From Sphingobacteriales bacterium 44-15 (lineage in GTDB: Bacteria; Bacteroidota; Bacteroidia; Chitinophagales; Chitinophagaceae), in the NCBI GenBank assembly GCA_001899685.1, contig MKWG01000046.1, positions 1-64,000 of the forward strand: a stretch of 64,000 bases of DNA, in the 5' to 3' direction. The position numbers and the translations under genes were made by a program. The notes under the pieces were generated by a model. The model saw only the letters and a program-made list of their open reading frames with translations. It did no database searches and was not told the origin of the DNA. Below, piece after piece: positions 1 to 64,000 of this stretch. Positions within the stretch are counted from its first letter, which is position 1. Each line of letters starts with the position of its first letter.

Positions 1-150
1 GAGCCAGGGCCCCGTATCTGCTTCCCCGACACCAAAGATTCCCGAGTCTGTTGTAACAATGACCACAACATCATCTTGAGAAGAAGAAGTTGCATTGGTT
101 TTTAAATCAGGAGCTACCAGAATATGGCATTCGACAGAAGTTATTCTCAT
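1..150 (-). CDS. Enolase-superfamily (mandelate racemase / muconate lactonizing type) enzyme, N-terminal part
   Basis: The first 50 residues are visible before the window edge; the reading frame is open to base 1. They start MRITSVECHI and contain VVVIVTTDSG and GVGEA, the pattern of the N-terminal capping domain of the MR/MLE group of the enolase superfamily, whose members dehydrate or epimerise sugar acids. The catalytic barrel lies outside the window, so the substrate cannot be given. The ATG is preceded by an AT-rich leader with no Shine-Dalgarno site. It lies 101 bp downstream of the MFS transporter on the same strand and is probably the last visible gene of the SusC/SusD locus, which points to catabolism of an acid sugar (inference). 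Confidence 0.75.
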   Translation of the reverse strand, partial: MRITSVECHILVAPDLKTNATSSSQDDVVVIVTTDSGIFGVGEADTGPWL

Positions 151-251
151 AGTTATTATTTTAAAGTATTTATGACCGGTGCAGGCAATGGGGTAGCACC
201 TCTGCTATGTCCCCAGGTTATACCATTTATGACACCCGTATTCATTAATAA

Positions 252-1511
252 TTATTTCCTGGCCAGAGTATTTCTAATGGTTTTATTATTTATTAAAGGC
301 TTAGCCCAAAAGGCCACGCTCAATACAATTAGCAAGGGTAGGTATATGTAGTGAAGTGAAAAATGAAGCCCCCAATAATCTCCGAGGCTTCCTATAATAA
401 GAGGACCGAATGCCCCTCCAATTGAGGCGGTAAACATCAATCCTGTTAATGTTTCATGGTTCTGATTTACTGAATTTATAGCTAAAGACAGTATTATAGG
501 CCACATAACAGACTCAAATAAACCCACTAATGGATAGGCTATCCTGGCAATTCCAACATTTGCATATATCCCCAGTGTAAAACTTATTATGGCAAGAATA
601 GAAAAAACAGCCAAGACTCTTCGACTGTCGAAAAGTTTCAAACATAGCATTCCGATCAAACATCCGAAAGATAAAAGTATCCAGTACCACGAAAGAATGG
701 AAGCCCCTGTTGTCGCCGGATTTAAGAGATGATAATCCTGAAAAAATTTGGACATCCAAACTGCATTTCCCTGTTCACAACTAGCATAGGCAACCAAAAC
801 TATGAAATAGAAAATAACATACTTATTTTTCAGCAATGCCCAGTAGGTATTTCTGTCTTCCTTTGATGCTCTGGCAGCTTGCTCTTTAAGTGGAAATTTT
901 GTTAGCACAGTAATTAGTATAATCACAACAATGACCAAAGCAATAAACCAATATGCCGATACCCATTCATAGCCATCAGCTATGACCATAGACAAATAAT
1001 AAAAGAAAAAGGGTTGCTTGGAGCCTTTATTTACAAAGTTTGTAGTTAAAAAAGAAAAAATGTGTGGACTTAAAAAAGCCCCAAGTCCATATACAAGCTG
1101 ATTGAGAGTTGAATGAAATGCAAAATTATCCGGACCACAAACTCGCCTCAAAAGAGGAACACTGGAAACCTGGATAATAGCAACGGCACTTCCTATAATG
1201 AATAGAGATATTAGTGATGTTGAATAATTAAGAAAGATCACGAATAACAAGACACCCAGTAAAACTAAATACAGGGAGAAAAGAAGTATTTTTTTTGAAG
1301 AAAACCGTTCATTTGCTATACCTGCAGGAACAGACAGAAAGGTAAATGAAAGATAAAATGCAAATGGCAATGTGGCAGCAACAGTATAACTTATATGAAA
1401 TCCTTCGATCATATCTGGAATAAGGGCGCTCATAATGGATACAAGCATACCAACCAGGAAGAACATCAAATTAATTAATGCTATTAACTTACCACGCTGA
1501 ACGGTTGTCAT
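252..1511 (-). CDS. Major facilitator superfamily transporter
   Basis: This 419-residue protein is almost entirely hydrophobic, with about 12 membrane-spanning segments, and fits an inner-membrane MFS permease. The central cytoplasmic loop near residue 210 is charged (KFPLKEQAARASKEDRN). It starts MTTVQRGKLIALINLMFFL. The family moves small solutes by proton coupling or facilitated diffusion; the substrate is unknown. It lies 56 bp after the glycosidase-like gene and before a sugar-acid enzyme gene, so it probably imports the sugar released in the periplasm. Relation to FucP-type sugar permeases is possible but not shown by a signature I can point to. Confidence 0.85.
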   Translation of the reverse strand: MTTVQRGKLIALINLMFFLVGMLVSIMSALIPDMIEGFHISYTVAATLPFAFYLSFTFLSVPAGIANERFSSKKILLFSLYLVLLGVLLFVIFLNYSTSLISLFIIGSAVAIIQVSSVPLLRRVCGPDNFAFHSTLNQLVYGLGAFLSPHIFSFLTTNFVNKGSKQPFFFYYLSMVIADGYEWVSAYWFIALVIVVIILITVLTKFPLKEQAARASKEDRNTYWALLKNKYVIFYFIVLVAYASCEQGNAVWMSKFFQDYHLLNPATTGASILSWYWILLSFGCLIGMLCLKLFDSRRVLAVFSILAIISFTLGIYANVGIARIAYPLVGLFESVMWPIILSLAINSVNQNHETLTGLMFTASIGGAFGPLIIGSLGDYWGLHFSLHYIYLPLLIVLSVAFWAKPLINNKTIRNTLARK

Positions 1512-1567
1512 ATTCTAATTCGTATTTGTTTACTATGCATATTGGTCAATCCGGCTTGGCACCCCTG

Positions 1568-3727
1568 CTATTTTTGCAGGCTGCCTGGAATTACGATAGG
1601 TTTCCCGATTTTAGATTGGTAGACTTTACCGTTAACCTCAACGCTGAAACTGTCCTGATTGGCAATAATATTCATAGCAACTTTTCTAAGCTTAAGCGCG
1701 TATAGACTAATTTGGGGCGAAAAGGATGGGGGATAAGGATTAATGGTTATGTCGCCGTTGGAATTGACATTCACTCCAAACATACCAAAAATGATAGACT
1801 GCGCCCCGGCAATAGCACTGAAATCACCCTGTAAAGGTGTATCATCCCGGTATCCGATGTAGTTTGCGACGAATGAGTCTCCCCAATAAGGTACCCTTTC
1901 ACCCCACCACAAAATTCTTTGTAATAAATCGTCAGCAGCAGCTCGGTTTCCACTAAGATAAAGGCGCTGACAGATCATCGGTACAAACGCGGTATAACAT
2001 CCGCCGCCTCCGTTATCAATATCCACCTGGTCATAGGCAGGGTCAATCTTTGAAATACTATGTAAACCGTAGGAACCTAAAAATTCTTTGCTGTTCAGAT
2101 GTGTCAATAATCCAGTCTCTTCTTCTTTATCTAATACGCCATTGTTGATTAACATGAACATAAGTCCTAACCACCTGGTATCTTTTTTGCCATTGATTTC
2201 AAAATCGAACCATTTATTCTCGGCATTCCATAATTGATTCTTAAGAAGTACTTTTAATTCCTGTGCTCTATTGGGTAAAAAAGAAGCCGTCCTGCCGGCA
2301 ACTTCTGAAAGCTTGAACGCCCATAAATAGCTCTCATAGCGCCTTCCGTTGAGATCGGGCATAACTCCCTGATAAGGGAAACCCCGGCGCAGTTCGAGGT
2401 GGTGTTCTCCCTCCGCACCATAGTCATAAAGTGCTACAGGTTTATCTTTATCATCACCAAACATAGCACAGTTTATAGCATAATCAAGGACGGTTTTACC
2501 GTTTACTGTTTCATCTAAAAAAGCTGTATCACCTGTATGAAGCACATAAAAATAGATAAGTTTAATGATCAATGTCTGATTAATTGGATACCATGGCCCA
2601 TCTGCTTTTCCGGTCATAGGTCCGAAAAGAAAATGCTTTGTTATATCTATTTTCATGAATTGCTTAATGTGCTCTTTAGCTGCCTTGGGATCATAGAGCG
2701 GAAAAAGCTCTGCCGGAATTCCAAATTCCCATAAATAATTAGCAACACAACCTCCTATCACAGAACCACTACCGTAATATGGTTGCAGGATAAATTCAGG
2801 TACTTCCCACTTAGTAAAAAACAAGTGGAGAAGAGACCTGTTATAAAACTTTTCTAATGACTTATTGCTGGCAGTGAATCTTGGGATTTTTGAAAAAACA
2901 TCTTCTAATTGGGCCTCACATGCCTGACGGGCATTTTTGATTATTTCCTTTGGATTCTCCATTATTTCCTTACAGTTAATTACAGGATCATCATTTTTCC
3001 CTGTTGCCACTGTAACGTAATATGTTTTTTGCGCGCCTGCTGCCAATGTTATTTGAGAATCCCAGTGAGAAGCAAGGTCGAACCATTTCAACCCGGGAAT
3101 ATTTGTGCTGATTGCTATGCTACCTGCATCGTTTTTCCTGACTATCGTATTTGAATTTTCAACAGCATGTGTAACACTTGCAGTTATTGGCCGGCTAAAG
3201 CCCCACTCAGGCACATAGTCAATCCCCCCCCTTATATTGAACTGGATTGGTAGTACTTTGGTTTGTTTTGTCTTATTCTCAAGATTTATAGCAACAAGTC
3301 CTGCCCGTTCCCCCGGTACCAGGATGGTTGAGGTAGCTATTTCAACACCATGTATGCTACCGTGCCTGGTTACTTCATTGGGATACCATTTATAGTTCTG
3401 CAAGGTTGGTACCTTTTCTCCGAAAAAACGTATTTCCATTAAAAAATCTGAGCTGGCAAGCGGCGGTGCGTACAATCCACTGATAGTAGCTACATCCTGA
3501 TAATTCACGCGGACTGTCATCCGGCCATTAACTATACCAAAATCATCTTCGTACAGAATGTTACGATTTCCATCAAGCGAAAATAATTCTGCTATGCCTG
3601 ACCGGATAGGTTGAGATACTACCCTATTGGAAAAAGCAATTACCAGCACGAAACTGAATGATAGTAATAATTTATACAGTGCTATGAGAAGATAAATTTT
3701 GTAGCGGGTGAATTTTATGACTTTCAT
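1568..3727 (-). CDS. Secreted six-hairpin glycosidase-like enzyme
   Basis: The 719-residue protein has an N-terminal hydrophobic signal (residues about 12-35, ending near VVSQ), a beta-rich N-terminal half (about 40-275) and a helical C-terminal half (about 285-690) with aromatic and acidic motifs such as YDYGAEGEHH (434-443) and a DNGGGGCYTAF stretch. This two-part build resembles (alpha/alpha)6-barrel glycoside hydrolases of the GH78/GH63-like clan, but I cannot assign a GH family or a catalytic acid. It follows the SusC/SusD pair, so a periplasmic or surface role in degrading an imported oligosaccharide is likely. The gap to susD carries a group II intron remnant. Base composition is AT-rich compared with the amino-acid operons downstream. 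Confidence 0.7.
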   Translation of the reverse strand: MKVIKFTRYKIYLLIALYKLLLSFSFVLVIAFSNRVVSQPIRSGIAELFSLDGNRNILYEDDFGIVNGRMTVRVNYQDVATISGLYAPPLASSDFLMEIRFFGEKVPTLQNYKWYPNEVTRHGSIHGVEIATSTILVPGERAGLVAINLENKTKQTKVLPIQFNIRGGIDYVPEWGFSRPITASVTHAVENSNTIVRKNDAGSIAISTNIPGLKWFDLASHWDSQITLAAGAQKTYYVTVATGKNDDPVINCKEIMENPKEIIKNARQACEAQLEDVFSKIPRFTASNKSLEKFYNRSLLHLFFTKWEVPEFILQPYYGSGSVIGGCVANYLWEFGIPAELFPLYDPKAAKEHIKQFMKIDITKHFLFGPMTGKADGPWYPINQTLIIKLIYFYVLHTGDTAFLDETVNGKTVLDYAINCAMFGDDKDKPVALYDYGAEGEHHLELRRGFPYQGVMPDLNGRRYESYLWAFKLSEVAGRTASFLPNRAQELKVLLKNQLWNAENKWFDFEINGKKDTRWLGLMFMLINNGVLDKEEETGLLTHLNSKEFLGSYGLHSISKIDPAYDQVDIDNGGGGCYTAFVPMICQRLYLSGNRAAADDLLQRILWWGERVPYWGDSFVANYIGYRDDTPLQGDFSAIAGAQSIIFGMFGVNVNSNGDITINPYPPSFSPQISLYALKLRKVAMNIIANQDSFSVEVNGKVYQSKIGKPIVIPGSLQK

Positions 3728-3806
3728 AGTTTTAATATTTCCGGTGGAAAAATTTTAAATTCTGATAAAAAACTACTTCCTACGTGATGTACTATTTAGT
3801 GCCCAC

Positions 3807-3873
3807 GTAGGGTAAAGGCGGGACCTTTGCCCCTCTTTCATCTAACTGTGCATGCGGTTTTCCCGCACCCAAC
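3807..3873 (-). mobile_element. 3' end of a group II intron (domains V and VI), remnant
   Basis: On the minus strand, positions 3873-3843 fold as a domain V-like hairpin: lower stem AGTTG/CAGTT, upper stem GTGCGG/CCGCAT, GAAA-type loop and a 2-nt bulge. Positions 3833-3807 fold as domain VI: GGGG-C-AAAGG pairs with CCTTT-A-CCCT around loop TCCCG, with an unpaired A opposite C seven bases before the end CCCTAC. That is where the branch-point A sits in group II introns. The 120 bases upstream (to 3996) hold a short open frame starting YPSMKSEKKLKQVIKN that could be maturase debris. No reverse transcriptase is present, so the element looks dead. It separates susD from the glycosidase gene. Confidence 0.65.
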
Positions 3874-3996
3874 TTACCATGTGAGATTTAATTTTCTGCA
3901 TACAACCGTGATTGCAGATGTAATCCTTTTTCACTACGTTTTTAATCACCTGCTTTAATTTCTTCTCCGATTTCATGGAAGGATAGATATTGTTTG

Positions 3997-5469
3997 CTAA
4001 TAACCCGGGTTTTGTTTTAAGACAGGCTTGATTTGTATTTGATCCTCTGGGATCGGAAATAGTATATAATTATCCTTTATGACAATATCTCTGTTTCGCG
4101 GTAAATAAGCATTAGGCTTAAAATCGTTCATTACCTGTTTAAGGAAATCTATTCCTCGGAAACGAAGATCAAACCAACGATCTCCTTCTAAAAGGAATTC
4201 CATTTGTCTTTCATCTGCCAGGGCCTTAAACATCTGCATTTTTGAATACCCTGATGGCAGATCAGCTACACCTGCACGGCTCCTCACCTGGTTGATATAT
4301 TGATAAGCCTGCCCGGTTTTGCCATTTTCATTGAGCGCTTCCGCATACATTAAAAGCACATCCGCATAACGGAGAATTATAGTGTTAGAAGCTGACAAAT
4401 AGTTAAAAGTTGTAAGAGGATCAACGTACTTAAGCGAATAAATATTAGTATCCTTTATACCCAAATATGTAAATATTGCTGTGCCAATCAAAGATGATCT
4501 CCCATCAAATGACGAAAACTTTGAAGCCACATAGGGCTCGATCATACCAAATCCTGTCCCTGTAGGTACATTAATATTTGGGTATATGCCGGGAGGAGTA
4601 TTATAAGGAATCAAAGAGCTTACAAAGGGACTCCCCAGACCAGTAGACCTGGCATAATTGACGCTGAAAATAATTTCTTTATTAAAAGGCTTATCCGGAT
4701 TGTACAAAGTTGAAAAATCTTCCAATCCTATTCCAAGCGAAGTACTGTTTTCAACGATATCGCCAAGCGATGTTTCAGCATTTGGAAAGTCTTTTTGCCA
4801 CAGATAAACCTTTCCTAATAGAGCTTTAGCTGCCACAGGAGTTACCCGCCCTCCTTTTTTTGCTAGTTCATCGGGAGTACGATATGAGTCAACTTTCTCA
4901 GCCTCTTTCAGGTCATCTATAACCAGTTTAAGAACATCTTCTGCTTTTGACTGGGGAACATCATAGACCTTACTAATATCCACAGGCCGATCATGCAATG
5001 GAACATCTCCAAATATTCTTACCAGATTAAAATAAGCATAGGCTCTGAGAAACTTGGCTTCAGCGATAACCCTATTACCTTCCTGTTCCTCAATGCCGGA
5101 GTTGGTTATTTTATCAATAAGAAAATTTACACGCTCAATTGTTTTATAATTGTCAGACCAATAACCGGACAATGTCCCATTTAAAGCACTGAACGATAAC
5201 CTATCAAAATCCGGCAAGTCTCCCGTTGGGTTATATCTGGAAACATATACATTATCGCTGATTATATCACCAAGGTATACATTTGTAGTTGACGGTCCTT
5301 TTATCGCTTGATAGCATCCTGCTAAAGCTGCTTCAAAATCTTTTTGCGATTTATAGACTTTATCATAACTCAGGTCTCCGGGATTGTTTCGATCAAGAAA
5401 ATCCTTGCCGCAACCTGTTGCCAGGATAATCAAACAAAAAACAACCGTTTTAGCGAATATATATTTCAT
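3997..5469 (-). CDS. SusD/RagB-family outer-membrane nutrient-binding lipoprotein
   Basis: This 490-residue protein has a lipoprotein signal with Cys20 in ILATGC, then the SusD pattern: CGKDFLDR after the lipid anchor, tetratricopeptide-like helices (IAEAKFLRAYAYFNLVRIFGDVP, split around residue 140), and the C-terminal block with ADVLLMYAEALNE, ERQMEFLLEGDRWFDLRF and the ending ILFPIPEDQIQIKPVLKQNPGY. SusD proteins are surface lids that bind a glycan or other nutrient and pass it to the SusC channel. Its start is 23 bp after the SusC stop, as expected for a co-transcribed pair. The ligand cannot be read from the sequence. Confidence 0.95.
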   Translation of the reverse strand: MKYIFAKTVVFCLIILATGCGKDFLDRNNPGDLSYDKVYKSQKDFEAALAGCYQAIKGPSTTNVYLGDIISDNVYVSRYNPTGDLPDFDRLSFSALNGTLSGYWSDNYKTIERVNFLIDKITNSGIEEQEGNRVIAEAKFLRAYAYFNLVRIFGDVPLHDRPVDISKVYDVPQSKAEDVLKLVIDDLKEAEKVDSYRTPDELAKKGGRVTPVAAKALLGKVYLWQKDFPNAETSLGDIVENSTSLGIGLEDFSTLYNPDKPFNKEIIFSVNYARSTGLGSPFVSSLIPYNTPPGIYPNINVPTGTGFGMIEPYVASKFSSFDGRSSLIGTAIFTYLGIKDTNIYSLKYVDPLTTFNYLSASNTIILRYADVLLMYAEALNENGKTGQAYQYINQVRSRAGVADLPSGYSKMQMFKALADERQMEFLLEGDRWFDLRFRGIDFLKQVMNDFKPNAYLPRNRDIVIKDNYILFPIPEDQIQIKPVLKQNPGY

Positions 5470-5492
5470 ATTTCATTTTATTAAGTTGAATA

Positions 5493-8400
5493 CTAAAATG
5501 TCAGGCTTATACCTAAGGCGTAAGATTTTGCTAACGGATAACCGCCATAGTCCACTCCATATTGAGCAGTCCCGGCAGCTCCATTATAATAATTAGACTG
5601 TACATTATACCATGGATAGTGAGAAAAAGTGTAGAAATTTTCAGCGCTAAGAGTAAATCTCAATCCATGAACGAATAAAGACTTACATGCACGTTCAGAT
5701 AGGTTAAAACCCAATGTAATGTTTTTAATTCTTAGATAAGATGCATCGAATACATCATAAGAATTTTGAGTGAGCCTGTTACCTGTATAGTCCAGGTTTG
5801 GCGAGCCATACACTGATCCTGCTCTGTCATAAATATATTTCGAAATATTTCCCTCTATAGGTGAAACCCAATTTTGATTCCTGAATGCAGGTACATATTT
5901 TGATGCACCGTTGCTACCATCAATTACTATTCTAAGTCCCCAATTTTTATAAGTAAAATCGTTGGACCATCCATAGGTGAAATCTGGTAATCCATTACCT
6001 AATTTTACAAAATCTTCAGAATTAATCACTCCATCTGAATTCACATCCTTAATTATCGGATCGCCTATTTTAGAACCGCTGGGTTTGGGATACTTTTGAA
6101 GGTCTTCGTCCGTTTTAAAAACACCAAGTGTTTTATATCCATAAATCTGGAACATTTCCTGCCCCTGAACAATCCAAACCATATCAAACGTACCACTTGC
6201 CAAACGAATGATACCATTGGGCGTATTTATTGTGGTCGCTTTGTTCCACACTTTATTAAAAATCCACTTGGTCGTCCATGTGAAATTGGATGTTGAAATA
6301 TTAGTGGTATTTAATGCCAATTCAATGCCCTTATTCGTCACAGACCCTATATTATCCATTATGCTGTTGGCGATACCATTTTCACTGGGTAAAGGCTTCT
6401 GGAGCAATAAATCTTTAGTTTTTCTTAAGTAAAAATCTGCAACCAATTGAATCTTGTTATTCAGAATACTTACATCTATTCCAGTATTGTATTGCGTATT
6501 AGTTTCCCATTTCAGATTAAGGTTTTCAATTGTAGAAGGGTATTCTGTAGTGACAGCACCGTTGGATAGATCACCCGGACCAAACAGGTACTGCTCGCCA
6601 TAATTAGCTTTGCCCTGCCATGCATAATTTCCTATTTGATCATTTCCTGAAACTCCGTAGCTGATCCTTAGCTTTAAATCATTAAATAATTGTTGATTGC
6701 GCATGAATGATTCTTCTGTAATGCGCCAGGCAGCAGAAACGGCTGGAAAAATTCCATATCGGTTGTTGGGAGCAAATTTTGATGACCCGTCCCGGCGAAT
6801 AGATCCTGTAAGCAAATATTTGTCTTTATAACTATAATTCAATCTTCCAAATAAAGAAGTAAATGCCTGATCAAAAAAACCTCCGCTACCGGTTATATCA
6901 TTAGCTCCGAAAATATTTGGTCTAAGATAATTATCAAAAGCAGGAATCGGATTCGCTGCATTCGTCCCTCTGTTGTTTATAGAGGCCGCCGCCGAAGTTT
7001 GCCTAAACCCGGAATATTCATTACTAAAACCCACAATTATACCAAAATTGTGATCATCGGAAAAAGTACGTTTATAATCCACGAAGCCTTCTGTAGTATA
7101 CCTGCTGGCTGCATCATTACTCTGATTGGCCACAATTTGATCATACCTTGGATTTGAAAAATTAGCAGTCTGATCATGACCATTAGCAGCCATATAGGGA
7201 CTTTCAAGGTACTCAGAATATCCTGAGATACTTGACCCGCTTAGACTTAAATTAATATTTAAATTATGAATGGGCTCATAATTGATGAAAGTTCGTGCTC
7301 TCCCCGAAAAAGCAGAACGGATATTACGAATTTCCTGAAGGCCGGCGACAGGATTCCCGTAACCTCCATATGCAACTGGCGTACCCCAATCCTCAGAATG
7401 TTGCTGTCCATAATCGCCATTAGGCATATAAACAGGAATGACAGGATATTGTACGATAGCATCTTCGAGGATGCCACCACTACTATGAGCCGCGCCTCCC
7501 AATTTAGGATTCGTCCTCTGCTTACCATAAGTCGCATCGAATGTGAGCCCTATTTTAAGTTTATCATTCAATCTAATATCAAACTTGCCATCCAGGGAAT
7601 AACGCTTTTCATAAGTTGTTATAATAATCCCCTGGTTGTCAATATAGTTAAATGAGAGGTTGTACTTCAGGTCTTTATTACTTCCACTCGCCGACACCTG
7701 GTGGTTTTGATAAGGAGCTGTCCGGAATATTTCATCCTGCCAGTTCGTATTAGCAACGTCAGGACTAAAAACCGGCTCCGGTTGCCCCGATGCAGCATAC
7801 GCTTTTTTTGAATAAGCAATATATTCCGGGCCGCTTAAAACAGGGATCATTTTTTCAACCTTGTCTAATCCCACGGTTAAATTATAATTGAATCGTACTT
7901 TACCTTCTCCGCTTTTAGTGGTCACGATCACTACGCCATTGCCAGCCCGAGAACCATAAATAGCGCCTGCAGCGGCATCTTTTAGAACGTTAATGCTCTC
8001 AATTGATTTCGGGCTTAGCAGTCCGAATTCATAACTTGTTACGATCATTCCGTCAATAACATATAATGGTTCACTTCCTGCATTAATAGACCCATAGCCT
8101 CTTACTCTTAGAACCGGTGCTGTTGCGGGACCACCTTGCTGTTCAACAGAAACCCCGGAGATATCACCGGTAAATGCATTGGCTACATTATTAATTGGCA
8201 TTTCATTTACATCTTTCGCTTTTACAGTAGACACCGATGTAGTTAGTTTCTTAACACTGGATGTTCCATACCCTACCACCACCACATCGCTTAATCCTGC
8301 AACCTCTACCTCCAAAACAATATTCACTTCAGTTTGACTTCCTGCATTTACTCTTTTGGTTTGATACCCCACACTCGAAACCTCAAGCACAACATTCCTG

Positions 8401-8948
8401 CCATCCGGGGCGGTAAGAATAAAATAACCATTGTTATTCGTAGTAGTTCCTGTTTTAGTTCCTACTATTAATACTGATACATTTTGCAATGGCTCCCCTT
8501 TCTGATTTACCACCCTTCCTTTTATTTCAATCGGAGGCTGCGCCAATATCTCTGGAGTAACATGGGCACCGGTATTGTAGATATCCTCCTTTTTGAGTTG
8601 GATCACTATCGTCTTTTCAATAATAGTATAAGTAAGCGGCGTTCTTTTCAGGCATTCTTCGAGCGCTTTCTGTAGCGTTACGTTCCTCACATTTACGGTA
8701 ACATTTCCCGCTTCCTTCATGACTTCATAGGTGGATACGAAATCATAGCCGCTTTGCTGTTGGATCTTTTGAAATACTTTTTGTAAAGGCGCATTATTCT
8801 CGGAAAGTGTGATCTGGGAATATCCCCGTGCGCTTACCTGGATGCATGCTGCAAATAATATGACGGCAGTCAGCTTCATAATTTTCAGCGTTAGTTTTGA
8901 TATTTCCGGCAGGGGAAGCCGCCGGTAAATATGAATCTTTAAATCCAT
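5493..8948 (-). CDS. SusC/RagA-family TonB-dependent outer-membrane receptor with STN domain
   Basis: The 1151-residue protein has a signal peptide (hydrophobic about 24-40), a secretin/TonB short N-terminal (STN) domain at about 52-118, a carboxypeptidase-D regulatory-like domain at about 140-213, a TonB-box-like DVVVVGYG at 221-228, a plug domain to about 345 and a beta-barrel ending in GISLTF with a C-terminal Phe. It imports the SusD-bound ligand using TonB energy. The STN domain is the part that in FecA-type receptors signals to a FecR anti-sigma factor, and fecR and sigma genes lie immediately upstream, so this is a transducing receptor. The gene is AT-rich compared with the ilv region. 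Confidence 0.96.
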   Translation of the reverse strand: MDLKIHIYRRLPLPEISKLTLKIMKLTAVILFAACIQVSARGYSQITLSENNAPLQKVFQKIQQQSGYDFVSTYEVMKEAGNVTVNVRNVTLQKALEECLKRTPLTYTIIEKTIVIQLKKEDIYNTGAHVTPEILAQPPIEIKGRVVNQKGEPLQNVSVLIVGTKTGTTTNNNGYFILTAPDGRNVVLEVSSVGYQTKRVNAGSQTEVNIVLEVEVAGLSDVVVVGYGTSSVKKLTTSVSTVKAKDVNEMPINNVANAFTGDISGVSVEQQGGPATAPVLRVRGYGSINAGSEPLYVIDGMIVTSYEFGLLSPKSIESINVLKDAAAGAIYGSRAGNGVVIVTTKSGEGKVRFNYNLTVGLDKVEKMIPVLSGPEYIAYSKKAYAASGQPEPVFSPDVANTNWQDEIFRTAPYQNHQVSASGSNKDLKYNLSFNYIDNQGIIITTYEKRYSLDGKFDIRLNDKLKIGLTFDATYGKQRTNPKLGGAAHSSGGILEDAIVQYPVIPVYMPNGDYGQQHSEDWGTPVAYGGYGNPVAGLQEIRNIRSAFSGRARTFINYEPIHNLNINLSLSGSSISGYSEYLESPYMAANGHDQTANFSNPRYDQIVANQSNDAASRYTTEGFVDYKRTFSDDHNFGIIVGFSNEYSGFRQTSAAASINNRGTNAANPIPAFDNYLRPNIFGANDITGSGGFFDQAFTSLFGRLNYSYKDKYLLTGSIRRDGSSKFAPNNRYGIFPAVSAAWRITEESFMRNQQLFNDLKLRISYGVSGNDQIGNYAWQGKANYGEQYLFGPGDLSNGAVTTEYPSTIENLNLKWETNTQYNTGIDVSILNNKIQLVADFYLRKTKDLLLQKPLPSENGIANSIMDNIGSVTNKGIELALNTTNISTSNFTWTTKWIFNKVWNKATTINTPNGIIRLASGTFDMVWIVQGQEMFQIYGYKTLGVFKTDEDLQKYPKPSGSKIGDPIIKDVNSDGVINSEDFVKLGNGLPDFTYGWSNDFTYKNWGLRIVIDGSNGASKYVPAFRNQNWVSPIEGNISKYIYDRAGSVYGSPNLDYTGNRLTQNSYDVFDASYLRIKNITLGFNLSERACKSLFVHGLRFTLSAENFYTFSHYPWYNVQSNYYNGAAGTAQYGVDYGGYPLAKSYALGISLTF

Positions 8949-9019
8949 AACTTTGTTTAGTTTAGGTTAAGTAATAGTAGTCTTTAGCGATTTATTATAA
9001 GGTTAACCTGAACGCTTAG

Positions 9020-9053
9020 CCGGGTTGTGGTGCAAACACTTCCCGGTTTTTTT
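9020..9053 (+). terminator. Hairpin plus T-run between fecR and susC
   Basis: CCGGG at 9020-9024 pairs with CCCGG at 9042-9046; inside, GTG/CAC can also pair, and seven T follow on the plus strand (9047-9053). This looks like an intrinsic terminator for plus-strand transcription, yet both neighbouring genes run on the minus strand, where the hairpin lacks a T-run. It may limit antisense transcription or act as an RNA processing or stability element between fecR and susC. A perfect 10-bp palindrome, AGGTTAACCT, lies next to it at 9000-9009. Confidence 0.4.
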
Positions 9054-9143
9054 CAGTTAACTTAAAAAATATCTATAGCATCAGGTCAACTGGTGAATGG
9101 TGAATTCACAATCCCCTGTTTACCCTCAGTAGTAACTGCATCC

Positions 9144-10343
9144 TCAGGGTGTACCCGGCATGACCACGATCTTATTTCCTTCCATGCTGAATGTAACTCC
9201 CCCTGTAGCTTCCAGTATTTTCAATACCTGAGATACATTTACGTCTTTTGAGATGGAGCCCACGAAGCGATGGTGCACCGCTCCTTTGTATTCTATTTCA
9301 GCATTATACCAGCGGGAGATCTGGCGCATAATAGTGCCTATATCCATGCTCTCGCCAAACCGGAATTTACCGTCCCTCCATGCCATCACCTCCTCTAAGT
9401 TTACCTCTTTTAATACTTTGATATCGTTGGTCTCATCGTGGTTGATGCTTGCCTGCTGACCTGGTTCCAATAATTTTGAAACATTCTTTTTGTTGACCTG
9501 TACAGAACCTTCCAGCAGGGTGATCCGTTCTGCGGTTTCATCTTCATACGTATTCACATTGAAATGAGTGCCCAGCACGCTTATCGTTACATCATTATGC
9601 TGTACTCTGAACGGCATTGCGGCATTATGTGCTACTTCAAAGTAAGCCTCACCGGTTATTGTTACCCTTCTTTCCGTTTCGGTGAATGCCGTGGGATATG
9701 TAAGACTGGACCCTACATTAAGCCATACCTGGGTACCATCAGAAAGGGTGAGGCTTAACGGTTTGCTTCCCCTGGGAACACTGAATGTATTATATCCAAC
9801 AGCTTTGGTCTCTTTACCTGCATAAGCTATCTCCCCACCGGATCCTTTGATGATGCTTACATTGCCCTGCATAGCGATAGTTCCTTTGGCGGAACCGTCT
9901 ACTTCAATGCTGGTACCATCGGCTAAGGTGAGTACCGCTTTGCTCCCCGAAGGCGGGGCGATGTCTTTGAGCACCGGTTGTATGGCAGCGACGGAAGATC
10001 CTTTTGTTGAAGAGAAATAAAAATAAGACCCGGTAAATAATATGATCAGCACGGCTGCTGCTACAGCTCCCAACCTGAACTTCCTCATTCTCCTTATTTT
10101 GGCGGACTGCCGCATATTTCCAGGGGATTTCATAATGCGGTCGTACATGGTATCCCAGTCCTTGTTGGAAAGGTGCTGTACAGGATGCTGCTGATTCCAG
10201 ATATTCAGAGCGAAGTCTCTTAGCTCAGCGTCTTCACCTGTTTCAAGGATCCATTCCATAAGCTCATCTTCCTCTGCAATGGTGGATCGTTTGGAGATAT
10301 AAGCCTCCAATAAATAAAGGACCCGTTCTTTGGGTAGTAACAT
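9144..10343 (-). CDS. FecR-family anti-sigma factor
   Basis: The 399-residue protein has a cytoplasmic N-terminal part (1-90) that would hold the sigma factor, one membrane helix (about 92-112), a FecR domain (about 190-290, with SVPRGSKPLSLTLSDGTQVWLN and GEAYFEVAHN) and a C-terminal DUF4974-type domain (about 325-397) similar in fold to STN. It keeps the ECF sigma factor inactive until the receptor's STN domain reports ligand in the outer membrane. Order sigma-fecR-susC on one strand is the standard signalling arrangement in Bacteroidota. Confidence 0.93.
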   Translation of the reverse strand: MLLPKERVLYLLEAYISKRSTIAEEDELMEWILETGEDAELRDFALNIWNQQHPVQHLSNKDWDTMYDRIMKSPGNMRQSAKIRRMRKFRLGAVAAAVLIILFTGSYFYFSSTKGSSVAAIQPVLKDIAPPSGSKAVLTLADGTSIEVDGSAKGTIAMQGNVSIIKGSGGEIAYAGKETKAVGYNTFSVPRGSKPLSLTLSDGTQVWLNVGSSLTYPTAFTETERRVTITGEAYFEVAHNAAMPFRVQHNDVTISVLGTHFNVNTYEDETAERITLLEGSVQVNKKNVSKLLEPGQQASINHDETNDIKVLKEVNLEEVMAWRDGKFRFGESMDIGTIMRQISRWYNAEIEYKGAVHHRFVGSISKDVNVSQVLKILEATGGVTFSMEGNKIVVMPGTP

Positions 10344-10433
10344 ACCGGTTTGATTTTAAATCCTGTATCAGACAGATACATAAAGGAGGCATTTGTACTA
10401 CTGGGGTTTGAAAATTATTTTGGAAGATGAGCT

Positions 10434-10459
10434 TAGGTGTAAGGTGTAGGGTAGAAAGG
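10434..10459. repeat. Heptamer-periodic intergenic repeat (about 3 units)
   Basis: The plus strand reads TTAGGTG, TAAGGTG, TAGGGTA, GAAAGG, a 7-nt period located directly downstream of the sigma-factor stop (minus strand). On the coding strand this copy is pyrimidine-rich, opposite to most other arrays in the window. It is the shortest member of the set and is only convincing together with the others. Confidence 0.4.
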
Positions 10460-10461
10460 TC

Positions 10462-11046
10462 TCACCATTCCCCCCGCATTATTATGATCAGGATAAGGGA
10501 AGACTTGCGAAGGAAGGCGTGGATAAATTTGAGCGCATTGGAGAGATGGTTTTTAACCGTATTGGGTGATATTTCCAACTGGCGGGCAATATCTTCCCTG
10601 TTCATACCTTCTTCTTTGCTAAGCCTGAATACCAGTTGCTGCTGGGGCGGGAGCCGCGTTATTGCCTGGGATACCCATTCTTTGTATTCATGGGCAAGCA
10701 CCATTTCATCAGTAGTATTTTCAGTTTCTTTTACTGCCGAAGCCGACTGTAAAAACTTTCTTTCGGAAGCCAGCCTCCGGTAATGATGATATACTTTCCT
10801 GTAAACGGCGGTAAAGAAATAGGAAGAAGGATGGTCAACTTTAAGCAGGTGCTCACGGTTTTTCCAGATGTTCATAAATACATCCTGTACAATATCTTCT
10901 GCAGCCTCATCCGATCGCGTCATCTTAAAGGCTACGGCATAAAAGCGCTCTTTATAACTATCGAATAATTTTCTAAATGCCTTCTCATTGCCGGAGGCAA
11001 TCTCAGCAAGCAACTCTCTTTCATCATATTGTGAGCAGTTAGGCAA
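10462..11046 (-). CDS. ECF-family RNA polymerase sigma factor (FecI-like)
   Basis: This 194-residue protein has sigma region 2 at about 22-92 (FDSYKERFYAVAFKMTRSDE, then AEDIVQDVFMNIWKNRE) and region 4 at about 128-185 (LPPQQQLVFRLSKEEGMNRE, then an HTH IARQLEISPNTVKNHLSNAL). It lacks regions 1 and 3, as expected for group 4 sigma factors. It should direct transcription of the adjacent susC/susD locus when released by the FecR protein encoded 118 bp downstream. A TATATTTG element lies 39 bp upstream of its ATG, so its own expression probably depends on the housekeeping sigma factor. Confidence 0.95.
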   Translation of the reverse strand: MPNCSQYDERELLAEIASGNEKAFRKLFDSYKERFYAVAFKMTRSDEAAEDIVQDVFMNIWKNREHLLKVDHPSSYFFTAVYRKVYHHYRRLASERKFLQSASAVKETENTTDEMVLAHEYKEWVSQAITRLPPQQQLVFRLSKEEGMNREDIARQLEISPNTVKNHLSNALKFIHAFLRKSSLILIIIMRGEW

Positions 11047-11084
11047 GTCGGAGTACTTAGTTTAAAGAAAAATCTGTCGCTGCT

Positions 11085-11092
11085 CAAATATA
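11085..11092 (-). promoter_or_regulatory. Bacteroidota -7 promoter element upstream of the sigma gene
   Basis: Read on the minus strand, TATATTTG fits the Bacteroidota -7 consensus TAnnTTTG exactly and ends 39 bp before the sigma-factor ATG. No good TTTG -33 box is found at the usual 17-20 bp spacing, so support is partial. Confidence 0.4.
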
Positions 11093-11127
11093 GAGAAATT
11101 TATATTGTATCGGAAATACAAGAATTA

Positions 11128-11188
11128 GTGGTAAGTAATAAGTGGTAAGAAGTAAGTAGCCACTTACCACTTACTTCTTACCACTTAC
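11128..11188. repeat. TAAGTGR heptamer array with 19-bp foldback, downstream of nrdA
   Basis: On the minus strand, 13 bases after the nrdA stop, the sequence reads TAAGTGG, TAAGAAG, TAAGTGG, TAAGTGG. The plus-strand arm at 11139-11157 is perfectly complementary to 11169-11187 (19 bp, 11-nt loop at 11158-11168). It can act as a strong transcript-end hairpin for nrdA, but has no GC-rich stem or T-run, so it is not a classic intrinsic terminator. It belongs to the repeat family found at several stop codons in this window. Confidence 0.75.
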
Positions 11189-11199
11189 GTCTTTCTCCC

Positions 11200-12909
11200 C
11201 TACGCCTCGCAGCTCTTACAGCTTACCAGATTTGTCACCATCTCTTTAGACACGCTCTGGCTACGCTGATAATAGAGCGTTTTTATCCCAAGCTTCCATG
11301 CTTCAATAAGTAATTTATTAACGTCTTTTACGGGAAGATCAGCAGGAATATTGAGGTTCAGGCTTTGCGACTGGTCAACATATTTCTGACGGATGGATGC
11401 CTGCTGAATAATTTCCAACTGGCTGATCTCTTTAAAAGTTTTGAATACTTCTTTTTCTTCGGCGCTCAATTCCTTCAGATGCTGTACACTTCCATGATTC
11501 AGCATGATGCTGCGCCATGTATCTTCATTGTCAATGCCTCTCTGCACCAGTAATTCTTTCAGGTATTTGTTCTTGCGCATAAAATTACCTTTCGACAATC
11601 CTGCTTTATAATAATTGCTGCTGAAGGGCTCAATCCCCGGAGAGGTTTGTCCCAGTATTGCTGAAGAAGAAGTAGTAGGAGCGATAGCGAGCAGTGTGGT
11701 ATTTCTTTTGCCATATCCTTTCAGCAGTTCCGGTTCTCCATATATCCACGCAAGATCTTTGCTGGCCTTCATCGCTTTTTCCTGGATATCGCTAAAGATG
11801 GAAGCTGTGAGCTGCTTTGCCCTCATCCCTTCAAAAGGGATCATATTTTTTTGCAGGTAAGAGTGCCATCCTAATACGCCCAATCCCAGTGCCCTGTGCC
11901 TTTTGGCAAAAGTATTCGCCGCTTTCAGGTAATGGTTGTCTTCCGATTTGGCAATAAACTCCTGCAGCACCGCATCCAGGAAAAAGATAGCCAGCTTAAT
12001 GGCGTTGGTATCTTTCCATTCATCATACAATTCGAGGTTCATGGACGACAGGCAACAGATAAACGATTCATCTTCTGTAGACGGCAGCATGATCTCAGAG
12101 CACAGGTTGCTGGCATGAATAGTGAGGTTCATATCCTTGTATACCTGTGGCTTATTCCTGTTCACATTGTCTGTAAAGAAAATATATGGTAGTCCTTTTT
12201 GCTGGCGGCTTTCCAGCACTTTAGCCCAGGTCTGTCTTTTCTTCATGTCCCCGTCTATCATATCCTGCATCCAGTAATCCGGCACACATACTCCGAAAAA
12301 AAGATTTTGAATGGGGTGACCGATATCTTTGATAGAAAGGAATTCATCAATATCTCCATGATCAATATCCATATAAGCGGCAAAAGCCCCTCTCCGTACG
12401 CCTCCCTGCGATATGGTATCCATAGCAGTATCAAAAAGCCGCATAAAGCTGACAGCTCCGCTGCTTTTACCATTATCTGTTACAGCGCTTCCTCTCTCGC
12501 GTAATGCTCCGAAATAAGCTGAAGTGCCTCCTCCCAGTTTTGTTTGCATGATCACCTCGCCCAGCTTATGTGTAATTCCCTCAATATAGTCGGGAACATG
12601 TACGTTGAAGCAGGAGATAGGCAAGCCTCTTTCTGTACCCATATTTGCCCAGACAGGAGAGCTCAGGCTCATCCAGCCACGTTCAACCATTTCTTTGAAA
12701 GCTTCTTTCAGCTCAGGCTTATACAGCCGCTGGGCGGCCGCAGAACATATCCGTTCAATAGCTCCTTCCACGGTTTCCCCTTTCAATAAATATCCCCTGT
12801 TAAGGATCTGCTCGCTTTCTTCGTTTTTCCACCATAATTTTTCCTGCTCGCAGCTGGTGTTAAAAAGCTGCTCGGCAGTTGCCGGTGCTGTTGCAAATAA
12901 TGTCGTCAT
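11200..12909 (-). CDS. nrdA: Ribonucleoside-diphosphate reductase, alpha subunit (class I)
   Basis: The 569-residue protein carries the class I RNR catalytic set: redox Cys100 in ISCFNV, Asn268-x-Cys270-x-Glu272 (the N-x-C-x-E active site), the partner Cys in FICCLSS (285/286), the radical-transfer pair Tyr546-Tyr547 and a C-terminal Cys564-x-x-Cys567 tail that is recycled by thioredoxin or glutaredoxin. It reduces ribonucleotides for DNA synthesis in the cytoplasm. It is shorter than the 750-plus residues of E. coli NrdA because the roughly 90-residue N-terminal ATP-cone is absent. It follows nrdB on the same strand with a 43-bp gap. The ATG at 12909 is the natural start. Confidence 0.96.
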   Translation of the reverse strand: MTTLFATAPATAEQLFNTSCEQEKLWWKNEESEQILNRGYLLKGETVEGAIERICSAAAQRLYKPELKEAFKEMVERGWMSLSSPVWANMGTERGLPISCFNVHVPDYIEGITHKLGEVIMQTKLGGGTSAYFGALRERGSAVTDNGKSSGAVSFMRLFDTAMDTISQGGVRRGAFAAYMDIDHGDIDEFLSIKDIGHPIQNLFFGVCVPDYWMQDMIDGDMKKRQTWAKVLESRQQKGLPYIFFTDNVNRNKPQVYKDMNLTIHASNLCSEIMLPSTEDESFICCLSSMNLELYDEWKDTNAIKLAIFFLDAVLQEFIAKSEDNHYLKAANTFAKRHRALGLGVLGWHSYLQKNMIPFEGMRAKQLTASIFSDIQEKAMKASKDLAWIYGEPELLKGYGKRNTTLLAIAPTTSSSAILGQTSPGIEPFSSNYYKAGLSKGNFMRKNKYLKELLVQRGIDNEDTWRSIMLNHGSVQHLKELSAEEKEVFKTFKEISQLEIIQQASIRQKYVDQSQSLNLNIPADLPVKDVNKLLIEAWKLGIKTLYYQRSQSVSKEMVTNLVSCKSCEA

Positions 12910-12952
12910 TTAAATTTTATTTTATAGGTAATGGATGGATTACAGTATAAGC

Positions 12953-13927
12953 CTAAAACAAATCGTATGCTGAGATACTCTTGTCGAATTTGGTATACTC
13001 CACCGGGCGTTTTGCAAAAAAGTCGTCAAGGCTGTTTGAAAAAACTTCTTCTTCAAACCACAGCATTGGCGCACTTTCTTCAGATCTGATATTAAAGATA
13101 GGAGCGCAGCCGATTTGCGTAAGGCTGTCATCGGCTCTTTTCTTCATAAAGTTGGTAAGATTGCGCCTGCTGATAATGTCTATATCTCCTGCATTAAAGA
13201 TCCACTCCAGCATACGCTCCTCCGTTGCAATAGATTGCTCAACCACTGACCGCACATGCTCCATCATTGCGGGCGTGAATATTTCGGGATATTCTTCCTT
13301 TATTTTATTGACAAGAAAGATCCCGGCATTGGCGTGGATCTGCTCGTCCACCGAAGTCCACGCAATAATATTGCTGACGTTTTTCATCAGGCCTTTGAAC
13401 CTGGTGAAGGCGAGGATGATGGCAAACTGGCTGAACAGGCTGACATTTTCGATCAGCAGGCTGAACAATATAAGCGAAACTGTATATTCCTTTTTATCTG
13501 TGGATTTTGCATTTTGCAAAGCAGAAGATAAATAATTAATACGCTCCTTAATCACAGGCACTTCAACCAGGCTTTCAAACTGGTTATTGTAGCCGAGCAC
13601 TTCCAGCAGGCGGGAATATGCTTCCGAGTGCCTGAATTCACATTCAGCAAAGGTAGCGCCCAGCCCGTTCATCTCCGGCTTGGGAAAATGATGATATAAA
13701 TTGCCCCAGAATGATTTCACGGCCACTTCAATCTGCGCAATGGACAGCAGGCTGTTTTTTATGGCATTCTGCTCCGCCGGGGTCAGATGAGCATGAAAAT
13801 CCTGTATATCTGCCGTAAAATCCACCTCGGAATGCACCCAGAATGATTTATTGATAGCACCGGAGAACTGGAGGATCTCCGGGTATTCAAACGGTTTATA
13901 CTGAACTCTTTTATCAAATAGACCCAT
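12953..13927 (-). CDS. nrdB: Ribonucleoside-diphosphate reductase, beta subunit (class I)
   Basis: The 324-residue protein has a di-metal site and radical tyrosine pattern: Glu67, Glu97-x-x-His100, Tyr104 (E-F-R-H-S-E-A-Y), Glu160 and Glu195-x-x-His198 in DEQIH. These match the R2 ligands and the tyrosyl-radical position (His plus 4). The first ligand is Glu67 rather than the Asp seen in E. coli NrdB. The C-terminus (ISAYDLF) should dock onto NrdA. No ATP-cone is fused to either end, unlike some Bacteroidota R2 proteins, which are about 100 residues longer. It is transcribed ahead of nrdA and probably forms a two-gene operon with it. Confidence 0.95.
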   Translation of the reverse strand: MGLFDKRVQYKPFEYPEILQFSGAINKSFWVHSEVDFTADIQDFHAHLTPAEQNAIKNSLLSIAQIEVAVKSFWGNLYHHFPKPEMNGLGATFAECEFRHSEAYSRLLEVLGYNNQFESLVEVPVIKERINYLSSALQNAKSTDKKEYTVSLILFSLLIENVSLFSQFAIILAFTRFKGLMKNVSNIIAWTSVDEQIHANAGIFLVNKIKEEYPEIFTPAMMEHVRSVVEQSIATEERMLEWIFNAGDIDIISRRNLTNFMKKRADDSLTQIGCAPIFNIRSEESAPMLWFEEEVFSNSLDDFFAKRPVEYTKFDKSISAYDLF

Positions 13928-14084
13928 AACAAATGAATTTTAGACAGGACAAAACCCCCTCCTCTTATCTCAATATGAAAGGTGCGATCAATATTAAATG
14001 ATTGGAAGTCTTCCGTCCCGCGGTGGCGATAAAGTTCATAATTAATTAATTTTCCGGGTTTAAAAGAAATTAACAGGATGTGAA

Positions 14085-14220
14085 TAAGTGATAAGAGGCA
14101 AGTGGGTAGGGGTAAGCGGGGAAATAGGCGGTAATGAATGGTGAATATTGTGCAATGTCAAACGGGAGAAGTGAGGGATGAAAAGTGAATAGTGAAATGT
14201 CAAATGTGAGAGGTCAAAAC
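14085..14220. repeat. Long degenerate heptamer-repeat tract between nrdB and the SGNH gene
   Basis: This fills most of the 331-bp gap 13928-14258. The first half reads TAAGTGA, TAAGAGG, CAAGTGG, then a one-base slip, TAGGGG, TAAGCGG; the second half reads GTGAATA, GTGAAAT, GTCAAAT, GTGAGAG, GTCAAAA. Both parts keep a 7-nt period with G in fixed positions and are purine-rich on the plus strand. It lies between two divergent gene starts, so here it cannot be a transcript end of either neighbour. No coding frame is visible. The rest of the gap shows only AT-rich DNA. Confidence 0.65.
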
Positions 14221-14258
14221 ATGCACCCCTTAAACAGGTAAAACAGTACATTTACTTT

Positions 14259-14990
14259 ATGAAACTGATTTTATCCTTCGCTGTTTTTACTGTTGCTGCC
14301 ATTTTAAAAACTGATGCACAGACCATTGAAGTACATACTTCAGATACCGCTTATCTTGCCCCGCTGAAAGACCGGTTCACTGCCAGGTGGCCACACAACA
14401 AAACCATCAACCTGGTATTTCACGGGCATAGCGTGCCTGCAGGGTATTTTAAAACGCCGGCAATCCATACTATGGAAGCCTATCCTGAACTGACATTGAA
14501 ATATTTGTCGGGAAAATACCCCTTTGCCGTGATCAACGTGATCAAAACCTGCATAGGCGGAGAGAACGCGGTGCAGGGTGCGGCAAGATTTGACAGTGAA
14601 GTGCTGACACATAAACCGGATATTCTCTTTATAGATTATGCGCTGAATGATCGTGGCGCCGGGCTTGAAAAATCCCGTATCGCATGGGAATCCATGATTG
14701 AAAAAGCATTAGCTGAACATGTAAAGGTTGTGCTTTTCACGCCTACGCCGGACACAACAGAAAATATTCTTGATACCAGCGCTCTCTTATACAAACATAC
14801 TCAACAGATCATTGCGCTGGCAGACAAATACCATATTGCCGTAGTGGATTGCTACAATGCGTTCAGAGCACTTGCCGCAAAGGGAAGAGGTATCAGGCAG
14901 TATATGTCGCAGGTAAATCATCCCAATGCACGTGGGCATGAAGTAGTGCTCGGAGAGATCAGGAAAATATTTGGAGAGGAGAATAAGTGA
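14259..14990 (+). CDS. Secreted SGNH/GDSL-type hydrolase
   Basis: The 243-residue protein has a signal peptide ending near TDAQ (20) and the four SGNH blocks in degenerate form: block I FHGHSVPAG with Ser58 as likely nucleophile (GHS in place of GDS), block II Gly100/101 in CIGGEN, block III DYALND with Asn130, and block V NHPNARGH with His221. The usual Asp three residues before the His is Gln218, so the triad may use another acid. Such enzymes are esterases that deacylate glycans. It is convergent with a DUF1080 gene and near a SusC/SusD locus, consistent with carbohydrate use. Its stop codon lies inside a TAAGTGA heptamer. Confidence 0.8.
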   Translation: MKLILSFAVFTVAAILKTDAQTIEVHTSDTAYLAPLKDRFTARWPHNKTINLVFHGHSVPAGYFKTPAIHTMEAYPELTLKYLSGKYPFAVINVIKTCIGGENAVQGAARFDSEVLTHKPDILFIDYALNDRGAGLEKSRIAWESMIEKALAEHVKVVLFTPTPDTTENILDTSALLYKHTQQIIALADKYHIAVVDCYNAFRALAAKGRGIRQYMSQVNHPNARGHEVVLGEIRKIFGEENK

Positions 14991-15011
14991 TAAGTGGTAA
15001 GTAATAAGTAT
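14984..15011. repeat. TAAGTGR heptamer array overlapping the SGNH gene stop
   Basis: The plus strand reads TAAGTGA, TAAGTGG, TAAGTAA, TAAGTAT. The TGA of the first unit is the in-frame stop of the SGNH hydrolase gene. The array fills nearly all the space to the 3' end of the convergent DUF1080 gene at 15027. Confidence 0.7.
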
Positions 15012-15026
15012 CCTGAATCTTTGCAT

Positions 15027-15827
15027 TCACTTCTTCTTCTTCCTGTATTCTTTCGACAGATCAATGATCTCCACTTTTCTGAATTCCACAGGATGGCTTT
15101 CGCTCTGCAGTGAAATATAGCCTGATGATAATAGCTGCCCGTCTTTCTTTTGGGCAGGGTCATAATTATTCACTGCGCCGCCCCCGATTTGAGGCTTTTC
15201 ATATACCAGCACGGTATCGCCATTGGTAATATGCCTGATGATGGAATCTCCCAGCACGATCACTTCTGCCCGCACCCATTCTTCATTACGAAAAGTTTTA
15301 GAAGTAGAGTTTATACAATGTTGTGTGATCAGCTTACCATCCATTTCCACATTAGTGCCCGGCGTGCAAAGATTGCAGGTAGACCGTTCTCCGGTTGAAT
15401 CTCCTCCCAGCAACTGGTCTTCAATGGAAATAGGGAAGTCCTGGTCTTTGAGCATGGTAGCAGGGTTCTGGCAATGCAGCATGATGCCACTGTTCTTGTA
15501 AGCCCAGCCTTCGCCTCCTTTTACCTGTTGCCCTACAAAACGATATTCTACTGCAAGTATATAATGGGAATATGGCCTTTTGTAAAAGATATGCCCATAT
15601 TGCTGGTTGAAGCTGTCATAATGATCGTAAGACACTTTCATCACGCCGTTTTCCACGCGGAAAGTGTTTCCAAAATTATCTTTGTAATCATGTCCTTTGA
15701 TCTTTACCGTCCAGCCTTTAAGGTTCTTCCCGTTAAACAATTGCTTCCATTTCCTGTGAGCAGTCTGCTGTGCATTGGCAGATACGGCTAAGAGCAAAAA
15801 GACACAGCAGATGGATATATTTCTCAT
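15027..15827 (-). CDS. Secreted DUF1080 (3-keto-disaccharide hydrolase-like) protein
   Basis: The 266-residue protein has a signal peptide (cleavage near SANAQ, about residue 20) followed by one concanavalin-like beta-sandwich of the DUF1080 type: QLFNGKNLKGWTVK at the start, KNSGIMLHCQNP and SIEDQLLGGDS in the middle, GYISLQSESHPVEFRKVEI at the end. Some members of this family cleave 3-keto-glycosides, others simply bind carbohydrate. The C-terminus is a run of lysines. It is the gene nearest the second sigma factor and may belong to the same regulon, but it is separated from it by only 57 bp on the same strand, so co-transcription behind the sigma gene is also possible. Confidence 0.85.
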   Translation of the reverse strand: MRNISICCVFLLLAVSANAQQTAHRKWKQLFNGKNLKGWTVKIKGHDYKDNFGNTFRVENGVMKVSYDHYDSFNQQYGHIFYKRPYSHYILAVEYRFVGQQVKGGEGWAYKNSGIMLHCQNPATMLKDQDFPISIEDQLLGGDSTGERSTCNLCTPGTNVEMDGKLITQHCINSTSKTFRNEEWVRAEVIVLGDSIIRHITNGDTVLVYEKPQIGGGAVNNYDPAQKKDGQLLSSGYISLQSESHPVEFRKVEIIDLSKEYRKKKK

Positions 15828-15884
15828 ATCATTTAATGTTTAATTACCGGAGGAGTTAAAAAATAAATATAGCATTGATGCAGC

Positions 15885-16475
15885 TTATTTATGAGCCAGC
15901 CTGAGATTGTTTATGGAAGATTGGAGATATGCCGGCAATGACTGCCCTAATTTTTTTACAGCTATAGCCAGTTGATTGCGCACCGTAAGTTCGGAAATAT
16001 GAAGAATAGCGGCAACTTCTTTGTATCGCAGACCGTCTTCTTTTACCAACTGCAGGATGATCCTGCACTTGGGCGGCAATTCATTTATGGCAGCCTGGAT
16101 CCTTTTTACAATATCAGCAGAAATGCATAACTCTTCGGGTGTGCCGAATGCAACATTTATTTCAAATGGGATAGCATCAAGGCTGGTTACAGGATTTTTA
16201 TACTGCCTTGTAATATACTTCAGGCTAAGATTTTTGGTAACAGTATACAGGTAAACCCTTAGGTTGTCTATTTCCGCAATACGGGCACGCATCTGCCAAA
16301 GCTTGATAAACACATCAGATACGATCTCTTCCGCACTTTCTTTCGACCTGATAAAAGCAAAAGCGGTGCGGTAGAGCGGGTGGAAAAATAAATGGCACAG
16401 CTCCTTATATGCCTTCATATCATCATATAATGCAATCTTCTTTTGTAGTTCCGGTATTTGAGCAAGCTTATTCAA
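15885..16475 (-). CDS. ECF-family RNA polymerase sigma factor, second locus
   Basis: This 196-residue protein has region 2 (LCHLFFHPLYRTAFAFIRSK, AEEIVSDVFIKLWQMRARI) and region 4 (LPPKCRIILQLVKEDGLRYK, then HTH AAILHISELTVRNQLAIAVK). The longest frame starts with TTG at 16475; no in-frame ATG lies upstream before the frame closes, and the next ATG (codon 19) would cut into region 2, so TTG is preferred. It is divergent from fecR of the same locus (120 bp between them), not in the usual sigma-then-fecR order, and probably controls the susC/susD pair at 17.9-22.8 kb. Confidence 0.9.
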   Translation of the reverse strand: MNKLAQIPELQKKIALYDDMKAYKELCHLFFHPLYRTAFAFIRSKESAEEIVSDVFIKLWQMRARIAEIDNLRVYLYTVTKNLSLKYITRQYKNPVTSLDAIPFEINVAFGTPEELCISADIVKRIQAAINELPPKCRIILQLVKEDGLRYKEVAAILHISELTVRNQLAIAVKKLGQSLPAYLQSSINNLRLAHK

Positions 16476-16595
16476 AACAGGTTGAAGTTTTTTATTCGCT
16501 TTCGAAAGTGAAGGTAGGTTATTTTTAAAAAAAATATTTTTTGTTTTGGTACATATTATAAGCAGCCGGGCTCCTTATAGTATTGATGTATTAAT
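16476..16595. promoter_or_regulatory. Divergent control region between sigma and fecR
   Basis: This 120-bp AT-rich spacer should hold promoters for both directions. A perfect 10-bp palindrome CTTTCGAAAG lies at 16499-16508, followed by long A and T runs (16528-16550). No exact TAnnTTTG was found. An operator role for the palindrome is a guess. Confidence 0.35.
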
Positions 16596-17702
16596 ATGGA
16601 TGAGGAAAAATTCTGGTTGCTGCTCAGCTTAAAACTTTCCGGTGAAGCCACGGAAGAGGAGCTTGAAGCGTTGGGAGACATGCTGCAAAACAACCCCGGG
16701 CTTGGATTACAGGCACAGATGCTGATGCAGATGTGGCATACCCCGGAAGAACAGGAGGAGCATACAGATGATTTCTTCGACCGCCATTTGCAACGGTTAA
16801 GCAACCGTCCTGATATTTATCCCTCTCCCACAACAACAGATATTCCTGTTGTCACCCTTGAAGAAGAAAAGACAGACTATCGCCGTAAATGGCTTTTACC
16901 GCTGGCTGGTGCAGCCGCAGGCATTGTGCTAATAATAGCCTTTTTCTATAGCGGAGTGTTCCATGCTGCTAAAAAAAAGGAGGGAACCTTCGCTAAAAAC
17001 ACCGTGACTACCCGCAAAGGTTCCAAATCCAATATACAACTGCCTGACGGGACTATGGTGTGGCTGAATGCCGACAGCAAAGTAACTTATGACGAAAATT
17101 TCAGGGGAGATTTCCGGGAAGTGACGCTGACAGGTGAAGCCTATTTTGATGTAGTAAAAGATCCGTCAAGACCCTTTATAATTCATACCCATACAATAGA
17201 TATTAAAGTATTAGGCACGGCCTTCAACGTGAGAGCTTATGCTACGGAGAAGAATACGGAGACGGCATTGTTCAGGGGATCGGTGGAAGTGACTTTGCAC
17301 AACAACCCCGAAAAGAAAATTATCCTGAAGCCTAATGAAAAACTCCTGGTAAATAATATTAACCCTGATCTGTTGCCGAAGGAAGGGAAGATGAACCGTA
17401 ATGTACCTGCTGTAAGCATTGCCGTAGGAAAAGTGCATTTTGAGAAAAAGGACAGCAGCGCTCTGGAGACGTTGTGGATGAAGAATAAGCTGGTATTTGA
17501 CGCCGAAACGCTGGAGCAGGTGGCGCAAAAAATTGAACGGTGGTACGATGTAAAAGTGATCATCAATGGGGGAGATGAAATGAAGCTGGCCGAGTATAGC
17601 GGCATATTTGATAATGAAGAGCTCGACCAGGTAATGGAGGCTTTAAAGATCAGCGGCAACTTCAGGTATACTATCAACAAAAATGTGGTTACTATCCAAT
17701 GA
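16596..17702 (+). CDS. FecR-family anti-sigma factor, second locus
   Basis: The 368-residue protein has a cytoplasmic sigma-binding part (1-95), one transmembrane helix (about 105-125, LPLAGAAAGIVLIIAFFYSG), a FecR domain (about 140-240: TRKGSKSNIQLPDGTMVWLN, GEAYFDVVKD, LGTAFNVRAY) and a C-terminal DUF4974-like domain (about 290-368). It should sequester the divergent ECF sigma factor until the SusC receptor downstream signals. The ATG is preceded by an AT-rich leader. The gene ends 186 bp before susC, and that gap contains two hairpins. Confidence 0.93.
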   Translation: MDEEKFWLLLSLKLSGEATEEELEALGDMLQNNPGLGLQAQMLMQMWHTPEEQEEHTDDFFDRHLQRLSNRPDIYPSPTTTDIPVVTLEEEKTDYRRKWLLPLAGAAAGIVLIIAFFYSGVFHAAKKKEGTFAKNTVTTRKGSKSNIQLPDGTMVWLNADSKVTYDENFRGDFREVTLTGEAYFDVVKDPSRPFIIHTHTIDIKVLGTAFNVRAYATEKNTETALFRGSVEVTLHNNPEKKIILKPNEKLLVNNINPDLLPKEGKMNRNVPAVSIAVGKVHFEKKDSSALETLWMKNKLVFDAETLEQVAQKIERWYDVKVIINGGDEMKLAEYSGIFDNEELDQVMEALKISGNFRYTINKNVVTIQ

Positions 17703-17802
17703 TCTTATTGTTGAGTCTGTCCATATACATAAAAAATTAAATCATTCATAACTAAAAAACGCTGCTGCTAATGAATAAAAACGAATAAAACAAAAAACAA
17801 AA

Positions 17803-17827
17803 CGGAGAATGTTGCGACCATTCTCCG
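17803..17827. other. Perfect 9-bp hairpin between fecR and susC
   Basis: CGGAGAATG (17803-17811) pairs with CATTCTCCG (17819-17827) around a 7-nt loop TTGCGAC. It is not followed by a T-run, so it is better read as an mRNA stability, processing or attenuation element in the susC leader than as an intrinsic terminator. Confidence 0.6.
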
Positions 17828-17844
17828 CTAATTAAAAGACAAAA

Positions 17845-17858
17845 CTGCCCGCGGGCAG
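17845..17858. other. 14-bp perfect palindrome in the susC leader
   Basis: CTGCCCGCGGGCAG is fully self-complementary and is followed by CTTTCATCATTTTT, 30 bp before the susC ATG. As RNA it gives a 5-bp stem with CGCG loop and a weak T-rich tail, so it may be an attenuator or a protein-binding site. Confidence 0.45.
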
Positions 17859-17888
17859 CTTTCATCATTTTTAAATCAAAGCCAAGAT

Positions 17889-20800
17889 ATGAAAAAAAAT
17901 GAATACGGCGTATCATCCGGTATACGCCGTCTGTTAATCAAATGCCTGCTTATGACGAAGATGACCATATTGCTTGTTCTGATTTTCTCCACTCAAACTT
18001 TCGCTCACAGTTATGGACAAGGCATTAACCTGAATCTCGAAAGGGTCCAGATCAAAAGGGTGCTTAAATCCATTGAAGACCAGGGCAATTTTCGTTTTGT
18101 TTATAAAGATCAGTTGCTGAAAGGCAACCAGCTCGTAAGCATTGAGGTAAGAAATGCGAGCCTGGATGAAGTGCTCGGTAAAATATTCAGGAATACTAAT
18201 CTTACTTACCGCAGGCTGAGCTCTCAATTAGTGGTAATCGTGGGTGATAAGGTTACAGAAAGCCAGTTGGCGGCGGCGGCTATCAGGATCACGGGAAGAG
18301 TGATCAACGACAAAGGAGAGCCGCTGACAGGTGTAAGCGTGGTAGAAAAAGGCACTAATAATGGTACGACTACCGCATCCGACGGCACATTCTCCATTGA
18401 AGTAAGCAGTCCGGCATCTGTACTGACATTCAGCTATGTAGGTTTTAAGAATAGGGAAATAGCCGTAAATAGCCCTTCCGCATTGGCGAATGTGGTATTG
18501 ACCCCTGATGTGAGTAGCCTCAATGATATAGTAGTAATAGGCTATGGTACTGCCAAGAAATCAGACCTTACCGGAGCTGTGGCAGTGGTAAAGGCAGATA
18601 AGCTGATGGATATGCCGGTACCTAATATTACACAGGCGCTGCAGGGCAAGGTAGCCGGTGTGGATGTAAGTGTAAACAGCAATGCACCGGGCGCAGGGGC
18701 TAAAGTAAGGGTGCGCGGACTGGGCTCCATCAATTCCAGCCTTGATCCGTTGTATGTGGTAGACGGTGTTGCCGGAGTAGACGGGAATAGCATTAATCCC
18801 AATGATATCGCTTCTATTGAAGTATTAAAAGATGCTTCTTCCACGGCGATATACGGGGCAAGAGGCGCCAATGGTGTGATCATGATCACTACCAAACGCG
18901 GCAGGAGTGGTACTGCAACCGTTACTTATGAAGGCAATGTGAACGTTGCGCAGTTATACAGGCATTTGCCTGCGCTCAATTCCGATGAGTTTGTCCAGGT
19001 ATATAATACAGCATTTGCCAACGGGCAAAAATTTGATCCTAACGGAGCTGTCTGGGCTCCTCCCAAAGCATTGAACCATATCAACTATCCATTGTTATTT
19101 GATGCCAATGACAAACCGATTTACAATACCAACTGGGAGAAAGAAGTATATAAGCCAGCCTTATCCCATAGCCACCAGCTGAATTTCCAGGGGGGGAATG
19201 ATAAAACAGTATATAGTGTGTCCTTGGGCTATCTCAACCAGGATGGGATAATGACCACATCTAACTTCAACCGCTATTCTGCACGGTTTACCCTGGACAC
19301 TGATATTAAAACCTGGCTTAAACTGGGCGGAAGCATCTCGGTAATAAAAAGCCAGCAGCGCATGGTGTCTGACGGGAATGGTGGTCTGAATGTTCCCAGG
19401 ATGGTAACAGAAGAAGTGCCGTTGCTGCCTATAAAATACCCTGACGGCACCTGGGCCGGCAATAGCGATATAGACGGGCTGGAAGGTGGCGCAAACCCTG
19501 TGCATATTGCCGAGAACAGGTATACGCTTAACAATAATTTCCAGACGCTCGGCAACACTTACTTATTATTTAAGCTGGCAAAAGGGCTCGAATTCAAATC
19601 TGATTTTGGTTATAACCTGAATGACCAGAAAAACAATTTCTATTCCGCCGGCGACCTCCACAATTTATCGCAGGATCAGGGAGGAGTTGCCAACATTAAC
19701 GCCTATAAGAACAGCTACTGGCAGTCAGAAAACTACCTGACATGGAACAAGCAGTTTATGAACGGGCACAAAATGACGGCATTGCTGGGAGCTTCCTGGC
19801 AGGAATATAATCAGGAAAGGGTCCGCTCAGAAACACAGAACTTCATAGATGATATTTTCCAGTGGTATTACCAGCAGGCTGGTTCTGTGCGTTCTGCCAA
19901 TGAATCTCAGAATTACCAATGGGCAATGAACTCTTATTTTGCCCGTGTTACTTATAATATCAGCGACAAATATCTGTTTACAGCTACAGGCCGTTATGAT
20001 GGCTCTTCAAAATTCGGTGCTAACAACAAATATGCGTTTTTCCCTTCTGTAGGAGCAGCGTGGAGAGTGTCGAAAGAAGACTTTATGCGTGATAATGACA
20101 ATATCAGCGAGCTGAAGATCAGGGCAAGCTATGGCGCTTCGGGTAACCAGGAGATCGGGCAGTATCAATCCATAGCGCAGATACAGCCGAGCAGCACTGT
20201 ATTAGGAGGGGCAAGTACTTCCACGCTTATCCCGAGCTACCTTGGTAATCCTGATCTGAAATGGGAGGTATCTCAACAATTTGATGCAGGGATAGAACTT
20301 GGGCTGTTCGACAACCGGATAATGTTGAATGCTGATTTTTATAACAGGGTTACCAAAGACTTATTATTACAGGCTCCTATTCCATGGTCTGCCGGCTTTG
20401 ATAAAAACTATGTTTATATTAATGTAGGTTCGGTAAGGAACAGGGGTTTTGAGATTAATTTGACTACCACGAATATCCAGGCACGTAATTTTACCTGGAC
20501 CACTAATTTCATCTTCTCCACAAACAATAATAAGATACTCAAGCTTAAAGACGGCAATGCCGATATATTCCCCGGGCCTAATTTCCTCGGTCAAACAAAT
20601 ATATTGCGCGTTGGTGAGCCTATCGGTGCTTTCTGGGGCAGGACCCGCCTGGGAACCTATAGTGAACATGAAGCCGATCTTGCCGCTACACAGGGCTTAA
20701 AGCCTGGCGACAGGAAATATTTACTGAACCCGGATGGCAGCGAAAATTACAGCATCATTGGCCGTGCTTATCCAAAATGGACAGGGACATTTTCCAGTAC

Positions 20801-21287
20801 CATGAATTATAAGAACTGGGATTTCTCTTTTGATATCCGTTTTGTACAGGGCGTAAATACTGCAGCTACTTTTAAACATTCTACCGAAGACAGGCAAACC
20901 ATTGCGAACAGCTTAAAAACAGTGCTGGATGCATGGACGCCCGACAATCAGAATACTATGATCTCCCAGGTAAGGAATTACAAGTTTGCGCAGGATTCAA
21001 AATTTGATACATGGTGGGTGGAAGACGGTTCTTTTATAAGAGGTCAAAACTTTATCCTTGGTTATTCTATTCCATCGGCAGCGCTTGACAGAATGAAAAT
21101 AAATAAGCTCAGATTTTATGTAAGTGTTCAAAACCTGTTCATTATCACAAAATATACAGGTTATGATCCTGAGGTGGATACCTACAACACGAGCTATGGT
21201 AATAATGGATCATTCTCTCAAAATCTTGACTTTTTCTCTTATCCGCGCCCCCGTGTATGGAATTTGGGAGTGACGCTTAGTTTCTAA
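17889..21287 (+). CDS. SusC/RagA-family TonB-dependent receptor with STN domain, second locus
   Basis: This 1132-residue outer-membrane receptor has a hydrophobic signal (about 24-40), an STN domain (48-118), a carboxypeptidase-D regulatory-like domain (131-205), a TonB-box-like DIVVIGYG (213-220), a plug (to about 340) and a long barrel ending NLGVTLSF with terminal Phe. The STN domain and the neighbouring fecR and sigma genes make it a signal-transducing importer. It is 17 bp upstream of its SusD partner. Composition is closer to the rest of the window than that of the first SusC gene. Confidence 0.96.
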   Translation: MKKNEYGVSSGIRRLLIKCLLMTKMTILLVLIFSTQTFAHSYGQGINLNLERVQIKRVLKSIEDQGNFRFVYKDQLLKGNQLVSIEVRNASLDEVLGKIFRNTNLTYRRLSSQLVVIVGDKVTESQLAAAAIRITGRVINDKGEPLTGVSVVEKGTNNGTTTASDGTFSIEVSSPASVLTFSYVGFKNREIAVNSPSALANVVLTPDVSSLNDIVVIGYGTAKKSDLTGAVAVVKADKLMDMPVPNITQALQGKVAGVDVSVNSNAPGAGAKVRVRGLGSINSSLDPLYVVDGVAGVDGNSINPNDIASIEVLKDASSTAIYGARGANGVIMITTKRGRSGTATVTYEGNVNVAQLYRHLPALNSDEFVQVYNTAFANGQKFDPNGAVWAPPKALNHINYPLLFDANDKPIYNTNWEKEVYKPALSHSHQLNFQGGNDKTVYSVSLGYLNQDGIMTTSNFNRYSARFTLDTDIKTWLKLGGSISVIKSQQRMVSDGNGGLNVPRMVTEEVPLLPIKYPDGTWAGNSDIDGLEGGANPVHIAENRYTLNNNFQTLGNTYLLFKLAKGLEFKSDFGYNLNDQKNNFYSAGDLHNLSQDQGGVANINAYKNSYWQSENYLTWNKQFMNGHKMTALLGASWQEYNQERVRSETQNFIDDIFQWYYQQAGSVRSANESQNYQWAMNSYFARVTYNISDKYLFTATGRYDGSSKFGANNKYAFFPSVGAAWRVSKEDFMRDNDNISELKIRASYGASGNQEIGQYQSIAQIQPSSTVLGGASTSTLIPSYLGNPDLKWEVSQQFDAGIELGLFDNRIMLNADFYNRVTKDLLLQAPIPWSAGFDKNYVYINVGSVRNRGFEINLTTTNIQARNFTWTTNFIFSTNNNKILKLKDGNADIFPGPNFLGQTNILRVGEPIGAFWGRTRLGTYSEHEADLAATQGLKPGDRKYLLNPDGSENYSIIGRAYPKWTGTFSSTMNYKNWDFSFDIRFVQGVNTAATFKHSTEDRQTIANSLKTVLDAWTPDNQNTMISQVRNYKFAQDSKFDTWWVEDGSFIRGQNFILGYSIPSAALDRMKINKLRFYVSVQNLFIITKYTGYDPEVDTYNTSYGNNGSFSQNLDFFSYPRPRVWNLGVTLSF

Positions 21288-21304
21288 TTTCAAAAGAATG
21301 AATT

Positions 21305-22825
21305 ATGAAAAAAATAAAATACCACTATATATTATTGTTTGTTGCGGTAATAGTAGGCGCCTCCTGTAAAAAATTCCTGGAGGAGAAACCAACAAACTTT
21401 ATTACAACTGAGTCATCGCTGTCCAGCCTGAAAGTAGCAAGAGCATTTACAAATGCCAGCTATCAGTTTCTCCAGAGTGCTATGCTGGGAGGACAGGCCT
21501 CTTCTTACGGAGGAAATACCTGGAATTTGATGGAGTTCATGACGGGTAAGTCAAACAGCGATCTCGGGCAAACCAATTTTAATCTTTTCCAGAATTTAAG
21601 CTATAATGCTACTTCTTTTTATGTTGATACCTGGTGGCAGAATTTATACAAGGGAGTAGGTGCTTGTAATCAGGCTATTGAGCAGTTGCCGACCATTACT
21701 GCACCGGGACTCACTGATGAGGTAAGAACAAATATGATTGCTGAAGCGCATACCATGCGGGCTTTGTACTATTTTTTTCTGGTAAGGATGTATGGGGCCG
21801 TGCCGGCGGTAACGGAAGTAGCCAAGGAAGTATCAGGGCTGAATTTGTCCAGGACTGCGGCAAAAGATATATATGACAATATCATTATCCCTGACCTTTT
21901 ACTGGCAGAGCAATCCACACTTCCATGGAAAGACAATACAGGACTGGTGTCTATGGGATTTATTAAATCTCTTTTGGCTGATGTATATCTCACGTATGCC
22001 GGCGCCGCTATCAATGGAGGAGAACAATATTATGCGGAATCTGCTAAGAGATCATTGGATGTTATTAACAATGGAGGATATACACTTTTTCCTGAATATA
22101 CAGATATGATCAGGCCGGGGAATAAGAACACGGGAGAATTTATCTTCCAGGTGCAGTATGCCGCTGCTGTTCCCTCAAACAACCCGCTTACCCCTTTAAC
22201 CATTCCCAACTATTCGCGGATATCCAAGTATTCAGATGAATATGGTTCAGTGTACCCCACCGAAGAGTTTGTTGCCTCATTTCTTGCCGGGGATAAGAGA
22301 GCACAGGAACGCCAGTTTTTTTATACCAGTTATCCAAATGCGGAGACAGGGGCAATTGTTAATTTCAGCGGGCACTATATTTACAAGTGGTTTGATTCAA
22401 CAGCCGTTGTTAACACGCTTAAATCTGATCTGAATTATACATTATACCGCCTCGCTGATGTAATGCTCATGTATGCTGAAGCTTCCAACCGCGCAGATGG
22501 CGCTCCCAATACGAAAGCCATTGAATGTGTAAATAAAATACGGGAAAGGGCAGACCTTGCCCCGGTTGGCTCTATGAGCCAGGATGCCTTTGAGAAAGAA
22601 GTATGGCTGCAACGCTATTTTGAGCTGTGCTTTGAAAATAAAATGTGGTTCGATATGCTGAGAACAAGAAAAGTGCATAATGATGTTACAGGCAACTGGG
22701 ATGACTTTGTAGGTCATAAAACAGTATTCAATGCTACGTTTACTGAAAAGCAGCTGCTGTTCCCTGTACCCAAGCAGGAAATAGACGTTAATCCAAACCT
22801 GTTGCCTAATAATACAGGGTTTTAA
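21305..22825 (+). CDS. SusD/RagB-family nutrient-binding lipoprotein, second locus
   Basis: The 506-residue protein has a lipobox with Cys21 in VGASCKKF and the SusD landmarks: AEAHTMRALYYFFLVRMYGA near residue 150, ADVMLMYAEASNR near 385, LQRYFELCFENKMWFDMLRT near 440 and the closing LLFPVPKQEIDVNPNL. It binds the nutrient at the cell surface for the SusC channel encoded just upstream. The stop codon TAA is the first three bases of a run of TAAGTGR heptamers. Confidence 0.95.
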   Translation: MKKIKYHYILLFVAVIVGASCKKFLEEKPTNFITTESSLSSLKVARAFTNASYQFLQSAMLGGQASSYGGNTWNLMEFMTGKSNSDLGQTNFNLFQNLSYNATSFYVDTWWQNLYKGVGACNQAIEQLPTITAPGLTDEVRTNMIAEAHTMRALYYFFLVRMYGAVPAVTEVAKEVSGLNLSRTAAKDIYDNIIIPDLLLAEQSTLPWKDNTGLVSMGFIKSLLADVYLTYAGAAINGGEQYYAESAKRSLDVINNGGYTLFPEYTDMIRPGNKNTGEFIFQVQYAAAVPSNNPLTPLTIPNYSRISKYSDEYGSVYPTEEFVASFLAGDKRAQERQFFYTSYPNAETGAIVNFSGHYIYKWFDSTAVVNTLKSDLNYTLYRLADVMLMYAEASNRADGAPNTKAIECVNKIRERADLAPVGSMSQDAFEKEVWLQRYFELCFENKMWFDMLRTRKVHNDVTGNWDDFVGHKTVFNATFTEKQLLFPVPKQEIDVNPNLLPNNTGF

Positions 22826-22882
22826 GTGGTAAGTGATAAGTGGTAAGCGGTAAGTGGTGCAGGGTACACTTATCACTTACTA
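22823..22882. repeat. TAAGTGR heptamer array with 14-bp foldback, starting at the susD stop
   Basis: Beginning with the susD TAA stop the plus strand reads TAAGTGG, TAAGTGA, TAAGTGG, TAAGCGG, TAAGTGG: five consecutive units. The segment 22829-22842 is perfectly complementary to 22867-22880 (14 bp, 24-nt loop). This is the cleanest array of the family in the window. Confidence 0.85.
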
Positions 22883-22922
22883 CTGAGGGCTTGCTGTTTA
22901 ACGGCCGCGTATATTTTTTTAT

Positions 22923-22974
22923 GCCACGAATGCACGAATGTATTTTAATTATTATTTATTTGTGCATTCGTGGC
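22923..22974. repeat. 13-bp inverted repeat (GCCACGAATGCAC element)
   Basis: GCCACGAATGCAC at 22923-22935 is perfectly repeated inverted at 22962-22974 around a 26-nt AT-rich spacer. T-rich runs lie on both sides, so it could terminate transcription in both directions between the convergent susD and ATP-grasp genes. I recall closely similar elements in intergenic DNA of many Bacteroidota genomes. A smaller hairpin, GTCCG-CTTA-CGGAC, follows at 22995-23008. Confidence 0.65.
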
Positions 22975-23055
22975 TTTGTTGTGTTCATAAATCAGTCCGC
23001 TTACGGACCGCTGGAATAAGTGGTGGTATACTCCTTTTCCACAAATCTATGAGGC

Positions 23056-23085
23056 ATCTACTTATCACTTACTACTTACCACTTA
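23056..23085. repeat. TAAGTGR heptamer array starting at the ATP-grasp stop
   Basis: On the minus strand, starting with the TAA stop of the ATP-grasp gene (plus 23083-23085), the sequence reads TAAGTGG, TAAGTAG, TAAGTGA, TAAGTAG. Thus both convergent genes bordering 22826-23082 have their own array reading outward from the stop codon. Confidence 0.8.
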
Positions 23086-24090
23086 TATCACAAATTGCAG
23101 CAGCTTTCTTTTTATACCTTTTCTCATGGGTACCTGCAACGATTCATGCCCCCAGTCATGGTTCCCTTCAATGAGTACCGGCCCGGCATTAGTAACCGCT
23201 ATATCCCATCCTACTGATTTATTTTCGGGAGTAAGACGGGCAGCTTCTATTGCAAGATTTTTGCATGCTTCCCAATGGGGCACTCTGAAGCCAACAAGGT
23301 CAAGCCCTGTTAACGGGTGTGTTTTTATATCCTGTTTAGTAATATCGGCATAGCTGGCGCTATCGGTAGTGATGCCAGACTGCAGGTCAAGGGGTAACAC
23401 GATATTGCCGGCGCCCATATTGTCAACGCTGTCGTAAATGCTGAGCCTGAGACCAACGCCAACAATTTGTATATCGGTATCGCTGATAAATTGTGTTACC
23501 ACACGTATAGTGTTTAATCCTCTCGGGGCAATTCTCATAAGGTCGTCGTGCTGCACAACAAATGTTTCTATCAGATCAAACTTATTCTGCCGCATCAGAT
23601 CCAGCAAATCTCTGCCGGTTATATTCCCGGTTTCAACTACGCGCACCTGTTGCCCGCATTGCCCCCTGGAATATTTTACCACTACTTTGCCTTTTTCATC
23701 TTCGAGAAAGCGCTGCAACAACGCGCTGTCCTGCTGAAGCATTTCAAACGTTGCCCACTCCCGGCCTGCCAGCTCCCTGAAATGTCCCAGGAATTTTATT
23801 TTATTTTCGAGCAGCTCTCTGCGATCTTTAGGGTTCATTTTCAACTGATATTCATACATGAAACCGACTCCTACATATTCTTCCCGTTCCCTGTGTGTTT
23901 TGTTAATGAAGCGCAGCTTAAAATAATCTATTATGGAGATGTTGTATTTAAAAGAGGAGTAGACGATATCTTTATAAAGCGCAAATGATGAAATATGCTT
24001 TTCTTTTTTTACAAAATTAAAGTATTTAAAAAACTGCTTCCTGGGAGTTTTTAAAATGTAATACCCAAAATACATGATCCTGTTTATCAT
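23083..24090 (-). CDS. ATP-grasp protein of the sugar-transfer-associated type
   Basis: The 335-residue protein lacks a signal peptide. After an N-terminal helical part it has ATP-grasp features: KVVVKYSRGQCGQQVRVVE (about 145-163, nucleotide-binding lysine loop), a middle block with APRGLNTIRVVTQF and the metal-binding end GWDIAVTNAGPVLIEGNHDWG (about 292-312, with the E-x-N pair). This matches the ATPgrasp_ST-like group, often found near polysaccharide or cell-envelope genes and thought to ligate carboxylates to amines. Its substrate is unknown. It lies downstream of mlaE-mlaF on the same strand, 139 bp away. A GGAGTAA/TTACTCC hairpin (24107-24125) lies in its leader. Confidence 0.75.
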   Translation of the reverse strand: MINRIMYFGYYILKTPRKQFFKYFNFVKKEKHISSFALYKDIVYSSFKYNISIIDYFKLRFINKTHREREEYVGVGFMYEYQLKMNPKDRRELLENKIKFLGHFRELAGREWATFEMLQQDSALLQRFLEDEKGKVVVKYSRGQCGQQVRVVETGNITGRDLLDLMRQNKFDLIETFVVQHDDLMRIAPRGLNTIRVVTQFISDTDIQIVGVGLRLSIYDSVDNMGAGNIVLPLDLQSGITTDSASYADITKQDIKTHPLTGLDLVGFRVPHWEACKNLAIEAARLTPENKSVGWDIAVTNAGPVLIEGNHDWGHESLQVPMRKGIKRKLLQFVI

Positions 24091-24229
24091 ACAAATTCAT
24101 AGTTTAGGAGTAAAAAAGTTACTCCCTGAAATGATATCATTATGCAAATATTGACACTTTTTTTAAGATATATAAATAGAATCTAAAAGTTGATATATGG
24201 TAATTCTTCTCTGCGTGCAGGACAGATAC

Positions 24230-24994
24230 TTAAGCTTCCCTTGCACGCAGCTCTTTCACGTCTTTTAAAAACTCCGAAGCAAAAATAAAATCATTGAGCT
24301 TTTTGTTCTTACTGTAGATGATCTCCTTATTACTGCCTTCCCACTCTTTTTCGCCCTGGTACATATAGATGATATGATCGCCTATTTCCATTACGCTGTT
24401 CATATCGTGGGTATTGATAACGGTTGTAATATTGAATTCTTTGGTTACTTCGTAAATAAGCTTATCTATTACCAGAGATGTTTGCGGGTCGAGCCCTGAG
24501 TTGGGCTCATCGCAAAAAAGATATTTGGGATTGAGAACGATAGCCCGCGCTATGCCCACTCTTTTTTTCATACCTCCGCTTATCTCGGCCGGAAATTTTT
24601 TATTGGCATCCTTAAGGTTAACACGATCGAGCACTTCATTGACCCTTTTCAGCTTTTCTGCGTATGATAGCGAAGTGAACATGCTCAATGGGAACATTAC
24701 GTTCTGCTCTACCGTCTGGCTGTCAAACAAAGCTGAGCCCTGGAAGAGCATACCGATCTTTTGCCTCAGCTCTTTTCGCTGATCGTCTTCCATAGTGGTA
24801 AAATTTACACCATCGTACAGGATCTCCCCGCCGTCCGGGTCAAAAAGACCCACCAGGCATTTCATGAATACTGTTTTTCCGCTGCCGCTTGAGCCTATGA
24901 TCAGGTTTGCCTTACCGGCTTCCATTACAGCGCTCACACCATTTATCACTACTTTTTCTCCAAATCTTTTATGCAGGTTTTTTATTTCGATCAT
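24230..24994 (-). CDS. ABC transporter ATPase, MlaF type (lipid transport)
   Basis: The 254-residue protein is a complete ABC ATPase: Walker A GSSGSGKT (34-41), Q-loop LFQGSALF, signature SGGMKKR (about 138), Walker B YLFCDEPNSGLDP, and switch His in NTHD. Members of this group power MCE-type phospholipid transport across the envelope together with an MlaE permease, which is encoded 15 bp upstream. No MlaD (MCE-domain) gene follows, which is unusual for a full Mla system. Confidence 0.92.
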   Translation of the reverse strand: MIEIKNLHKRFGEKVVINGVSAVMEAGKANLIIGSSGSGKTVFMKCLVGLFDPDGGEILYDGVNFTTMEDDQRKELRQKIGMLFQGSALFDSQTVEQNVMFPLSMFTSLSYAEKLKRVNEVLDRVNLKDANKKFPAEISGGMKKRVGIARAIVLNPKYLFCDEPNSGLDPQTSLVIDKLIYEVTKEFNITTVINTHDMNSVMEIGDHIIYMYQGEKEWEGSNKEIIYSKNKKLNDFIFASEFLKDVKELRAREA

Positions 24995-25009
24995 AAGGAT
25001 GATTTCGTA

Positions 25010-25747
25010 TTACAACAATAAAGCAGCGAGTATGTAATCGGCAAACAGGATCATGATACAACTGGTAACCACTGCGGTAGTGCTTGCTTTACCGATTTCC
25101 AGCGCACCTCCCTGCACATAATAACCAAAATAGGCGGGGATGCTGGAAATGATGAACGCGAAGGTATAAGCTTTGTACAGGGAAAATACTACGTTGTAAG
25201 GCTGGAACCCGCTTAGCAGCCCATACTCAAATTCTTCGGGAGCTAAAATGCCTGAAAGTGTGCCGGCAAGGCGGCCGCCCCATATTCCTAATACGCCTGC
25301 TATGACCACCAGCACGGGGATCATAAGAAAGGATCCCAGTATTTTAGGCATAATGAGGTATGCCTTTGTATTGATACCCATGATCTCAAGGGCATCTATC
25401 TGCTCGCTTACCCGCATATTGCCCAGCTCACTTGCTATTTTACTGCCTACTACACCAGCAAGCACAATGCAGGTGATGGTTGGCGCAAACTCAAGTATTA
25501 CGGTGTCTCTCACGATCTGGGCAATGGTAGACTTTGGGATCAGGTTGCTTACAAGCTGGTAAGCTGTCTGCAGCGTGGATACCGCGCCGATGAAGATGGC
25601 AACGATCACAACAATTCCCAGAGAGCCGATACCAATATCATAACACTGGTGCATCAGTTCTTTCCAGTACATTTTCAGGTTTTCCGGCCTGGTAAACATG
25701 CCCTTGATCATCAGGAGATAACGGCCAAAATGGTTAAAGAAAGTCAT
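25010..25747 (-). CDS. ABC transporter permease, MlaE type
   Basis: The protein is 245 residues from the ATG at 25747; an in-frame TTG at 25765 would add six residues (NIIEC type) and is less likely. It has five or so hydrophobic segments and the MlaE-family core with GVVGSKIASELGNMRVSEQIDALEIMG split around residue 115, the conserved coupling region. It forms the inner-membrane part of an MCE-type lipid transporter with the ATPase encoded immediately downstream. Confidence 0.92.
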   Translation of the reverse strand: MTFFNHFGRYLLMIKGMFTRPENLKMYWKELMHQCYDIGIGSLGIVVIVAIFIGAVSTLQTAYQLVSNLIPKSTIAQIVRDTVILEFAPTITCIVLAGVVGSKIASELGNMRVSEQIDALEIMGINTKAYLIMPKILGSFLMIPVLVVIAGVLGIWGGRLAGTLSGILAPEEFEYGLLSGFQPYNVVFSLYKAYTFAFIISSIPAYFGYYVQGGALEIGKASTTAVVTSCIMILFADYILAALLL

Positions 25748-25789
25748 GCATTCAATTATATTCAAACAAAAATACCCGAAAATGCGGTA

Positions 25790-26848
25790 TCATCTCTTAT
25801 TTAAATGAATTACAACGAGTTCCCGGAGCTGAACCCGTAAAATTTCAGCCATACTGCTGCAGGAAAGAAATTTATTATTGCCGAAATACAATGCCAGCTC
25901 CCGCGCCAGTTGTGCCACTTTTTCGGGTGGCGCCAGTTCATTCTGGTCTACGGAGGCTTTCAGGTCTCCCAGCCGGTGCCGCTGCGCCTTTATACGCTTA
26001 AATAATTGCGCCCGTTCTTCCTGCTGGTATTGTTTGATCACTTCCGGGTTCAGATGCTTCAAAACCAGTTCTACAAAAACCCTGTTTTCCTTAAAAAATT
26101 GTGGCAGGTAAAAGTTTTTTCTACCCTCGTACGACTGCTGGTCAAAATCGATGGCACGTATGCAAAACTGGATATCATCGAAATCCGGGGTGATCTCGAA
26201 TACAAAATTGTAGCTTCTCATATCCCCGAGCAATCTTGCAAAGCAGCGCTCATTGAATTTGACAAATTCTTTTGCGATGCGCTTGGGATTATAGTCGGGA
26301 CGGTTAAGAAAATCAGTGATAAACATATCTCCCGGTACGCCGGCAATATGTTCCTCGATAAGCGTATTGTTGTCGGTGAGATAGTTAATAGAGTAGGGAG
26401 ACAGCAGATGCTCAAGCTCAAGCCCCAGTATACGGGATGCATCTGCGATCTTGATATAGAGATAGCTGTATACATCATTGTAGTTGTTGACCACTTTAAC
26501 CCGGAATGGTTGCGAATTGCCAAATGCGCAAAAGTCAATCTGCTCTACATGCAGGTGATCTTCCGCTTCATTGGCGCCTGCAGCTTTGATGAGAGAGTAT
26601 ATCCTGATGAGCGCATGGTGGATCTCTCTTGTTATCGTCGGATTATAAAAAACAGTTTCCCATAAAGTATCCCTGCCCTTCCTGTCGTAGCAGGGAATGG
26701 CATTGTCAAAATGCCTTAATGTTTCGTAAGAAAGCGGCAGGGGTAATTCCCGCCCATACCGTTTAAGGTATTTTTTAAACGATTTGCTGACAGCATAGAT
26801 CTGCTTTTTTTTTGAAATATGATTAAGTTGTTCTTCGGTCATGCTCAT
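25790..26848 (-). CDS. Uncharacterised protein with kinase-like motifs
   Basis: Unrecognised by name. In the longest frame (start 26905, 371 residues) the first 19 codons overlap the malic enzyme gene by 83 bp; the ATG at 26848 (26-bp overlap) gives 352 residues and is preferred. Residues 227-233 read GDMRSYN and 253-255 read DFD (longest-frame numbering), the spacing and chemistry of the catalytic loop (G-D-x4-N) and metal-binding Asp of protein-kinase-like and aminoglycoside-phosphotransferase folds. An FRVKV strand (134-138) and an EEHIAGVPG hinge-like segment (184-192) fit the same fold. No membrane segment is seen. It sits between maeB and mlaE, so it may phosphorylate a small molecule or protein in that operon (inference). 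Confidence 0.65.
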   Translation of the reverse strand: MSMTEEQLNHISKKKQIYAVSKSFKKYLKRYGRELPLPLSYETLRHFDNAIPCYDRKGRDTLWETVFYNPTITREIHHALIRIYSLIKAAGANEAEDHLHVEQIDFCAFGNSQPFRVKVVNNYNDVYSYLYIKIADASRILGLELEHLLSPYSINYLTDNNTLIEEHIAGVPGDMFITDFLNRPDYNPKRIAKEFVKFNERCFARLLGDMRSYNFVFEITPDFDDIQFCIRAIDFDQQSYEGRKNFYLPQFFKENRVFVELVLKHLNPEVIKQYQQEERAQLFKRIKAQRHRLGDLKASVDQNELAPPEKVAQLARELALYFGNNKFLSCSSMAEILRVQLRELVVIHLNKR

Positions 26849-29159
26849 ACCATTTTTTTTCATGGGTATTTTCTTCAGGTTTGCGCGGGCATTTTTGCTG
26901 GGCATCCACTACTGCAATAAGCACCATGTTCACAATGCTCCTTACTGTGCTGCCTAATTGCAGCACATGCACCGGCTTTGCAAGCCCGAGCAAAACAGGG
27001 CCAATGGTATCGAACCCTCCGATTTCCTGCAGAAGGTTATACGCAATATTACCTGCGCTGAGGTTAGGAAATATCAGCGTATTTACATCCATATCTACCA
27101 GTTCACTAAATGGATAATTTTCTTTAAGCAGCTCTTTATTAAAAGCAAGAATACCCTGCATTTCCCCGTCTACGATCAGGTCAGGGCTTTTTTCTTTTAC
27201 CAGTTGCCTTGCTGTTCTTACCACTATGGCTTCGGGAGTATTGCTTGTCCCGAAATTAGAATAGCTTAGCATGGCTATCCTCGGTACTATGCCGAAGGTC
27301 TTTATCTCTTTGGCTACCAGCAGCGTGATATCCGCCAGTTCTTCGGCTGTGGGATTGAAATTTACGGTGGTGTCTGCCAGGAAAACAGGACCCTTCTTGG
27401 TGATAATAATATACATGCCGGCTATCTTGTTGACCCCTTTCTCCGTACCTACTATTTCGAGGGCAGGACGAACGGTTTGAGGGTAATTGCGTGTCAGCCC
27501 GCTGATCACCGCGTCTGCATCCCCGGTATTCACCATCATACAGGCAAACCGGATGCGTTCTTTCATGTTCTTTAGGGCTTCATAGCGGTTTACGCCCCGG
27601 CGTTGTCTCTTCCTGAAATATAGCGACGCGTATTCATGCCTCTTTTTTTCCCATATTTCGCTGCGCGGGTCTATAATAGGAATATTATCCAGGTCAATGC
27701 CATTGTCGCGGGCTATTTTTAGTATTCTTTTTTCTTCGCCTAACAGTATAGGATAAGCGATATCTTCTTCGAGCACTGTTTGTGCGGCTTTCAGGATACG
27801 CGGGTTATCCGCTTCTGCAAATACTACTCTTCTTGGGTCCTGTCTTGCTTTATTGCCAATAACACGGAAGAGCTGGTTGTCGTTGCCTATGCGGCTGTCA
27901 AGCTCTATTTTATATTTTTCCCAATCCGTAATGCGATGATTGGCTACGCCGCTTTCTATAGCAGCCCTGGCCACAGCGGGCGATACCGTTGAAATCAATC
28001 TCGGATCGAGCGGCTTGGGAATGATATAATTGGGTCCGAAAGTAATATTGTTTTCCGTATAGGCAAGGTTTACAATATCCGGCACGGGGGTTTTGGCTAA
28101 TTCTGCCAGCGCTTTTACTGCGGCCATTTTCATGGCTTCATTGATCTGAGTGGCTCTTACATCAAGCGCGCCCCTGAAAATGTAAGGGAAGCCTAATACA
28201 TTATTCACCTGGTTGGGATAATCGCTTCTGCCGGTAGCCATGATAATATCCTTCCTGCAGGAGGTGGCAGCTTCCCAACTGATCTCAGGATCCGGGTTTG
28301 CCATAGCAAAAACTACAGGCTTTTTTGCCATTTGCTTTATCATGCCGGGGGTAACAATATTGCCTGCGCTGAGCCCTATAAAAATATCTGCCCCCTTCAT
28401 TGCCTCTTCCAGCGTGAGCTTGCTGTTGACTGTGGTAGCAAATCTTTTTTGTACTTCATTAATGTCTGTCCTGTTTTTATGCAGCACGCCCTCTTTATCA
28501 AAAAGCACGAAATTGCTGCTCTGGGCCCCAAGCGCCTCGTACAGTTGAATACAGGCCATTGCTGCAGCGCCGGCGCCATTTACCACAAAGCGGGCATTAC
28601 CGATTTTTTTCTTTTGTAACTCAAGGGCATTGAGCAGTGCAGCCGAACTGATGATAGCAGTGCCATGCTGATCGTCGTGCATCACCGGTATCTTCATCCG
28701 TTCTTTCAACTGCTTTTCTATATAAAAGCATTCGGGGGCTTTGATATCTTCTAAGTTAATGCCGCCAAAAGTGGGTTCAAGCGATTGTACGATCTGCACA
28801 AATTTTTCTGGATCTTTTTCGTTGATCTCAATATCAAATACATCAATATCGGCGAATATCTTAAACAATACTCCCTTGCCTTCCATTACAGGCTTGCCTG
28901 CTTCCGGGCCAATATCGCCCAACCCAAGCACGGCAGTTCCATTGCTGATGACGGCTACAAGATTCCCTTTGGCGGTGTATTTATAGGCGTTTTCAACATT
29001 GGCGTATATTTCCTTGCAGGGCGCTGCAACACCGGGAGAATATGCCAGCGAAAGATCTCTTTGTGTTTTTGCTTCTTTGGTGGGGATCACTTCTATCTTC
29101 CCCGGGCGGCCGGTGGAATGATAGTCCAGTGCATCCTGTTTTCTCAGCTCTTTAGCCAT
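26823..29159 (-). CDS. maeB: NADP-dependent malic enzyme with phosphotransacetylase-like domain
   Basis: The 778-residue cytoplasmic protein has the MaeB two-part build: a malic enzyme part (1-about 430; [34 protein letters not shown], catalytic Lys/Asp region, NGAGAAAMA nucleotide site) and a phosphate acetyl/butyryl transferase-like part (about 435-765; [33 protein letters not shown]). It decarboxylates malate to pyruvate and makes NADPH; the second part is regulatory in known members. It diverges from the ClC gene, and TATTTTTG at 29202-29209 (minus) fits a -7 promoter element 43 bp before its ATG. Confidence 0.95.
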
Positions 29160-29201
29160 ATATGGTCAATTGCATTACAAGGTAAGTAAAACATGATGAT
29201 G

Positions 29202-29224
29202 CAAAAATAACATTACTATATTTG
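29202..29224. promoter_or_regulatory. Back-to-back -7 promoter elements for maeB and the ClC gene
   Basis: TATTTTTG on the minus strand (29202-29209) and TATATTTG on the plus strand (29217-29224) each fit TAnnTTTG, at 43 and 30 bp before the divergent start codons. No clear -33 TTTG boxes were seen. Confidence 0.4.
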
Positions 29225-29253
29225 CTGCATTTATTTTGGGTACAGGTTGTAGC

Positions 29254-31038
29254 ATGCATCGTCTGATTAAAAGATCATATCAATATCTTTCTCACCTGCT
29301 TCGCACAAGGCTGAGCAAAGTGCAATACATGATGGTGGTATCTGTTATGGTGGGCTTTGCTTCAGGCATAGCTGCTGTATTGATGAAGACGCTTGTGCAT
29401 TACGTACATGGATGGATTGAGCTGATCCCCGATTTCAAATATTCCTATTTTTTATTGCCTGCGCTGGGACTCCTCATAACATTCATATTTGTGAAGTATT
29501 TTATGGATGGCAATATGGAAAGAGGCATCCCGATGGTATTGAAAGCCATTGCCCGGAAATCATCTTTCATCCCGTTAAAGCATACCTATGCTCATATCAT
29601 TACAAGCTCTGTTACCGTAGCCACAGGAGGCTCAGTGGGTCTTGAGGCCCCGATTGTGGCAACGGGCTCTGCCGTTGGGTCAAATATTGCAAAGCTTAAC
29701 GAAGTGAATTACCGGGAACGCACTTTAATGATAGCATGCGGGGCTGCTGCCGGTATAGCAGCAGTATTTAATGCACCTATTGCAGGAGTGATCTTTGCCA
29801 TAGAAGTATTGCTCACAGAGACTATTGTAGTGAGCTACTTTATCCCGCTCATTACTGCAACCGTTACCGGAACGCTGGTTGCCAAGATCATACTGAAGGA
29901 ATCTATTTTATTCAATTTCTCTTTGAAGCAAAACTTCAATTACCACAATACCCCTTTCTATATCCTGCTTGGTTTCTTATGCGGTTTTCTTTCGCTGTAT
30001 TATGCAAGGGTTTTTAAAGCAACAGAGCATAAGATCCATTATGGTAAAATGAACGGGTACGGTAAAGCCATATTCTCCGGCTTACTGCTGGGAGGTATAT
30101 ATTTCATATTTCCCCCTTTGTTTGGAGAAGGATATGAAACGGTACGATTGATGGGGAACGACAGGTTTACTACCGTAGCGGATACCACCACGCTTTTTTC
30201 CTATCTGCCCGCTGACTGGGCGATGATTATTTTTACAGGGCTTATTATCCTGCTGAAACCTGTAGCAGCAGGTGTGACCATCGGTGGCGGCGGCAATGGC
30301 GGGAATTTTGCTCCATCATTATTTGCCGGCAGCTTTGTTGGTTTCTTCTTTTCCAGGCTCTGCAATATAACGGGCTTATTGCAACTGCCGGTAGGCAACT
30401 TTTCGCTGATAGGCATGGCTGGCATGCTGAGCGGTGTAATGTATTGTCCCCTTACCGGTATATTTCTCATTGCAGAAGTTACCAACGGATATGAATTGTT
30501 CATTCCACTGATGATAGTATCGTCCATCTCTTTTTTTATAGTAAAGCAGTATGAGGCTTACTCTATGGACACAAAGCAGTTGGCTAAGGAGGGTCAGATC
30601 TTTACCCACGAAAAAGAAAAGAATATCCTTACTACCATCCGCCTGGAACAGATGCTGCAAGGCAATTACGGCACTATCGGCATTGATAAAAAGCTGAAGC
30701 AGCTCATTGAAGTGATCAAGCGCAGTGAAAAAAATATTTATGCCGTGCTTGATCATAAGCAGAAATTTGCAGGCATCATTGAGCTGAATGATATTAAGCA
30801 GAAGTTGTTTGAACCTGCAAGCTTCAATACTGTATCGGTAAAATCTGTAATGAAAAAGCCGCCCGCTGTCCTGTTTGATGATGAAAATATGCTCACCGCT
30901 ATGGAAAAGTTTGATATCAGCAATAGCTGGTACCTGCCCGTGCTGACCAGGGAACGGGATTTTGTAGGGTTTGTCTCCAAAACCAAGGTATTTAAAAAAT
31001 ACAGGGAAATACTGGCAGACCAGGGGGACCTGTATTGA
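29254..31038 (+). CDS. ClC-family chloride channel/transporter with C-terminal CBS domains
   Basis: The protein is 594 residues from the ATG at 29254; a TTG 18 bp upstream would add six residues and is less likely. It has a ClC membrane core (about 20-430) and two CBS domains (about 455-590). Anion-path motifs are RGIP (90-93, where GSGIP is usual), GSVGLEAP with the gating Glu131, and GGNFAP (349-354). The internal position equal to the E. coli proton glutamate (E203) is Val185 in FAIEVLL; the preceding Glu184 is kept. In the family, loss of that Glu is typical of channels, so coupled Cl-/H+ exchange is doubtful. The CBS pair may sense adenine nucleotides. Confidence 0.9.
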   Translation: MHRLIKRSYQYLSHLLRTRLSKVQYMMVVSVMVGFASGIAAVLMKTLVHYVHGWIELIPDFKYSYFLLPALGLLITFIFVKYFMDGNMERGIPMVLKAIARKSSFIPLKHTYAHIITSSVTVATGGSVGLEAPIVATGSAVGSNIAKLNEVNYRERTLMIACGAAAGIAAVFNAPIAGVIFAIEVLLTETIVVSYFIPLITATVTGTLVAKIILKESILFNFSLKQNFNYHNTPFYILLGFLCGFLSLYYARVFKATEHKIHYGKMNGYGKAIFSGLLLGGIYFIFPPLFGEGYETVRLMGNDRFTTVADTTTLFSYLPADWAMIIFTGLIILLKPVAAGVTIGGGGNGGNFAPSLFAGSFVGFFFSRLCNITGLLQLPVGNFSLIGMAGMLSGVMYCPLTGIFLIAEVTNGYELFIPLMIVSSISFFIVKQYEAYSMDTKQLAKEGQIFTHEKEKNILTTIRLEQMLQGNYGTIGIDKKLKQLIEVIKRSEKNIYAVLDHKQKFAGIIELNDIKQKLFEPASFNTVSVKSVMKKPPAVLFDDENMLTAMEKFDISNSWYLPVLTRERDFVGFVSKTKVFKKYREILADQGDLY

Positions 31039-31085
31039 GGAGTAAGGGATAAGACTAAAGGCACAACCTGTAACTTGTAACCCGC
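31036..31085. repeat. Heptamer-periodic tract after the ClC gene stop
   Basis: Seven bases after the start of the TGA stop the plus strand reads TAAGGGA, TAAGACT, AAAGGCA, CAACCTG, TAACTTG, TAACCCG: a 7-nt period with TA or AA at the start of each unit. It is more degenerate than the array at 22823. Confidence 0.5.
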
Positions 31086-31099
31086 AAGAAGAACTTTGC

Positions 31100-31639
31100 T
31101 TATAGCTGAATAGCTGCCTTGATATCAAAATCAATCAGGCAAACTTCACTTAATTTAAAATGGAAGGGGGGAAAAATTTGTTTGTATTTATTATCAGTCA
31201 GCTCATATACCTCCATAGAAGCAGTATCGGGATCAGCCATTAAATAATATTTCACCCCGCAGAACTCATAAAGGCTGAACTTAGTATTCCTGTCTTTTAG
31301 CTGAGTGGATTTCGAAAATATTTCTACAATTAAGACCGGTGGCCGGGTAATATGTCCTTCGGGATCTAAATCACCGCATACAATTGAAATATCAGGTCGC
31401 ACAACATTGGATTCATCTATTATCCAGTCCTGCTCAAATAAAACCCTGCAATTGCAGGATGGTTTGTTTTGTCGCACGACGTTGTTGAAATAGGTGTGTA
31501 TATCCCCGCTCATCAACTGATGTTTGTTGAATGGTGATGGGCTCATGGCAACCGGCGTTCCTTTGATCAATTCCCATTCGCCTTCCCATATTTTCCAGTC
31601 ATTGACGGTATAAGTTGGTATATACAGGTCGGGTATCAT
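31100..31639 (-). CDS. Uma2-family (DUF820) putative PD-(D/E)xK nuclease
   Basis: The 179-residue protein starts IPDLYIPTYTV and has ELIKGTPVAMSPSP near residue 25, VVRPDISIV (about 79-87) and PPVLIVEIFSKST (about 100-112), the D...E-x-K arrangement of the Uma2/DUF820 PD-(D/E)xK group. Biochemical roles of this family are unclear; members are scattered as accessory genes and many may be inactive. It is convergent with the ClC gene and shares no evident operon. Confidence 0.8.
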   Translation of the reverse strand: MIPDLYIPTYTVNDWKIWEGEWELIKGTPVAMSPSPFNKHQLMSGDIHTYFNNVVRQNKPSCNCRVLFEQDWIIDESNVVRPDISIVCGDLDPEGHITRPPVLIVEIFSKSTQLKDRNTKFSLYEFCGVKYYLMADPDTASMEVYELTDNKYKQIFPPFHFKLSEVCLIDFDIKAAIQL

Positions 31640-31695
31640 AGTTTGTCAAAGATAAATAAAAAGAGAGAATTTTATCCCCTTCCGGGGCCCTGCTT

Positions 31696-33261
31696 TTACC
31701 CTTCTACCTTATTCCGGGCGCCGGTTTTTGCTTTATATTTTGCGCGGATGATTTCCTGCACCGGCACGTTTTTGATCTTACTTTCCAGCCAGGAAATAAT
31801 GTCGAGATACATAAAGGAACGGCTCTCCAGCGGATTGTCTTTATATTTTTCCAGTTTTTCTTTCAGGTGGATGAATGCTGCTTTTACCTGTTTTTTATTG
31901 AGGTGAAATGATTTGCGCAGAAAACGGAATATCTCCTCCTCCACCACGCTCAGGTTCTGCATTTTTGCCATAAAACGGTATACAGATTTGATGAGGTATT
32001 CAAGGATCTCATAATTTCCTAATTCATAATGGGCTATCAGGTGAAGCAGCCTGGAATAACATTGAAGGTCTGTACGCAGGTCAACTTTCCAGTTAATGAT
32101 GCGGTTAAGGTATTCAATGGTCTTTTCATTGTCGCCGCTGCCAAAGTACAGGCACGCTATTTTGTAATAAAATACCAGTATCCTGTGCGGATCCATCTTC
32201 AGCCTGAAAGCGTTGATCTTTTCCTGTATCTCGGGCACCAGTGCGAGCCCTGTGGTAAAGCTGCCTTCCAGGAAATGCTTGTTGAGCTTTGCAGTATACA
32301 GGTAAATAAAAGACTGTACCCTGTTATTGTCATTACAATTTGCCTGCCTGGAATGATAAAACTGCTCAAATTTCTGAAGGTCTTTCTCAAACTTTTCATG
32401 ATTCAGCAGCATGAAATGTGCATTCAGCAGGTTGTGCATCCCTTTTATATACCATTGGGTATCCACTTTGACCATTGAGGGATATTCTTCAAAAATATCT
32501 ACCCATTTCTGGCAATAACGATAATACATCAGCAGATCCTGCAATATAAAACCATACCAGCAATAGCTCTGGTAGAGATATAAACGCTCATAAAACCCCT
32601 TGTATAATTTGGCATTTTGCGGGAGATTAGTTTCAAAAAAAGCTTTTATCGCCATCCGGTCTTTGTCGTCCCTCGCATGCCCCATGTTAATATACCAGCT
32701 ATACAACTGCAAAGAAAGGTTGGATAGTTTACCAATCAGGGTTAAACGATCGTCTGCTTCTTCTACCTCTTTGGCCAGGAGCTCAGCCCGGTTTTCCATG
32801 CTCCGGGTAATGTATAGCGCTTCTATCTTCTTTTCAAAGATCATTGCCTGGAGGGAGTAAGTAAGCTGGTTATGCTCCCTGGCAAACGATTTTATGCGGT
32901 CAAGGGATTTAAGGCTTTGCAGGTATAATCCCTTGTCGTACAGTATACGGGCATAATCCATATACTCATGGATCTGGAGCTGGATATTGTTTTCGTCTCT
33001 CAGTATGCGCAGGCTGGCAAGTATCTGGCGGTAAAGATGCGATTTGAGGTTGGATAGCTGTTGTTTCTTTATATCGGGGTTTTTTTTCAGCAGGGCTTCT
33101 TCATCATAGTCGTCCAGCTTATCCAGGGCATCGAATAACTGTATGGTTTTCATATCGGGAGCGGTGGCATTGCGCTGCACAAATAGCTTGAAATTGCGCT
33201 TCTCTGCTTTTTCCAGCGATTTTATCAGTTGAAATAACTCATCTGTTGAGCGTTTGGGCAT
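31696..33261 (-). CDS. Alpha-helical protein of unknown function (TPR-like)
   Basis: I do not recognise this 521-residue protein. It is almost wholly alpha-helical, rich in Leu, Tyr and Lys, with no signal peptide or membrane segment. Repeated helical pairs such as LYDKGLYLQSLKSLDRIKSF (about 111-130) and YFGSGDNEKTIEYLNRIINW (about 378-397) suggest a TPR-type superhelix, so it may be a scaffold protein. The N-terminus starts MPKRSTDELFQLIKSLEKAEKRNF. It diverges from leuA across a 213-bp gap and has no operon partner. Confidence 0.6.
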   Translation of the reverse strand: MPKRSTDELFQLIKSLEKAEKRNFKLFVQRNATAPDMKTIQLFDALDKLDDYDEEALLKKNPDIKKQQLSNLKSHLYRQILASLRILRDENNIQLQIHEYMDYARILYDKGLYLQSLKSLDRIKSFAREHNQLTYSLQAMIFEKKIEALYITRSMENRAELLAKEVEEADDRLTLIGKLSNLSLQLYSWYINMGHARDDKDRMAIKAFFETNLPQNAKLYKGFYERLYLYQSYCWYGFILQDLLMYYRYCQKWVDIFEEYPSMVKVDTQWYIKGMHNLLNAHFMLLNHEKFEKDLQKFEQFYHSRQANCNDNNRVQSFIYLYTAKLNKHFLEGSFTTGLALVPEIQEKINAFRLKMDPHRILVFYYKIACLYFGSGDNEKTIEYLNRIINWKVDLRTDLQCYSRLLHLIAHYELGNYEILEYLIKSVYRFMAKMQNLSVVEEEIFRFLRKSFHLNKKQVKAAFIHLKEKLEKYKDNPLESRSFMYLDIISWLESKIKNVPVQEIIRAKYKAKTGARNKVEG

Positions 33262-33474
33262 CGTAATCTGATTTCTTTAAAACTCCCTTCCAGAAAGGGT
33301 TTGGACTAAAAATAAGGGTCTTACACAGTGTAATATAGCGTTTAATTTGGTTTTTAACGGCTCGTGATGGTTGGTATATTCGCCTGGCAATCGCAAATAT
33401 CTTAAAAAATTAAGAGATCCGGTGAAGCTAATGACCTTTCCTGAAGAGCTTTTGTAATCATCTAAAATCTATCT
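33262..33474. promoter_or_regulatory. Divergent region upstream of leuA
   Basis: This 213-bp gap must hold the promoter of the leu/ilv cluster. Visible elements are an inverted repeat TTACAC-A-GTGTAA at 33321-33333, which could be an operator, and a weak CCCTT/AAGGG hairpin near 33286. No leader peptide rich in Leu, Ile or Val codons and no T-box-like structure was found. No exact TAnnTTTG element is present. Confidence 0.35.
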
Positions 33475-34644
33475 ATGGCTCAACACAAGATATTTATTTT
33501 TGACACCACGTTACGCGACGGGGAGCAGGTTCCGGGCTGCAAATTGAATGCAGGAGAAAAGATTGAGCTGGCGCTGGCGCTCGAAAACCTGGGAGTGGAT
33601 ATTATTGAGGCGGGTTTTCCTGTTTCAAGTCCCGGTGATTTTGAATCGGTAGAGAATATATCAAAAGTTATAAAGAATGCAACCGTTTGCGGGCTTACGC
33701 GTGCCATAAAAAAAGATATTGAAGTAGCAGCTGCCGCACTGAAAAAAGCCAAACGCCCGCGTATACATACAGGTATCGGTGTGTCTGATCTGCATATAAA
33801 GACAAAATTCAACAGCAACAGGGATGAGATCCTTGAAAGAGCTGTAGAAGCGGTGACATACGCCCGCACATTTGTGGACGATGTGGAGTTTTACGGCGAG
33901 GACGCCGGCAGGGCTGACCTTGAATTTCTTGCCCGTGTAGTGGAAGCCGTTATTAAAGCAGGGGCTACCGTGGTAAATATACCGGATACCACCGGGTATT
34001 GCCTGCCGCACCAGTATGGCGAAAAAATAGCTTATCTTATCAATAATGTGCCTAACGTGGATAAGGCAATATTATCCTGCCATTGCCACAACGATCTGGG
34101 GCTGGCCACAGCCAATTCTATTGCCGGGGTAATGAACGGAGCCCGGCAGATTGAGTGTACTATTAACGGGCTTGGGGAAAGAGCGGGTAATACATCGCTG
34201 GAAGAAGTGGTAATGATCATAAAGCAGCATGAATCATTGGGATTATATACCGATATTAAAGCTGACCAGTTGAATCCTATCAGCCGCCTGGTGGCAGATA
34301 CCATGCGTATGCCGGTACAGCCTAATAAAGCCATTGTAGGAAGCAACGCTTTTGCGCATTCCTCGGGCATTCACCAGGACGGATTCCTGAAAAACGCTGA
34401 GAACTACGAGATCATAAGACCTGAAGAGGTAGGTGCAGACAGTTCTAAAATTGTTTTAACCGCCAGGAGCGGGAGGGCAGCGCTGGCTCATCGTTTTCAG
34501 AAGTTGGGATACAACTTCGACAGGGATGGTATTGATAAACTGTACCAGGCCTTTTTAAAGGTAGCTGATGTAAAAAAGGAAGTGGGAGACGAGGATCTGA
34601 AAGCATTAGCCGCCAACAATCATCCGGAAGTAGCAATTGCATAA
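33475..34644 (+). CDS. leuA: 2-isopropylmalate synthase, short form
   Basis: The 389-residue enzyme condenses acetyl-CoA with 2-oxoisovalerate at the start of leucine synthesis. The HMGL-like barrel is complete: DTTLRDGEQ (10-18, metal Asp and catalytic Arg), the HCHNDLGLA metal-binding block (about 202) and NGLGERAGN (about 230). The usual C-terminal leucine-binding LeuA dimer domain (about 120 residues) is missing, so feedback inhibition by leucine is not expected. A related activity such as citramalate or homocitrate synthase cannot be excluded from sequence alone, but the neighbouring leuB and ilv genes favour leuA. The ATG at 33475 fits the family start. Confidence 0.88.
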
Positions 34645-34685
34645 TAAGCAGATGTTTTCTCATGATGCGTTAAGCACTCTGATTG

Positions 34686-34712
34686 GCGTGGCGCTCCGGC
34701 GTCACGCTTCAT
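34686..34712 (+). terminator. Intercistronic hairpin between leuA and leuB
   Basis: GCGTGGCGC (34686-34694) pairs with GCGTCACGC (34699-34707) with one G-U, around a TCCG loop, and TTCATTTT follows. It resembles a weak intrinsic terminator or a processing site within the leu cluster and may reduce expression of genes downstream of leuA. Confidence 0.5.
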
Positions 34713-34743
34713 TTTAAAAAACTGCTTGCCTTTTAACTAGTAT

Positions 34744-35859
34744 ATGAAAAAAAATATCGCCGTTATTTTTGGAGATGGAATAGGTCCCGAGGTGACTCAG
34801 CAGTCCATTAATGTGCTCAATGCGGTGGCGAAGACCTTTTCCCACGAATTTGAGTACACTTATAGTCTTATGGGTGCTGATGCGATAGATAAAACAGGCG
34901 ATCCGCTACCTGATGCAACAATAGAAGCCTGCCTGAACAGCGATGCTGTTTTATTTGGTGCGATAGGGGACCCCCGTTATGACAATGATCCGGCTGCAAG
35001 GGTACGCCCCGAGCAGGGACTGCTCAGACTGAGAAAGGCATTGCAACTGTTTGCCAATATCCGCCCTGTTGCAGCATACTCATCATTGCAACATTTATCG
35101 CCCCTGAAAGCAAAGCAGACCGAAGGGGTTGATTTTGTGATCTTCAGGGAGCTGACAGGCGGTATTTACTTCGGGAAAAAAGAATTGAGCGAAGATAAAA
35201 CACAAGCCTCCGACGATTGTGTATATAACCGCAGTGAAATTGAACGCATAGCGCATCTTGCATTTAAGCTGGCACAGCAACGCCGTAAGCAACTGACGCT
35301 TGTAGATAAGGCCAATGTGCTGGAGACATCCCGGTTGTGGCGGCAGGTGGTCAGGGAGATGGCTGCGCAGTATGCAGAAGTGGAGACATCGTATATGTTT
35401 GTGGATAATGCTGCCATGCAGATCATTATCAACCCCCGGCAGTTTGATGTGATCCTGACAGAAAATATGTTTGGGGATATCATCAGCGATGAAGCAAGCG
35501 TAATCACCGGTTCACTGGGATTGCTGCCGTCTGCTTCCATAGGTAATGGCACTGCATTGTTTGAGCCCATACATGGCTCATATCCCCAGGCTGCAGGGAA
35601 AGATATTGCAAACCCTGTCGGGTCAATCCTGTCGGCAGCTATGATGCTCGATCATTTCGGGATGACGGCTGAGGCTGGTCTTGTACGGGAGGCAGTGGAA
35701 TGGACGCTCAAGCACAATTTTGTGACTAAAGATATTGACCCGGTCAATTTTTACCTTACTACTACTATCGGGGAACTGATCGTGGAATATGTAAGCAATA
35801 AAGTGCCGGGAGAAGATCACGAAACCAATGTGGAATTAAGAAAATCAACAATAATATAA
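34744..35859 (+). CDS. leuB: 3-isopropylmalate dehydrogenase
   Basis: The 371-residue protein carries the isocitrate/isopropylmalate dehydrogenase pattern: IAVIFGDGIGPEV (4-16), GAIGDPRYD, LLRLRKALQLFANIRP (substrate Arg residues), and the metal/NAD block NMFGDIISDEASVITGSLGLLPSAS, split around residue 245. It oxidises and decarboxylates 3-isopropylmalate in leucine synthesis. leuC and leuD, which encode the isomerase acting between LeuA and LeuB, are not in this cluster. Its stop TAA opens a purine-rich heptamer tract. Confidence 0.95.
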   Translation: MKKNIAVIFGDGIGPEVTQQSINVLNAVAKTFSHEFEYTYSLMGADAIDKTGDPLPDATIEACLNSDAVLFGAIGDPRYDNDPAARVRPEQGLLRLRKALQLFANIRPVAAYSSLQHLSPLKAKQTEGVDFVIFRELTGGIYFGKKELSEDKTQASDDCVYNRSEIERIAHLAFKLAQQRRKQLTLVDKANVLETSRLWRQVVREMAAQYAEVETSYMFVDNAAMQIIINPRQFDVILTENMFGDIISDEASVITGSLGLLPSASIGNGTALFEPIHGSYPQAAGKDIANPVGSILSAAMMLDHFGMTAEAGLVREAVEWTLKHNFVTKDIDPVNFYLTTTIGELIVEYVSNKVPGEDHETNVELRKSTII

Positions 35860-35945
35860 AGGAGGAAGGCCGAAGGCAGAAGGAGTAAGGCCAAAGCGAG
35901 AGCAGCCTGTATTTTCCTTTGCCCTATACCCTATACCTACACCTT
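35857..35945. repeat. Purine then pyrimidine heptamer tract between leuB and ilvD
   Basis: From the leuB stop the plus strand reads TAAAGGA, GGAAGGC, CGAAGGC, AGAAGGA, GTAAGGC, CAAAGCG, AGAGCAG, then after a spacer CCCTATA, CCCTATA, CCTACAC, CTTAAAA. Both halves have a 7-nt period; the second is pyrimidine-rich and partly complementary to the first. The last units end 13 bp before the ilvD ATG. Confidence 0.65.
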
Positions 35946-35957
35946 AAAAATCAAACG

Positions 35958-37652
35958 ATGAGCAATAACGGTAACACAGCATTAAACAGGTTTTCAAAAG
36001 TATTGACACAGGATGAGACACAGCCTGCTGCACAGGCAATGTTATATGGCATTGGATTAACGGAAAATGATCTGAAGAAAGCACAGGTGGGTATTGCCAG
36101 CATGGGGTATGATGGCAACACCTGCAATATGCACCTGAATGACCTGGCTAAGATTATAAAACAAGGTGTGTGGAATAATGATTTAGTGGGATTGATCTTT
36201 AACACGATCGGTATAAGCGATGGCATAAGCAATGGTACGGATGGAATGCGTTACTCATTGGTAAGCCGTGATTTGATTGCTGACAGTATAGAGTCTGTAT
36301 GTGGTGGCTTTTATTATGACGGACTGATTGCAATACCCGGTTGCGATAAAAATATGCCCGGTTGTATCATGGCTATGGGGCGTTTGAACCGCCCTTCTAT
36401 AATGGTATATGGTGGTACTATTGCTCCCGGACACTACAAGGGTCAGGAGTTGAATATTATTTCAGCGTTTGAAGCATTGGGACAAAAGATAGCCGGCAAG
36501 CTTGATGACGGCGATTTCAAAGAAATTGTAAAGCATTCCTGCCCCGGTGCAGGCGCCTGTGGGGGGATGTATACTGCTAATACTATGGCCAGCGCCATTG
36601 AAGCATTGGGTATGAGCCTGCCATATTCTTCAAGTAATCCTGCTATAAGCGATGATAAGAAGAAAGAATGCCTTGATGCAGGTAAAGCCATAAAAGTTTT
36701 GCTCGAAAAAGACATCAAGCCAAGGGATATCATGACGAGAAAAGCTTTTGAAAACGCGATCGTTGTAATAATGATTCTTGGAGGAAGTACAAATGCGGTA
36801 TTGCATCTTATTGCAATGGCGAGAAGTGTGGGCATTGAATTAACGCAGGATGACTTCCAGGCAATCAGCGATAAGACGCCGGTGTTAGCTGATTTTAAGC
36901 CCAGTGGTAAATACCTGATGCAGGAACTGCACGCACATGGCGGTATACCCGCAGTAATGAAGTATTTACTGAAAAAAGGCTTATTGCATGGCGATTGCTT
37001 AACGGTTACTGGGAAAACATTAGCTGAAAATCTTGAAGACATCGCTGAGATCAGTTTTGAAACGCAGGACATTCTTTATCCGCTCGAAAAGCCTTTAAAG
37101 GCTACCGGGCATCTCCAGATATTGTATGGCAACCTTGCGGAAAAAGGAAGCGTTGCAAAAATATCGGGCAAGGAAGGTGAACGTTTTGTCGGTCCTGCAA
37201 GAGTATTTGACGGTGAAAAGAAGCTGATAGAAGGACTGGCTAATGGCAGGGTCAGGCATGGCGATGTGGTGGTTATAAAGAACGAAGGACCCAAAGGCGC
37301 ACCCGGCATGCCGGAAATGCTGAAGCCCACCGGAGCGATCATCGGCGCCGGGCTGGGAAAATCCGTAGCGCTGATCACTGATGGGAGGTTTAGCGGAGGC
37401 ACGCATGGTTTCGTTGTTGGGCATATCACACCCGAAGCCTTTGAAGGTGGGTTGATAGGCCTGGTGGAAGATGATGATATCATTGAACTGGATGCCATCA
37501 AAAATACCATCACACTTAATGTGCCGGATGAAGTAATAGCCGAAAGAAGAAAGCGCTGGAAGAAGCCGGAGCTGAAAGTGAAAAGCGGTGTATTGTATAA
37601 ATATGCGAAGCTGGTTAAAGATGCGAGTGAAGGCTGTGTGACTGATGAATAA
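35958..37652 (+). CDS. ilvD: Dihydroxy-acid dehydratase
   Basis: The protein is 564 residues from the ATG at 35958; a TTG at 35919 would add a non-conserved 13-residue tail encoded by repeat DNA and is rejected. Conserved blocks include [16 protein letters not shown] (Fe-S cysteines), [26 protein letters not shown] and [19 protein letters not shown]. It dehydrates dihydroxy-acids to 2-oxo acids in valine and isoleucine synthesis using an Fe-S cluster. It is followed by a foldback hairpin and a damaged ORF6N gene. Confidence 0.96.
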
Positions 37653-37681
37653 GAGTTGCTGTTAGCCTTTCAGCCGCCAGC

Positions 37682-37726
37682 TATCAGCTATGATTGTCAC
37701 GATGTCCTGTGGCTGTATAGCTGATA
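37682..37726. repeat. 10-bp foldback after ilvD
   Basis: TATCAGCTAT (37682-37691) pairs with ATAGCTGATA (37717-37726) around a 25-nt loop, with AGCTATC/AGCTATG at 7-nt spacing in the left arm. It looks like another member of the heptamer foldback family, here about 30 bp after the ilvD stop. Confidence 0.5.
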
Positions 37727-37799
37727 AGGATTAATAATCAAAATATAAACTGGTCGCAAATTGGGACCAGTTTACAGCTACTAACTATTTTTCTTAACC

Positions 37800-38401
37800 A
37801 TGAAACAACACCAATGCAAGTATAGGTCATACAGAATAAGATCTATGAAATACGCGGGCAGAAAGTAATGCTTGATTTTGATTTGGCAGAATTGTATAAT
37901 GTAGAGACGAAGGTTTTTAATCAGGCTGTAAAAAGAAATATAGAAAGCTTTCCTGCCGAGTTTATGTTTCAATTGACAAGGACAGAATGGAGACTGATGA
38001 GGTCACAATTTGTGACCTCATATCCACAAGGTGCTGATAACCAAGTCAATGAATTGTCGCAGAACGTGAGGGTGACGCAAAAGAAGAGAAGAAAGGACTT
38101 ACTTCCCTATGCCTTCACCGAGCACGGCGTAACGATGTTGGCAAGCGTATTGAAAAGCCCGATTGCAAGGAAGATGAACATCGCAATAATAAAAGCTTTT
38201 ATTGCCATGCGGAAAATGGTGATACAGTATTCGGAAGTGATAAAGGTGATTGATGATTTGAAAGAACGCATAGAAGGGCATGACGCCCGGTTGAACCAGA
38301 TCTATGATGCTTTGGAAAATATGCTGGACAAAAAAGCGGAAGAAGAAAAAAAGCTGAGAGCATGGAGTGAGCGGGAGAGAATCGGATTTAAAAAACAATG
38401 A
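37800..38401 (+). pseudogene. ORF6N-domain DNA-binding protein, frameshifted near its start
   Basis: The open frame from ATG 37868 (177 residues) starts MLDFDLAELYNVETKVFNQA, which is already inside the conserved ORF6N (KilA-N-related, phage-derived) domain. The preceding 14 codons in the same frame (37826-37867) encode VIQNKIYEIRGQKV, exactly the usual domain start, but a TAG at 37823-37825 blocks them, while a good ATG at 37800 opens MKQHQCKY in another frame. A single-base change near 37824 would join the two. So the gene is broken, or is read by frameshifting, or starts late and lacks part of its domain. A C-terminal coiled coil (about 120-165) is intact. Such proteins are often phage antirepressor-like. 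Confidence 0.7.
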
Positions 38402-38431
38402 TAAATTATGTAATTCAAAATCGAAAGTACC

Positions 38432-40207
38432 ATGAGTAGCGCAACAGAAACAATGAAAAAGAAAAAATCAGAGAGTAAAGAAACTACAGTACGTCCGCAG
38501 GGTAAAGTCAAAGCTGAAACTTCAATAAGTGGAAGTGTGGCTGTGCTGGAAGCATTGGTCGCTGAAGGGGTCACTGATTTTTTTGGTTATCCGGGTGGCG
38601 CTATCATGCCTATATATGACGCGTTATATGATTATACGGATACGCTCAATCATATACTCGTACGCCATGAGCAGGGAGGTATACATGCGGCACAGGGTTA
38701 TGCACGCACGTCAGGCAAGGTAGGAGTAGTGTTTGCAACCAGCGGTCCGGGTGCAACAAATCTTGTAACAGGTCTGGCGGATGCACAAATTGACAGTACA
38801 CCATTGGTTTGTATTACCGGGCAGGTGTTTGCTCATTTGCTTGGCACCGATGCTTTCCAGGAAACTGATGTGATCAATATTACCACGCCGGTTACCAAAT
38901 GGAATTACCAGGTAACGGATGCCAATGAGATCCCCTCTGTACTGGCAAAGGCGTTTTATATAGCGCGTACCGGCAGACCGGGGCCTGTGTTGATTGATAT
39001 CACCAAAAATGCGCAGGTTCAGAAATTCGACTACCAGGGTTATAAGCCCTGCTCGCATATCCGCAGCTATCGCCCCAAGCCAATTGTTCGTAAAGAATAT
39101 ATACAGGCGGCGGCTGAATTAATTAATAAAGCTGAAAAACCATTTGTGCTTTTAGGACAGGGCGTTATCCTTGGCGAAGCGGAAAAGGAGTTCAAGGCTT
39201 TTATTGAAAAGGGAGGAATACCCACTGCCGCTACAGTGCTTGGACTTAGTGCATTGCCAACTGATCACCCGTTGCATGTAGGTATGCTGGGTATGCATGG
39301 CAACTATGGCCCGAATGTGCTTACCAATGAATGTGATGTATTGATTGCCGTGGGGATGCGCTTTGATGATCGCGTAACCGGGCGTCTTGATAAATATGCC
39401 AAGCAGGCTAAAGTTATTCATCTTGATATTGATCCTGCGGAAATTGATAAGAATGTACCGGCAACAGTACCTGTTTGGGGAGATTGCAAAGAGACATTAC
39501 CCCTGCTTACCGCACTGATTGATAAAAAAGATCACCCGGAATGGTTGAATACATTCAGGAAAATGCAGGCAGAGGAAGAGGATGTAGTGATCAATCCGGA
39601 ACTGCATCCCAAAGGTGAAGTGATGACAATGGGAGAAGTGCTGGAGGTACTGAATGAGCTTACCGGGGGAGATGCTGTTGTAGTAACTGACGTTGGTCAG
39701 CACCAGATGGTAACCTGCCGGTATGCAAAATTCAACAAAACAAGAAGCAATGTTACTTCCGGCGGATTGGGCACAATGGGGTTTGCTTTGCCCGCGGCTA
39801 TCGGCGCTAAGTTTGGGGCTAAAGACCGTCCTGTAGTTGCTGTCATCGGTGATGGTGGTTTCCAGATGACCTTGCAGGAGCTGGGCACTATTATGCAGTT
39901 TGATGTGAATGTAAAGATCATCATTCTTAACAACAACTTCCTTGGAATGGTACGTCAGTGGCAGCAATTATTCCATGACAGGCGGTATTCCTTTGTAAAT
40001 ATCACCAGCCCTGATTTTGTGACTGTGGCAAAAGGCTATGGTATTGCCGGAAAAAGCATTTCAAAACGGGAAGGGCTCAAAGCTGCGCTCAGCGAAATGC
40101 TTGAGCACAAAGGCGCCTACCTGCTCGAAATCATGGTAGGAAAAGAGAACAACGTATTCCCAATGGTGCCGCAGGGATGTGGCGTTGCAGAAATAAGGCT
40201 GAAATAA
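38432..40207 (+). CDS. ilvB: Acetolactate synthase, large (catalytic) subunit
   Basis: The 591-residue ThDP enzyme has the PYR domain with the catalytic Glu in RHEQGGIHAAQGYAR (about 75), FAD and middle domains, and the ThDP/Mg motif GDGGFQMTLQEL...NN (about 473-500). It makes acetolactate and acetohydroxybutyrate. The first 28 residues are Lys-rich and not conserved. The regulatory subunit ilvN is not directly adjacent: a methyltransferase gene lies in between, with only 13 bp from the ilvB stop. Confidence 0.96.
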   Translation: MSSATETMKKKKSESKETTVRPQGKVKAETSISGSVAVLEALVAEGVTDFFGYPGGAIMPIYDALYDYTDTLNHILVRHEQGGIHAAQGYARTSGKVGVVFATSGPGATNLVTGLADAQIDSTPLVCITGQVFAHLLGTDAFQETDVINITTPVTKWNYQVTDANEIPSVLAKAFYIARTGRPGPVLIDITKNAQVQKFDYQGYKPCSHIRSYRPKPIVRKEYIQAAAELINKAEKPFVLLGQGVILGEAEKEFKAFIEKGGIPTAATVLGLSALPTDHPLHVGMLGMHGNYGPNVLTNECDVLIAVGMRFDDRVTGRLDKYAKQAKVIHLDIDPAEIDKNVPATVPVWGDCKETLPLLTALIDKKDHPEWLNTFRKMQAEEEDVVINPELHPKGEVMTMGEVLEVLNELTGGDAVVVTDVGQHQMVTCRYAKFNKTRSNVTSGGLGTMGFALPAAIGAKFGAKDRPVVAVIGDGGFQMTLQELGTIMQFDVNVKIIILNNNFLGMVRQWQQLFHDRRYSFVNITSPDFVTVAKGYGIAGKSISKREGLKAALSEMLEHKGAYLLEIMVGKENNVFPMVPQGCGVAEIRLK

Positions 40208-40220
40208 TAAACTTGCCGGA

Positions 40221-40931
40221 ATGCACCAAAAATCAACCATAGAAGAGATAAGGTCACGCTTTGATAATGATGTGGAGCGTTTCTCCAACCTGGATACAGG
40301 CCAGGTATCTACTATTGACGCTACTGTTTCATTGGAGCTGATCACCGAAGCTGCAAAAAGGATCATACCGGGCGCGACCGAGCTTTTAGATATTGGGTGC
40401 GGTGCGGGCAACTACACATTGATGATGCTGCAAAAGTTACCCGGTCTTAACTGTACTCTGGCAGACCTGAGCAAGCCTATGCTCGACAGAGCCTTTGCAA
40501 GAGTGTCGGAAAAGACGGATGGTATCGTAAAAACGGTGCAGGGAGATATCAGGAAAGTGGATTTACCGGAAGACCATTTTGATATCATACTCGCCGGTGC
40601 GGTATTGCATCATTTACGTGATGATAAAGACTGGGAATCCTTGTTCGGAAAATTGTACAGGTTGCTGAAGAAAGGAGGCTGCCTGATGATATCAGACCTG
40701 GTGATACAGGAAGCGGATGCTGTCAGCGATTATACCTGGGAGCGTTATGGCGATTATCTTGAAGGCGTGAATGGAAAGGCATACCGGCAAAAAGTAATGG
40801 AATATATTGAAAAGGAAGACAGCCCCAGATCTGTAACATACCAATTGGAGCTGATGAAAAAAACAGGGTTTCGCTCCACGGATATCCTGCACAAAAACAT
40901 GTGCTTTGCAGCTTTTGGCGGTATAAAATAA
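40221..40931 (+). CDS. Class I SAM-dependent methyltransferase
   Basis: The 236-residue protein has the Rossmann methyltransferase motifs: I LLDIGCGAGNYT (55-66), acidic loop LADLSKPMLDRA, motif II/III VQGDIRKVDLPEDHFDIILA, motif IV AVLHHLRDD, and KKGGCLMISDL. The target is unknown; the N-terminal RFDNDVERFSNL segment is somewhat like tRNA uridine (CmoA-type) methyltransferases but this is weak. It is embedded tightly in the ilv operon (13 bp after ilvB, 28 bp before ilvN) and should be co-expressed with it. Confidence 0.85.
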   Translation: MHQKSTIEEIRSRFDNDVERFSNLDTGQVSTIDATVSLELITEAAKRIIPGATELLDIGCGAGNYTLMMLQKLPGLNCTLADLSKPMLDRAFARVSEKTDGIVKTVQGDIRKVDLPEDHFDIILAGAVLHHLRDDKDWESLFGKLYRLLKKGGCLMISDLVIQEADAVSDYTWERYGDYLEGVNGKAYRQKVMEYIEKEDSPRSVTYQLELMKKTGFRSTDILHKNMCFAAFGGIK

Positions 40932-40959
40932 ATTCTATCAAATCAGGAAACTTAAAGAA

Positions 40960-41547
40960 ATGAAAAAGGAATTTACCATAACAGTATATACTGAAAATCA
41001 TATTGGGTTGCTAAACCGCATTGCCATTATGTTTTCACGCAGGAAGATCAATATTGAAAGCCTCAATACATCACCCTCAGAAATTGAGGGGATACACAGG
41101 TTTACTATAGTTATCCACGAAGTGGAAGACGTAGTTAAAAAGCTGGTGCGTCAGATAGAAAAGCAGGTGGAAGTGCTGAAAGCATACTATAATAACAACG
41201 ATGAAATAGTATGGCAGGAGCTGGCGCTCTATAAAGTCTCTACCGATAAAGTGATCGAGGATGTGAAGGTGGAAAGGTTATTGCGCCAGTATGGCGCCAG
41301 AGCGGTGGTGATCCGCAGGGACTATACTGTTTTTGAAACAACCGGTCACCGGGAAGAAATAGATAAGCTGACCGAAGTGCTGGGTAACCTGGGATTGATA
41401 GAATTTGTGCGCAGTGCGAGAGTGGCTATCATTAACGCGAGCAGCGGCTTTTACGAAAAGCTGAAAGAATTTGAAGAGGAAAAACCGGGTGACGAGATCG
41501 TGGAAAACGAGTTCCTGGATAAGCAGGATGAGGTGTTTTCGATGTAG
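40960..41547 (+). CDS. ilvN: Acetolactate synthase, small (regulatory) subunit
   Basis: The 195-residue protein starts with an ACT domain (FTITVYTENHIGLLNRIAIM, 5-24; valine sensor) and has the second ALS-small domain at about 80-165 with FETTGHREEIDKLTEVL. It should activate the IlvB enzyme and give it feedback inhibition by branched-chain amino acids. Its TAG stop begins the next heptamer tract. Confidence 0.93.
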   Translation: MKKEFTITVYTENHIGLLNRIAIMFSRRKINIESLNTSPSEIEGIHRFTIVIHEVEDVVKKLVRQIEKQVEVLKAYYNNNDEIVWQELALYKVSTDKVIEDVKVERLLRQYGARAVVIRRDYTVFETTGHREEIDKLTEVLGNLGLIEFVRSARVAIINASSGFYEKLKEFEEEKPGDEIVENEFLDKQDEVFSM

Positions 41548-41618
41548 GGGCTATGAGCAGTGAGCTATGGGCAATGAGCAGCGGGCTGTGAGCCCATGGC
41601 TCATAGCTCACCGCTAAA
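41545..41618. repeat. Heptamer tract with nested foldback after ilvN
   Basis: From the ilvN stop the plus strand reads TAGGGGC, TATGAGC, AGTGAGC, TATGGGC, AATGAGC, AGCGGGC, TGTGAGC: seven units with GGC or AGC at the end. GTGAGCTATG (41560-41569) pairs with CATAGCTCAC (41602-41611), and GGGCT/AGCCC (41583-41595) forms an inner hairpin. It belongs to a different unit family from TAAGTGR but keeps the same 7-nt period, stop-codon position and foldback plan. Confidence 0.75.
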
Positions 41619-41628
41619 AAATACAATC

Positions 41629-42132
41629 ATGAACAAATTGTTCGATATCATATACGCCGGCAGAAGAAAGTTTATAGAGCTTATTGACAGGTTATCTGTT
41701 GAACAATTAAACGGGATCCTGCCAGGGTTCAATAATAATATCGCCTGGAATTTCGGACATATTGTGGTAAGCCAGCAAATGCTTTGTTATGTGCGTGCCG
41801 GACTTACACCGCATATAGAGGATCATTTTATTAAAAAATACCAGAAAGGAACAAGACCTGAAAGCTTTATCACTGAAAACGAAACAGCTGTCTTGAAGAG
41901 CTATGCTTTTTCACTGATAGAACAATTAAAAGCAGATTTGAAAGAGGATAAGTTTACAGGATATACTACTTTTGCGACCCAGTTTGGGGTTGAACTTACC
42001 GGTATTAGCGACGCAATAGCCTATTTTGCTACACATGACACCCTGCATCTTGGTTATTCAATGGCAATAGCCCGGCAATTTTCAACTGAAAACCAGTTTT
42101 CCAATTTTCAATATATCAAATCTTCAAACTAA
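41629..42132 (+). CDS. DinB-family protein (putative metal-dependent)
   Basis: The protein is 167 residues from the ATG at 41629; the upstream ATG at 41596 lies in repeat DNA and is rejected. It shows the DinB/YfiT four-helix features: WNFGHIVVSQQ (first metal His, about 44) and a C-terminal HDTLHLGYSMAIAR with the second and third His. Enzymes of this group include thiol-dependent transferases and hydrolases, but the role here is unknown. It lies between ilvN and ilvC (4 bp before ilvC), so it is part of the operon. Confidence 0.85.
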   Translation: MNKLFDIIYAGRRKFIELIDRLSVEQLNGILPGFNNNIAWNFGHIVVSQQMLCYVRAGLTPHIEDHFIKKYQKGTRPESFITENETAVLKSYAFSLIEQLKADLKEDKFTGYTTFATQFGVELTGISDAIAYFATHDTLHLGYSMAIARQFSTENQFSNFQYIKSSN

Positions 42133-42136
42133 CAAC

Positions 42137-43186
42137 ATGGCAAAATTAAATTTCGGCGGCGTTGAAGAAAACGTAGTAACGCGTGAAGAATTTCCGTTAA
42201 GCAAGGCCCAGGAAGTGTTAAAAAATGAAACGATTGCTGTTATAGGTTATGGTGTTCAGGGCCCCGGACAGGCATTGAACCAGCGCGATAATGGGATCAA
42301 CGTAATTGTTGGCCAGAGGAAAAATTCAAAGACCTGGGATAAGGCGGTAAAGGATGGTTTTGTACCCGGCGAAACTTTGTTTGAAATAGAAGAAGCATTA
42401 CAGCGCGGCACCATCATCTGCTACCTGCTCAGCGATGCTGCACAGATTGAGCTTTGGCCAACGGTGAAGAAACACCTTACCGTAGGCAAAGCCCTGTATT
42501 TCTCTCACGGCTTTGGCATCACGTTCAATGAACAGACAGGTATCATTCCTCCCAAAGACGTAGATGTATTTCTCGTTGCGCCGAAAGGGTCAGGCACTTC
42601 TCTGCGCCGTATGTTCCTGCAGGGACGCGGGTTGAACAGCAGCTATGCCATTTTCCAGGATGCAACAGGCAAAGCCCGGGAAAGAGTGATCGCCCTCGGT
42701 ATTGCTGTAGGCAGCGGTTACCTGTTTGAAACAGATTTCAAGAAAGAAGTATACAGCGATCTTACCGGTGAACGCGGTACGCTGATGGGAGCTATCCAGG
42801 GTATCTTTGCTGCACAGTACCAGGTGCTTCGCGACAAGGGGCATTCTCCTTCGGAAGCATTTAATGAAACCGTGGAAGAGCTTACACAATCGCTTATGCC
42901 GCTCGTGGCTGAAAATGGTATGGACTGGATGTATGCCAACTGCTCCACTACGGCACAGCGCGGAGCGCTCGACTGGTGGAAAAAATTCCGCGACGCTACA
43001 GCGCCTGTTTTTAAAGAACTGTATGAAAGCGTGGCTGCCGGCAAAGAATCCCAGCGTTCTATAGACAGCAACAGCAAACCGGATTATCGCGAAAAGCTGG
43101 AAGAAGAATTAAAAGAGCTTCGCGAAAGTGAAATGTGGCAGGCTGGCAAAACAGTAAGAAGCCTCCGCCCGGAAAATCAGAAATAG
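42137..43186 (+). CDS. ilvC: Ketol-acid reductoisomerase
   Basis: The 349-residue NADPH-dependent enzyme isomerises and reduces acetolactate. Visible parts: Rossmann GYGVQG (37-42), cofactor loop VGQRKNSKTW, LYFSHGFGI, VAPKGSGTSLR, and a knotted C-domain with EVYSDLTGERG (metal Asp/Glu) and GMDWMYANCSTTAQRGALDWW. The C-terminus, KTVRSLRPENQK, and the long ACSTTARRGALDW-like block closely resemble fungal mitochondrial Ilv5 as I remember it, more than E. coli IlvC. The ATG at 42137 is the family start. Confidence 0.96.
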   Translation: MAKLNFGGVEENVVTREEFPLSKAQEVLKNETIAVIGYGVQGPGQALNQRDNGINVIVGQRKNSKTWDKAVKDGFVPGETLFEIEEALQRGTIICYLLSDAAQIELWPTVKKHLTVGKALYFSHGFGITFNEQTGIIPPKDVDVFLVAPKGSGTSLRRMFLQGRGLNSSYAIFQDATGKARERVIALGIAVGSGYLFETDFKKEVYSDLTGERGTLMGAIQGIFAAQYQVLRDKGHSPSEAFNETVEELTQSLMPLVAENGMDWMYANCSTTAQRGALDWWKKFRDATAPVFKELYESVAAGKESQRSIDSNSKPDYREKLEEELKELRESEMWQAGKTVRSLRPENQK

Positions 43187-43206
43187 CGGACTAAAGCATA
43201 CTACAG

Positions 43207-44505
43207 ATGAGTGATGCAGTGAAGAAGAAAGAGACAGATAAGGATAACGATGTAAGCCTTCCCGGTCACCCGGGGAGGCTTAACTTTCATGAGGCGGCTT
43301 ACCGGCTCAAAAAAGTGGTGCAGCATACTCCCCTGATGTATAATCACAACCTGTCGCGGAAGTATGACTGCGAGGTTTTCCTTAAGAGAGAAGACCTGCA
43401 GGTGGTGCGTTCCTACAAAATAAGAGGTGCTTATAATATGATGAGCGGGCTCAGTGAAGCACAGCGGCGCAGGGGAGTGGTATGTGCCAGCGCAGGCAAT
43501 CATGCCCAGGGTTTTGCTTACAGTTGTAAAAAGCTGGATATAAAAGGAGTGGTATTCATGCCTGTAATAACGCCCCGGCAGAAGATCAACCAGACAAAAA
43601 TGTTTGGTGAAGACCTGGTGGAGATCAGGCTGGTGGGCGATACTTTTGATGACTGCGCCGTTGCCGCCAAGGCATTTACCCGGGAAACCGGCAGCACTTT
43701 CATTCCTCCATTTGACGATTACAGTATAATAGAAGGCCAGGGTACGGTGGCAACAGAAATACTGGAGGATGTTAACGATATAGACTATGTTTTTGTACCT
43801 GTAGGCGGCGGCGGTCTGAGTGCAGGCATCGGGGCCTGCATGAAAAAGTTCAGCCCGCGAACGAAGATCATTGGAGCAGAGCCCGCGGGTGCACCTTCCA
43901 TGAAAGCTGCACTGGAGGCCGGAGAGCCGGTTACCCTGCCGGGGATCGACCGTTTTGTGGACGGAGCGGCGGTAAAGCGGGTAGGGGATATCACTTTTAA
44001 TATCTGTAAAGATGTGCTGGACGATATGCTGCTTGTGGAAGAAGGCATGATATGCACTTCCATATTGAAATTATACAATGAAGATGCTATTGTAGTGGAG
44101 CCTGCAGGAGCGCTCTCTATAGCTGCCCTTGAAAATTATGCTGACAGGATAAAAGGCTCCAAAGTAGTATGTATTATAAGCGGGGGGAATAACGATATTG
44201 ACAGGATGCCGGAAATAAAGGAACGCTCTCTCCAGTTTGAGGGGTTAAAGCATTATTTCCTCATCAGCTTTGCCCAGCGTCCGGGCGCCTTAAAGGAATT
44301 TGTAAACAATATACTGGGGCCCAACGACGATATCACACGATTTGAGTATATGCAAAAGACCAATAAGGAAGCCGGCCCTGCCCTTGTAGGCATTGAATTG
44401 CAAAAACGGGAAGATTATACGCTTCTTATTGACAGGATGGATCAATCCCAGATCATCTATTCAGAGATCAACAGCGATGATAAGCTGTTTGGCTACCTCA
44501 TATAG
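43207..44505 (+). CDS. ilvA: Threonine dehydratase (biosynthetic)
   Basis: The 432-residue PLP enzyme deaminates threonine to 2-oxobutanoate for isoleucine. It has the PLP lysine in RSYKIRG (Lys71), SAGNHAQGFA (about 98), the glycine-rich phosphate loop PVGGGGLSAG (about 198-207) and a single C-terminal ACT-like regulatory domain (about 345-430). It closes the branched-chain cluster, 20 bp after ilvC. Confidence 0.94.
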   Translation: MSDAVKKKETDKDNDVSLPGHPGRLNFHEAAYRLKKVVQHTPLMYNHNLSRKYDCEVFLKREDLQVVRSYKIRGAYNMMSGLSEAQRRRGVVCASAGNHAQGFAYSCKKLDIKGVVFMPVITPRQKINQTKMFGEDLVEIRLVGDTFDDCAVAAKAFTRETGSTFIPPFDDYSIIEGQGTVATEILEDVNDIDYVFVPVGGGGLSAGIGACMKKFSPRTKIIGAEPAGAPSMKAALEAGEPVTLPGIDRFVDGAAVKRVGDITFNICKDVLDDMLLVEEGMICTSILKLYNEDAIVVEPAGALSIAALENYADRIKGSKVVCIISGGNNDIDRMPEIKERSLQFEGLKHYFLISFAQRPGALKEFVNNILGPNDDITRFEYMQKTNKEAGPALVGIELQKREDYTLLIDRMDQSQIIYSEINSDDKLFGYLI

Positions 44506-44654
44506 CCCGGTTATTCACATCCGGAAGCTATTTTTTAGACAGTTGTACTATTTTACAGGTTTCTTTTGTAATTTTAGGCTCTTGCCTGCCATGCGCTTAG
44601 AAAGATTTTAACTTTTTCTGACTTTTTTGACTTTTATCTAAAAATTCCTTTTAT

Positions 44655-47600
44655 ATGGTGAGTAAAGGTTTGTATAATGCGGAATTTGAACGCGATTCGT
44701 GTGGGGTGGGGTTTGTTGCCAGCATTAAAGGCAATAAATCGCACCAGATTGTGTCGGATGCCCTGACTATCCTGGAAAATATGGAACACCGCGGAGCCTG
44801 TGGCTGTGAATCCAATACGGGGGATGGCGCCGGGATCATGATCCAGATACCGCACGAGTTTTTCTTTGCGGAATGTGTAAAGCTGGGGGTTCACCTGCCT
44901 GCTTTCGGAAGGTACGGTGTGGGAGTCATTTTTTTCCCGAAGGAGATCAGGCTGCGGGAAGAATGCCGGGAGATATTTGCCCGTGCTGCCGAACGGCTGG
45001 GACTTGAAGTGCTAACCTACCGGAAAGTGCCTGTGAATACCGCGGATATCGGTACTACCGCGCTTTCTGTGGAGCCTGTGATCGAACAGGTTTTCATTGC
45101 CTGCCCCGACCATATACAGGATCCTGAAGAATTTGAAAGGAAGCTTTTCGTGTTGCGTAACTATGCTACCCACACTATAGAAAATACAGTTAAGAAAGAC
45201 AGCATAGGCTTTTATATGCCTTCACTGTCATATAAAACAGTTACCTACAAAGGGCAACTTACCAGCATGCAGGTACGCGCTTATTTTACCGATCTTACCA
45301 ACAAAAGGGTGGTAAGTGCCTTCGGACTGGTGCATTCCCGTTTTGCCACTAATACTTTCCCTTCCTGGAAACTGGCCCAGCCTTTCCGTTTTATAGCGCA
45401 TAATGGCGAGATCAATACTCTGCAGGGTAATCTGAACTGGCTGAAAACCAGTGAAAACGGCTTTAAATCTCCTTATTTCACCAAAGAGGAAATGGAGATG
45501 CTGCTGCCCATCGTATCCGGAGGGCTATCGGATTCTGCCTGCCTGGATAATATGGTGGAGCTGCTTACTCTTTCAGGAAGGTCGCTGCCTCATGTGATGA
45601 TGATGCTCATCCCCGAAGCATGGGATGGCAATGATAAAATGGATCCCGTCAAAAAAGCCTTTTACGAGTATCATGCCGCAGTTATGGAACCCTGGGATGG
45701 CCCGGCTTCCATATCCTTCACGGACGGTAAAATAATCGGCGCCACGCTCGACAGGAACGGGCTTCGCCCTTCAAGGTTTTGCGTTACGCATGATGACCGC
45801 GTGATCATGGCTTCCGAAACAGGCGCTCTGCCTGTTGACCCGCAGATAGTGAAGAGCTACGGCAGGCTGCAGCCGGGTAAAATGTTTGTAGTGGATATGG
45901 AGCAGGGAAGGATCATCAGCGACGAAGAGCTTAAGCAGGATATTTGTTCCCGCAAGCCTTACAGCGACTGGCTGAATCAATATAAGATCAGGCTGGAAGA
46001 GCTGGATTCTCCACGGGTAACCTTCACCCATCTCTCAGAAGAATCTGTATTCAAATATCAAAAGGCTTTCGGGTATAGTACCGAAGACGTTGAAAATATT
46101 ATCCGCCCTATGGCCATAGACGGGAAAGAACCCATCGGGTCAATGGGTACTGATGTGCCGCTGGCAGTGCTTTCAGACCAGCCGCAGCATCTCAGCAGCT
46201 ATTTTAAACAATTATTTGCACAGGTTACCAATCCGCCTATTGACCCTATCAGGGAACGACTCGTAATGAGCCTGGCTTCTTATGTGGGCAGTAATGGCAA
46301 CACGCTGGAAGAAGATCCGCGGCATTGCCACGCGGTTGCCCTTAAGCAGCCGATACTTACCAGCACCGAGCTTGAAAAGCTGCGAAGCATAGATACAGGT
46401 ATTTTCCAGGCAAAAACACTTCAATGCTATTTCAGGGCCGATGGCAGACCGGGTTCCTTAAAAGCCGGTATAGACAGGCTTTGCCGTTATGCCGTGGATG
46501 CGGTGCAGGATGGGTTTGAGGTGATCATTCTTTCAGACCGGGCGATAGATTCAGACCATGCGGCCATACCTTCCCTGCTGGCGGTTTCGTCAGTGCATCA
46601 TCATCTTATCCGTAAGGGATTGCGGGGACAGGTTGGTATAGTGGTGGAAGCGGGTGATGTTTGGGAAGTGCATCATTTTGCATGCCTCATAGGTTTCGGG
46701 GCAACAGCTATTAATCCTTATCTCACACTGGCAACCATCCGTACCATGAAGAGCAACAACAGGTGGGAAACGGATCAGCCATGGGAACAACTACGTAAGA
46801 ACTATGTGAAGGCGGTTTGTGATGGTTTGCTGAAAGTATTTTCCAAAATGGGCATCTCCACCCTCCAGTCTTACCAGGGCGCCCAGATATTTGAGATACT
46901 TGGTCTTAACCATGAAGTGGTGAACAAATGCTTTGCCGGAGCTGTAAGCCGTATCGAAGGTATGGGGTTGGATGAAATAGCCAAAGAGGCGCTGGCAAAA
47001 CATATACTGGCATTTAACCAGAAGAAGATACCGGTTGACAGGCTGCCCGTTGGGGGAATATACCAGTGGAAAAGAAAGGGTGAATTTCATCTGTTCAACC
47101 CCCAAACCATCCACCTGCTGCAGTATTCTACCCGGATGAATGACTACAATATCTTTAAAAAATACAGTAAGACAGTAAATGAGCAGGGAGAAAAAGCATG
47201 TACCCTCAGGAGCCTTTTCCGCTTTAAGCGCAACCGTCCTTCTATTCCTATCGAGGAAGTAGAGCCTGCAGAAAATATTTATAAGCGTTTCGCCACCGGC
47301 GCTATGTCTTTCGGGTCTATTTCCTGGGAAGCGCATACTACGCTTGCCATTGCAATGAACCGCATCGGCGGTAAGAGCAATACCGGCGAGGGCGGCGAGG
47401 ATGAAAGAAGGTATGAGCTTTTGCCTAATGGCGATTCCATGCGTTCTGCCATAAAGCAGGTGGCATCTGCGAGGTTCGGCGTAACGAGCCAGTACCTCAC
47501 TGAAGCCGACGAACTGCAGATCAAGATGGCCCAGGGTGCTAAACCCGGCGAAGGCGGGCAGTTGCCCGGCGACAAGGTTGATGAGTGGATCGGAAAAGTG

Positions 47601-49166
47601 CGTCATTCCACGCCGGGAGTGGGTCTGATATCTCCTCCTCCGCATCACGATATATATTCCATTGAAGATCTTGCGCAACTGATATATGACCTGAAGAATG
47701 CAAACAGGGCTGCAAGGATCAATGTTAAGCTGGTGTCGAAAGCAGGTGTGGGCACTATAGCCGCCGGTGTTGCAAAAGCAAAGGCTGATGTAATATTGAT
47801 CGCCGGCTTTGATGGTGGTACAGGCGCTTCCCCCGTAAGCTCCATTAAGCATGCCGGCCTCCCGTGGGAGCTTGGTTTGGCGGAAAGCCATCAGACACTT
47901 GTCAGGAATAAATTAAGAAGCCGCGTGGTGCTTCAGGCTGACGGGCAGATGAAGACAGCGCGTGATATAGCCATCGCTACGCTGTTAGGCGCAGAAGAGT
48001 GGGGCGTGGCTACCGCTGCACTGGTGGTAGAGGGTTGCATTATGATGCGTAAATGTCACATGAATACCTGTCCTGTGGGTGTGGCAACGCAGGATCCGGA
48101 GCTACGCAAGCGCTTTTCCGGAAATGCGGATCACGTGGTGAATTTCTTCAGATTCATTACCCAGGATCTCAGGGAAATTATGGCAGAGCTTGGTTTCCGT
48201 ACCATTAACGAAATGGTAGGGCAGGCAGATTGTCTTGAAAGAAGAGATGATATTACCCATTGGAAATACAGTAAGCTTGACCTGTCTCCAATTCTCTACA
48301 GAGAGCCCGCTTCCGGGCAGGTAGGGCTATACCACCAGGAAGACCAGGATCACGGGCTTTCTGATGTTCTCGACTGGAAATTTCTTGAAGTAGCCAAACC
48401 GGCACTCGAAAAAAGAGAACGCGTATACGGTGAGTTCAGGATAAGAAACACAGACCGCACTGCGGGGACGATCCTCTCCAATGAAATCACAAAACGTTAT
48501 AAAGCAGCCGGTCTTCCGGAAGATACCATACATCTTAAACTGACCGGTACGGCAGGTCAGAGTTTTGGCGCTTTCAATACTAAAGGAGTTACACTGGAGC
48601 TGGAAGGCGATGCCAATGATTATTTTGGTAAAGGATTGAGCGGCGCCAGGCTGATCGTTTATCCTTCCAAAGAAGCAGGCTTTGTCCCCGAGGAAAATAT
48701 CATTATCGGTAATGTTGCTTTTTATGGCGCTACTTCCGGGGAAGCGTTTATCCGGGGCAAAGCAGGAGAGCGTTTCTGCGTAAGAAATTCAGGCGCCAAT
48801 GCTGTAGTGGAAGGTGTGGGGGATCACGGCTGCGAATATATGACCGGAGGCAGGGTAGTGATACTCGGCGATACCGGAAGAAATTTTGCGGCAGGTATGA
48901 GCGGCGGTATAGCTTATGTATATGATGTGAAGGGGCAGTTTGCCGAAAACTGCAATATGGAAATGATTGACCTTGATCCGGTGATCAATGGTGAGTCGGA
49001 AGAGCTGTACGATATGATCACCAGGCATTATGCCTTTACCGGCAGCACTGTTGCCAAATTCATACTGGATGATTTTGAGAACCAGCTCAGGAATTTTGTA
49101 AAAGTGTATCCGAAAGACTATAAAAAAGCGGTACAGAAAGCAAAGCTTAAAGTGGAAGGACGATAG
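44655..49166 (+). CDS. gltB: Glutamate synthase, large subunit
   Basis: The 1503-residue protein has the GltB plan: a short N-terminal propeptide (residues 1-15) ahead of the nucleophile Cys16 in DSCGVGFV, a glutaminase domain (16-about 430), a central domain, an FMN barrel (about 840-1220; GGKSNTGEGGEDERR, PPHHDIYSIEDL, GGTGASPVSS), the iron-sulfur cysteines in CIMMRKCHMNTCPVG, and the C-terminal beta-helix (GAxxG repeats). It transfers the glutamine amide to 2-oxoglutarate with electrons from GltD. It follows the ilv cluster by 149 bp, whose products need glutamate as amino donor. Confidence 0.97.
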   Translation: MVSKGLYNAEFERDSCGVGFVASIKGNKSHQIVSDALTILENMEHRGACGCESNTGDGAGIMIQIPHEFFFAECVKLGVHLPAFGRYGVGVIFFPKEIRLREECREIFARAAERLGLEVLTYRKVPVNTADIGTTALSVEPVIEQVFIACPDHIQDPEEFERKLFVLRNYATHTIENTVKKDSIGFYMPSLSYKTVTYKGQLTSMQVRAYFTDLTNKRVVSAFGLVHSRFATNTFPSWKLAQPFRFIAHNGEINTLQGNLNWLKTSENGFKSPYFTKEEMEMLLPIVSGGLSDSACLDNMVELLTLSGRSLPHVMMMLIPEAWDGNDKMDPVKKAFYEYHAAVMEPWDGPASISFTDGKIIGATLDRNGLRPSRFCVTHDDRVIMASETGALPVDPQIVKSYGRLQPGKMFVVDMEQGRIISDEELKQDICSRKPYSDWLNQYKIRLEELDSPRVTFTHLSEESVFKYQKAFGYSTEDVENIIRPMAIDGKEPIGSMGTDVPLAVLSDQPQHLSSYFKQLFAQVTNPPIDPIRERLVMSLASYVGSNGNTLEEDPRHCHAVALKQPILTSTELEKLRSIDTGIFQAKTLQCYFRADGRPGSLKAGIDRLCRYAVDAVQDGFEVIILSDRAIDSDHAAIPSLLAVSSVHHHLIRKGLRGQVGIVVEAGDVWEVHHFACLIGFGATAINPYLTLATIRTMKSNNRWETDQPWEQLRKNYVKAVCDGLLKVFSKMGISTLQSYQGAQIFEILGLNHEVVNKCFAGAVSRIEGMGLDEIAKEALAKHILAFNQKKIPVDRLPVGGIYQWKRKGEFHLFNPQTIHLLQYSTRMNDYNIFKKYSKTVNEQGEKACTLRSLFRFKRNRPSIPIEEVEPAENIYKRFATGAMSFGSISWEAHTTLAIAMNRIGGKSNTGEGGEDERRYELLPNGDSMRSAIKQVASARFGVTSQYLTEADELQIKMAQGAKPGEGGQLPGDKVDEWIGKVRHSTPGVGLISPPPHHDIYSIEDLAQLIYDLKNANRAARINVKLVSKAGVGTIAAGVAKAKADVILIAGFDGGTGASPVSSIKHAGLPWELGLAESHQTLVRNKLRSRVVLQADGQMKTARDIAIATLLGAEEWGVATAALVVEGCIMMRKCHMNTCPVGVATQDPELRKRFSGNADHVVNFFRFITQDLREIMAELGFRTINEMVGQADCLERRDDITHWKYSKLDLSPILYREPASGQVGLYHQEDQDHGLSDVLDWKFLEVAKPALEKRERVYGEFRIRNTDRTAGTILSNEITKRYKAAGLPEDTIHLKLTGTAGQSFGAFNTKGVTLELEGDANDYFGKGLSGARLIVYPSKEAGFVPEENIIIGNVAFYGATSGEAFIRGKAGERFCVRNSGANAVVEGVGDHGCEYMTGGRVVILGDTGRNFAAGMSGGIAYVYDVKGQFAENCNMEMIDLDPVINGESEELYDMITRHYAFTGSTVAKFILDDFENQLRNFVKVYPKDYKKAVQKAKLKVEGR

Positions 49167-49210
49167 CCGCCAGTTTTATCTTACAATAATTAAATACCAG
49201 GTGTAGTAAT

Positions 49211-50722
49211 ATGGGAAAGCCAACAGGGTTTATAGAGTTTACGCGGGAACTACCTCATAAAAAGCCGGTAACCGATCGTTTGAAAAACTATGACGAGTTT
49301 GTAGAACGTTTTCCGGAGCAGGATCTAACAAAGCAGGCGGCACGCTGCATGAATTGCGGTGTTCCTTTTTGTCATAGCAACACGGGGTGTCCTTTGGGAA
49401 ATGTCATCCCGGAATTCAATGATGCCGTATACCGTAAAAGCTGGCGCGAAGCGTATGATATTTTAACCTCTACCAATAATTTCCCGGAATTTACCGGTCG
49501 TATATGCCCCGCTCCCTGTGAGAGTGCCTGTGTGCTTGGCATTAACCAGCCGCCGGTTACCATCGAAGAAATAGAAAAACATATTATAGAGATCGCTTTT
49601 GAAAAGGGATTTGTTCAGCCGCGTACTCCCAATGTACGCACAGGAAAGAAAGTAGCGGTGGTGGGCTCAGGACCTGCAGGTCTTGCAGCGGCGGCACAGT
49701 TGAATTATGCAGGGCATAGTGTAACTGTTTTTGAAAGAGACGATGCTGCAGGCGGCTTGTTGCGCTATGGCATCCCCGATTTCAAGCTGGAAAAATGGGT
49801 AGTTGCGCGCAGGGTAGAGCTTTTGGAAAAGGAAGGAGTGGAATTTCGCTATAACGCCAATGTAGGCGTGAATGTCAGTATAAATGATCTCCTCCGTGAA
49901 TATCATGCTATCGTTTTATCGGGAGGATCTACGGAGCCCAGGGATCTGCCTGTACCCGGACGGGAACTGAAAGGCGTTCATTATGCCATGCAGTTCCTTA
50001 AACAGCAGAATAAGCGCAATGCCAGGAAGAACCCGCTGGCCAATGCTGCCATTGAAAGTAACATCCTGCCGGAAGAAGTATTAGCCAAAGGAAAGAACGT
50101 AGTGGTAATAGGAGGGGGCGATACCGGTAGCGATTGCGTGGGAACATCTAACCGCCAGGGAGCTAAGTCAGTTACCCAGTTTGAGCTGATGCCCAAACCT
50201 CCAGGCGAACGTACTCCGTTTATGCCCTGGCCCACTTACCCGATGATATTAAAGACTTCTTCCTCTCATGATGAGGGTTGCGACCGTCGCTGGGCAATTG
50301 CTACTAAGGAATTTGTAGGCGATGGTAAAGGGAATCTGAAAGCGCTGAAAATAGTAGATCTGGAATGGAAGTTCGCTGATGATCTGCGTCCTTCGCGTTT
50401 TGAAGAAGTGCCTGGCTCCGAGAGGGAAATTCCCTGCGAGCTGGCGCTGCTTGCAATGGGTTTTGTTCACCCCCAGCATGCAGGGCTGCTTGATGAGCTT
50501 GAAGTGGAATATGATGAAAGAGGGAATGTAAAAGCTTCTGAAAAAGCCTATCAGACAAATATCCCTAAAATCTTTACAGCCGGTGATATGCGCAGGGGGC
50601 AGTCGCTTGTAGTATGGGCGATAAGTGAAGGAAGGGAATGCGCCCGTAAAGTAGATGAGTTTTTAATGGGCACCTCCCTGCTTGAAACAAAGGATGCTTC
50701 ACTGCTCTCGCTTTTTGTATAA
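49211..50722 (+). CDS. gltD: Glutamate synthase, small subunit (NADPH)
   Basis: The 503-residue flavoprotein has N-terminal Fe-S cysteine clusters (CMNCGVPFCHSNTGCPLGN near 44; CPAPCESACVLG near 98), an FAD-binding VVGSGPAGLAAA (about 150) and an NADPH-binding VVIGGGDTGSD (about 301), ending with the FAD site TAGDMRRGQSLVVWAI. It passes electrons from NAD(P)H to GltB. The gene starts 44 bp after gltB. Confidence 0.96.
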   Translation: MGKPTGFIEFTRELPHKKPVTDRLKNYDEFVERFPEQDLTKQAARCMNCGVPFCHSNTGCPLGNVIPEFNDAVYRKSWREAYDILTSTNNFPEFTGRICPAPCESACVLGINQPPVTIEEIEKHIIEIAFEKGFVQPRTPNVRTGKKVAVVGSGPAGLAAAAQLNYAGHSVTVFERDDAAGGLLRYGIPDFKLEKWVVARRVELLEKEGVEFRYNANVGVNVSINDLLREYHAIVLSGGSTEPRDLPVPGRELKGVHYAMQFLKQQNKRNARKNPLANAAIESNILPEEVLAKGKNVVVIGGGDTGSDCVGTSNRQGAKSVTQFELMPKPPGERTPFMPWPTYPMILKTSSSHDEGCDRRWAIATKEFVGDGKGNLKALKIVDLEWKFADDLRPSRFEEVPGSEREIPCELALLAMGFVHPQHAGLLDELEVEYDERGNVKASEKAYQTNIPKIFTAGDMRRGQSLVVWAISEGRECARKVDEFLMGTSLLETKDASLLSLFV

Positions 50723-51005
50723 ATGTAAAAAATTAGACGTGAGATTTTCACGCCTGCCTGTCGTCAAACAGGTTTGACTTCCGGCGTTTCACGATCAACA
50801 TAGCACTACGGTCTCCATAACAGGAGCAAGGCCTTTTTTGCCGTTGCAGGTGTGCCGTTATTGGCTGTATTATGAATCAGGTTTGTTATAATGTTTGTTA
50901 TCTGTGATTACATTCTTTATTAAAACTTCTTTCACATATTATTTTATGAATTGCAATGAGGAATGCACCATTCAGTATTGCCCATTCACTCAGAGGTAAT
51001 TTTAA

Positions 51006-51770
51006 TTACAGTGCCTGCCCGCCGGATACTTCAAGCCGTTGCCCGGTTATCCAATAGGCCTCCTCAGAACAGAGAAAAGCAACCACACCGCCAATATCAT
51101 CCGGCAGACCAACACGTCCTAACGCTGTAATGCCTGCAATATGATCGTTTATATCTTTGTTATCTCTTACATGACCACCCCCAAAGTCGGTTTCAATAGC
51201 GCCGGGTGCAACCACATTCACCCGGATTTTCCTGCTGCCTAATTCTTTGGCTAAATAACGGGTAAGTGTTTCAACGGCCGATTTCAAAGAGCCATACACG
51301 GACGAACCGGGAATTATGATCCGTGTTAAGCCTGATGATATGTTCACAATACCGCCGCCGTCATTTATCAGCGGCAATGCTTTTTGAGTTAAAAAGAAAA
51401 CTCCTTTGTAATGGATATGGTATATCCTGTCCATTTGTTCTTCCGTAACATCCCCTACAGGCGCGTATAACGCTGTTCCTGCATTGTTGATAAGAAAATC
51501 AAAATGAGGGCTGCCTTTTTTTTCCTGCAACAAAGCAGTAACCTCTTTAATGAAGTTGTCAAACTGTTTAATGTCAGTGGTGTCTAACTGCAGGGCAAAT
51601 GCCTTTCTTCCAAGTGTCCGGACATCAGCAGCCACTTTATCGGCTGCTTCTTTGTTGCTGTTGTATGTTAATATAACGTCAATTCCTTTTTTAGCGAGTG
51701 CTATCGCCATATTCTTACCCAGTCCGCGGCTGCCGCCTGTAATTAGTGCAATCTTGTTTTTTGTGCTCAT
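51006..51770 (-). CDS. Short-chain dehydrogenase/reductase
   Basis: The 254-residue SDR has the NAD(P) motif TGGSRGLG (11-18), NNAG (about 95), catalytic Ser in NISSG, Tyr-x3-Lys in YGSLK (about 161-165; Y, G, S, L, K) and the family C-terminal SGGQAL. R16 in the glycine motif suggests NADP preference. Substrate unknown. It stands alone on the minus strand. Confidence 0.92.
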   Translation of the reverse strand: MSTKNKIALITGGSRGLGKNMAIALAKKGIDVILTYNSNKEAADKVAADVRTLGRKAFALQLDTTDIKQFDNFIKEVTALLQEKKGSPHFDFLINNAGTALYAPVGDVTEEQMDRIYHIHYKGVFFLTQKALPLINDGGGIVNISSGLTRIIIPGSSVYGSLKSAVETLTRYLAKELGSRKIRVNVVAPGAIETDFGGGHVRDNKDINDHIAGITALGRVGLPDDIGGVVAFLCSEEAYWITGQRLEVSGGQAL

Positions 51771-52386
51771 TTTATTCTGCTGTTTTATGATCGTGATTCA
51801 ATGGTAATTGCCGCTAAATACCATTACAAACTTCTTACCAAAACCTTGAGCATTTCAGGTTTTTGCACCATTTTCTTCGTCTCTGCTGCGCGGAGAGATG
51901 TGTGCGGGGTGAGAAAAATATAAGCAGCGAAAATTTGAAATGCATCCCATGCGTCTTAGGCTCTCTATTAGCCTGGAACCTGTAAATGATAAAATAATTA
52001 AGAGAAATTACAAAATATGTATCGTGTATATGAAGGTCGACGGATTGCCGAAATAGAAAAAAGTTGAAATAATAAGAAATGATCCTGTCAACAGGAACAG
52101 GAAATATGGTTAGGTAATGAATGTTGTTTTTAATCTTGTCAACACGGTTAATTAAAGTGTCAGACTGGTACTGTGTTAAAAGTAATAGCCGTAAACGGTT
52201 AGCTTTATGTTTGGCTGTGCGTTTGAAAAAATGTACTGCCCGGTGCTGCTGCCGATGTAATATATAAAAGATGAAAATATATTTTATTGCTTAATTGTGT
52301 TTCGCCAGCCGGATATGTAGCTGATAGGAACACTAAGATGGGGTATTCGTTGCTCCCTGCTGATGCAAAACTGATTGGCGAAAGTT
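51771..52386. other. 616-bp stretch without a recognised gene
   Basis: No open frame of 60 codons and no known RNA is recognisable. It starts about 45% GC and turns AT-rich from about 51980 on. Weak dyads occur (CCTGT-CAA-CAGG near 52084), and one 16-codon frame at about 52017. It may hold promoters of the SDR gene, decayed coding DNA, or a small RNA that cannot be recognised by eye. Confidence 0.5.
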
Positions 52387-53505
52387 TTATTTCTTTTCAG
52401 TTATGTTCTTCATTTCTTTAACCGTTGTTGAAAAGTGATTTTCGCTTTTAAGATTGTCTTCTAAGAAGCTGACACATAAATTTAAAGCTGTATTGTAGCG
52501 TTGATTAATTGCACAATTGCCGGATCTTTTTACAATAAATGAAAAGCAATCAAAGTCTTCATGCTGCATTGAATCAATAGTAAAAATTTGGGCGTTGTTT
52601 ACGTTGTTTGGATAGAATTGATAAACAGAATCTATTTTGTCTGGTTGCGTTGAAGGAGCACTTTCCAAACGTAAGTATGGAATAGTAAGATGTAAATTTT
52701 TAAATTTGTTGCTGCTTCTGATTATATTGAAATCTGCATTTTCATCTTTTGCCTCTCCATAATGATGAAACTCTGAACCTTCAAAAGAAACCAAACAATG
52801 GACATTGGGAATTTTACCAGCTAAAACAGCACCAGCTAAACCACCCCAGCTATAGCCTACGATTCCAATTTTACTAAAACCAATATTTGGATTCCGTTTC
52901 AAAGCATTTACAGCGATCATGGCATCACTAACCTGTTCCATTAGATCTTCTTTTTTCATTGTCATGTCGCCGGGAAAACGACCGATTGAACTTATCGAGA
53001 CCACAATAAAACCTTTCTTTGATAGCTTCTCAAACAGCGAAAAGTTTTCATAACTCATTCCATTGAAAGCGGTCATATAAATTACCAGTGGAAATTTACC
53101 GTTTGCAGCATTAGCGTTTTTAGCGCTATTTGTTTTAAAATTTAATAACCGTGTTGAATCAGAACATTTAAAGCCATCGCAGAAAAATTTAGCCAATTGT
53201 CCGGCAATTCCATTCCCAACATTTGATCCGGAATAATAATTAGCACGTTGTTCTAATAATGATAATAAATCAAGCACGGCAATTATACTATCTGTTGTAG
53301 ATCTGTCTGAAGGATACCAAACATCTAGGTCAATTGGTCTATAATGAAGATAGTCGGAAGTGTCAGTTTTAGGTTTATAGATTCTTGATGTATCAACTAA
53401 ATGAATTGTCGTAAAACCTGCTTGGTAAGATTTCTCACTTTTACTTTTTATTTGTGAGCAGCCCACAAAAAACATCCATATAATAGGTGTAAACCATTTT
53501 GTCAT
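52387..53505 (-). CDS. Alpha/beta-hydrolase lipoprotein
   Basis: The 372-residue protein has a lipobox (FFVGC, Cys16) and an alpha/beta-hydrolase fold: oxyanion strand FPLVIYMTAFNG (about 138-149), nucleophile elbow GYSWGG (about 216-221; Ser218) and a late His in SMQHEDFDCF (about 318). The pattern is like platelet-activating-factor acetylhydrolase or dienelactone hydrolase. It is probably an outer-membrane-bound esterase of unknown substrate. It is AT-rich and its composition differs from the neighbours, suggesting recent acquisition. Confidence 0.8.
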   Translation of the reverse strand: MTKWFTPIIWMFFVGCSQIKSKSEKSYQAGFTTIHLVDTSRIYKPKTDTSDYLHYRPIDLDVWYPSDRSTTDSIIAVLDLLSLLEQRANYYSGSNVGNGIAGQLAKFFCDGFKCSDSTRLLNFKTNSAKNANAANGKFPLVIYMTAFNGMSYENFSLFEKLSKKGFIVVSISSIGRFPGDMTMKKEDLMEQVSDAMIAVNALKRNPNIGFSKIGIVGYSWGGLAGAVLAGKIPNVHCLVSFEGSEFHHYGEAKDENADFNIIRSSNKFKNLHLTIPYLRLESAPSTQPDKIDSVYQFYPNNVNNAQIFTIDSMQHEDFDCFSFIVKRSGNCAINQRYNTALNLCVSFLEDNLKSENHFSTTVKEMKNITEKK

Positions 53506-53613
53506 ACTTAATTTCTGTCCAATGTAATCATCTATGATTTGTGATATTGTTAGAATTGTTACAAAAAATTACCGGCAGGTTTTTTGTCAAATCTTATATT
53601 GGCTGTAGGCTTG

Positions 53614-54129
53614 TTATGAATCAATAAAGCCTTTGTACACCTTACGTTGAGTATAAATATTCCAACCCAAAAGCTTCCACTCAACTAAATCATTTACAAC
53701 ATAATTTATTGCCTTTCCCTCTGTGCTTGTTGTTATATTTTGTACTTTCCATCTATGTCCTGCTACAAGTCCGCTCATACTTGAATTTGCAGATGTCGGA
53801 GTTATCAAAGAGTCTCCGGCTTTTTTATAAATAATAGATAGATGAACAGAAAAAATCAGGTTGTTGTCCAAGGTTGCGCTTGCTATTCTTTTATCGTAAT
53901 AGTCTTGGTCTTTCTCCTTGTCAAACTGAAAATTAAAGTTTTCACCTAATTTTTGATTGTTAGTATCACCGACAAAAGACAGCAACCCGAGTAAAAAAAC
54001 AATAGAAGCAAAAAGCCCCAATTTTTCTCTGATAAGTTTTGTCGCTTTAAAACAGATAAAGACAAAAAAGAGGAATAGCCCGATATTTAATATTGTCCAA
54101 GTAAGATATATTATAAAGCTTACAGCCAA
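53614..54129 (-). CDS. Small membrane protein of unknown function
   Basis: This 171-residue protein is not recognised. It has two hydrophobic helices at about 5-28 and 38-54 (an N-terminal hairpin) and a soluble C-terminal part of about 110 residues. The frame starts with a TTG at 54129; no in-frame ATG is near, so the start is uncertain. It is AT-rich like the neighbouring lipoprotein gene, and both read the same way, so they may have come in together. Perfect palindrome GTACTGCAGTAC lies upstream at 54193-54204. Confidence 0.5.
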   Translation of the reverse strand: MAVSFIIYLTWTILNIGLFLFFVFICFKATKLIREKLGLFASIVFLLGLLSFVGDTNNQKLGENFNFQFDKEKDQDYYDKRIASATLDNNLIFSVHLSIIYKKAGDSLITPTSANSSMSGLVAGHRWKVQNITTSTEGKAINYVVNDLVEWKLLGWNIYTQRKVYKGFIDS

Positions 54130-54255
54130 TAACTGTATTTACGATAAAATACGTCATAATTTTTGCAGCGACAATACTTCTGCTGATAAGCGGTACTGCA
54201 GTACAAGAGCGTGCTCCACGATATTCATCGGGGCAGGCACAACGAATGGTGATCA

Positions 54256-56418
54256 GTGATCGAAAGCCAGCTGCAAAAACATATTTTTGCAGCTAAAGCA
54301 TTACCCATCAGAACAGAGCAAACTATATTATCTAACCCGATAGAATACCTGAAAGGCGTTGGCCCGCTGAAGGGTGACCTGCTGAAAAAAGAGCTGGGTA
54401 TTTTTACTTTCAAAGACTTGCTGGAGCATTTTCCCTACAGGCATATTGATAAAACAGAAATAAAAAAGATAAAAGACATTTCCCCCGCCACCGATTATAT
54501 ACAGGTTGCAGGAAGAATAATATCATGTGAAGTAATGGGCGAAAAACGCGGCAAAAGGCTGGTAGCGACGCTGAGGGATGATTCGGGCGAGCTTGAGCTT
54601 ACCTGGTTCCAGGGTGTTCACTGGATACAAAAAAATATACAGCCTGGACAGGTGTATATTGTGTTTGGCAAAGTATCTTTTTATATGGGCAGCCCCCAGA
54701 TCACTCATCCTGAGATGGACCTGTTCTCTCCGGAAAAAAGTGATGGCAGACCATTCCTGGAGCCTGTATACCCGGCTACCGAAAAACTCAAAGCCCGCGG
54801 GCTCAGCGGGCGCCAGATAGGAAAGCTGGTATATACCCTGATGGGGCTGCTGTCGGCAAAGGACCTTCCCGAAAATATCCCGGATACCCTGGTGCAGGAG
54901 CTGCAATTGCTGCCAAGATTTGATGCTTATGCCAACATTCATTTCCCTGCAGGCAACGATGTTTACCAGAAAGCATTATACCGCCTGAAATTTGAGGAGC
55001 TTTTCCTGGCACAGGTAAGGCTGGGACTGATAAGGTCTAACAGGCACCGTTATGCTAAGGGAATGGTGTTTGACCGGGTAGGAGAGCTGTTTAATAATTT
55101 TTACAGGGACTATCTTCCTTTCCCGCTCACCGGCGCACAAAAACGTGTGCTGAAGGAAATACGCCAGGACACTGTAAGGGGGTACCAGATGAACCGGCTA
55201 CTGCAGGGAGATGTGGGCAGCGGGAAGACCATTGTTGCGCTGCTTGGCATGCTCCTTGCGGCGGATAATGGCTACCAGAGCTGCATGATGGCGCCAACAG
55301 AGATACTGGCGCAGCAGCACCATGCCGGTCTTAAAGACCTGTTGGCTGACATGCCGTTGGAGGTGGCGCTGCTTACGGGATCCACGAAACAGGCAGAACG
55401 TAAAAAGATACTGGCACGCATAGCGGAAGGAGACATACAAATAGTAACAGGCACACATGCTTTGATCGAAGATGCCGTGCAGTTCCGGAATCTCGGGCTG
55501 GCAGTAGTAGATGAGCAGCACCGTTTTGGCGTGGCGCAGCGGGCAAAGCTGTGGAGTAAAAATGAAATACCACCTCATGTGCTGGTAATGACGGCAACGC
55601 CTATCCCCAGAACGCTCGCAATGACTGCCTACGGCGATCTTGATTACAGCATCATGGATGAACTGCCGCCGGGGCGCCTGCCGGTAACTACAGTGCACCG
55701 CTATGAAAATGCACGCTCGCAGGTGATGGATTTTATTAAAGCGGAAATACAAAAAGGAAGACAGGCTTATATTATTTTTCCCTTAATTGAAGAAAGCGAA
55801 AAGCTGAACTATGAAAACCTGATGAAGGGTTATGAAAACGTGAAAGCTTATTTTCCCGAACCGCCATACTGGATAAGCATGGTGCATGGCAAAATGAACG
55901 CGGAGCAAAAAGAAGCGAACATGCAACGTTTTGTGTCGGGAGATACTCAGATCATGGTGTCTACAACAGTCATTGAAGTAGGTGTGAATGTGCCCAATGC
56001 TACCGTAATGGTAATAGAGAGCGCGGAAAAATTCGGGCTTTCACAATTGCACCAGTTGCGGGGAAGAGTAGGAAGAGGCGCAGAAAAGAGTTATTGCATT
56101 TTACTTACAGGTTCCAAGGTAACTACCGACGCCAGGGAAAGGCTGAAGATCATGTGCGCTACCAATGACGGCTTTGTTATTGCGGAAAAAGACCTGGAGC
56201 TGCGGGGACCCGGTGATATTGAAGGTACCCGTCAGAGTGGCATGCTCAATTTTAAGCTGGCAAGCATTGTGCAGGATAAACATTTGGTAGATTTGGCTAA
56301 ACAGTTGGCAGAAAAGCTCTTATCGGAAGATCCTGACCTGTCTATGGCAGTTAATTTGAAGTTAAAAACCTATCTGCAGGCGCAAAAAGGACAAACCTCC
56401 TGGAGTAAGATATCGTAA
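54256..56418 (+). CDS. recG: ATP-dependent DNA helicase RecG
   Basis: The 720-residue helicase has the RecG wedge/OB part (1-about 280; LSNPIEYLKGVGP), Walker A GDVGSGKT (about 313-320), DEQHRFG (about 418), MTATPIPRTL (about 446) and the C-terminal GRVGRG and RGPGDIEGTRQSG motifs. It reverses stalled replication forks and helps process Holliday junctions. The start is GTG at 54256; no in-frame ATG precedes the conserved N-terminus. Confidence 0.96.
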   Translation: MIESQLQKHIFAAKALPIRTEQTILSNPIEYLKGVGPLKGDLLKKELGIFTFKDLLEHFPYRHIDKTEIKKIKDISPATDYIQVAGRIISCEVMGEKRGKRLVATLRDDSGELELTWFQGVHWIQKNIQPGQVYIVFGKVSFYMGSPQITHPEMDLFSPEKSDGRPFLEPVYPATEKLKARGLSGRQIGKLVYTLMGLLSAKDLPENIPDTLVQELQLLPRFDAYANIHFPAGNDVYQKALYRLKFEELFLAQVRLGLIRSNRHRYAKGMVFDRVGELFNNFYRDYLPFPLTGAQKRVLKEIRQDTVRGYQMNRLLQGDVGSGKTIVALLGMLLAADNGYQSCMMAPTEILAQQHHAGLKDLLADMPLEVALLTGSTKQAERKKILARIAEGDIQIVTGTHALIEDAVQFRNLGLAVVDEQHRFGVAQRAKLWSKNEIPPHVLVMTATPIPRTLAMTAYGDLDYSIMDELPPGRLPVTTVHRYENARSQVMDFIKAEIQKGRQAYIIFPLIEESEKLNYENLMKGYENVKAYFPEPPYWISMVHGKMNAEQKEANMQRFVSGDTQIMVSTTVIEVGVNVPNATVMVIESAEKFGLSQLHQLRGRVGRGAEKSYCILLTGSKVTTDARERLKIMCATNDGFVIAEKDLELRGPGDIEGTRQSGMLNFKLASIVQDKHLVDLAKQLAEKLLSEDPDLSMAVNLKLKTYLQAQKGQTSWSKIS

Positions 56419-56462
56419 TAATAATTAGTAAGGGTAATTTCGCAGTAAACCCGTACATTTAA

Positions 56463-59400
56463 ATGGAGAGCTATAATTTGAGATCTGTATTCCAAATATT
56501 TCTGATCCTGGTTTGCCTGACCGGCGCCCTTCAGTTATCTGCACAGGTGGTAGAATTTACAGAGAATAAAGGGCAGTGGGACAGATCCGTGTTGTTCAAG
56601 GGAGATATCAACAACGGTGCTTTTTTTCTTCAGCGCAGCGGCTTTACCGTGCTGCTGCATAATGCAGATGATATAACGCAAATTTCAGAAGAGCGGCATG
56701 CACATGCTGAAGCCTCTCCGTCTGCAAAGGAGGTCAGCAGCAGGACTGCCTACCCCCGGCCGGCGCATGGCAGTGATACAGGTATTGTACTCCGCTCCCA
56801 TGCGTATTCCATGCGCTTTGCCGGAAGCAACGAGACCCCGGAGATCATCAAAGAAAAGCCTTTGGATTCTTATGAGAATTATTTCATAGGCAACGACCCT
56901 TCCCAATGGGGCTCCAATTGCAAAATATACCAGGCTGTAACGTACAAAAATATTTATCCCAATATTGACCTGCGGTATTATGCTTCGGGGCAGCAACTGA
57001 AATATGACATCATTATATATCCCGGCGGCGATCCCAACAAGATCGTAATGCAGTACGAAGGCGCGGATAAGCTGCAGATCAAAGACCAGGAGCTGTATAT
57101 CAAAACATCGGTTGGCGATGTAAAGGAGCTTTCTCCTTATTCCTACCAGTTGAGCAATGATGGCAGGAACGAGATCAATGTAAAGTATATGGCAGAAGGC
57201 AAAAACACCATACGCTTTAAGGTTAAAAATTACGATCCTGCTAAAACACTGGTAATAGATCCTACCCTCATCTTTGCCACCTTCACCGGTAGCCGCGCCA
57301 GCCAGTGGGGGTATACAGCCACCTATGGCGCTGATGGCAGCCTCTATTCGGGCGGGATTGTTTTCGGTAACGGTTTTCCTGTTTCCACAGGCGCTTTTCA
57401 GTCCACATTCCAGGGCGGTGATTATGATATAGGTATCATGAAATTCAACCGTTCCGGGAAACAAAGATTATATGCCACCTATATCGGCAGCAATGGTGAT
57501 GATCAGCCGCACAGTCTTTTTGAAGACAGCAAAGGCAACCTTGTTATACTGGGGAGAACCAGCGGCAGCGTAGGGCAGAGCAGAAGCTATCCTCTTTTCC
57601 CTGCCGGAAATACTTACGGGCCTTGTGGAGGCTTTGATCTCGTAGTGACCAAGCTCAATCAGGATGGCACCCAACTGGTCGGATCCATGAGGATTGGCGG
57701 AACAGGAGCTGACGGGGTAAATATCAAGACAACAAGAGAAGGACCGCGGGACCTGTATGTATTCTATGGAGATGATTCAAGAAGCGAAGTAATATTGGAT
57801 GGCAGCGATAATATTTATATTACTGCCAGCACCCAGTCAAAAGATTTCCGTATCACTGCCAATGCATCACAAAAAGTGCTGAATGGTCCCCAGGACGGTA
57901 TAGTGATGAAGATCAGCCCGAATGTAGACAATGTCCTTTTCAGCACCTTTTTTGGCGGTAGCAGTAACGATGGCACTTTTGTACTGGCTATAAATCCCCT
58001 GACCAGCGATGTGTATGTGGGAGGCTCTACCCAAAGTACGGATCTGCCCGGTGTACCTGCCTCGGGAGTCATTTCAAGCAGTTCCAACGGCGGTGTTTCA
58101 GATGCATTCATTGCCATATTTAACAGCGCCGGCGTATTACAAAAGGCAACCTATCTTGGGACCAACAGGATGGATGCCATTTACGGACTGAAATTTGACC
58201 GTAAAGGATTTCCCTATGTTACCGGTGTTACCCTTGGCGATTGGCCGGTTACTCCCGGGGTTTATAATAATCCCCGTTCAAAGCAATTTATTGTAAAGCT
58301 GAAGCCGGATCTTTCGGCAACGGAATACTCAACGGTATTTGGCAGCGGCAATACAAACTATAATATTTCTCCTGTAGCATTTTCGGTAGATATATGTGAG
58401 AATGTATATGTTTCGGGGTGGGGAGGTGCCGGGCCTCCGAATTCCGCGGATGCATTCCACACGGCGGGTACCAGGGGCATGCCTACCAAGGATTGTGATG
58501 CCCTGCCCAACGGGTGCAGTACAGACGGGCGCGATTTTTATTTTTTTGTATTAAAGAAAAATGCTGAAGATATACTTTTTGGTTCTTTCTACGGACTGAA
58601 CGGCGGTTATGGCGATCACGTGGACGGCGGCACCAGCCGGTTTGATGCCAATGGTATTATTTACCAGGCTATATGTGCGGCCTGCTTTATACAGGGAACA
58701 GGGTTGACATATCCCACTTCTCCGGGAGTGTGGAGTCCTGTGTCGGGAGCGCCGGGGCAATGTAACCTGGCTGCATTAAAAATAGAAATGGACTTTTCGG
58801 GTGTGAACAGCGGGGTGCGTCCTTCTATTGGAGGTGTTCCTTATAAGACTTATGGATGTGCGCCGCTTGCTGTGGATTTCACGGATACCCTGAGGAAAGG
58901 AAGACAGTACTTCTGGGATTTTGGGGACGGGAAAAAAACTGTCACAACCACTCCTTCTGCTTCCAATGTGTATGAGCAGGTAGGGAACTATCTCGTGACC
59001 TTAATATCTGTTGACTCCAGCAAATGCATTATCGCAGATACTTCCTATACTACCATCAGGGTAAGACAGGATAAAGCTGATATAGCGGCAGACTTTACCA
59101 AACTGCCTCCCTGCGACAGCCTTAAGTTCAGGTTCTTTAATAATTCTACCGCACCTGCCGGGAAACCTTTCCTGAATAATTCCTTTTTGTGGGAATTTGA
59201 TGACGGGAGCCCTGCGCAGGTAGCGGGGCTGGACAGTATAGAGCATGAGTTTCCTGCGCCCGGCACTTACAATGTAAAGCTCGTGCTCACGGACACTAAC
59301 TATTGTAATGGACCGGATTCCATACCCATAACCATGCGTATCGCTTCTAATGTAAAAGCTGCATTTGAAACCGATCCCGATGGTTGTGCGCCCCATCTCG

Positions 59401-60107
59401 CCACCTTCAATAATGTTTCTGATGCAGGACGATCATTCTACTGGGACTTCGGGGACGGCGCTACGTCAAACGATTTTGCTCCTGAACACCTGTATACCGC
59501 TGAAGGTTCCTATACAATTAAATTGAAGGTAGTGGATTCAATGACCTGTAATATTGTTGACTCTACTTACTTTACTATCAGTGTGCATGGCAGCCCTACG
59601 GCGGGCTTCACCTACAGCCCTGTCACGCCACAGGAAAATACACCGGTGTCGTTTACCAATACTTCGTTTAATGCTATACGTTATATCTGGGAATTTGGAG
59701 ATGGCGACACCTCTGTGCTGGTAAACCCGACTCACCAGTACAGGAAGACGCAGGAGTATAATGCATGTCTAATGGCCTTCAACCAGTTTAACTGCTCTGA
59801 TACCACATGCCAGTTTGTATCTGCTCTTGTTTCGCCGCTGATCGCTGTGCCAAGCGCTTTTTCGCCTAATGGCGATGGTGTGAACGACATCGTATATGTA
59901 AGAGGATTCGGGATCGCAAAAATAATGTTCAGGATATATAACCGGTGGGGGCAACTGGTATTCCAGTCTGCCAGCGAGTCGCAGGGATGGGATGGGAAGT
60001 ATAAGGGAGTATTGCAGCCTATGGACGCTTATGCCTATACACTGGAAGTAGAATTCACAGACGGGACAAAAGCAACGAAAAAAGGAGATATTACCCTGCT
60101 GAGGTAG
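56463..60107 (+). CDS. Type IX-secreted PKD-repeat surface protein with type B C-terminal domain
   Basis: The 1214-residue protein has a signal peptide (cleavage about 27), a DUF7948-like N-terminal part (starting VEFTENKGQWD) with SBBP-like beta-propeller segments, four PKD-like repeats marked FWDFGDG, LWEFDDG, YWDFGDG and IWEFGDG (about 815-1130), and a C-terminus AFSPNGDGVND...FRIYNRWGQ...GWDGKYKG...DITLLR that fits the CHU_C/type B sorting domain of the T9SS. It is probably exported to or beyond the cell surface, as an adhesin or in gliding-like functions. It is paired with a PorP/SprF-like gene 175 bp downstream, the usual partner of type B substrates. Confidence 0.9.
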   Translation: MESYNLRSVFQIFLILVCLTGALQLSAQVVEFTENKGQWDRSVLFKGDINNGAFFLQRSGFTVLLHNADDITQISEERHAHAEASPSAKEVSSRTAYPRPAHGSDTGIVLRSHAYSMRFAGSNETPEIIKEKPLDSYENYFIGNDPSQWGSNCKIYQAVTYKNIYPNIDLRYYASGQQLKYDIIIYPGGDPNKIVMQYEGADKLQIKDQELYIKTSVGDVKELSPYSYQLSNDGRNEINVKYMAEGKNTIRFKVKNYDPAKTLVIDPTLIFATFTGSRASQWGYTATYGADGSLYSGGIVFGNGFPVSTGAFQSTFQGGDYDIGIMKFNRSGKQRLYATYIGSNGDDQPHSLFEDSKGNLVILGRTSGSVGQSRSYPLFPAGNTYGPCGGFDLVVTKLNQDGTQLVGSMRIGGTGADGVNIKTTREGPRDLYVFYGDDSRSEVILDGSDNIYITASTQSKDFRITANASQKVLNGPQDGIVMKISPNVDNVLFSTFFGGSSNDGTFVLAINPLTSDVYVGGSTQSTDLPGVPASGVISSSSNGGVSDAFIAIFNSAGVLQKATYLGTNRMDAIYGLKFDRKGFPYVTGVTLGDWPVTPGVYNNPRSKQFIVKLKPDLSATEYSTVFGSGNTNYNISPVAFSVDICENVYVSGWGGAGPPNSADAFHTAGTRGMPTKDCDALPNGCSTDGRDFYFFVLKKNAEDILFGSFYGLNGGYGDHVDGGTSRFDANGIIYQAICAACFIQGTGLTYPTSPGVWSPVSGAPGQCNLAALKIEMDFSGVNSGVRPSIGGVPYKTYGCAPLAVDFTDTLRKGRQYFWDFGDGKKTVTTTPSASNVYEQVGNYLVTLISVDSSKCIIADTSYTTIRVRQDKADIAADFTKLPPCDSLKFRFFNNSTAPAGKPFLNNSFLWEFDDGSPAQVAGLDSIEHEFPAPGTYNVKLVLTDTNYCNGPDSIPITMRIASNVKAAFETDPDGCAPHLATFNNVSDAGRSFYWDFGDGATSNDFAPEHLYTAEGSYTIKLKVVDSMTCNIVDSTYFTISVHGSPTAGFTYSPVTPQENTPVSFTNTSFNAIRYIWEFGDGDTSVLVNPTHQYRKTQEYNACLMAFNQFNCSDTTCQFVSALVSPLIAVPSAFSPNGDGVNDIVYVRGFGIAKIMFRIYNRWGQLVFQSASESQGWDGKYKGVLQPMDAYAYTLEVEFTDGTKATKKGDITLLR

Positions 60108-60151
60108 CGGAGATGTCTCCCCGGAATATTATTAGTGTTATGACAAACGTG

Positions 60152-60205
60152 AAACGGCAGACCTGCCTGCCGGCGATAAATGTGAGATCCCCACATTTCC
60201 CGTTT
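60152..60205. other. Structured intergenic element upstream of the SprF-like gene
   Basis: AAACGG (60152-60157) can pair with CCGTTT (60200-60205), AAATGTG (60178-60184) pairs perfectly with CACATTT (60192-60198), and GGCAG/CTGCC (60156-60160, 60167-60171) offers a third stem. Together they can form a small branched RNA structure. A related-looking stretch with CGTGA stems and CCTGCCTG lies at 50737-50795 after gltD. Confidence 0.4.
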
Positions 60206-60282
60206 GACACAAATAAAAGCAGAGATTGGCAGCGCGATCAAAACTACGGATGAGAGCATTGGAAATATAAAGGAGGTATATT

Positions 60283-61410
60283 GTGTCATTATTCAAAACA
60301 GCTTCAATAAGTAATATGCGGTTCTCATGGAGTGATCCTCTGCATACAGTCCTGGTTTTTTTGCGGCGTCGCGGGGTGAGGGCTTTTTATGTATGGCTGT
60401 CGCTTGCCGCTGTGGGAAGCTGGTATACCTCTGCTGTGCAGGGGCAGGATCTGCATTTCTCCCAGTTTTTCAATTCACCGCTTACAACAAATCCTGCCAA
60501 TACAGGGTTTTTGCCGGAGCATGATTACAGGCTTGGCGCCAATTACAGGCAGCAATGGGCCAGTATTCCTGCACAGTTCAAAACCATGAGCATATTTGGT
60601 GATGCCCAGGCTTTCCGCGACCGCTTCGAATCGGGGTGGATGGGGCTTGGCGGGGTGATCCTCAGAGATGTGGCCGGGAGCGGTAATCTCACTTCTACGA
60701 AAGTATATGGATCGGCGGCCTACCACCAGATGCTCGGCACCACGGGATTGCTTTCTGTGGGTTTTAACATCGGCTGGGCCAATAAGCGCGTGGATGTAAA
60801 CAAGTTCACTTACGACAATCAATGGAACGGGAAATACTTTGATGCCGGCGCTCCAAGTGGTGAAAATTTTTCCTCTACAAACATCAGCTATCTTGATGTA
60901 CAGGCAGGGCTGAACTATGCTTATTTCCCCTCAGATAATGTTTACCTGCATGTGGGCGCCTCTGTGCATCATGTGAACTCACCACGGGAAACTTTTTTTT
61001 CCAATACTCCCGGGTATGATAATACCATAGCAAAGCGGTATATAGGATTTGCAGACGCAGTGATCAAATTAAATGACCGTGTGATCATCAGTCCGGGGGT
61101 ATACTATACCACCCAGGCAAAATCAAATGAGTTCACACTCGGGCTCCATGGCAATTATAACCTTTCCGGCGATGGAGAAGTGCAGGTGATCGGAGGCTTG
61201 TATTACCGCGGCGGTGATGCAGTGATACCTATGCTGGGCTTTGAATGGAAATCAGTACGGCTTACTTTTACGTATGATGCCACTACTTCGTCGTTGAAGA
61301 ATTACAACAACATGCAGGGAGCTTCTGAGTTTGCACTGATATACCAGGGATATTATAACCAGTTCAACCAGAACCTGCGGCAGACACAATGCCCGGTGCC
61401 GCGGTTCTGA
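60283..61410 (+). CDS. PorP/SprF-family type IX secretion membrane protein
   Basis: The 375-residue protein starts with GTG at 60283, supported by an AGGAGG site (60271-60276) six bases upstream, which is rare in Bacteroidota. After a long signal peptide (cleavage about 57, VQGQDLHF), the family marks LHFSQFFNSPLTTNPANTGF (split around residue 70) and a beta-barrel appear, ending in GYYNQFNQNL. PorP/SprF proteins help deliver or anchor T9SS substrates with type B C-terminal domains, and one is encoded just upstream. Confidence 0.92.
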   Translation: MSLFKTASISNMRFSWSDPLHTVLVFLRRRGVRAFYVWLSLAAVGSWYTSAVQGQDLHFSQFFNSPLTTNPANTGFLPEHDYRLGANYRQQWASIPAQFKTMSIFGDAQAFRDRFESGWMGLGGVILRDVAGSGNLTSTKVYGSAAYHQMLGTTGLLSVGFNIGWANKRVDVNKFTYDNQWNGKYFDAGAPSGENFSSTNISYLDVQAGLNYAYFPSDNVYLHVGASVHHVNSPRETFFSNTPGYDNTIAKRYIGFADAVIKLNDRVIISPGVYYTTQAKSNEFTLGLHGNYNLSGDGEVQVIGGLYYRGGDAVIPMLGFEWKSVRLTFTYDATTSSLKNYNNMQGASEFALIYQGYYNQFNQNLRQTQCPVPRF

Positions 61411-61416
61411 TGCAGG

Positions 61417-61555
61417 GAGAAGGCAGATCGCTTCGTTCCTCACAGCCTTTTCTTTGTGGTCACTGCAAGTCGCATACGAGACGCTTCATGTGAAGAGGTA
61501 CATCACAGCGACGAAGCAGTCTCCGGAGAAAGCAGATCGCTTCATTTGAAAATGC
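61417..61555. repeat. Degenerate palindromic repeat with GCAGATCGCTTC copies
   Basis: Two direct copies, GGAGAAGGCAGATCGCTTC near 61417 and GGAGAAAGCAGATCGCTTC near 61525, flank an inverted arm CAGCGACGAAGCAGTCTCC (near 61507). The arm is complementary in part to the first copy, so the whole can fold. It resembles the common intergenic repeat family containing GCTTCGTCGC seen in Bacteroidota (from memory). It sits between convergent genes ending at 61410 and 61572. Confidence 0.5.
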
Positions 61556-61571
61556 TCCCACGTATAACAGG

Positions 61572-62393
61572 TCAAATCATATCAGCATCGTTGTGCGCTT
61601 CCTGCCTTTTATCTTCCAGCTTAAAGTTTTTTTCGCCGAACAGCTCCGGGTATTTTTCTTTGAATGTATTGTATACTGCATTTTTTTGCTTTTTGCCATT
61701 GATATATAATTTCCCTTCTTTGATTTCTATGCTGTAAGGTTTGCCCTTTTTGATCAGCCCCTCTGCTTCGAGATCGTTCTTAAAATCACGCAGTCGCTGT
61801 AATTGTTCCTTAGCCTTTTGCAGCTCAGCTTTTGCCTTCTGCAATCTCATATCAAGCCCGCTGCGCAATGCCAGTTCCATGCGTTTTCTTTCCTTTGCTA
61901 TTGTCATCCTGTTCAGCTCCATATTCCGGGAAAGCTCAGCCAGCCTGAATTGTTGGGCAGCAGCGAGTTGCTTGTGCAGCATATCATTGTTCAGCTTTTG
62001 CTGCAATTGCAGTTGTGCTAATTGTACATTGCGTTGCGCATCCTGGCGATAAATATCCGCTGCATGTGCATATTGATCCTGTATATTGCCGAACCAGTTC
62101 CGTTCATTCAGCTCGGCGTTCAGCCTTTCAAGGCTTCGCTGTATATCCCGCAGAGCATCCTGTATGCCTTTACTTTCTATTCCGTCATCCGGAACGGACT
62201 CATCATTAATGGAACCGCTCTCTGATTTTTCTTTTCCGGGTAATGTGTCTGTCGCAGTGACCTGCAGCTTTTGAGGAAAGCGGCGAAAGGAGTATGCACC
62301 GCCGGTGCTGAACGAAAGGCTGCTGAAAGCAACCGCTGAAAAAATAATAAGGAACAGGACATTCCTGCAGCGGGAAACAGTATGTTTTTGCAT
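61572..62393 (-). CDS. Secreted coiled-coil protein
   Basis: This 273-residue protein is not recognised as a whole. It has an N-terminal hydrophobic signal (about 11-28), a long coiled coil rich in Gln, Ala and Leu (about 75-205; NVQLAQLQLQQKLNNDML, KAKAELQKAKEQLQRLRD) and a C-terminal YSIEIKEGKLYINGKKQ motif (about 220-236) that resembles the tail of Bacteroidota M56/BlaR1-type membrane proteins. It has two identical operator-like dyads in its upstream region, consistent with regulated expression. It may be periplasmic or outer-membrane associated. Confidence 0.6.
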   Translation of the reverse strand: MQKHTVSRCRNVLFLIIFSAVAFSSLSFSTGGAYSFRRFPQKLQVTATDTLPGKEKSESGSINDESVPDDGIESKGIQDALRDIQRSLERLNAELNERNWFGNIQDQYAHAADIYRQDAQRNVQLAQLQLQQKLNNDMLHKQLAAAQQFRLAELSRNMELNRMTIAKERKRMELALRSGLDMRLQKAKAELQKAKEQLQRLRDFKNDLEAEGLIKKGKPYSIEIKEGKLYINGKKQKNAVYNTFKEKYPELFGEKNFKLEDKRQEAHNDADMI

Positions 62394-62418
62394 GTCAGAT
62401 CATTTTTGTGTTAAGAAA

Positions 62419-62463
62419 TACGATGTTTGTCGTACAATACTACGATTTATTTCGTACAACAAA
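62419..62463 (-). promoter_or_regulatory. Promoter with two TACGA-N6-TCGTA operator dyads
   Basis: Identical 16-bp dyads TACGA-N6-TCGTA are at 62419-62434 and 62441-62456, centres 22 bp apart (two helical turns). On the minus strand a TTTG (62460-62463), a 17-bp spacer and TAGTATTG (62435-62442) form a near-consensus Bacteroidota promoter interlocked with them, 42 bp before the ATG of the coiled-coil gene. This arrangement suits a dimeric repressor, perhaps of the BlaI/MecI family (inference; its known sites are TACA-type dyads). Confidence 0.6.
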
Positions 62464-62483
62464 AATTTTTATTCACATCTGCG

Positions 62484-62545
62484 CGGCAGTAAAACCTTAC
62501 AGGTTTTATGATCTGCCGCCGGGAATTTGAAATATATTCCCGGCG
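62484..62545. terminator. Two overlapping strong hairpins
   Basis: Hairpin A: CGGCAG-TAAAACC (62484-62496) pairs with GGTTTTA-(TGAT)-CTGCCG (62502-62518). Hairpin B: CGCCGGGAAT (62517-62526) pairs perfectly with ATTCCCGGCG (62536-62545). They share bases 62517-62518, so only slightly shortened forms can coexist. They lie in the divergent gap between the coiled-coil gene and the barrel gene, upstream of the latter. No long T-run follows. Confidence 0.5.
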
Positions 62546-62620
62546 ATATTTAACAAGCCGGAAAGATGTATAAGCCTTATTTTGCAGGCAAATTCTTATA
62601 TCTCTACAAAATCTTCCCGC

Positions 62621-63208
62621 ATGAAAAAATATGTGTTCGCTCTGGCAATGATGATCATTACAGGTGCACAATCGGCGCTGGCGCAGGATGATCCTGGTAA
62701 CGGCGATGCCCCGGAAAAAAGAGGGTTTGATAAAAGCAGGCTTTTCTTTGGCGGCAATTTCGGACTGGGTTTCGGCACCAATACTTTTGTAAATGTTTCC
62801 CCGCAGGTAGGATACAGGTTCAACGATTATTTTGCAGCAGGCGTTGGGGTTAATTTTAATTACTATAGCTATAAGTATTATAATTATGATGGCTCTGATC
62901 TTTATAAGGAGAGTTTTGGGTACGCCGGATTTAATGTTTTTGGTCGTGTTTATCCGATCAAATTTATTTTACTGCAGGCTCAACCAGAACTAAATTATAG
63001 TTGGGGTTCCAGGAAGTTTTACGATGGAGCAGCCAAACAAAAGCTACCCGGGCAATTTGTTCCTTCCCTGCTTCTTGGCGGAGGCGCAGCTATCCCCACA
63101 GGCGGTCGTAATGGCGCCTTGCTCCTCATGATTCAGTATGACCTGGTACAGGATCAGCGCTCGCCCTACGGGAACCGGCCGTTCTTCTCGCTGGGCTATA
63201 ATTTCTAA
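62621..63208 (+). CDS. Outer-membrane beta-barrel protein
   Basis: The protein is 195 residues from the ATG at 62621; the longer frame from 62582 lacks a plausible signal start. It has a signal peptide ending ALAQ (about 22), then alternating hydrophobic strands rich in Gly and Tyr (FGGNFGLGFGTNTFVNVSPQ split, VGYRFNDYFAAGVGVNF, FNYYSYKYYNYDG) and ends FFSLGYNF with terminal Phe, which fits a small OmpA/OmpW-like porin barrel. Function unknown. Confidence 0.8.
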   Translation: MKKYVFALAMMIITGAQSALAQDDPGNGDAPEKRGFDKSRLFFGGNFGLGFGTNTFVNVSPQVGYRFNDYFAAGVGVNFNYYSYKYYNYDGSDLYKESFGYAGFNVFGRVYPIKFILLQAQPELNYSWGSRKFYDGAAKQKLPGQFVPSLLLGGGAAIPTGGRNGALLLMIQYDLVQDQRSPYGNRPFFSLGYNF

Positions 63209-63320
63209 GGATGCCTCTTTTTGACCGGGCATGCTTCAATTAGCAATTATATCATTTACTTTGCAGGCGGAATGCCTGTATATTCCTTATGACAGGCGGT
63301 GACAAACCTTTAATATATTC

Positions 63321-64000
63321 ATGGCAAAATCATTGACCAGGCAGATTTTTGAGAAACAGCAGCAACTGGAGGTAGTTCCCCCCAATGAAGTTATCGCTAA
63401 ATGGGCTTCCAATGTGATCTGTGTATTGTACCCTGAGCTTTCCACCTGCGCATTTACATCAGAAGAGGAAATACAGCAGGCGCTTGCCGGGCTTCGGGAA
63501 GAGCTTATTAACATGCTGAAGGCTACAAAGCCCTGCTGCAATTGCAATATCGGGCAGGTAGCGGATGCTTTTTTTGAAGGAGTACCGGAGTTGTACCGGG
63601 TACTTAATACTGATGTAGAAGCTATCTTAAACGGCGATCCTGCTGCCAAAAGTGAATTTGAGGTGATCAGGGCATACCCGGGGTTTTATGCCCTTAGCTT
63701 TTATCGCATTGCTCACCTCTTACTATGGCTTGAAGTGCCCCTGCTGCCACGCATCCTTACGGAGCATGCGCATGCAAAGACAGGTATAGATATTCATCCG
63801 GGCGCTGTTATAGGAGAGCATTGCTACATGGATCATGGCACTGGTATCGTTATAGGAGAGACCGCTGTCATAGGCAATTATGTAAAAATATACCAGGGGG
63901 TAACCCTTGGAGCGCTGAGCGTGGATAAAAGTATGGCCGCTACCAAGCGGCACCCCAGCATTGAGGATCACGTCATCTTATACTCCAATGCAACTGTGCT
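63321..64000 (+). CDS. cysE: Serine O-acetyltransferase, N-terminal part
   Basis: The frame from ATG 63321 is open to the window end (226 codons). It has a helical N-terminal part and the hexapeptide-repeat left-handed beta-helix: DIHPGAVIGEHCYMDHGTG, IVIGETAVIG, VKIYQGVTLGAL, typical of CysE with the catalytic His/Asp pair in MDHGTG. It makes O-acetylserine for cysteine synthesis. The N-terminal part before the repeats is longer than in many CysE proteins and includes a CC-x-C (TKPCCNCN) segment. Missing: the C-terminal tail that senses cysteine. Confidence 0.93.
   Translation, partial: MAKSLTRQIFEKQQQLEVVPPNEVIAKWASNVICVLYPELSTCAFTSEEEIQQALAGLREELINMLKATKPCCNCNIGQVADAFFEGVPELYRVLNTDVEAILNGDPAAKSEFEVIRAYPGFYALSFYRIAHLLLWLEVPLLPRILTEHAHAKTGIDIHPGAVIGEHCYMDHGTGIVIGETAVIGNYVKIYQGVTLGALSVDKSMAATKRHPSIEDHVILYSNATV

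Follow-up and report, generated by a model that had tools for sequence, protein, structure and literature searches.

Seven-nucleotide repeat arrays between the genes of a Chitinophagaceae genome and the strand on which they leave genes

Repeat arrays in the window and in its genome

The window analysed here is a 64,000-nt stretch (positions 1 to 64,000) of contig MKWG01000046.1 from Sphingobacteriales bacterium 44-15, a member of the Chitinophagaceae. Its genes include nrdA, a GDSL/SGNH gene, susD, an ATP-grasp gene, a ClC gene, leuB and ilvN, and these seven names, given in a preliminary description of the locus, agreed with Pfam at the family level. Six sites exceeded the threshold of our array detector, which measured tandem periodicity from the number of matches at a set lag:

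11123-11157, minus strand: 3' hairpin arm, complementary to the nrdA array listed next; both arms together fold at −39.8 kcal/mol (z −5.6)
11160-11193, minus strand: TAAGTGR-type array beginning 6 nt past the nrdA stop, with its G strand on the nrdA coding strand; 5' hairpin arm
14179-14207, plus strand: degenerate GTGAATA/GTGAAAT-type array in a divergent region, with no link to a stop
14983-15010, plus strand: TAAGTGR array running over the GDSL/SGNH stop codon (TGA, 14988-14990), without a pairing arm (z +0.7)
22823-22858, plus strand: TAAGTGR array; its first TAA serves as the susD stop
23060-23085, minus strand: TAAGTGR array; its first TAA serves as the ATP-grasp stop

Three further features belonged with them:

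22867-22884, plus strand: complementary arm of the susD array (CACTTATCACTTACTACT); hairpin z −6.0
35865-35883, plus strand: weak GAAGGCA array directly past leuB; TRF period 7, score 31, below the detector threshold
41550-41579, plus strand: GCTATGAGCAATGA array directly past the ilvN stop; TRF period 14, score 46

Seven stop-linked sites had been proposed for this region. Those at susD, ATP-grasp, SGNH and nrdA passed the detector, ilvN was recovered by TRF only and leuB was weak. The ClC site (31036) failed both the detector and TRF, and position 10434 did not pass as an array either. The nrdA array had been placed 13 bp from its stop, which the boundaries used here reduce to the 6 nt listed above. 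The ilvN array and its downstream arm folded at −40.2 kcal/mol (z −5.2), so that three of the four sites folded gave z values of −5.2 to −6.0, and the SGNH array was the unfolded one. The susD stop looked native, because the C-terminal codons matched in three congeners (G002, G004 and G006). No part of the window matched Rfam at the gathering score. A separate inverted repeat (CCACGAATGCAC ... GTGCATTCGTGG) was observed at 22924-22973, between the susD and ATP-grasp arrays.

The source genome (G000; 6.0 Mb, 46 contigs) was sampled as 60 systematic 20-kb stretches plus the window, 1.264 Mb in total, in which a simple dicodon model called 945 genes (83% coding). All gene ends used below come from this purpose-made caller and not from annotation. 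Comparison genomes were two other genera of the same family (G014 and G032) and 11 congeners, among them G002 and G004-G011.

The 7-nt arrays between genes of G000 are genuine, genome-wide and built on many words. That such arrays occur throughout the intergenic DNA had been claimed for the window and held for the sample: period 7 gave 124 arrays, 118 of them mostly intergenic, against 1-15 for each of periods 4-6 and 8-13. The other genera gave 28 (G032) and 42 (G014) period-7 arrays, with at most 5 and 7, respectively, at other periods (5, 6, 8-11 and 13). A simpler lag score over 864 kb returned 31, 32 and 12 intergenic tracts at lags 7, 14 and 21 and at most 2 at any other lag from 4 to 30; in the window, at a score of at least 12, lag 7 gave 2 tracts, lag 14 gave 3 and all remaining lags from 2 to 21 gave 0.

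TAAGTGR, the word first noticed, is real and is one among many. Recurring unit types in G000 were TAAGTGR, GTGAATR, GTGARAC/GAYAAAC, ATTTGAR, GTTTRYR, GGCTATG and AGGTTTC. We give no count of words, since single-linkage clustering merged 73 arrays into one cluster. Word families were common to G000 and the other genera more often than in column-permuted controls (G014: 32/35 against 12.2 expected; G032: 13/27 against 5.8). The arrays were strongly skewed in composition, with a mean absolute GC skew of 0.71 against 0.28 for random intergenic segments, and the G strand was entirely without C in 45/117 arrays. Stops in all three frames occurred on the purine strand of 59/81 arrays (47% with unit columns permuted), and the other strand was stop-free in every frame in 59/81 (61% permuted).

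Period-8 arrays (AATTTGAA / AATGTGGA and TTACCATC types) were seen beside period-7 ones in G004, G006 and G002 (e.g. L130, L131, L134, L136). The period-8 and period-7 counts were 5 and 6 in G004, 5 and 6 in G006, 3 and 16 in G002, and 6 and 84 in G000.

Strand, stop codons and reading frames

The strand richer in G than in C points out of genes, and the rule is one of strand as much as of stop codon. For arrays overlapping a stop or within 10 nt of it, G>C on the coding strand outnumbered C>G by 34:2 in G000, 10:1 in G032 and 13:2 in G014; the non-overlapping arrays 0-10 nt past a stop, summed over the three genera, numbered 29 G to 3 C. Near starts (10 nt or less) the G:C ratio was reversed (1:12, 0:1 and 0:2, respectively). 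Between genes in tandem, with the three genera pooled, G:C shifted from stop to start through 34:6, 18:10, 7:10, 3:17 and 0:19 in successive quintiles. Convergent pairs had G running outward from each gene, with 12 G to 3 C in the left half and 19 C to 2 G in the right half. Divergent regions taken alone followed no strand rule (7 arrays fitted, 5 did not, 2 were ties), and divergent gene pairs carried fewer array-bearing regions (10/124 against 81/485, p 0.016; in the other two genera, 0/17 against 14/68, p 0.06, and 0/18 against 21/65, p 0.004).

In tandem regions, arrays separated from each gene by over 40 nt numbered 11 G and 10 C in the first half and 3 G and 11 C in the second, so the strand rule is mainly a gene-edge rule. 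General base skew was rejected as its source, because GC skew past stops was near 0 in array-free G000 regions (+0.01, +0.06). In the 20 nt before starts of the same regions it was −0.17, and at starts the rule is therefore partly a background trend.

The claimed tie to stop codons was borne out in all three genera. The arrays lying within 10 nt of a stop numbered 36/103, 12/27 and 15/34, against 24.8, 5.4 and 6.6 expected when each array is placed at random in its own gap (±15 nt). The same placement test gave no excess at starts (13/95 against 18.1, 1/24 against 4.5, 2/23 against 3.5). Seeding of arrays by the stop codon itself was considered and rejected: register with the stop was seen where the array overlaps it (21/28, a count that is partly circular), and among G-oriented arrays 0-10 nt past a stop only 3/29 were in register, with about 1.7 expected. 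In 16 of the 19 orthologue pairs with an array in both members, the C-termini could be aligned through the final residue of each protein, which indicates that most of these stops are older than the present form of the arrays.

It had also been claimed that a short array closes all three reading frames, and this was supported. All frames were closed within 12 codons at 19/30 array ends against 51/464 array-free ends in G000, and at 6/10 against 9/59 and 5/9 against 3/45 in the other genera. The next native-frame stop was nearer at array ends in G000 (median 7 against 12 codons at array-free ends, p 0.02); in neither of the other genera did the gain reach significance (p 0.73 and 0.12). By median position the native frame was the last to be closed (7 against 3 and 6 in G000; 7 against 4 and 6, and 7 against 2 and 3, in the others), so a pure read-through barrier is poorly supported as the main role.

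Pairing arms, terminators and turnover

The preliminary description had several arrays folding on a complementary arm, which applies to many arrays and to three of four window sites but not to the SGNH array or to most of G014. In G000, the complementary arm lay downstream only of the G arm in 37 arrays, upstream only in 1 and on both sides in 1 (112 arrays); in G032 the ratio of downstream to upstream was 24:0 (26 arrays). Only 2/34 arrays of G014 reached the same score, and both lay in one paired gap where near-zero skew gave them opposite labels, one downstream and one upstream; hairpins are thus a feature of two of the three genera. In nine of ten two-array gaps of G014 compared by eye, the flanking arrays were different words. 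Inverted repeats that overlap arrays were 18 G-first, 0 C-first and 1 tie, compared with 53, 51 and 33 for other intergenic ones. Selection for an RNA hairpin through a sense-strand G.U bias was not seen, as arm mismatches in 31 hairpins comprised 24 G.U-type and 20 A.C-type on the sense strand, with 55 others. Since the strand rule holds in G014, where arms seldom pair, pairing is not needed for it.

A hairpin scoring as a terminator was found overlapping the array at 8 of 79 array-bearing 3' ends and elsewhere at 3, so that most of these ends lack the G+C hairpin and T-run of an intrinsic terminator. At some sites, a hairpin directly past the stop gives the G000 arrays a likeness to such terminators; they differ in usually having no T-run, in being G-first and in arms without covariation. 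By eye, the susD and nrdA ends carried arrays in G000 and the usual hairpin-plus-T terminators in G002, G004 and G006. For orthologues at array-bearing G000 ends (gap at least 60), terminators were present in 12/37 array-free against 0/19 array-bearing pairs; for orthologues at array-free G000 ends, in 11/95 and 2/13, respectively. These pairs are not independent, and the counts carry no control for space. With array space masked and gap and context matched, 4 terminators stood beside G000 arrays against 11.1 expected (9/1000 simulations). Earlier uncontrolled counts (2/38 against 49/217; outside arrays, 0/49 against 69/307 at tandem ends and 3/30 against 37/157 at convergent ends) shrank to this figure under the mask and gap control. 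The congeners showed no clear deficit (2 against 3.3 expected, 335/1000), and terminators exceeded expectation in G014 (12 against 7.6) and G032 (3 against 0.7). General replacement of terminators by arrays was therefore rejected, being unseen in the congeners and reversed in the other genera. The transcript-end element first proposed is thus suggested in G000 only; with the deficit limited to that genome and no wobble bias, a terminator role is possible there and unproven.

Alignment of orthologous regions in relatives, proposed earlier as a check, revealed arrays that turn over between congeners around stops that look native, with some arrays shared. Two close pairs, with 91-96% (G002/G005) and 86-98% (G004/G006) mean protein identity over the stretches compared, held identical arrays in one region and several others that were one-sided or had changed units. 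The word was shared in 8 of 19 orthologous array pairs (unit similarity at least 0.8) against 21% of random pairs, the pairs not being independent, and from this some arrays are probably inherited. Re-occupation of the same site by new words appeared at first (19/56 against 13/108) and was lost after controls: stratified by gap, all pairs gave 16/46 against 11/77 (p 0.07), and with same-word pairs dropped 7/37 against 11/77 (p 0.49). Unit decay gave no gradient that would indicate a direction of growth (17 against 16 of 40).

The spread of single words was patchy. Exact TAAGTGR doublets were present in 14/58 genomes, the source genome included, with 95 in G000 and 0-22 in its 11 congeners (22 in G007, 0-1 in G008-G011). 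GTGAATR triplets occurred in 16/295 genomes of the class, again including the source, and TAAGTGR triplets were scattered across many phyla, in at least 114 stretches.

Comparison with known heptamers and interpretation

Cyanobacterial STRR heptamers are dispersed tandem heptamers between genes and resemble the G000 arrays in form. The tie to stop codons had been presented as what sets the present arrays apart from them; that distinction fails, since stop-proximal sense-strand heptamers are known in Xanthomonas and Nostoc (PMC4692102). Rehm et al. (2015) described there GGGNATC and GGGGA(C/T)T heptamers with degenerate positions. In Xanthomonas, 89-93% of these repeats are intergenic. Their G strand is the coding one at up to 50 bp from a stop and the non-coding one at up to 50 bp from a start. 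They overlap stops, are rare between divergent ORFs, and include 70 and 75 pairs that the authors call convergent, an order that we take as G-first. The majority are flanked by the same genes in both of two species, although their length and sequence vary. The authors discuss the strand rule in relation to G-quadruplexes and identify no function (PMC4692102). The placement and orientation rules of the G000 arrays are thus already reported for heptamers in two groups of unrelated bacteria. The two share the 7-nt period with degenerate unit positions, the strand rule, the G-first pairs and the scarcity between divergent genes; they differ in that G000 has many words per genome, in that no sampled array there has four GGG runs (so the four G-tracts of GGGNATC occur in 0/117), and in that one genus (G014) usually has different words in two flanking arrays. 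The rule persists here when the word changes, when arms do not pair and when GGG tracts are missing.

MacGregor (2015) reported TAACTGA heptamers in Beggiatoaceae, cyanobacteria and five Bacteroidetes (PMC4679880). They are intergenic, and one of their strands carries stops in every frame; 13 of them overlap an upstream stop codon, and some Bacteroidetes regions also hold other heptamers. Unlike the G000 arrays, they are a single word, lie mostly on the coding strand just 5' of starts, and have related heptamers that are seldom repeated in the genome studied there. The G000 words differ, and 12/13 of the arrays lying no more than 10 nt from a start are C-oriented. An excess of heptamers in bacteria had been noted still earlier without an accepted cause, as cited in both papers (PMC4692102, PMC4679880). 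Our literature search, largely of papers outside subscription, returned no other report of such multi-word arrays.

We consider it about an even chance (roughly 0.5) that the arrays are non-coding heptanucleotide satellites that turn over between congeners and are filtered by position. They would arise and rearrange in fixed 7-nt steps through slippage and template switching. A positional filter would then keep them out of coding DNA, make them fewer between divergent genes and leave the G strand running out of the gene, the strand rule being perhaps a product of transcription out of genes or of selection acting on gene edges. Contact with the stop codon would mainly reflect where arrays can sit, not a translation barrier, and some hairpin pairs of G000 may have come to serve as terminator-like structures at 3' ends. 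This reading is favoured by the near-exclusive period 7, the words common to genera, the turnover between congeners and the patchy spread, and also by arms without RNA-like covariation, the absence of site recurrence and a strand rule that does without pairing. Against it stand the terminator deficit beside G000 arrays and the sharing of words between genera itself, which is not expected of slippage from random seeds. The 29:3 strand bias is too strong for any filter that we could name with confidence and favours an active role or a polarised process still to be named.

A rival reading is a transcript-boundary element, a bidirectional structure resembling a terminator or insulator. A transcript leaving a gene on either strand would run through the G arm and then the C/U-rich arm, and would be released by a hairpin together with a weak RNA:DNA hybrid over the second of these, or by Rho loading on the C-rich arm. 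We hold this as a possibility with considerable doubt. The G-first order of arms and inverted repeats argues for it, as do the folds at three of four window sites, the terminator deficit with the 12/37 and 0/19 counts in relatives, the scarcity between divergent genes, and a rho gene found in all three genomes searched. The seldom-pairing arrays of G014, the coexistence of arrays with intrinsic terminators in G014 and G032, the lack of a clear deficit in congeners and of a sense-strand G.U bias, the mere 8/79 ends where a hairpin with T-run overlaps the array, and the absence of site recurrence argue the other way. The barrier to translational read-through first suggested, in which three-frame stops directly past the natural stop would catch ribosomes, fits the closure of all frames, the nearer in-frame stop of G000 and the all-frame stops on the purine strand. 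It is nevertheless improbable, for the native frame closes last in three genera, its gain is not significant in two, arrays 0-10 nt past stops are out of register, and the strand rule applies also at starts, where no ribosome comes from the gene.

Inverted arrays flanking some gaps (susD/ATP-grasp, 22823-23085; L037, L061, L062) would suit the termini of a mobile or REP-like element that a transposase mobilises by reading one hairpin strand. Sites compared by eye did not share their inner sequence, and the flanking words in G014 mostly differ as well; we judge this reading very unlikely. Even less credit can be given to G-quadruplex elements, as proposed for GGGNATC heptamers. The strand rule matches that of the G4-forming repeats described by Rehm et al. 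(PMC4692102), and at least four GG runs were present in 17/117, 8/27 and 5/35 arrays of the three genera; four GGG runs were present in 0/117, 0/27 and 0/35, and 46, 8 and 19 arrays had no GG at all. The strand rule is therefore independent of such quadruplexes, and its presence in mostly non-G4 words weakens the G-quadruplex reading for this lineage.

We tentatively suggest that a word-independent rule operates in distant bacteria, by which the G-bearing strand leaves the gene whatever the word, its pairing or its G4 capacity. If true, it would imply a shared and so far unrecognised process, either transcription-polarised generation of repeats or a boundary element read by period and strand composition. 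How a 7-nt repeat acquires its polarity with respect to gene ends becomes a testable question, and the congeners, some rich in arrays and others with almost none, offer a natural comparison.

Two further observations came from the genus. An additional gene resembling ribonucleotide reductase, whose product is 93-94% identical to the protein of window 11200-12909, was present only in G000 (G000:C3:443874-445577, L087) and G005 (G005:C20:57760-59463, L086) among the 12 genomes of the genus searched. By eye, a box AAACCTATAAGGTTT ... AAACCTTATAGGTTT formed an inverted repeat upstream of the acetolactate synthase genes in five congeners (L104-L108), in the gap upstream of the orthologue of window 37868-38401, and G000 carried another short inverted repeat at this gap.
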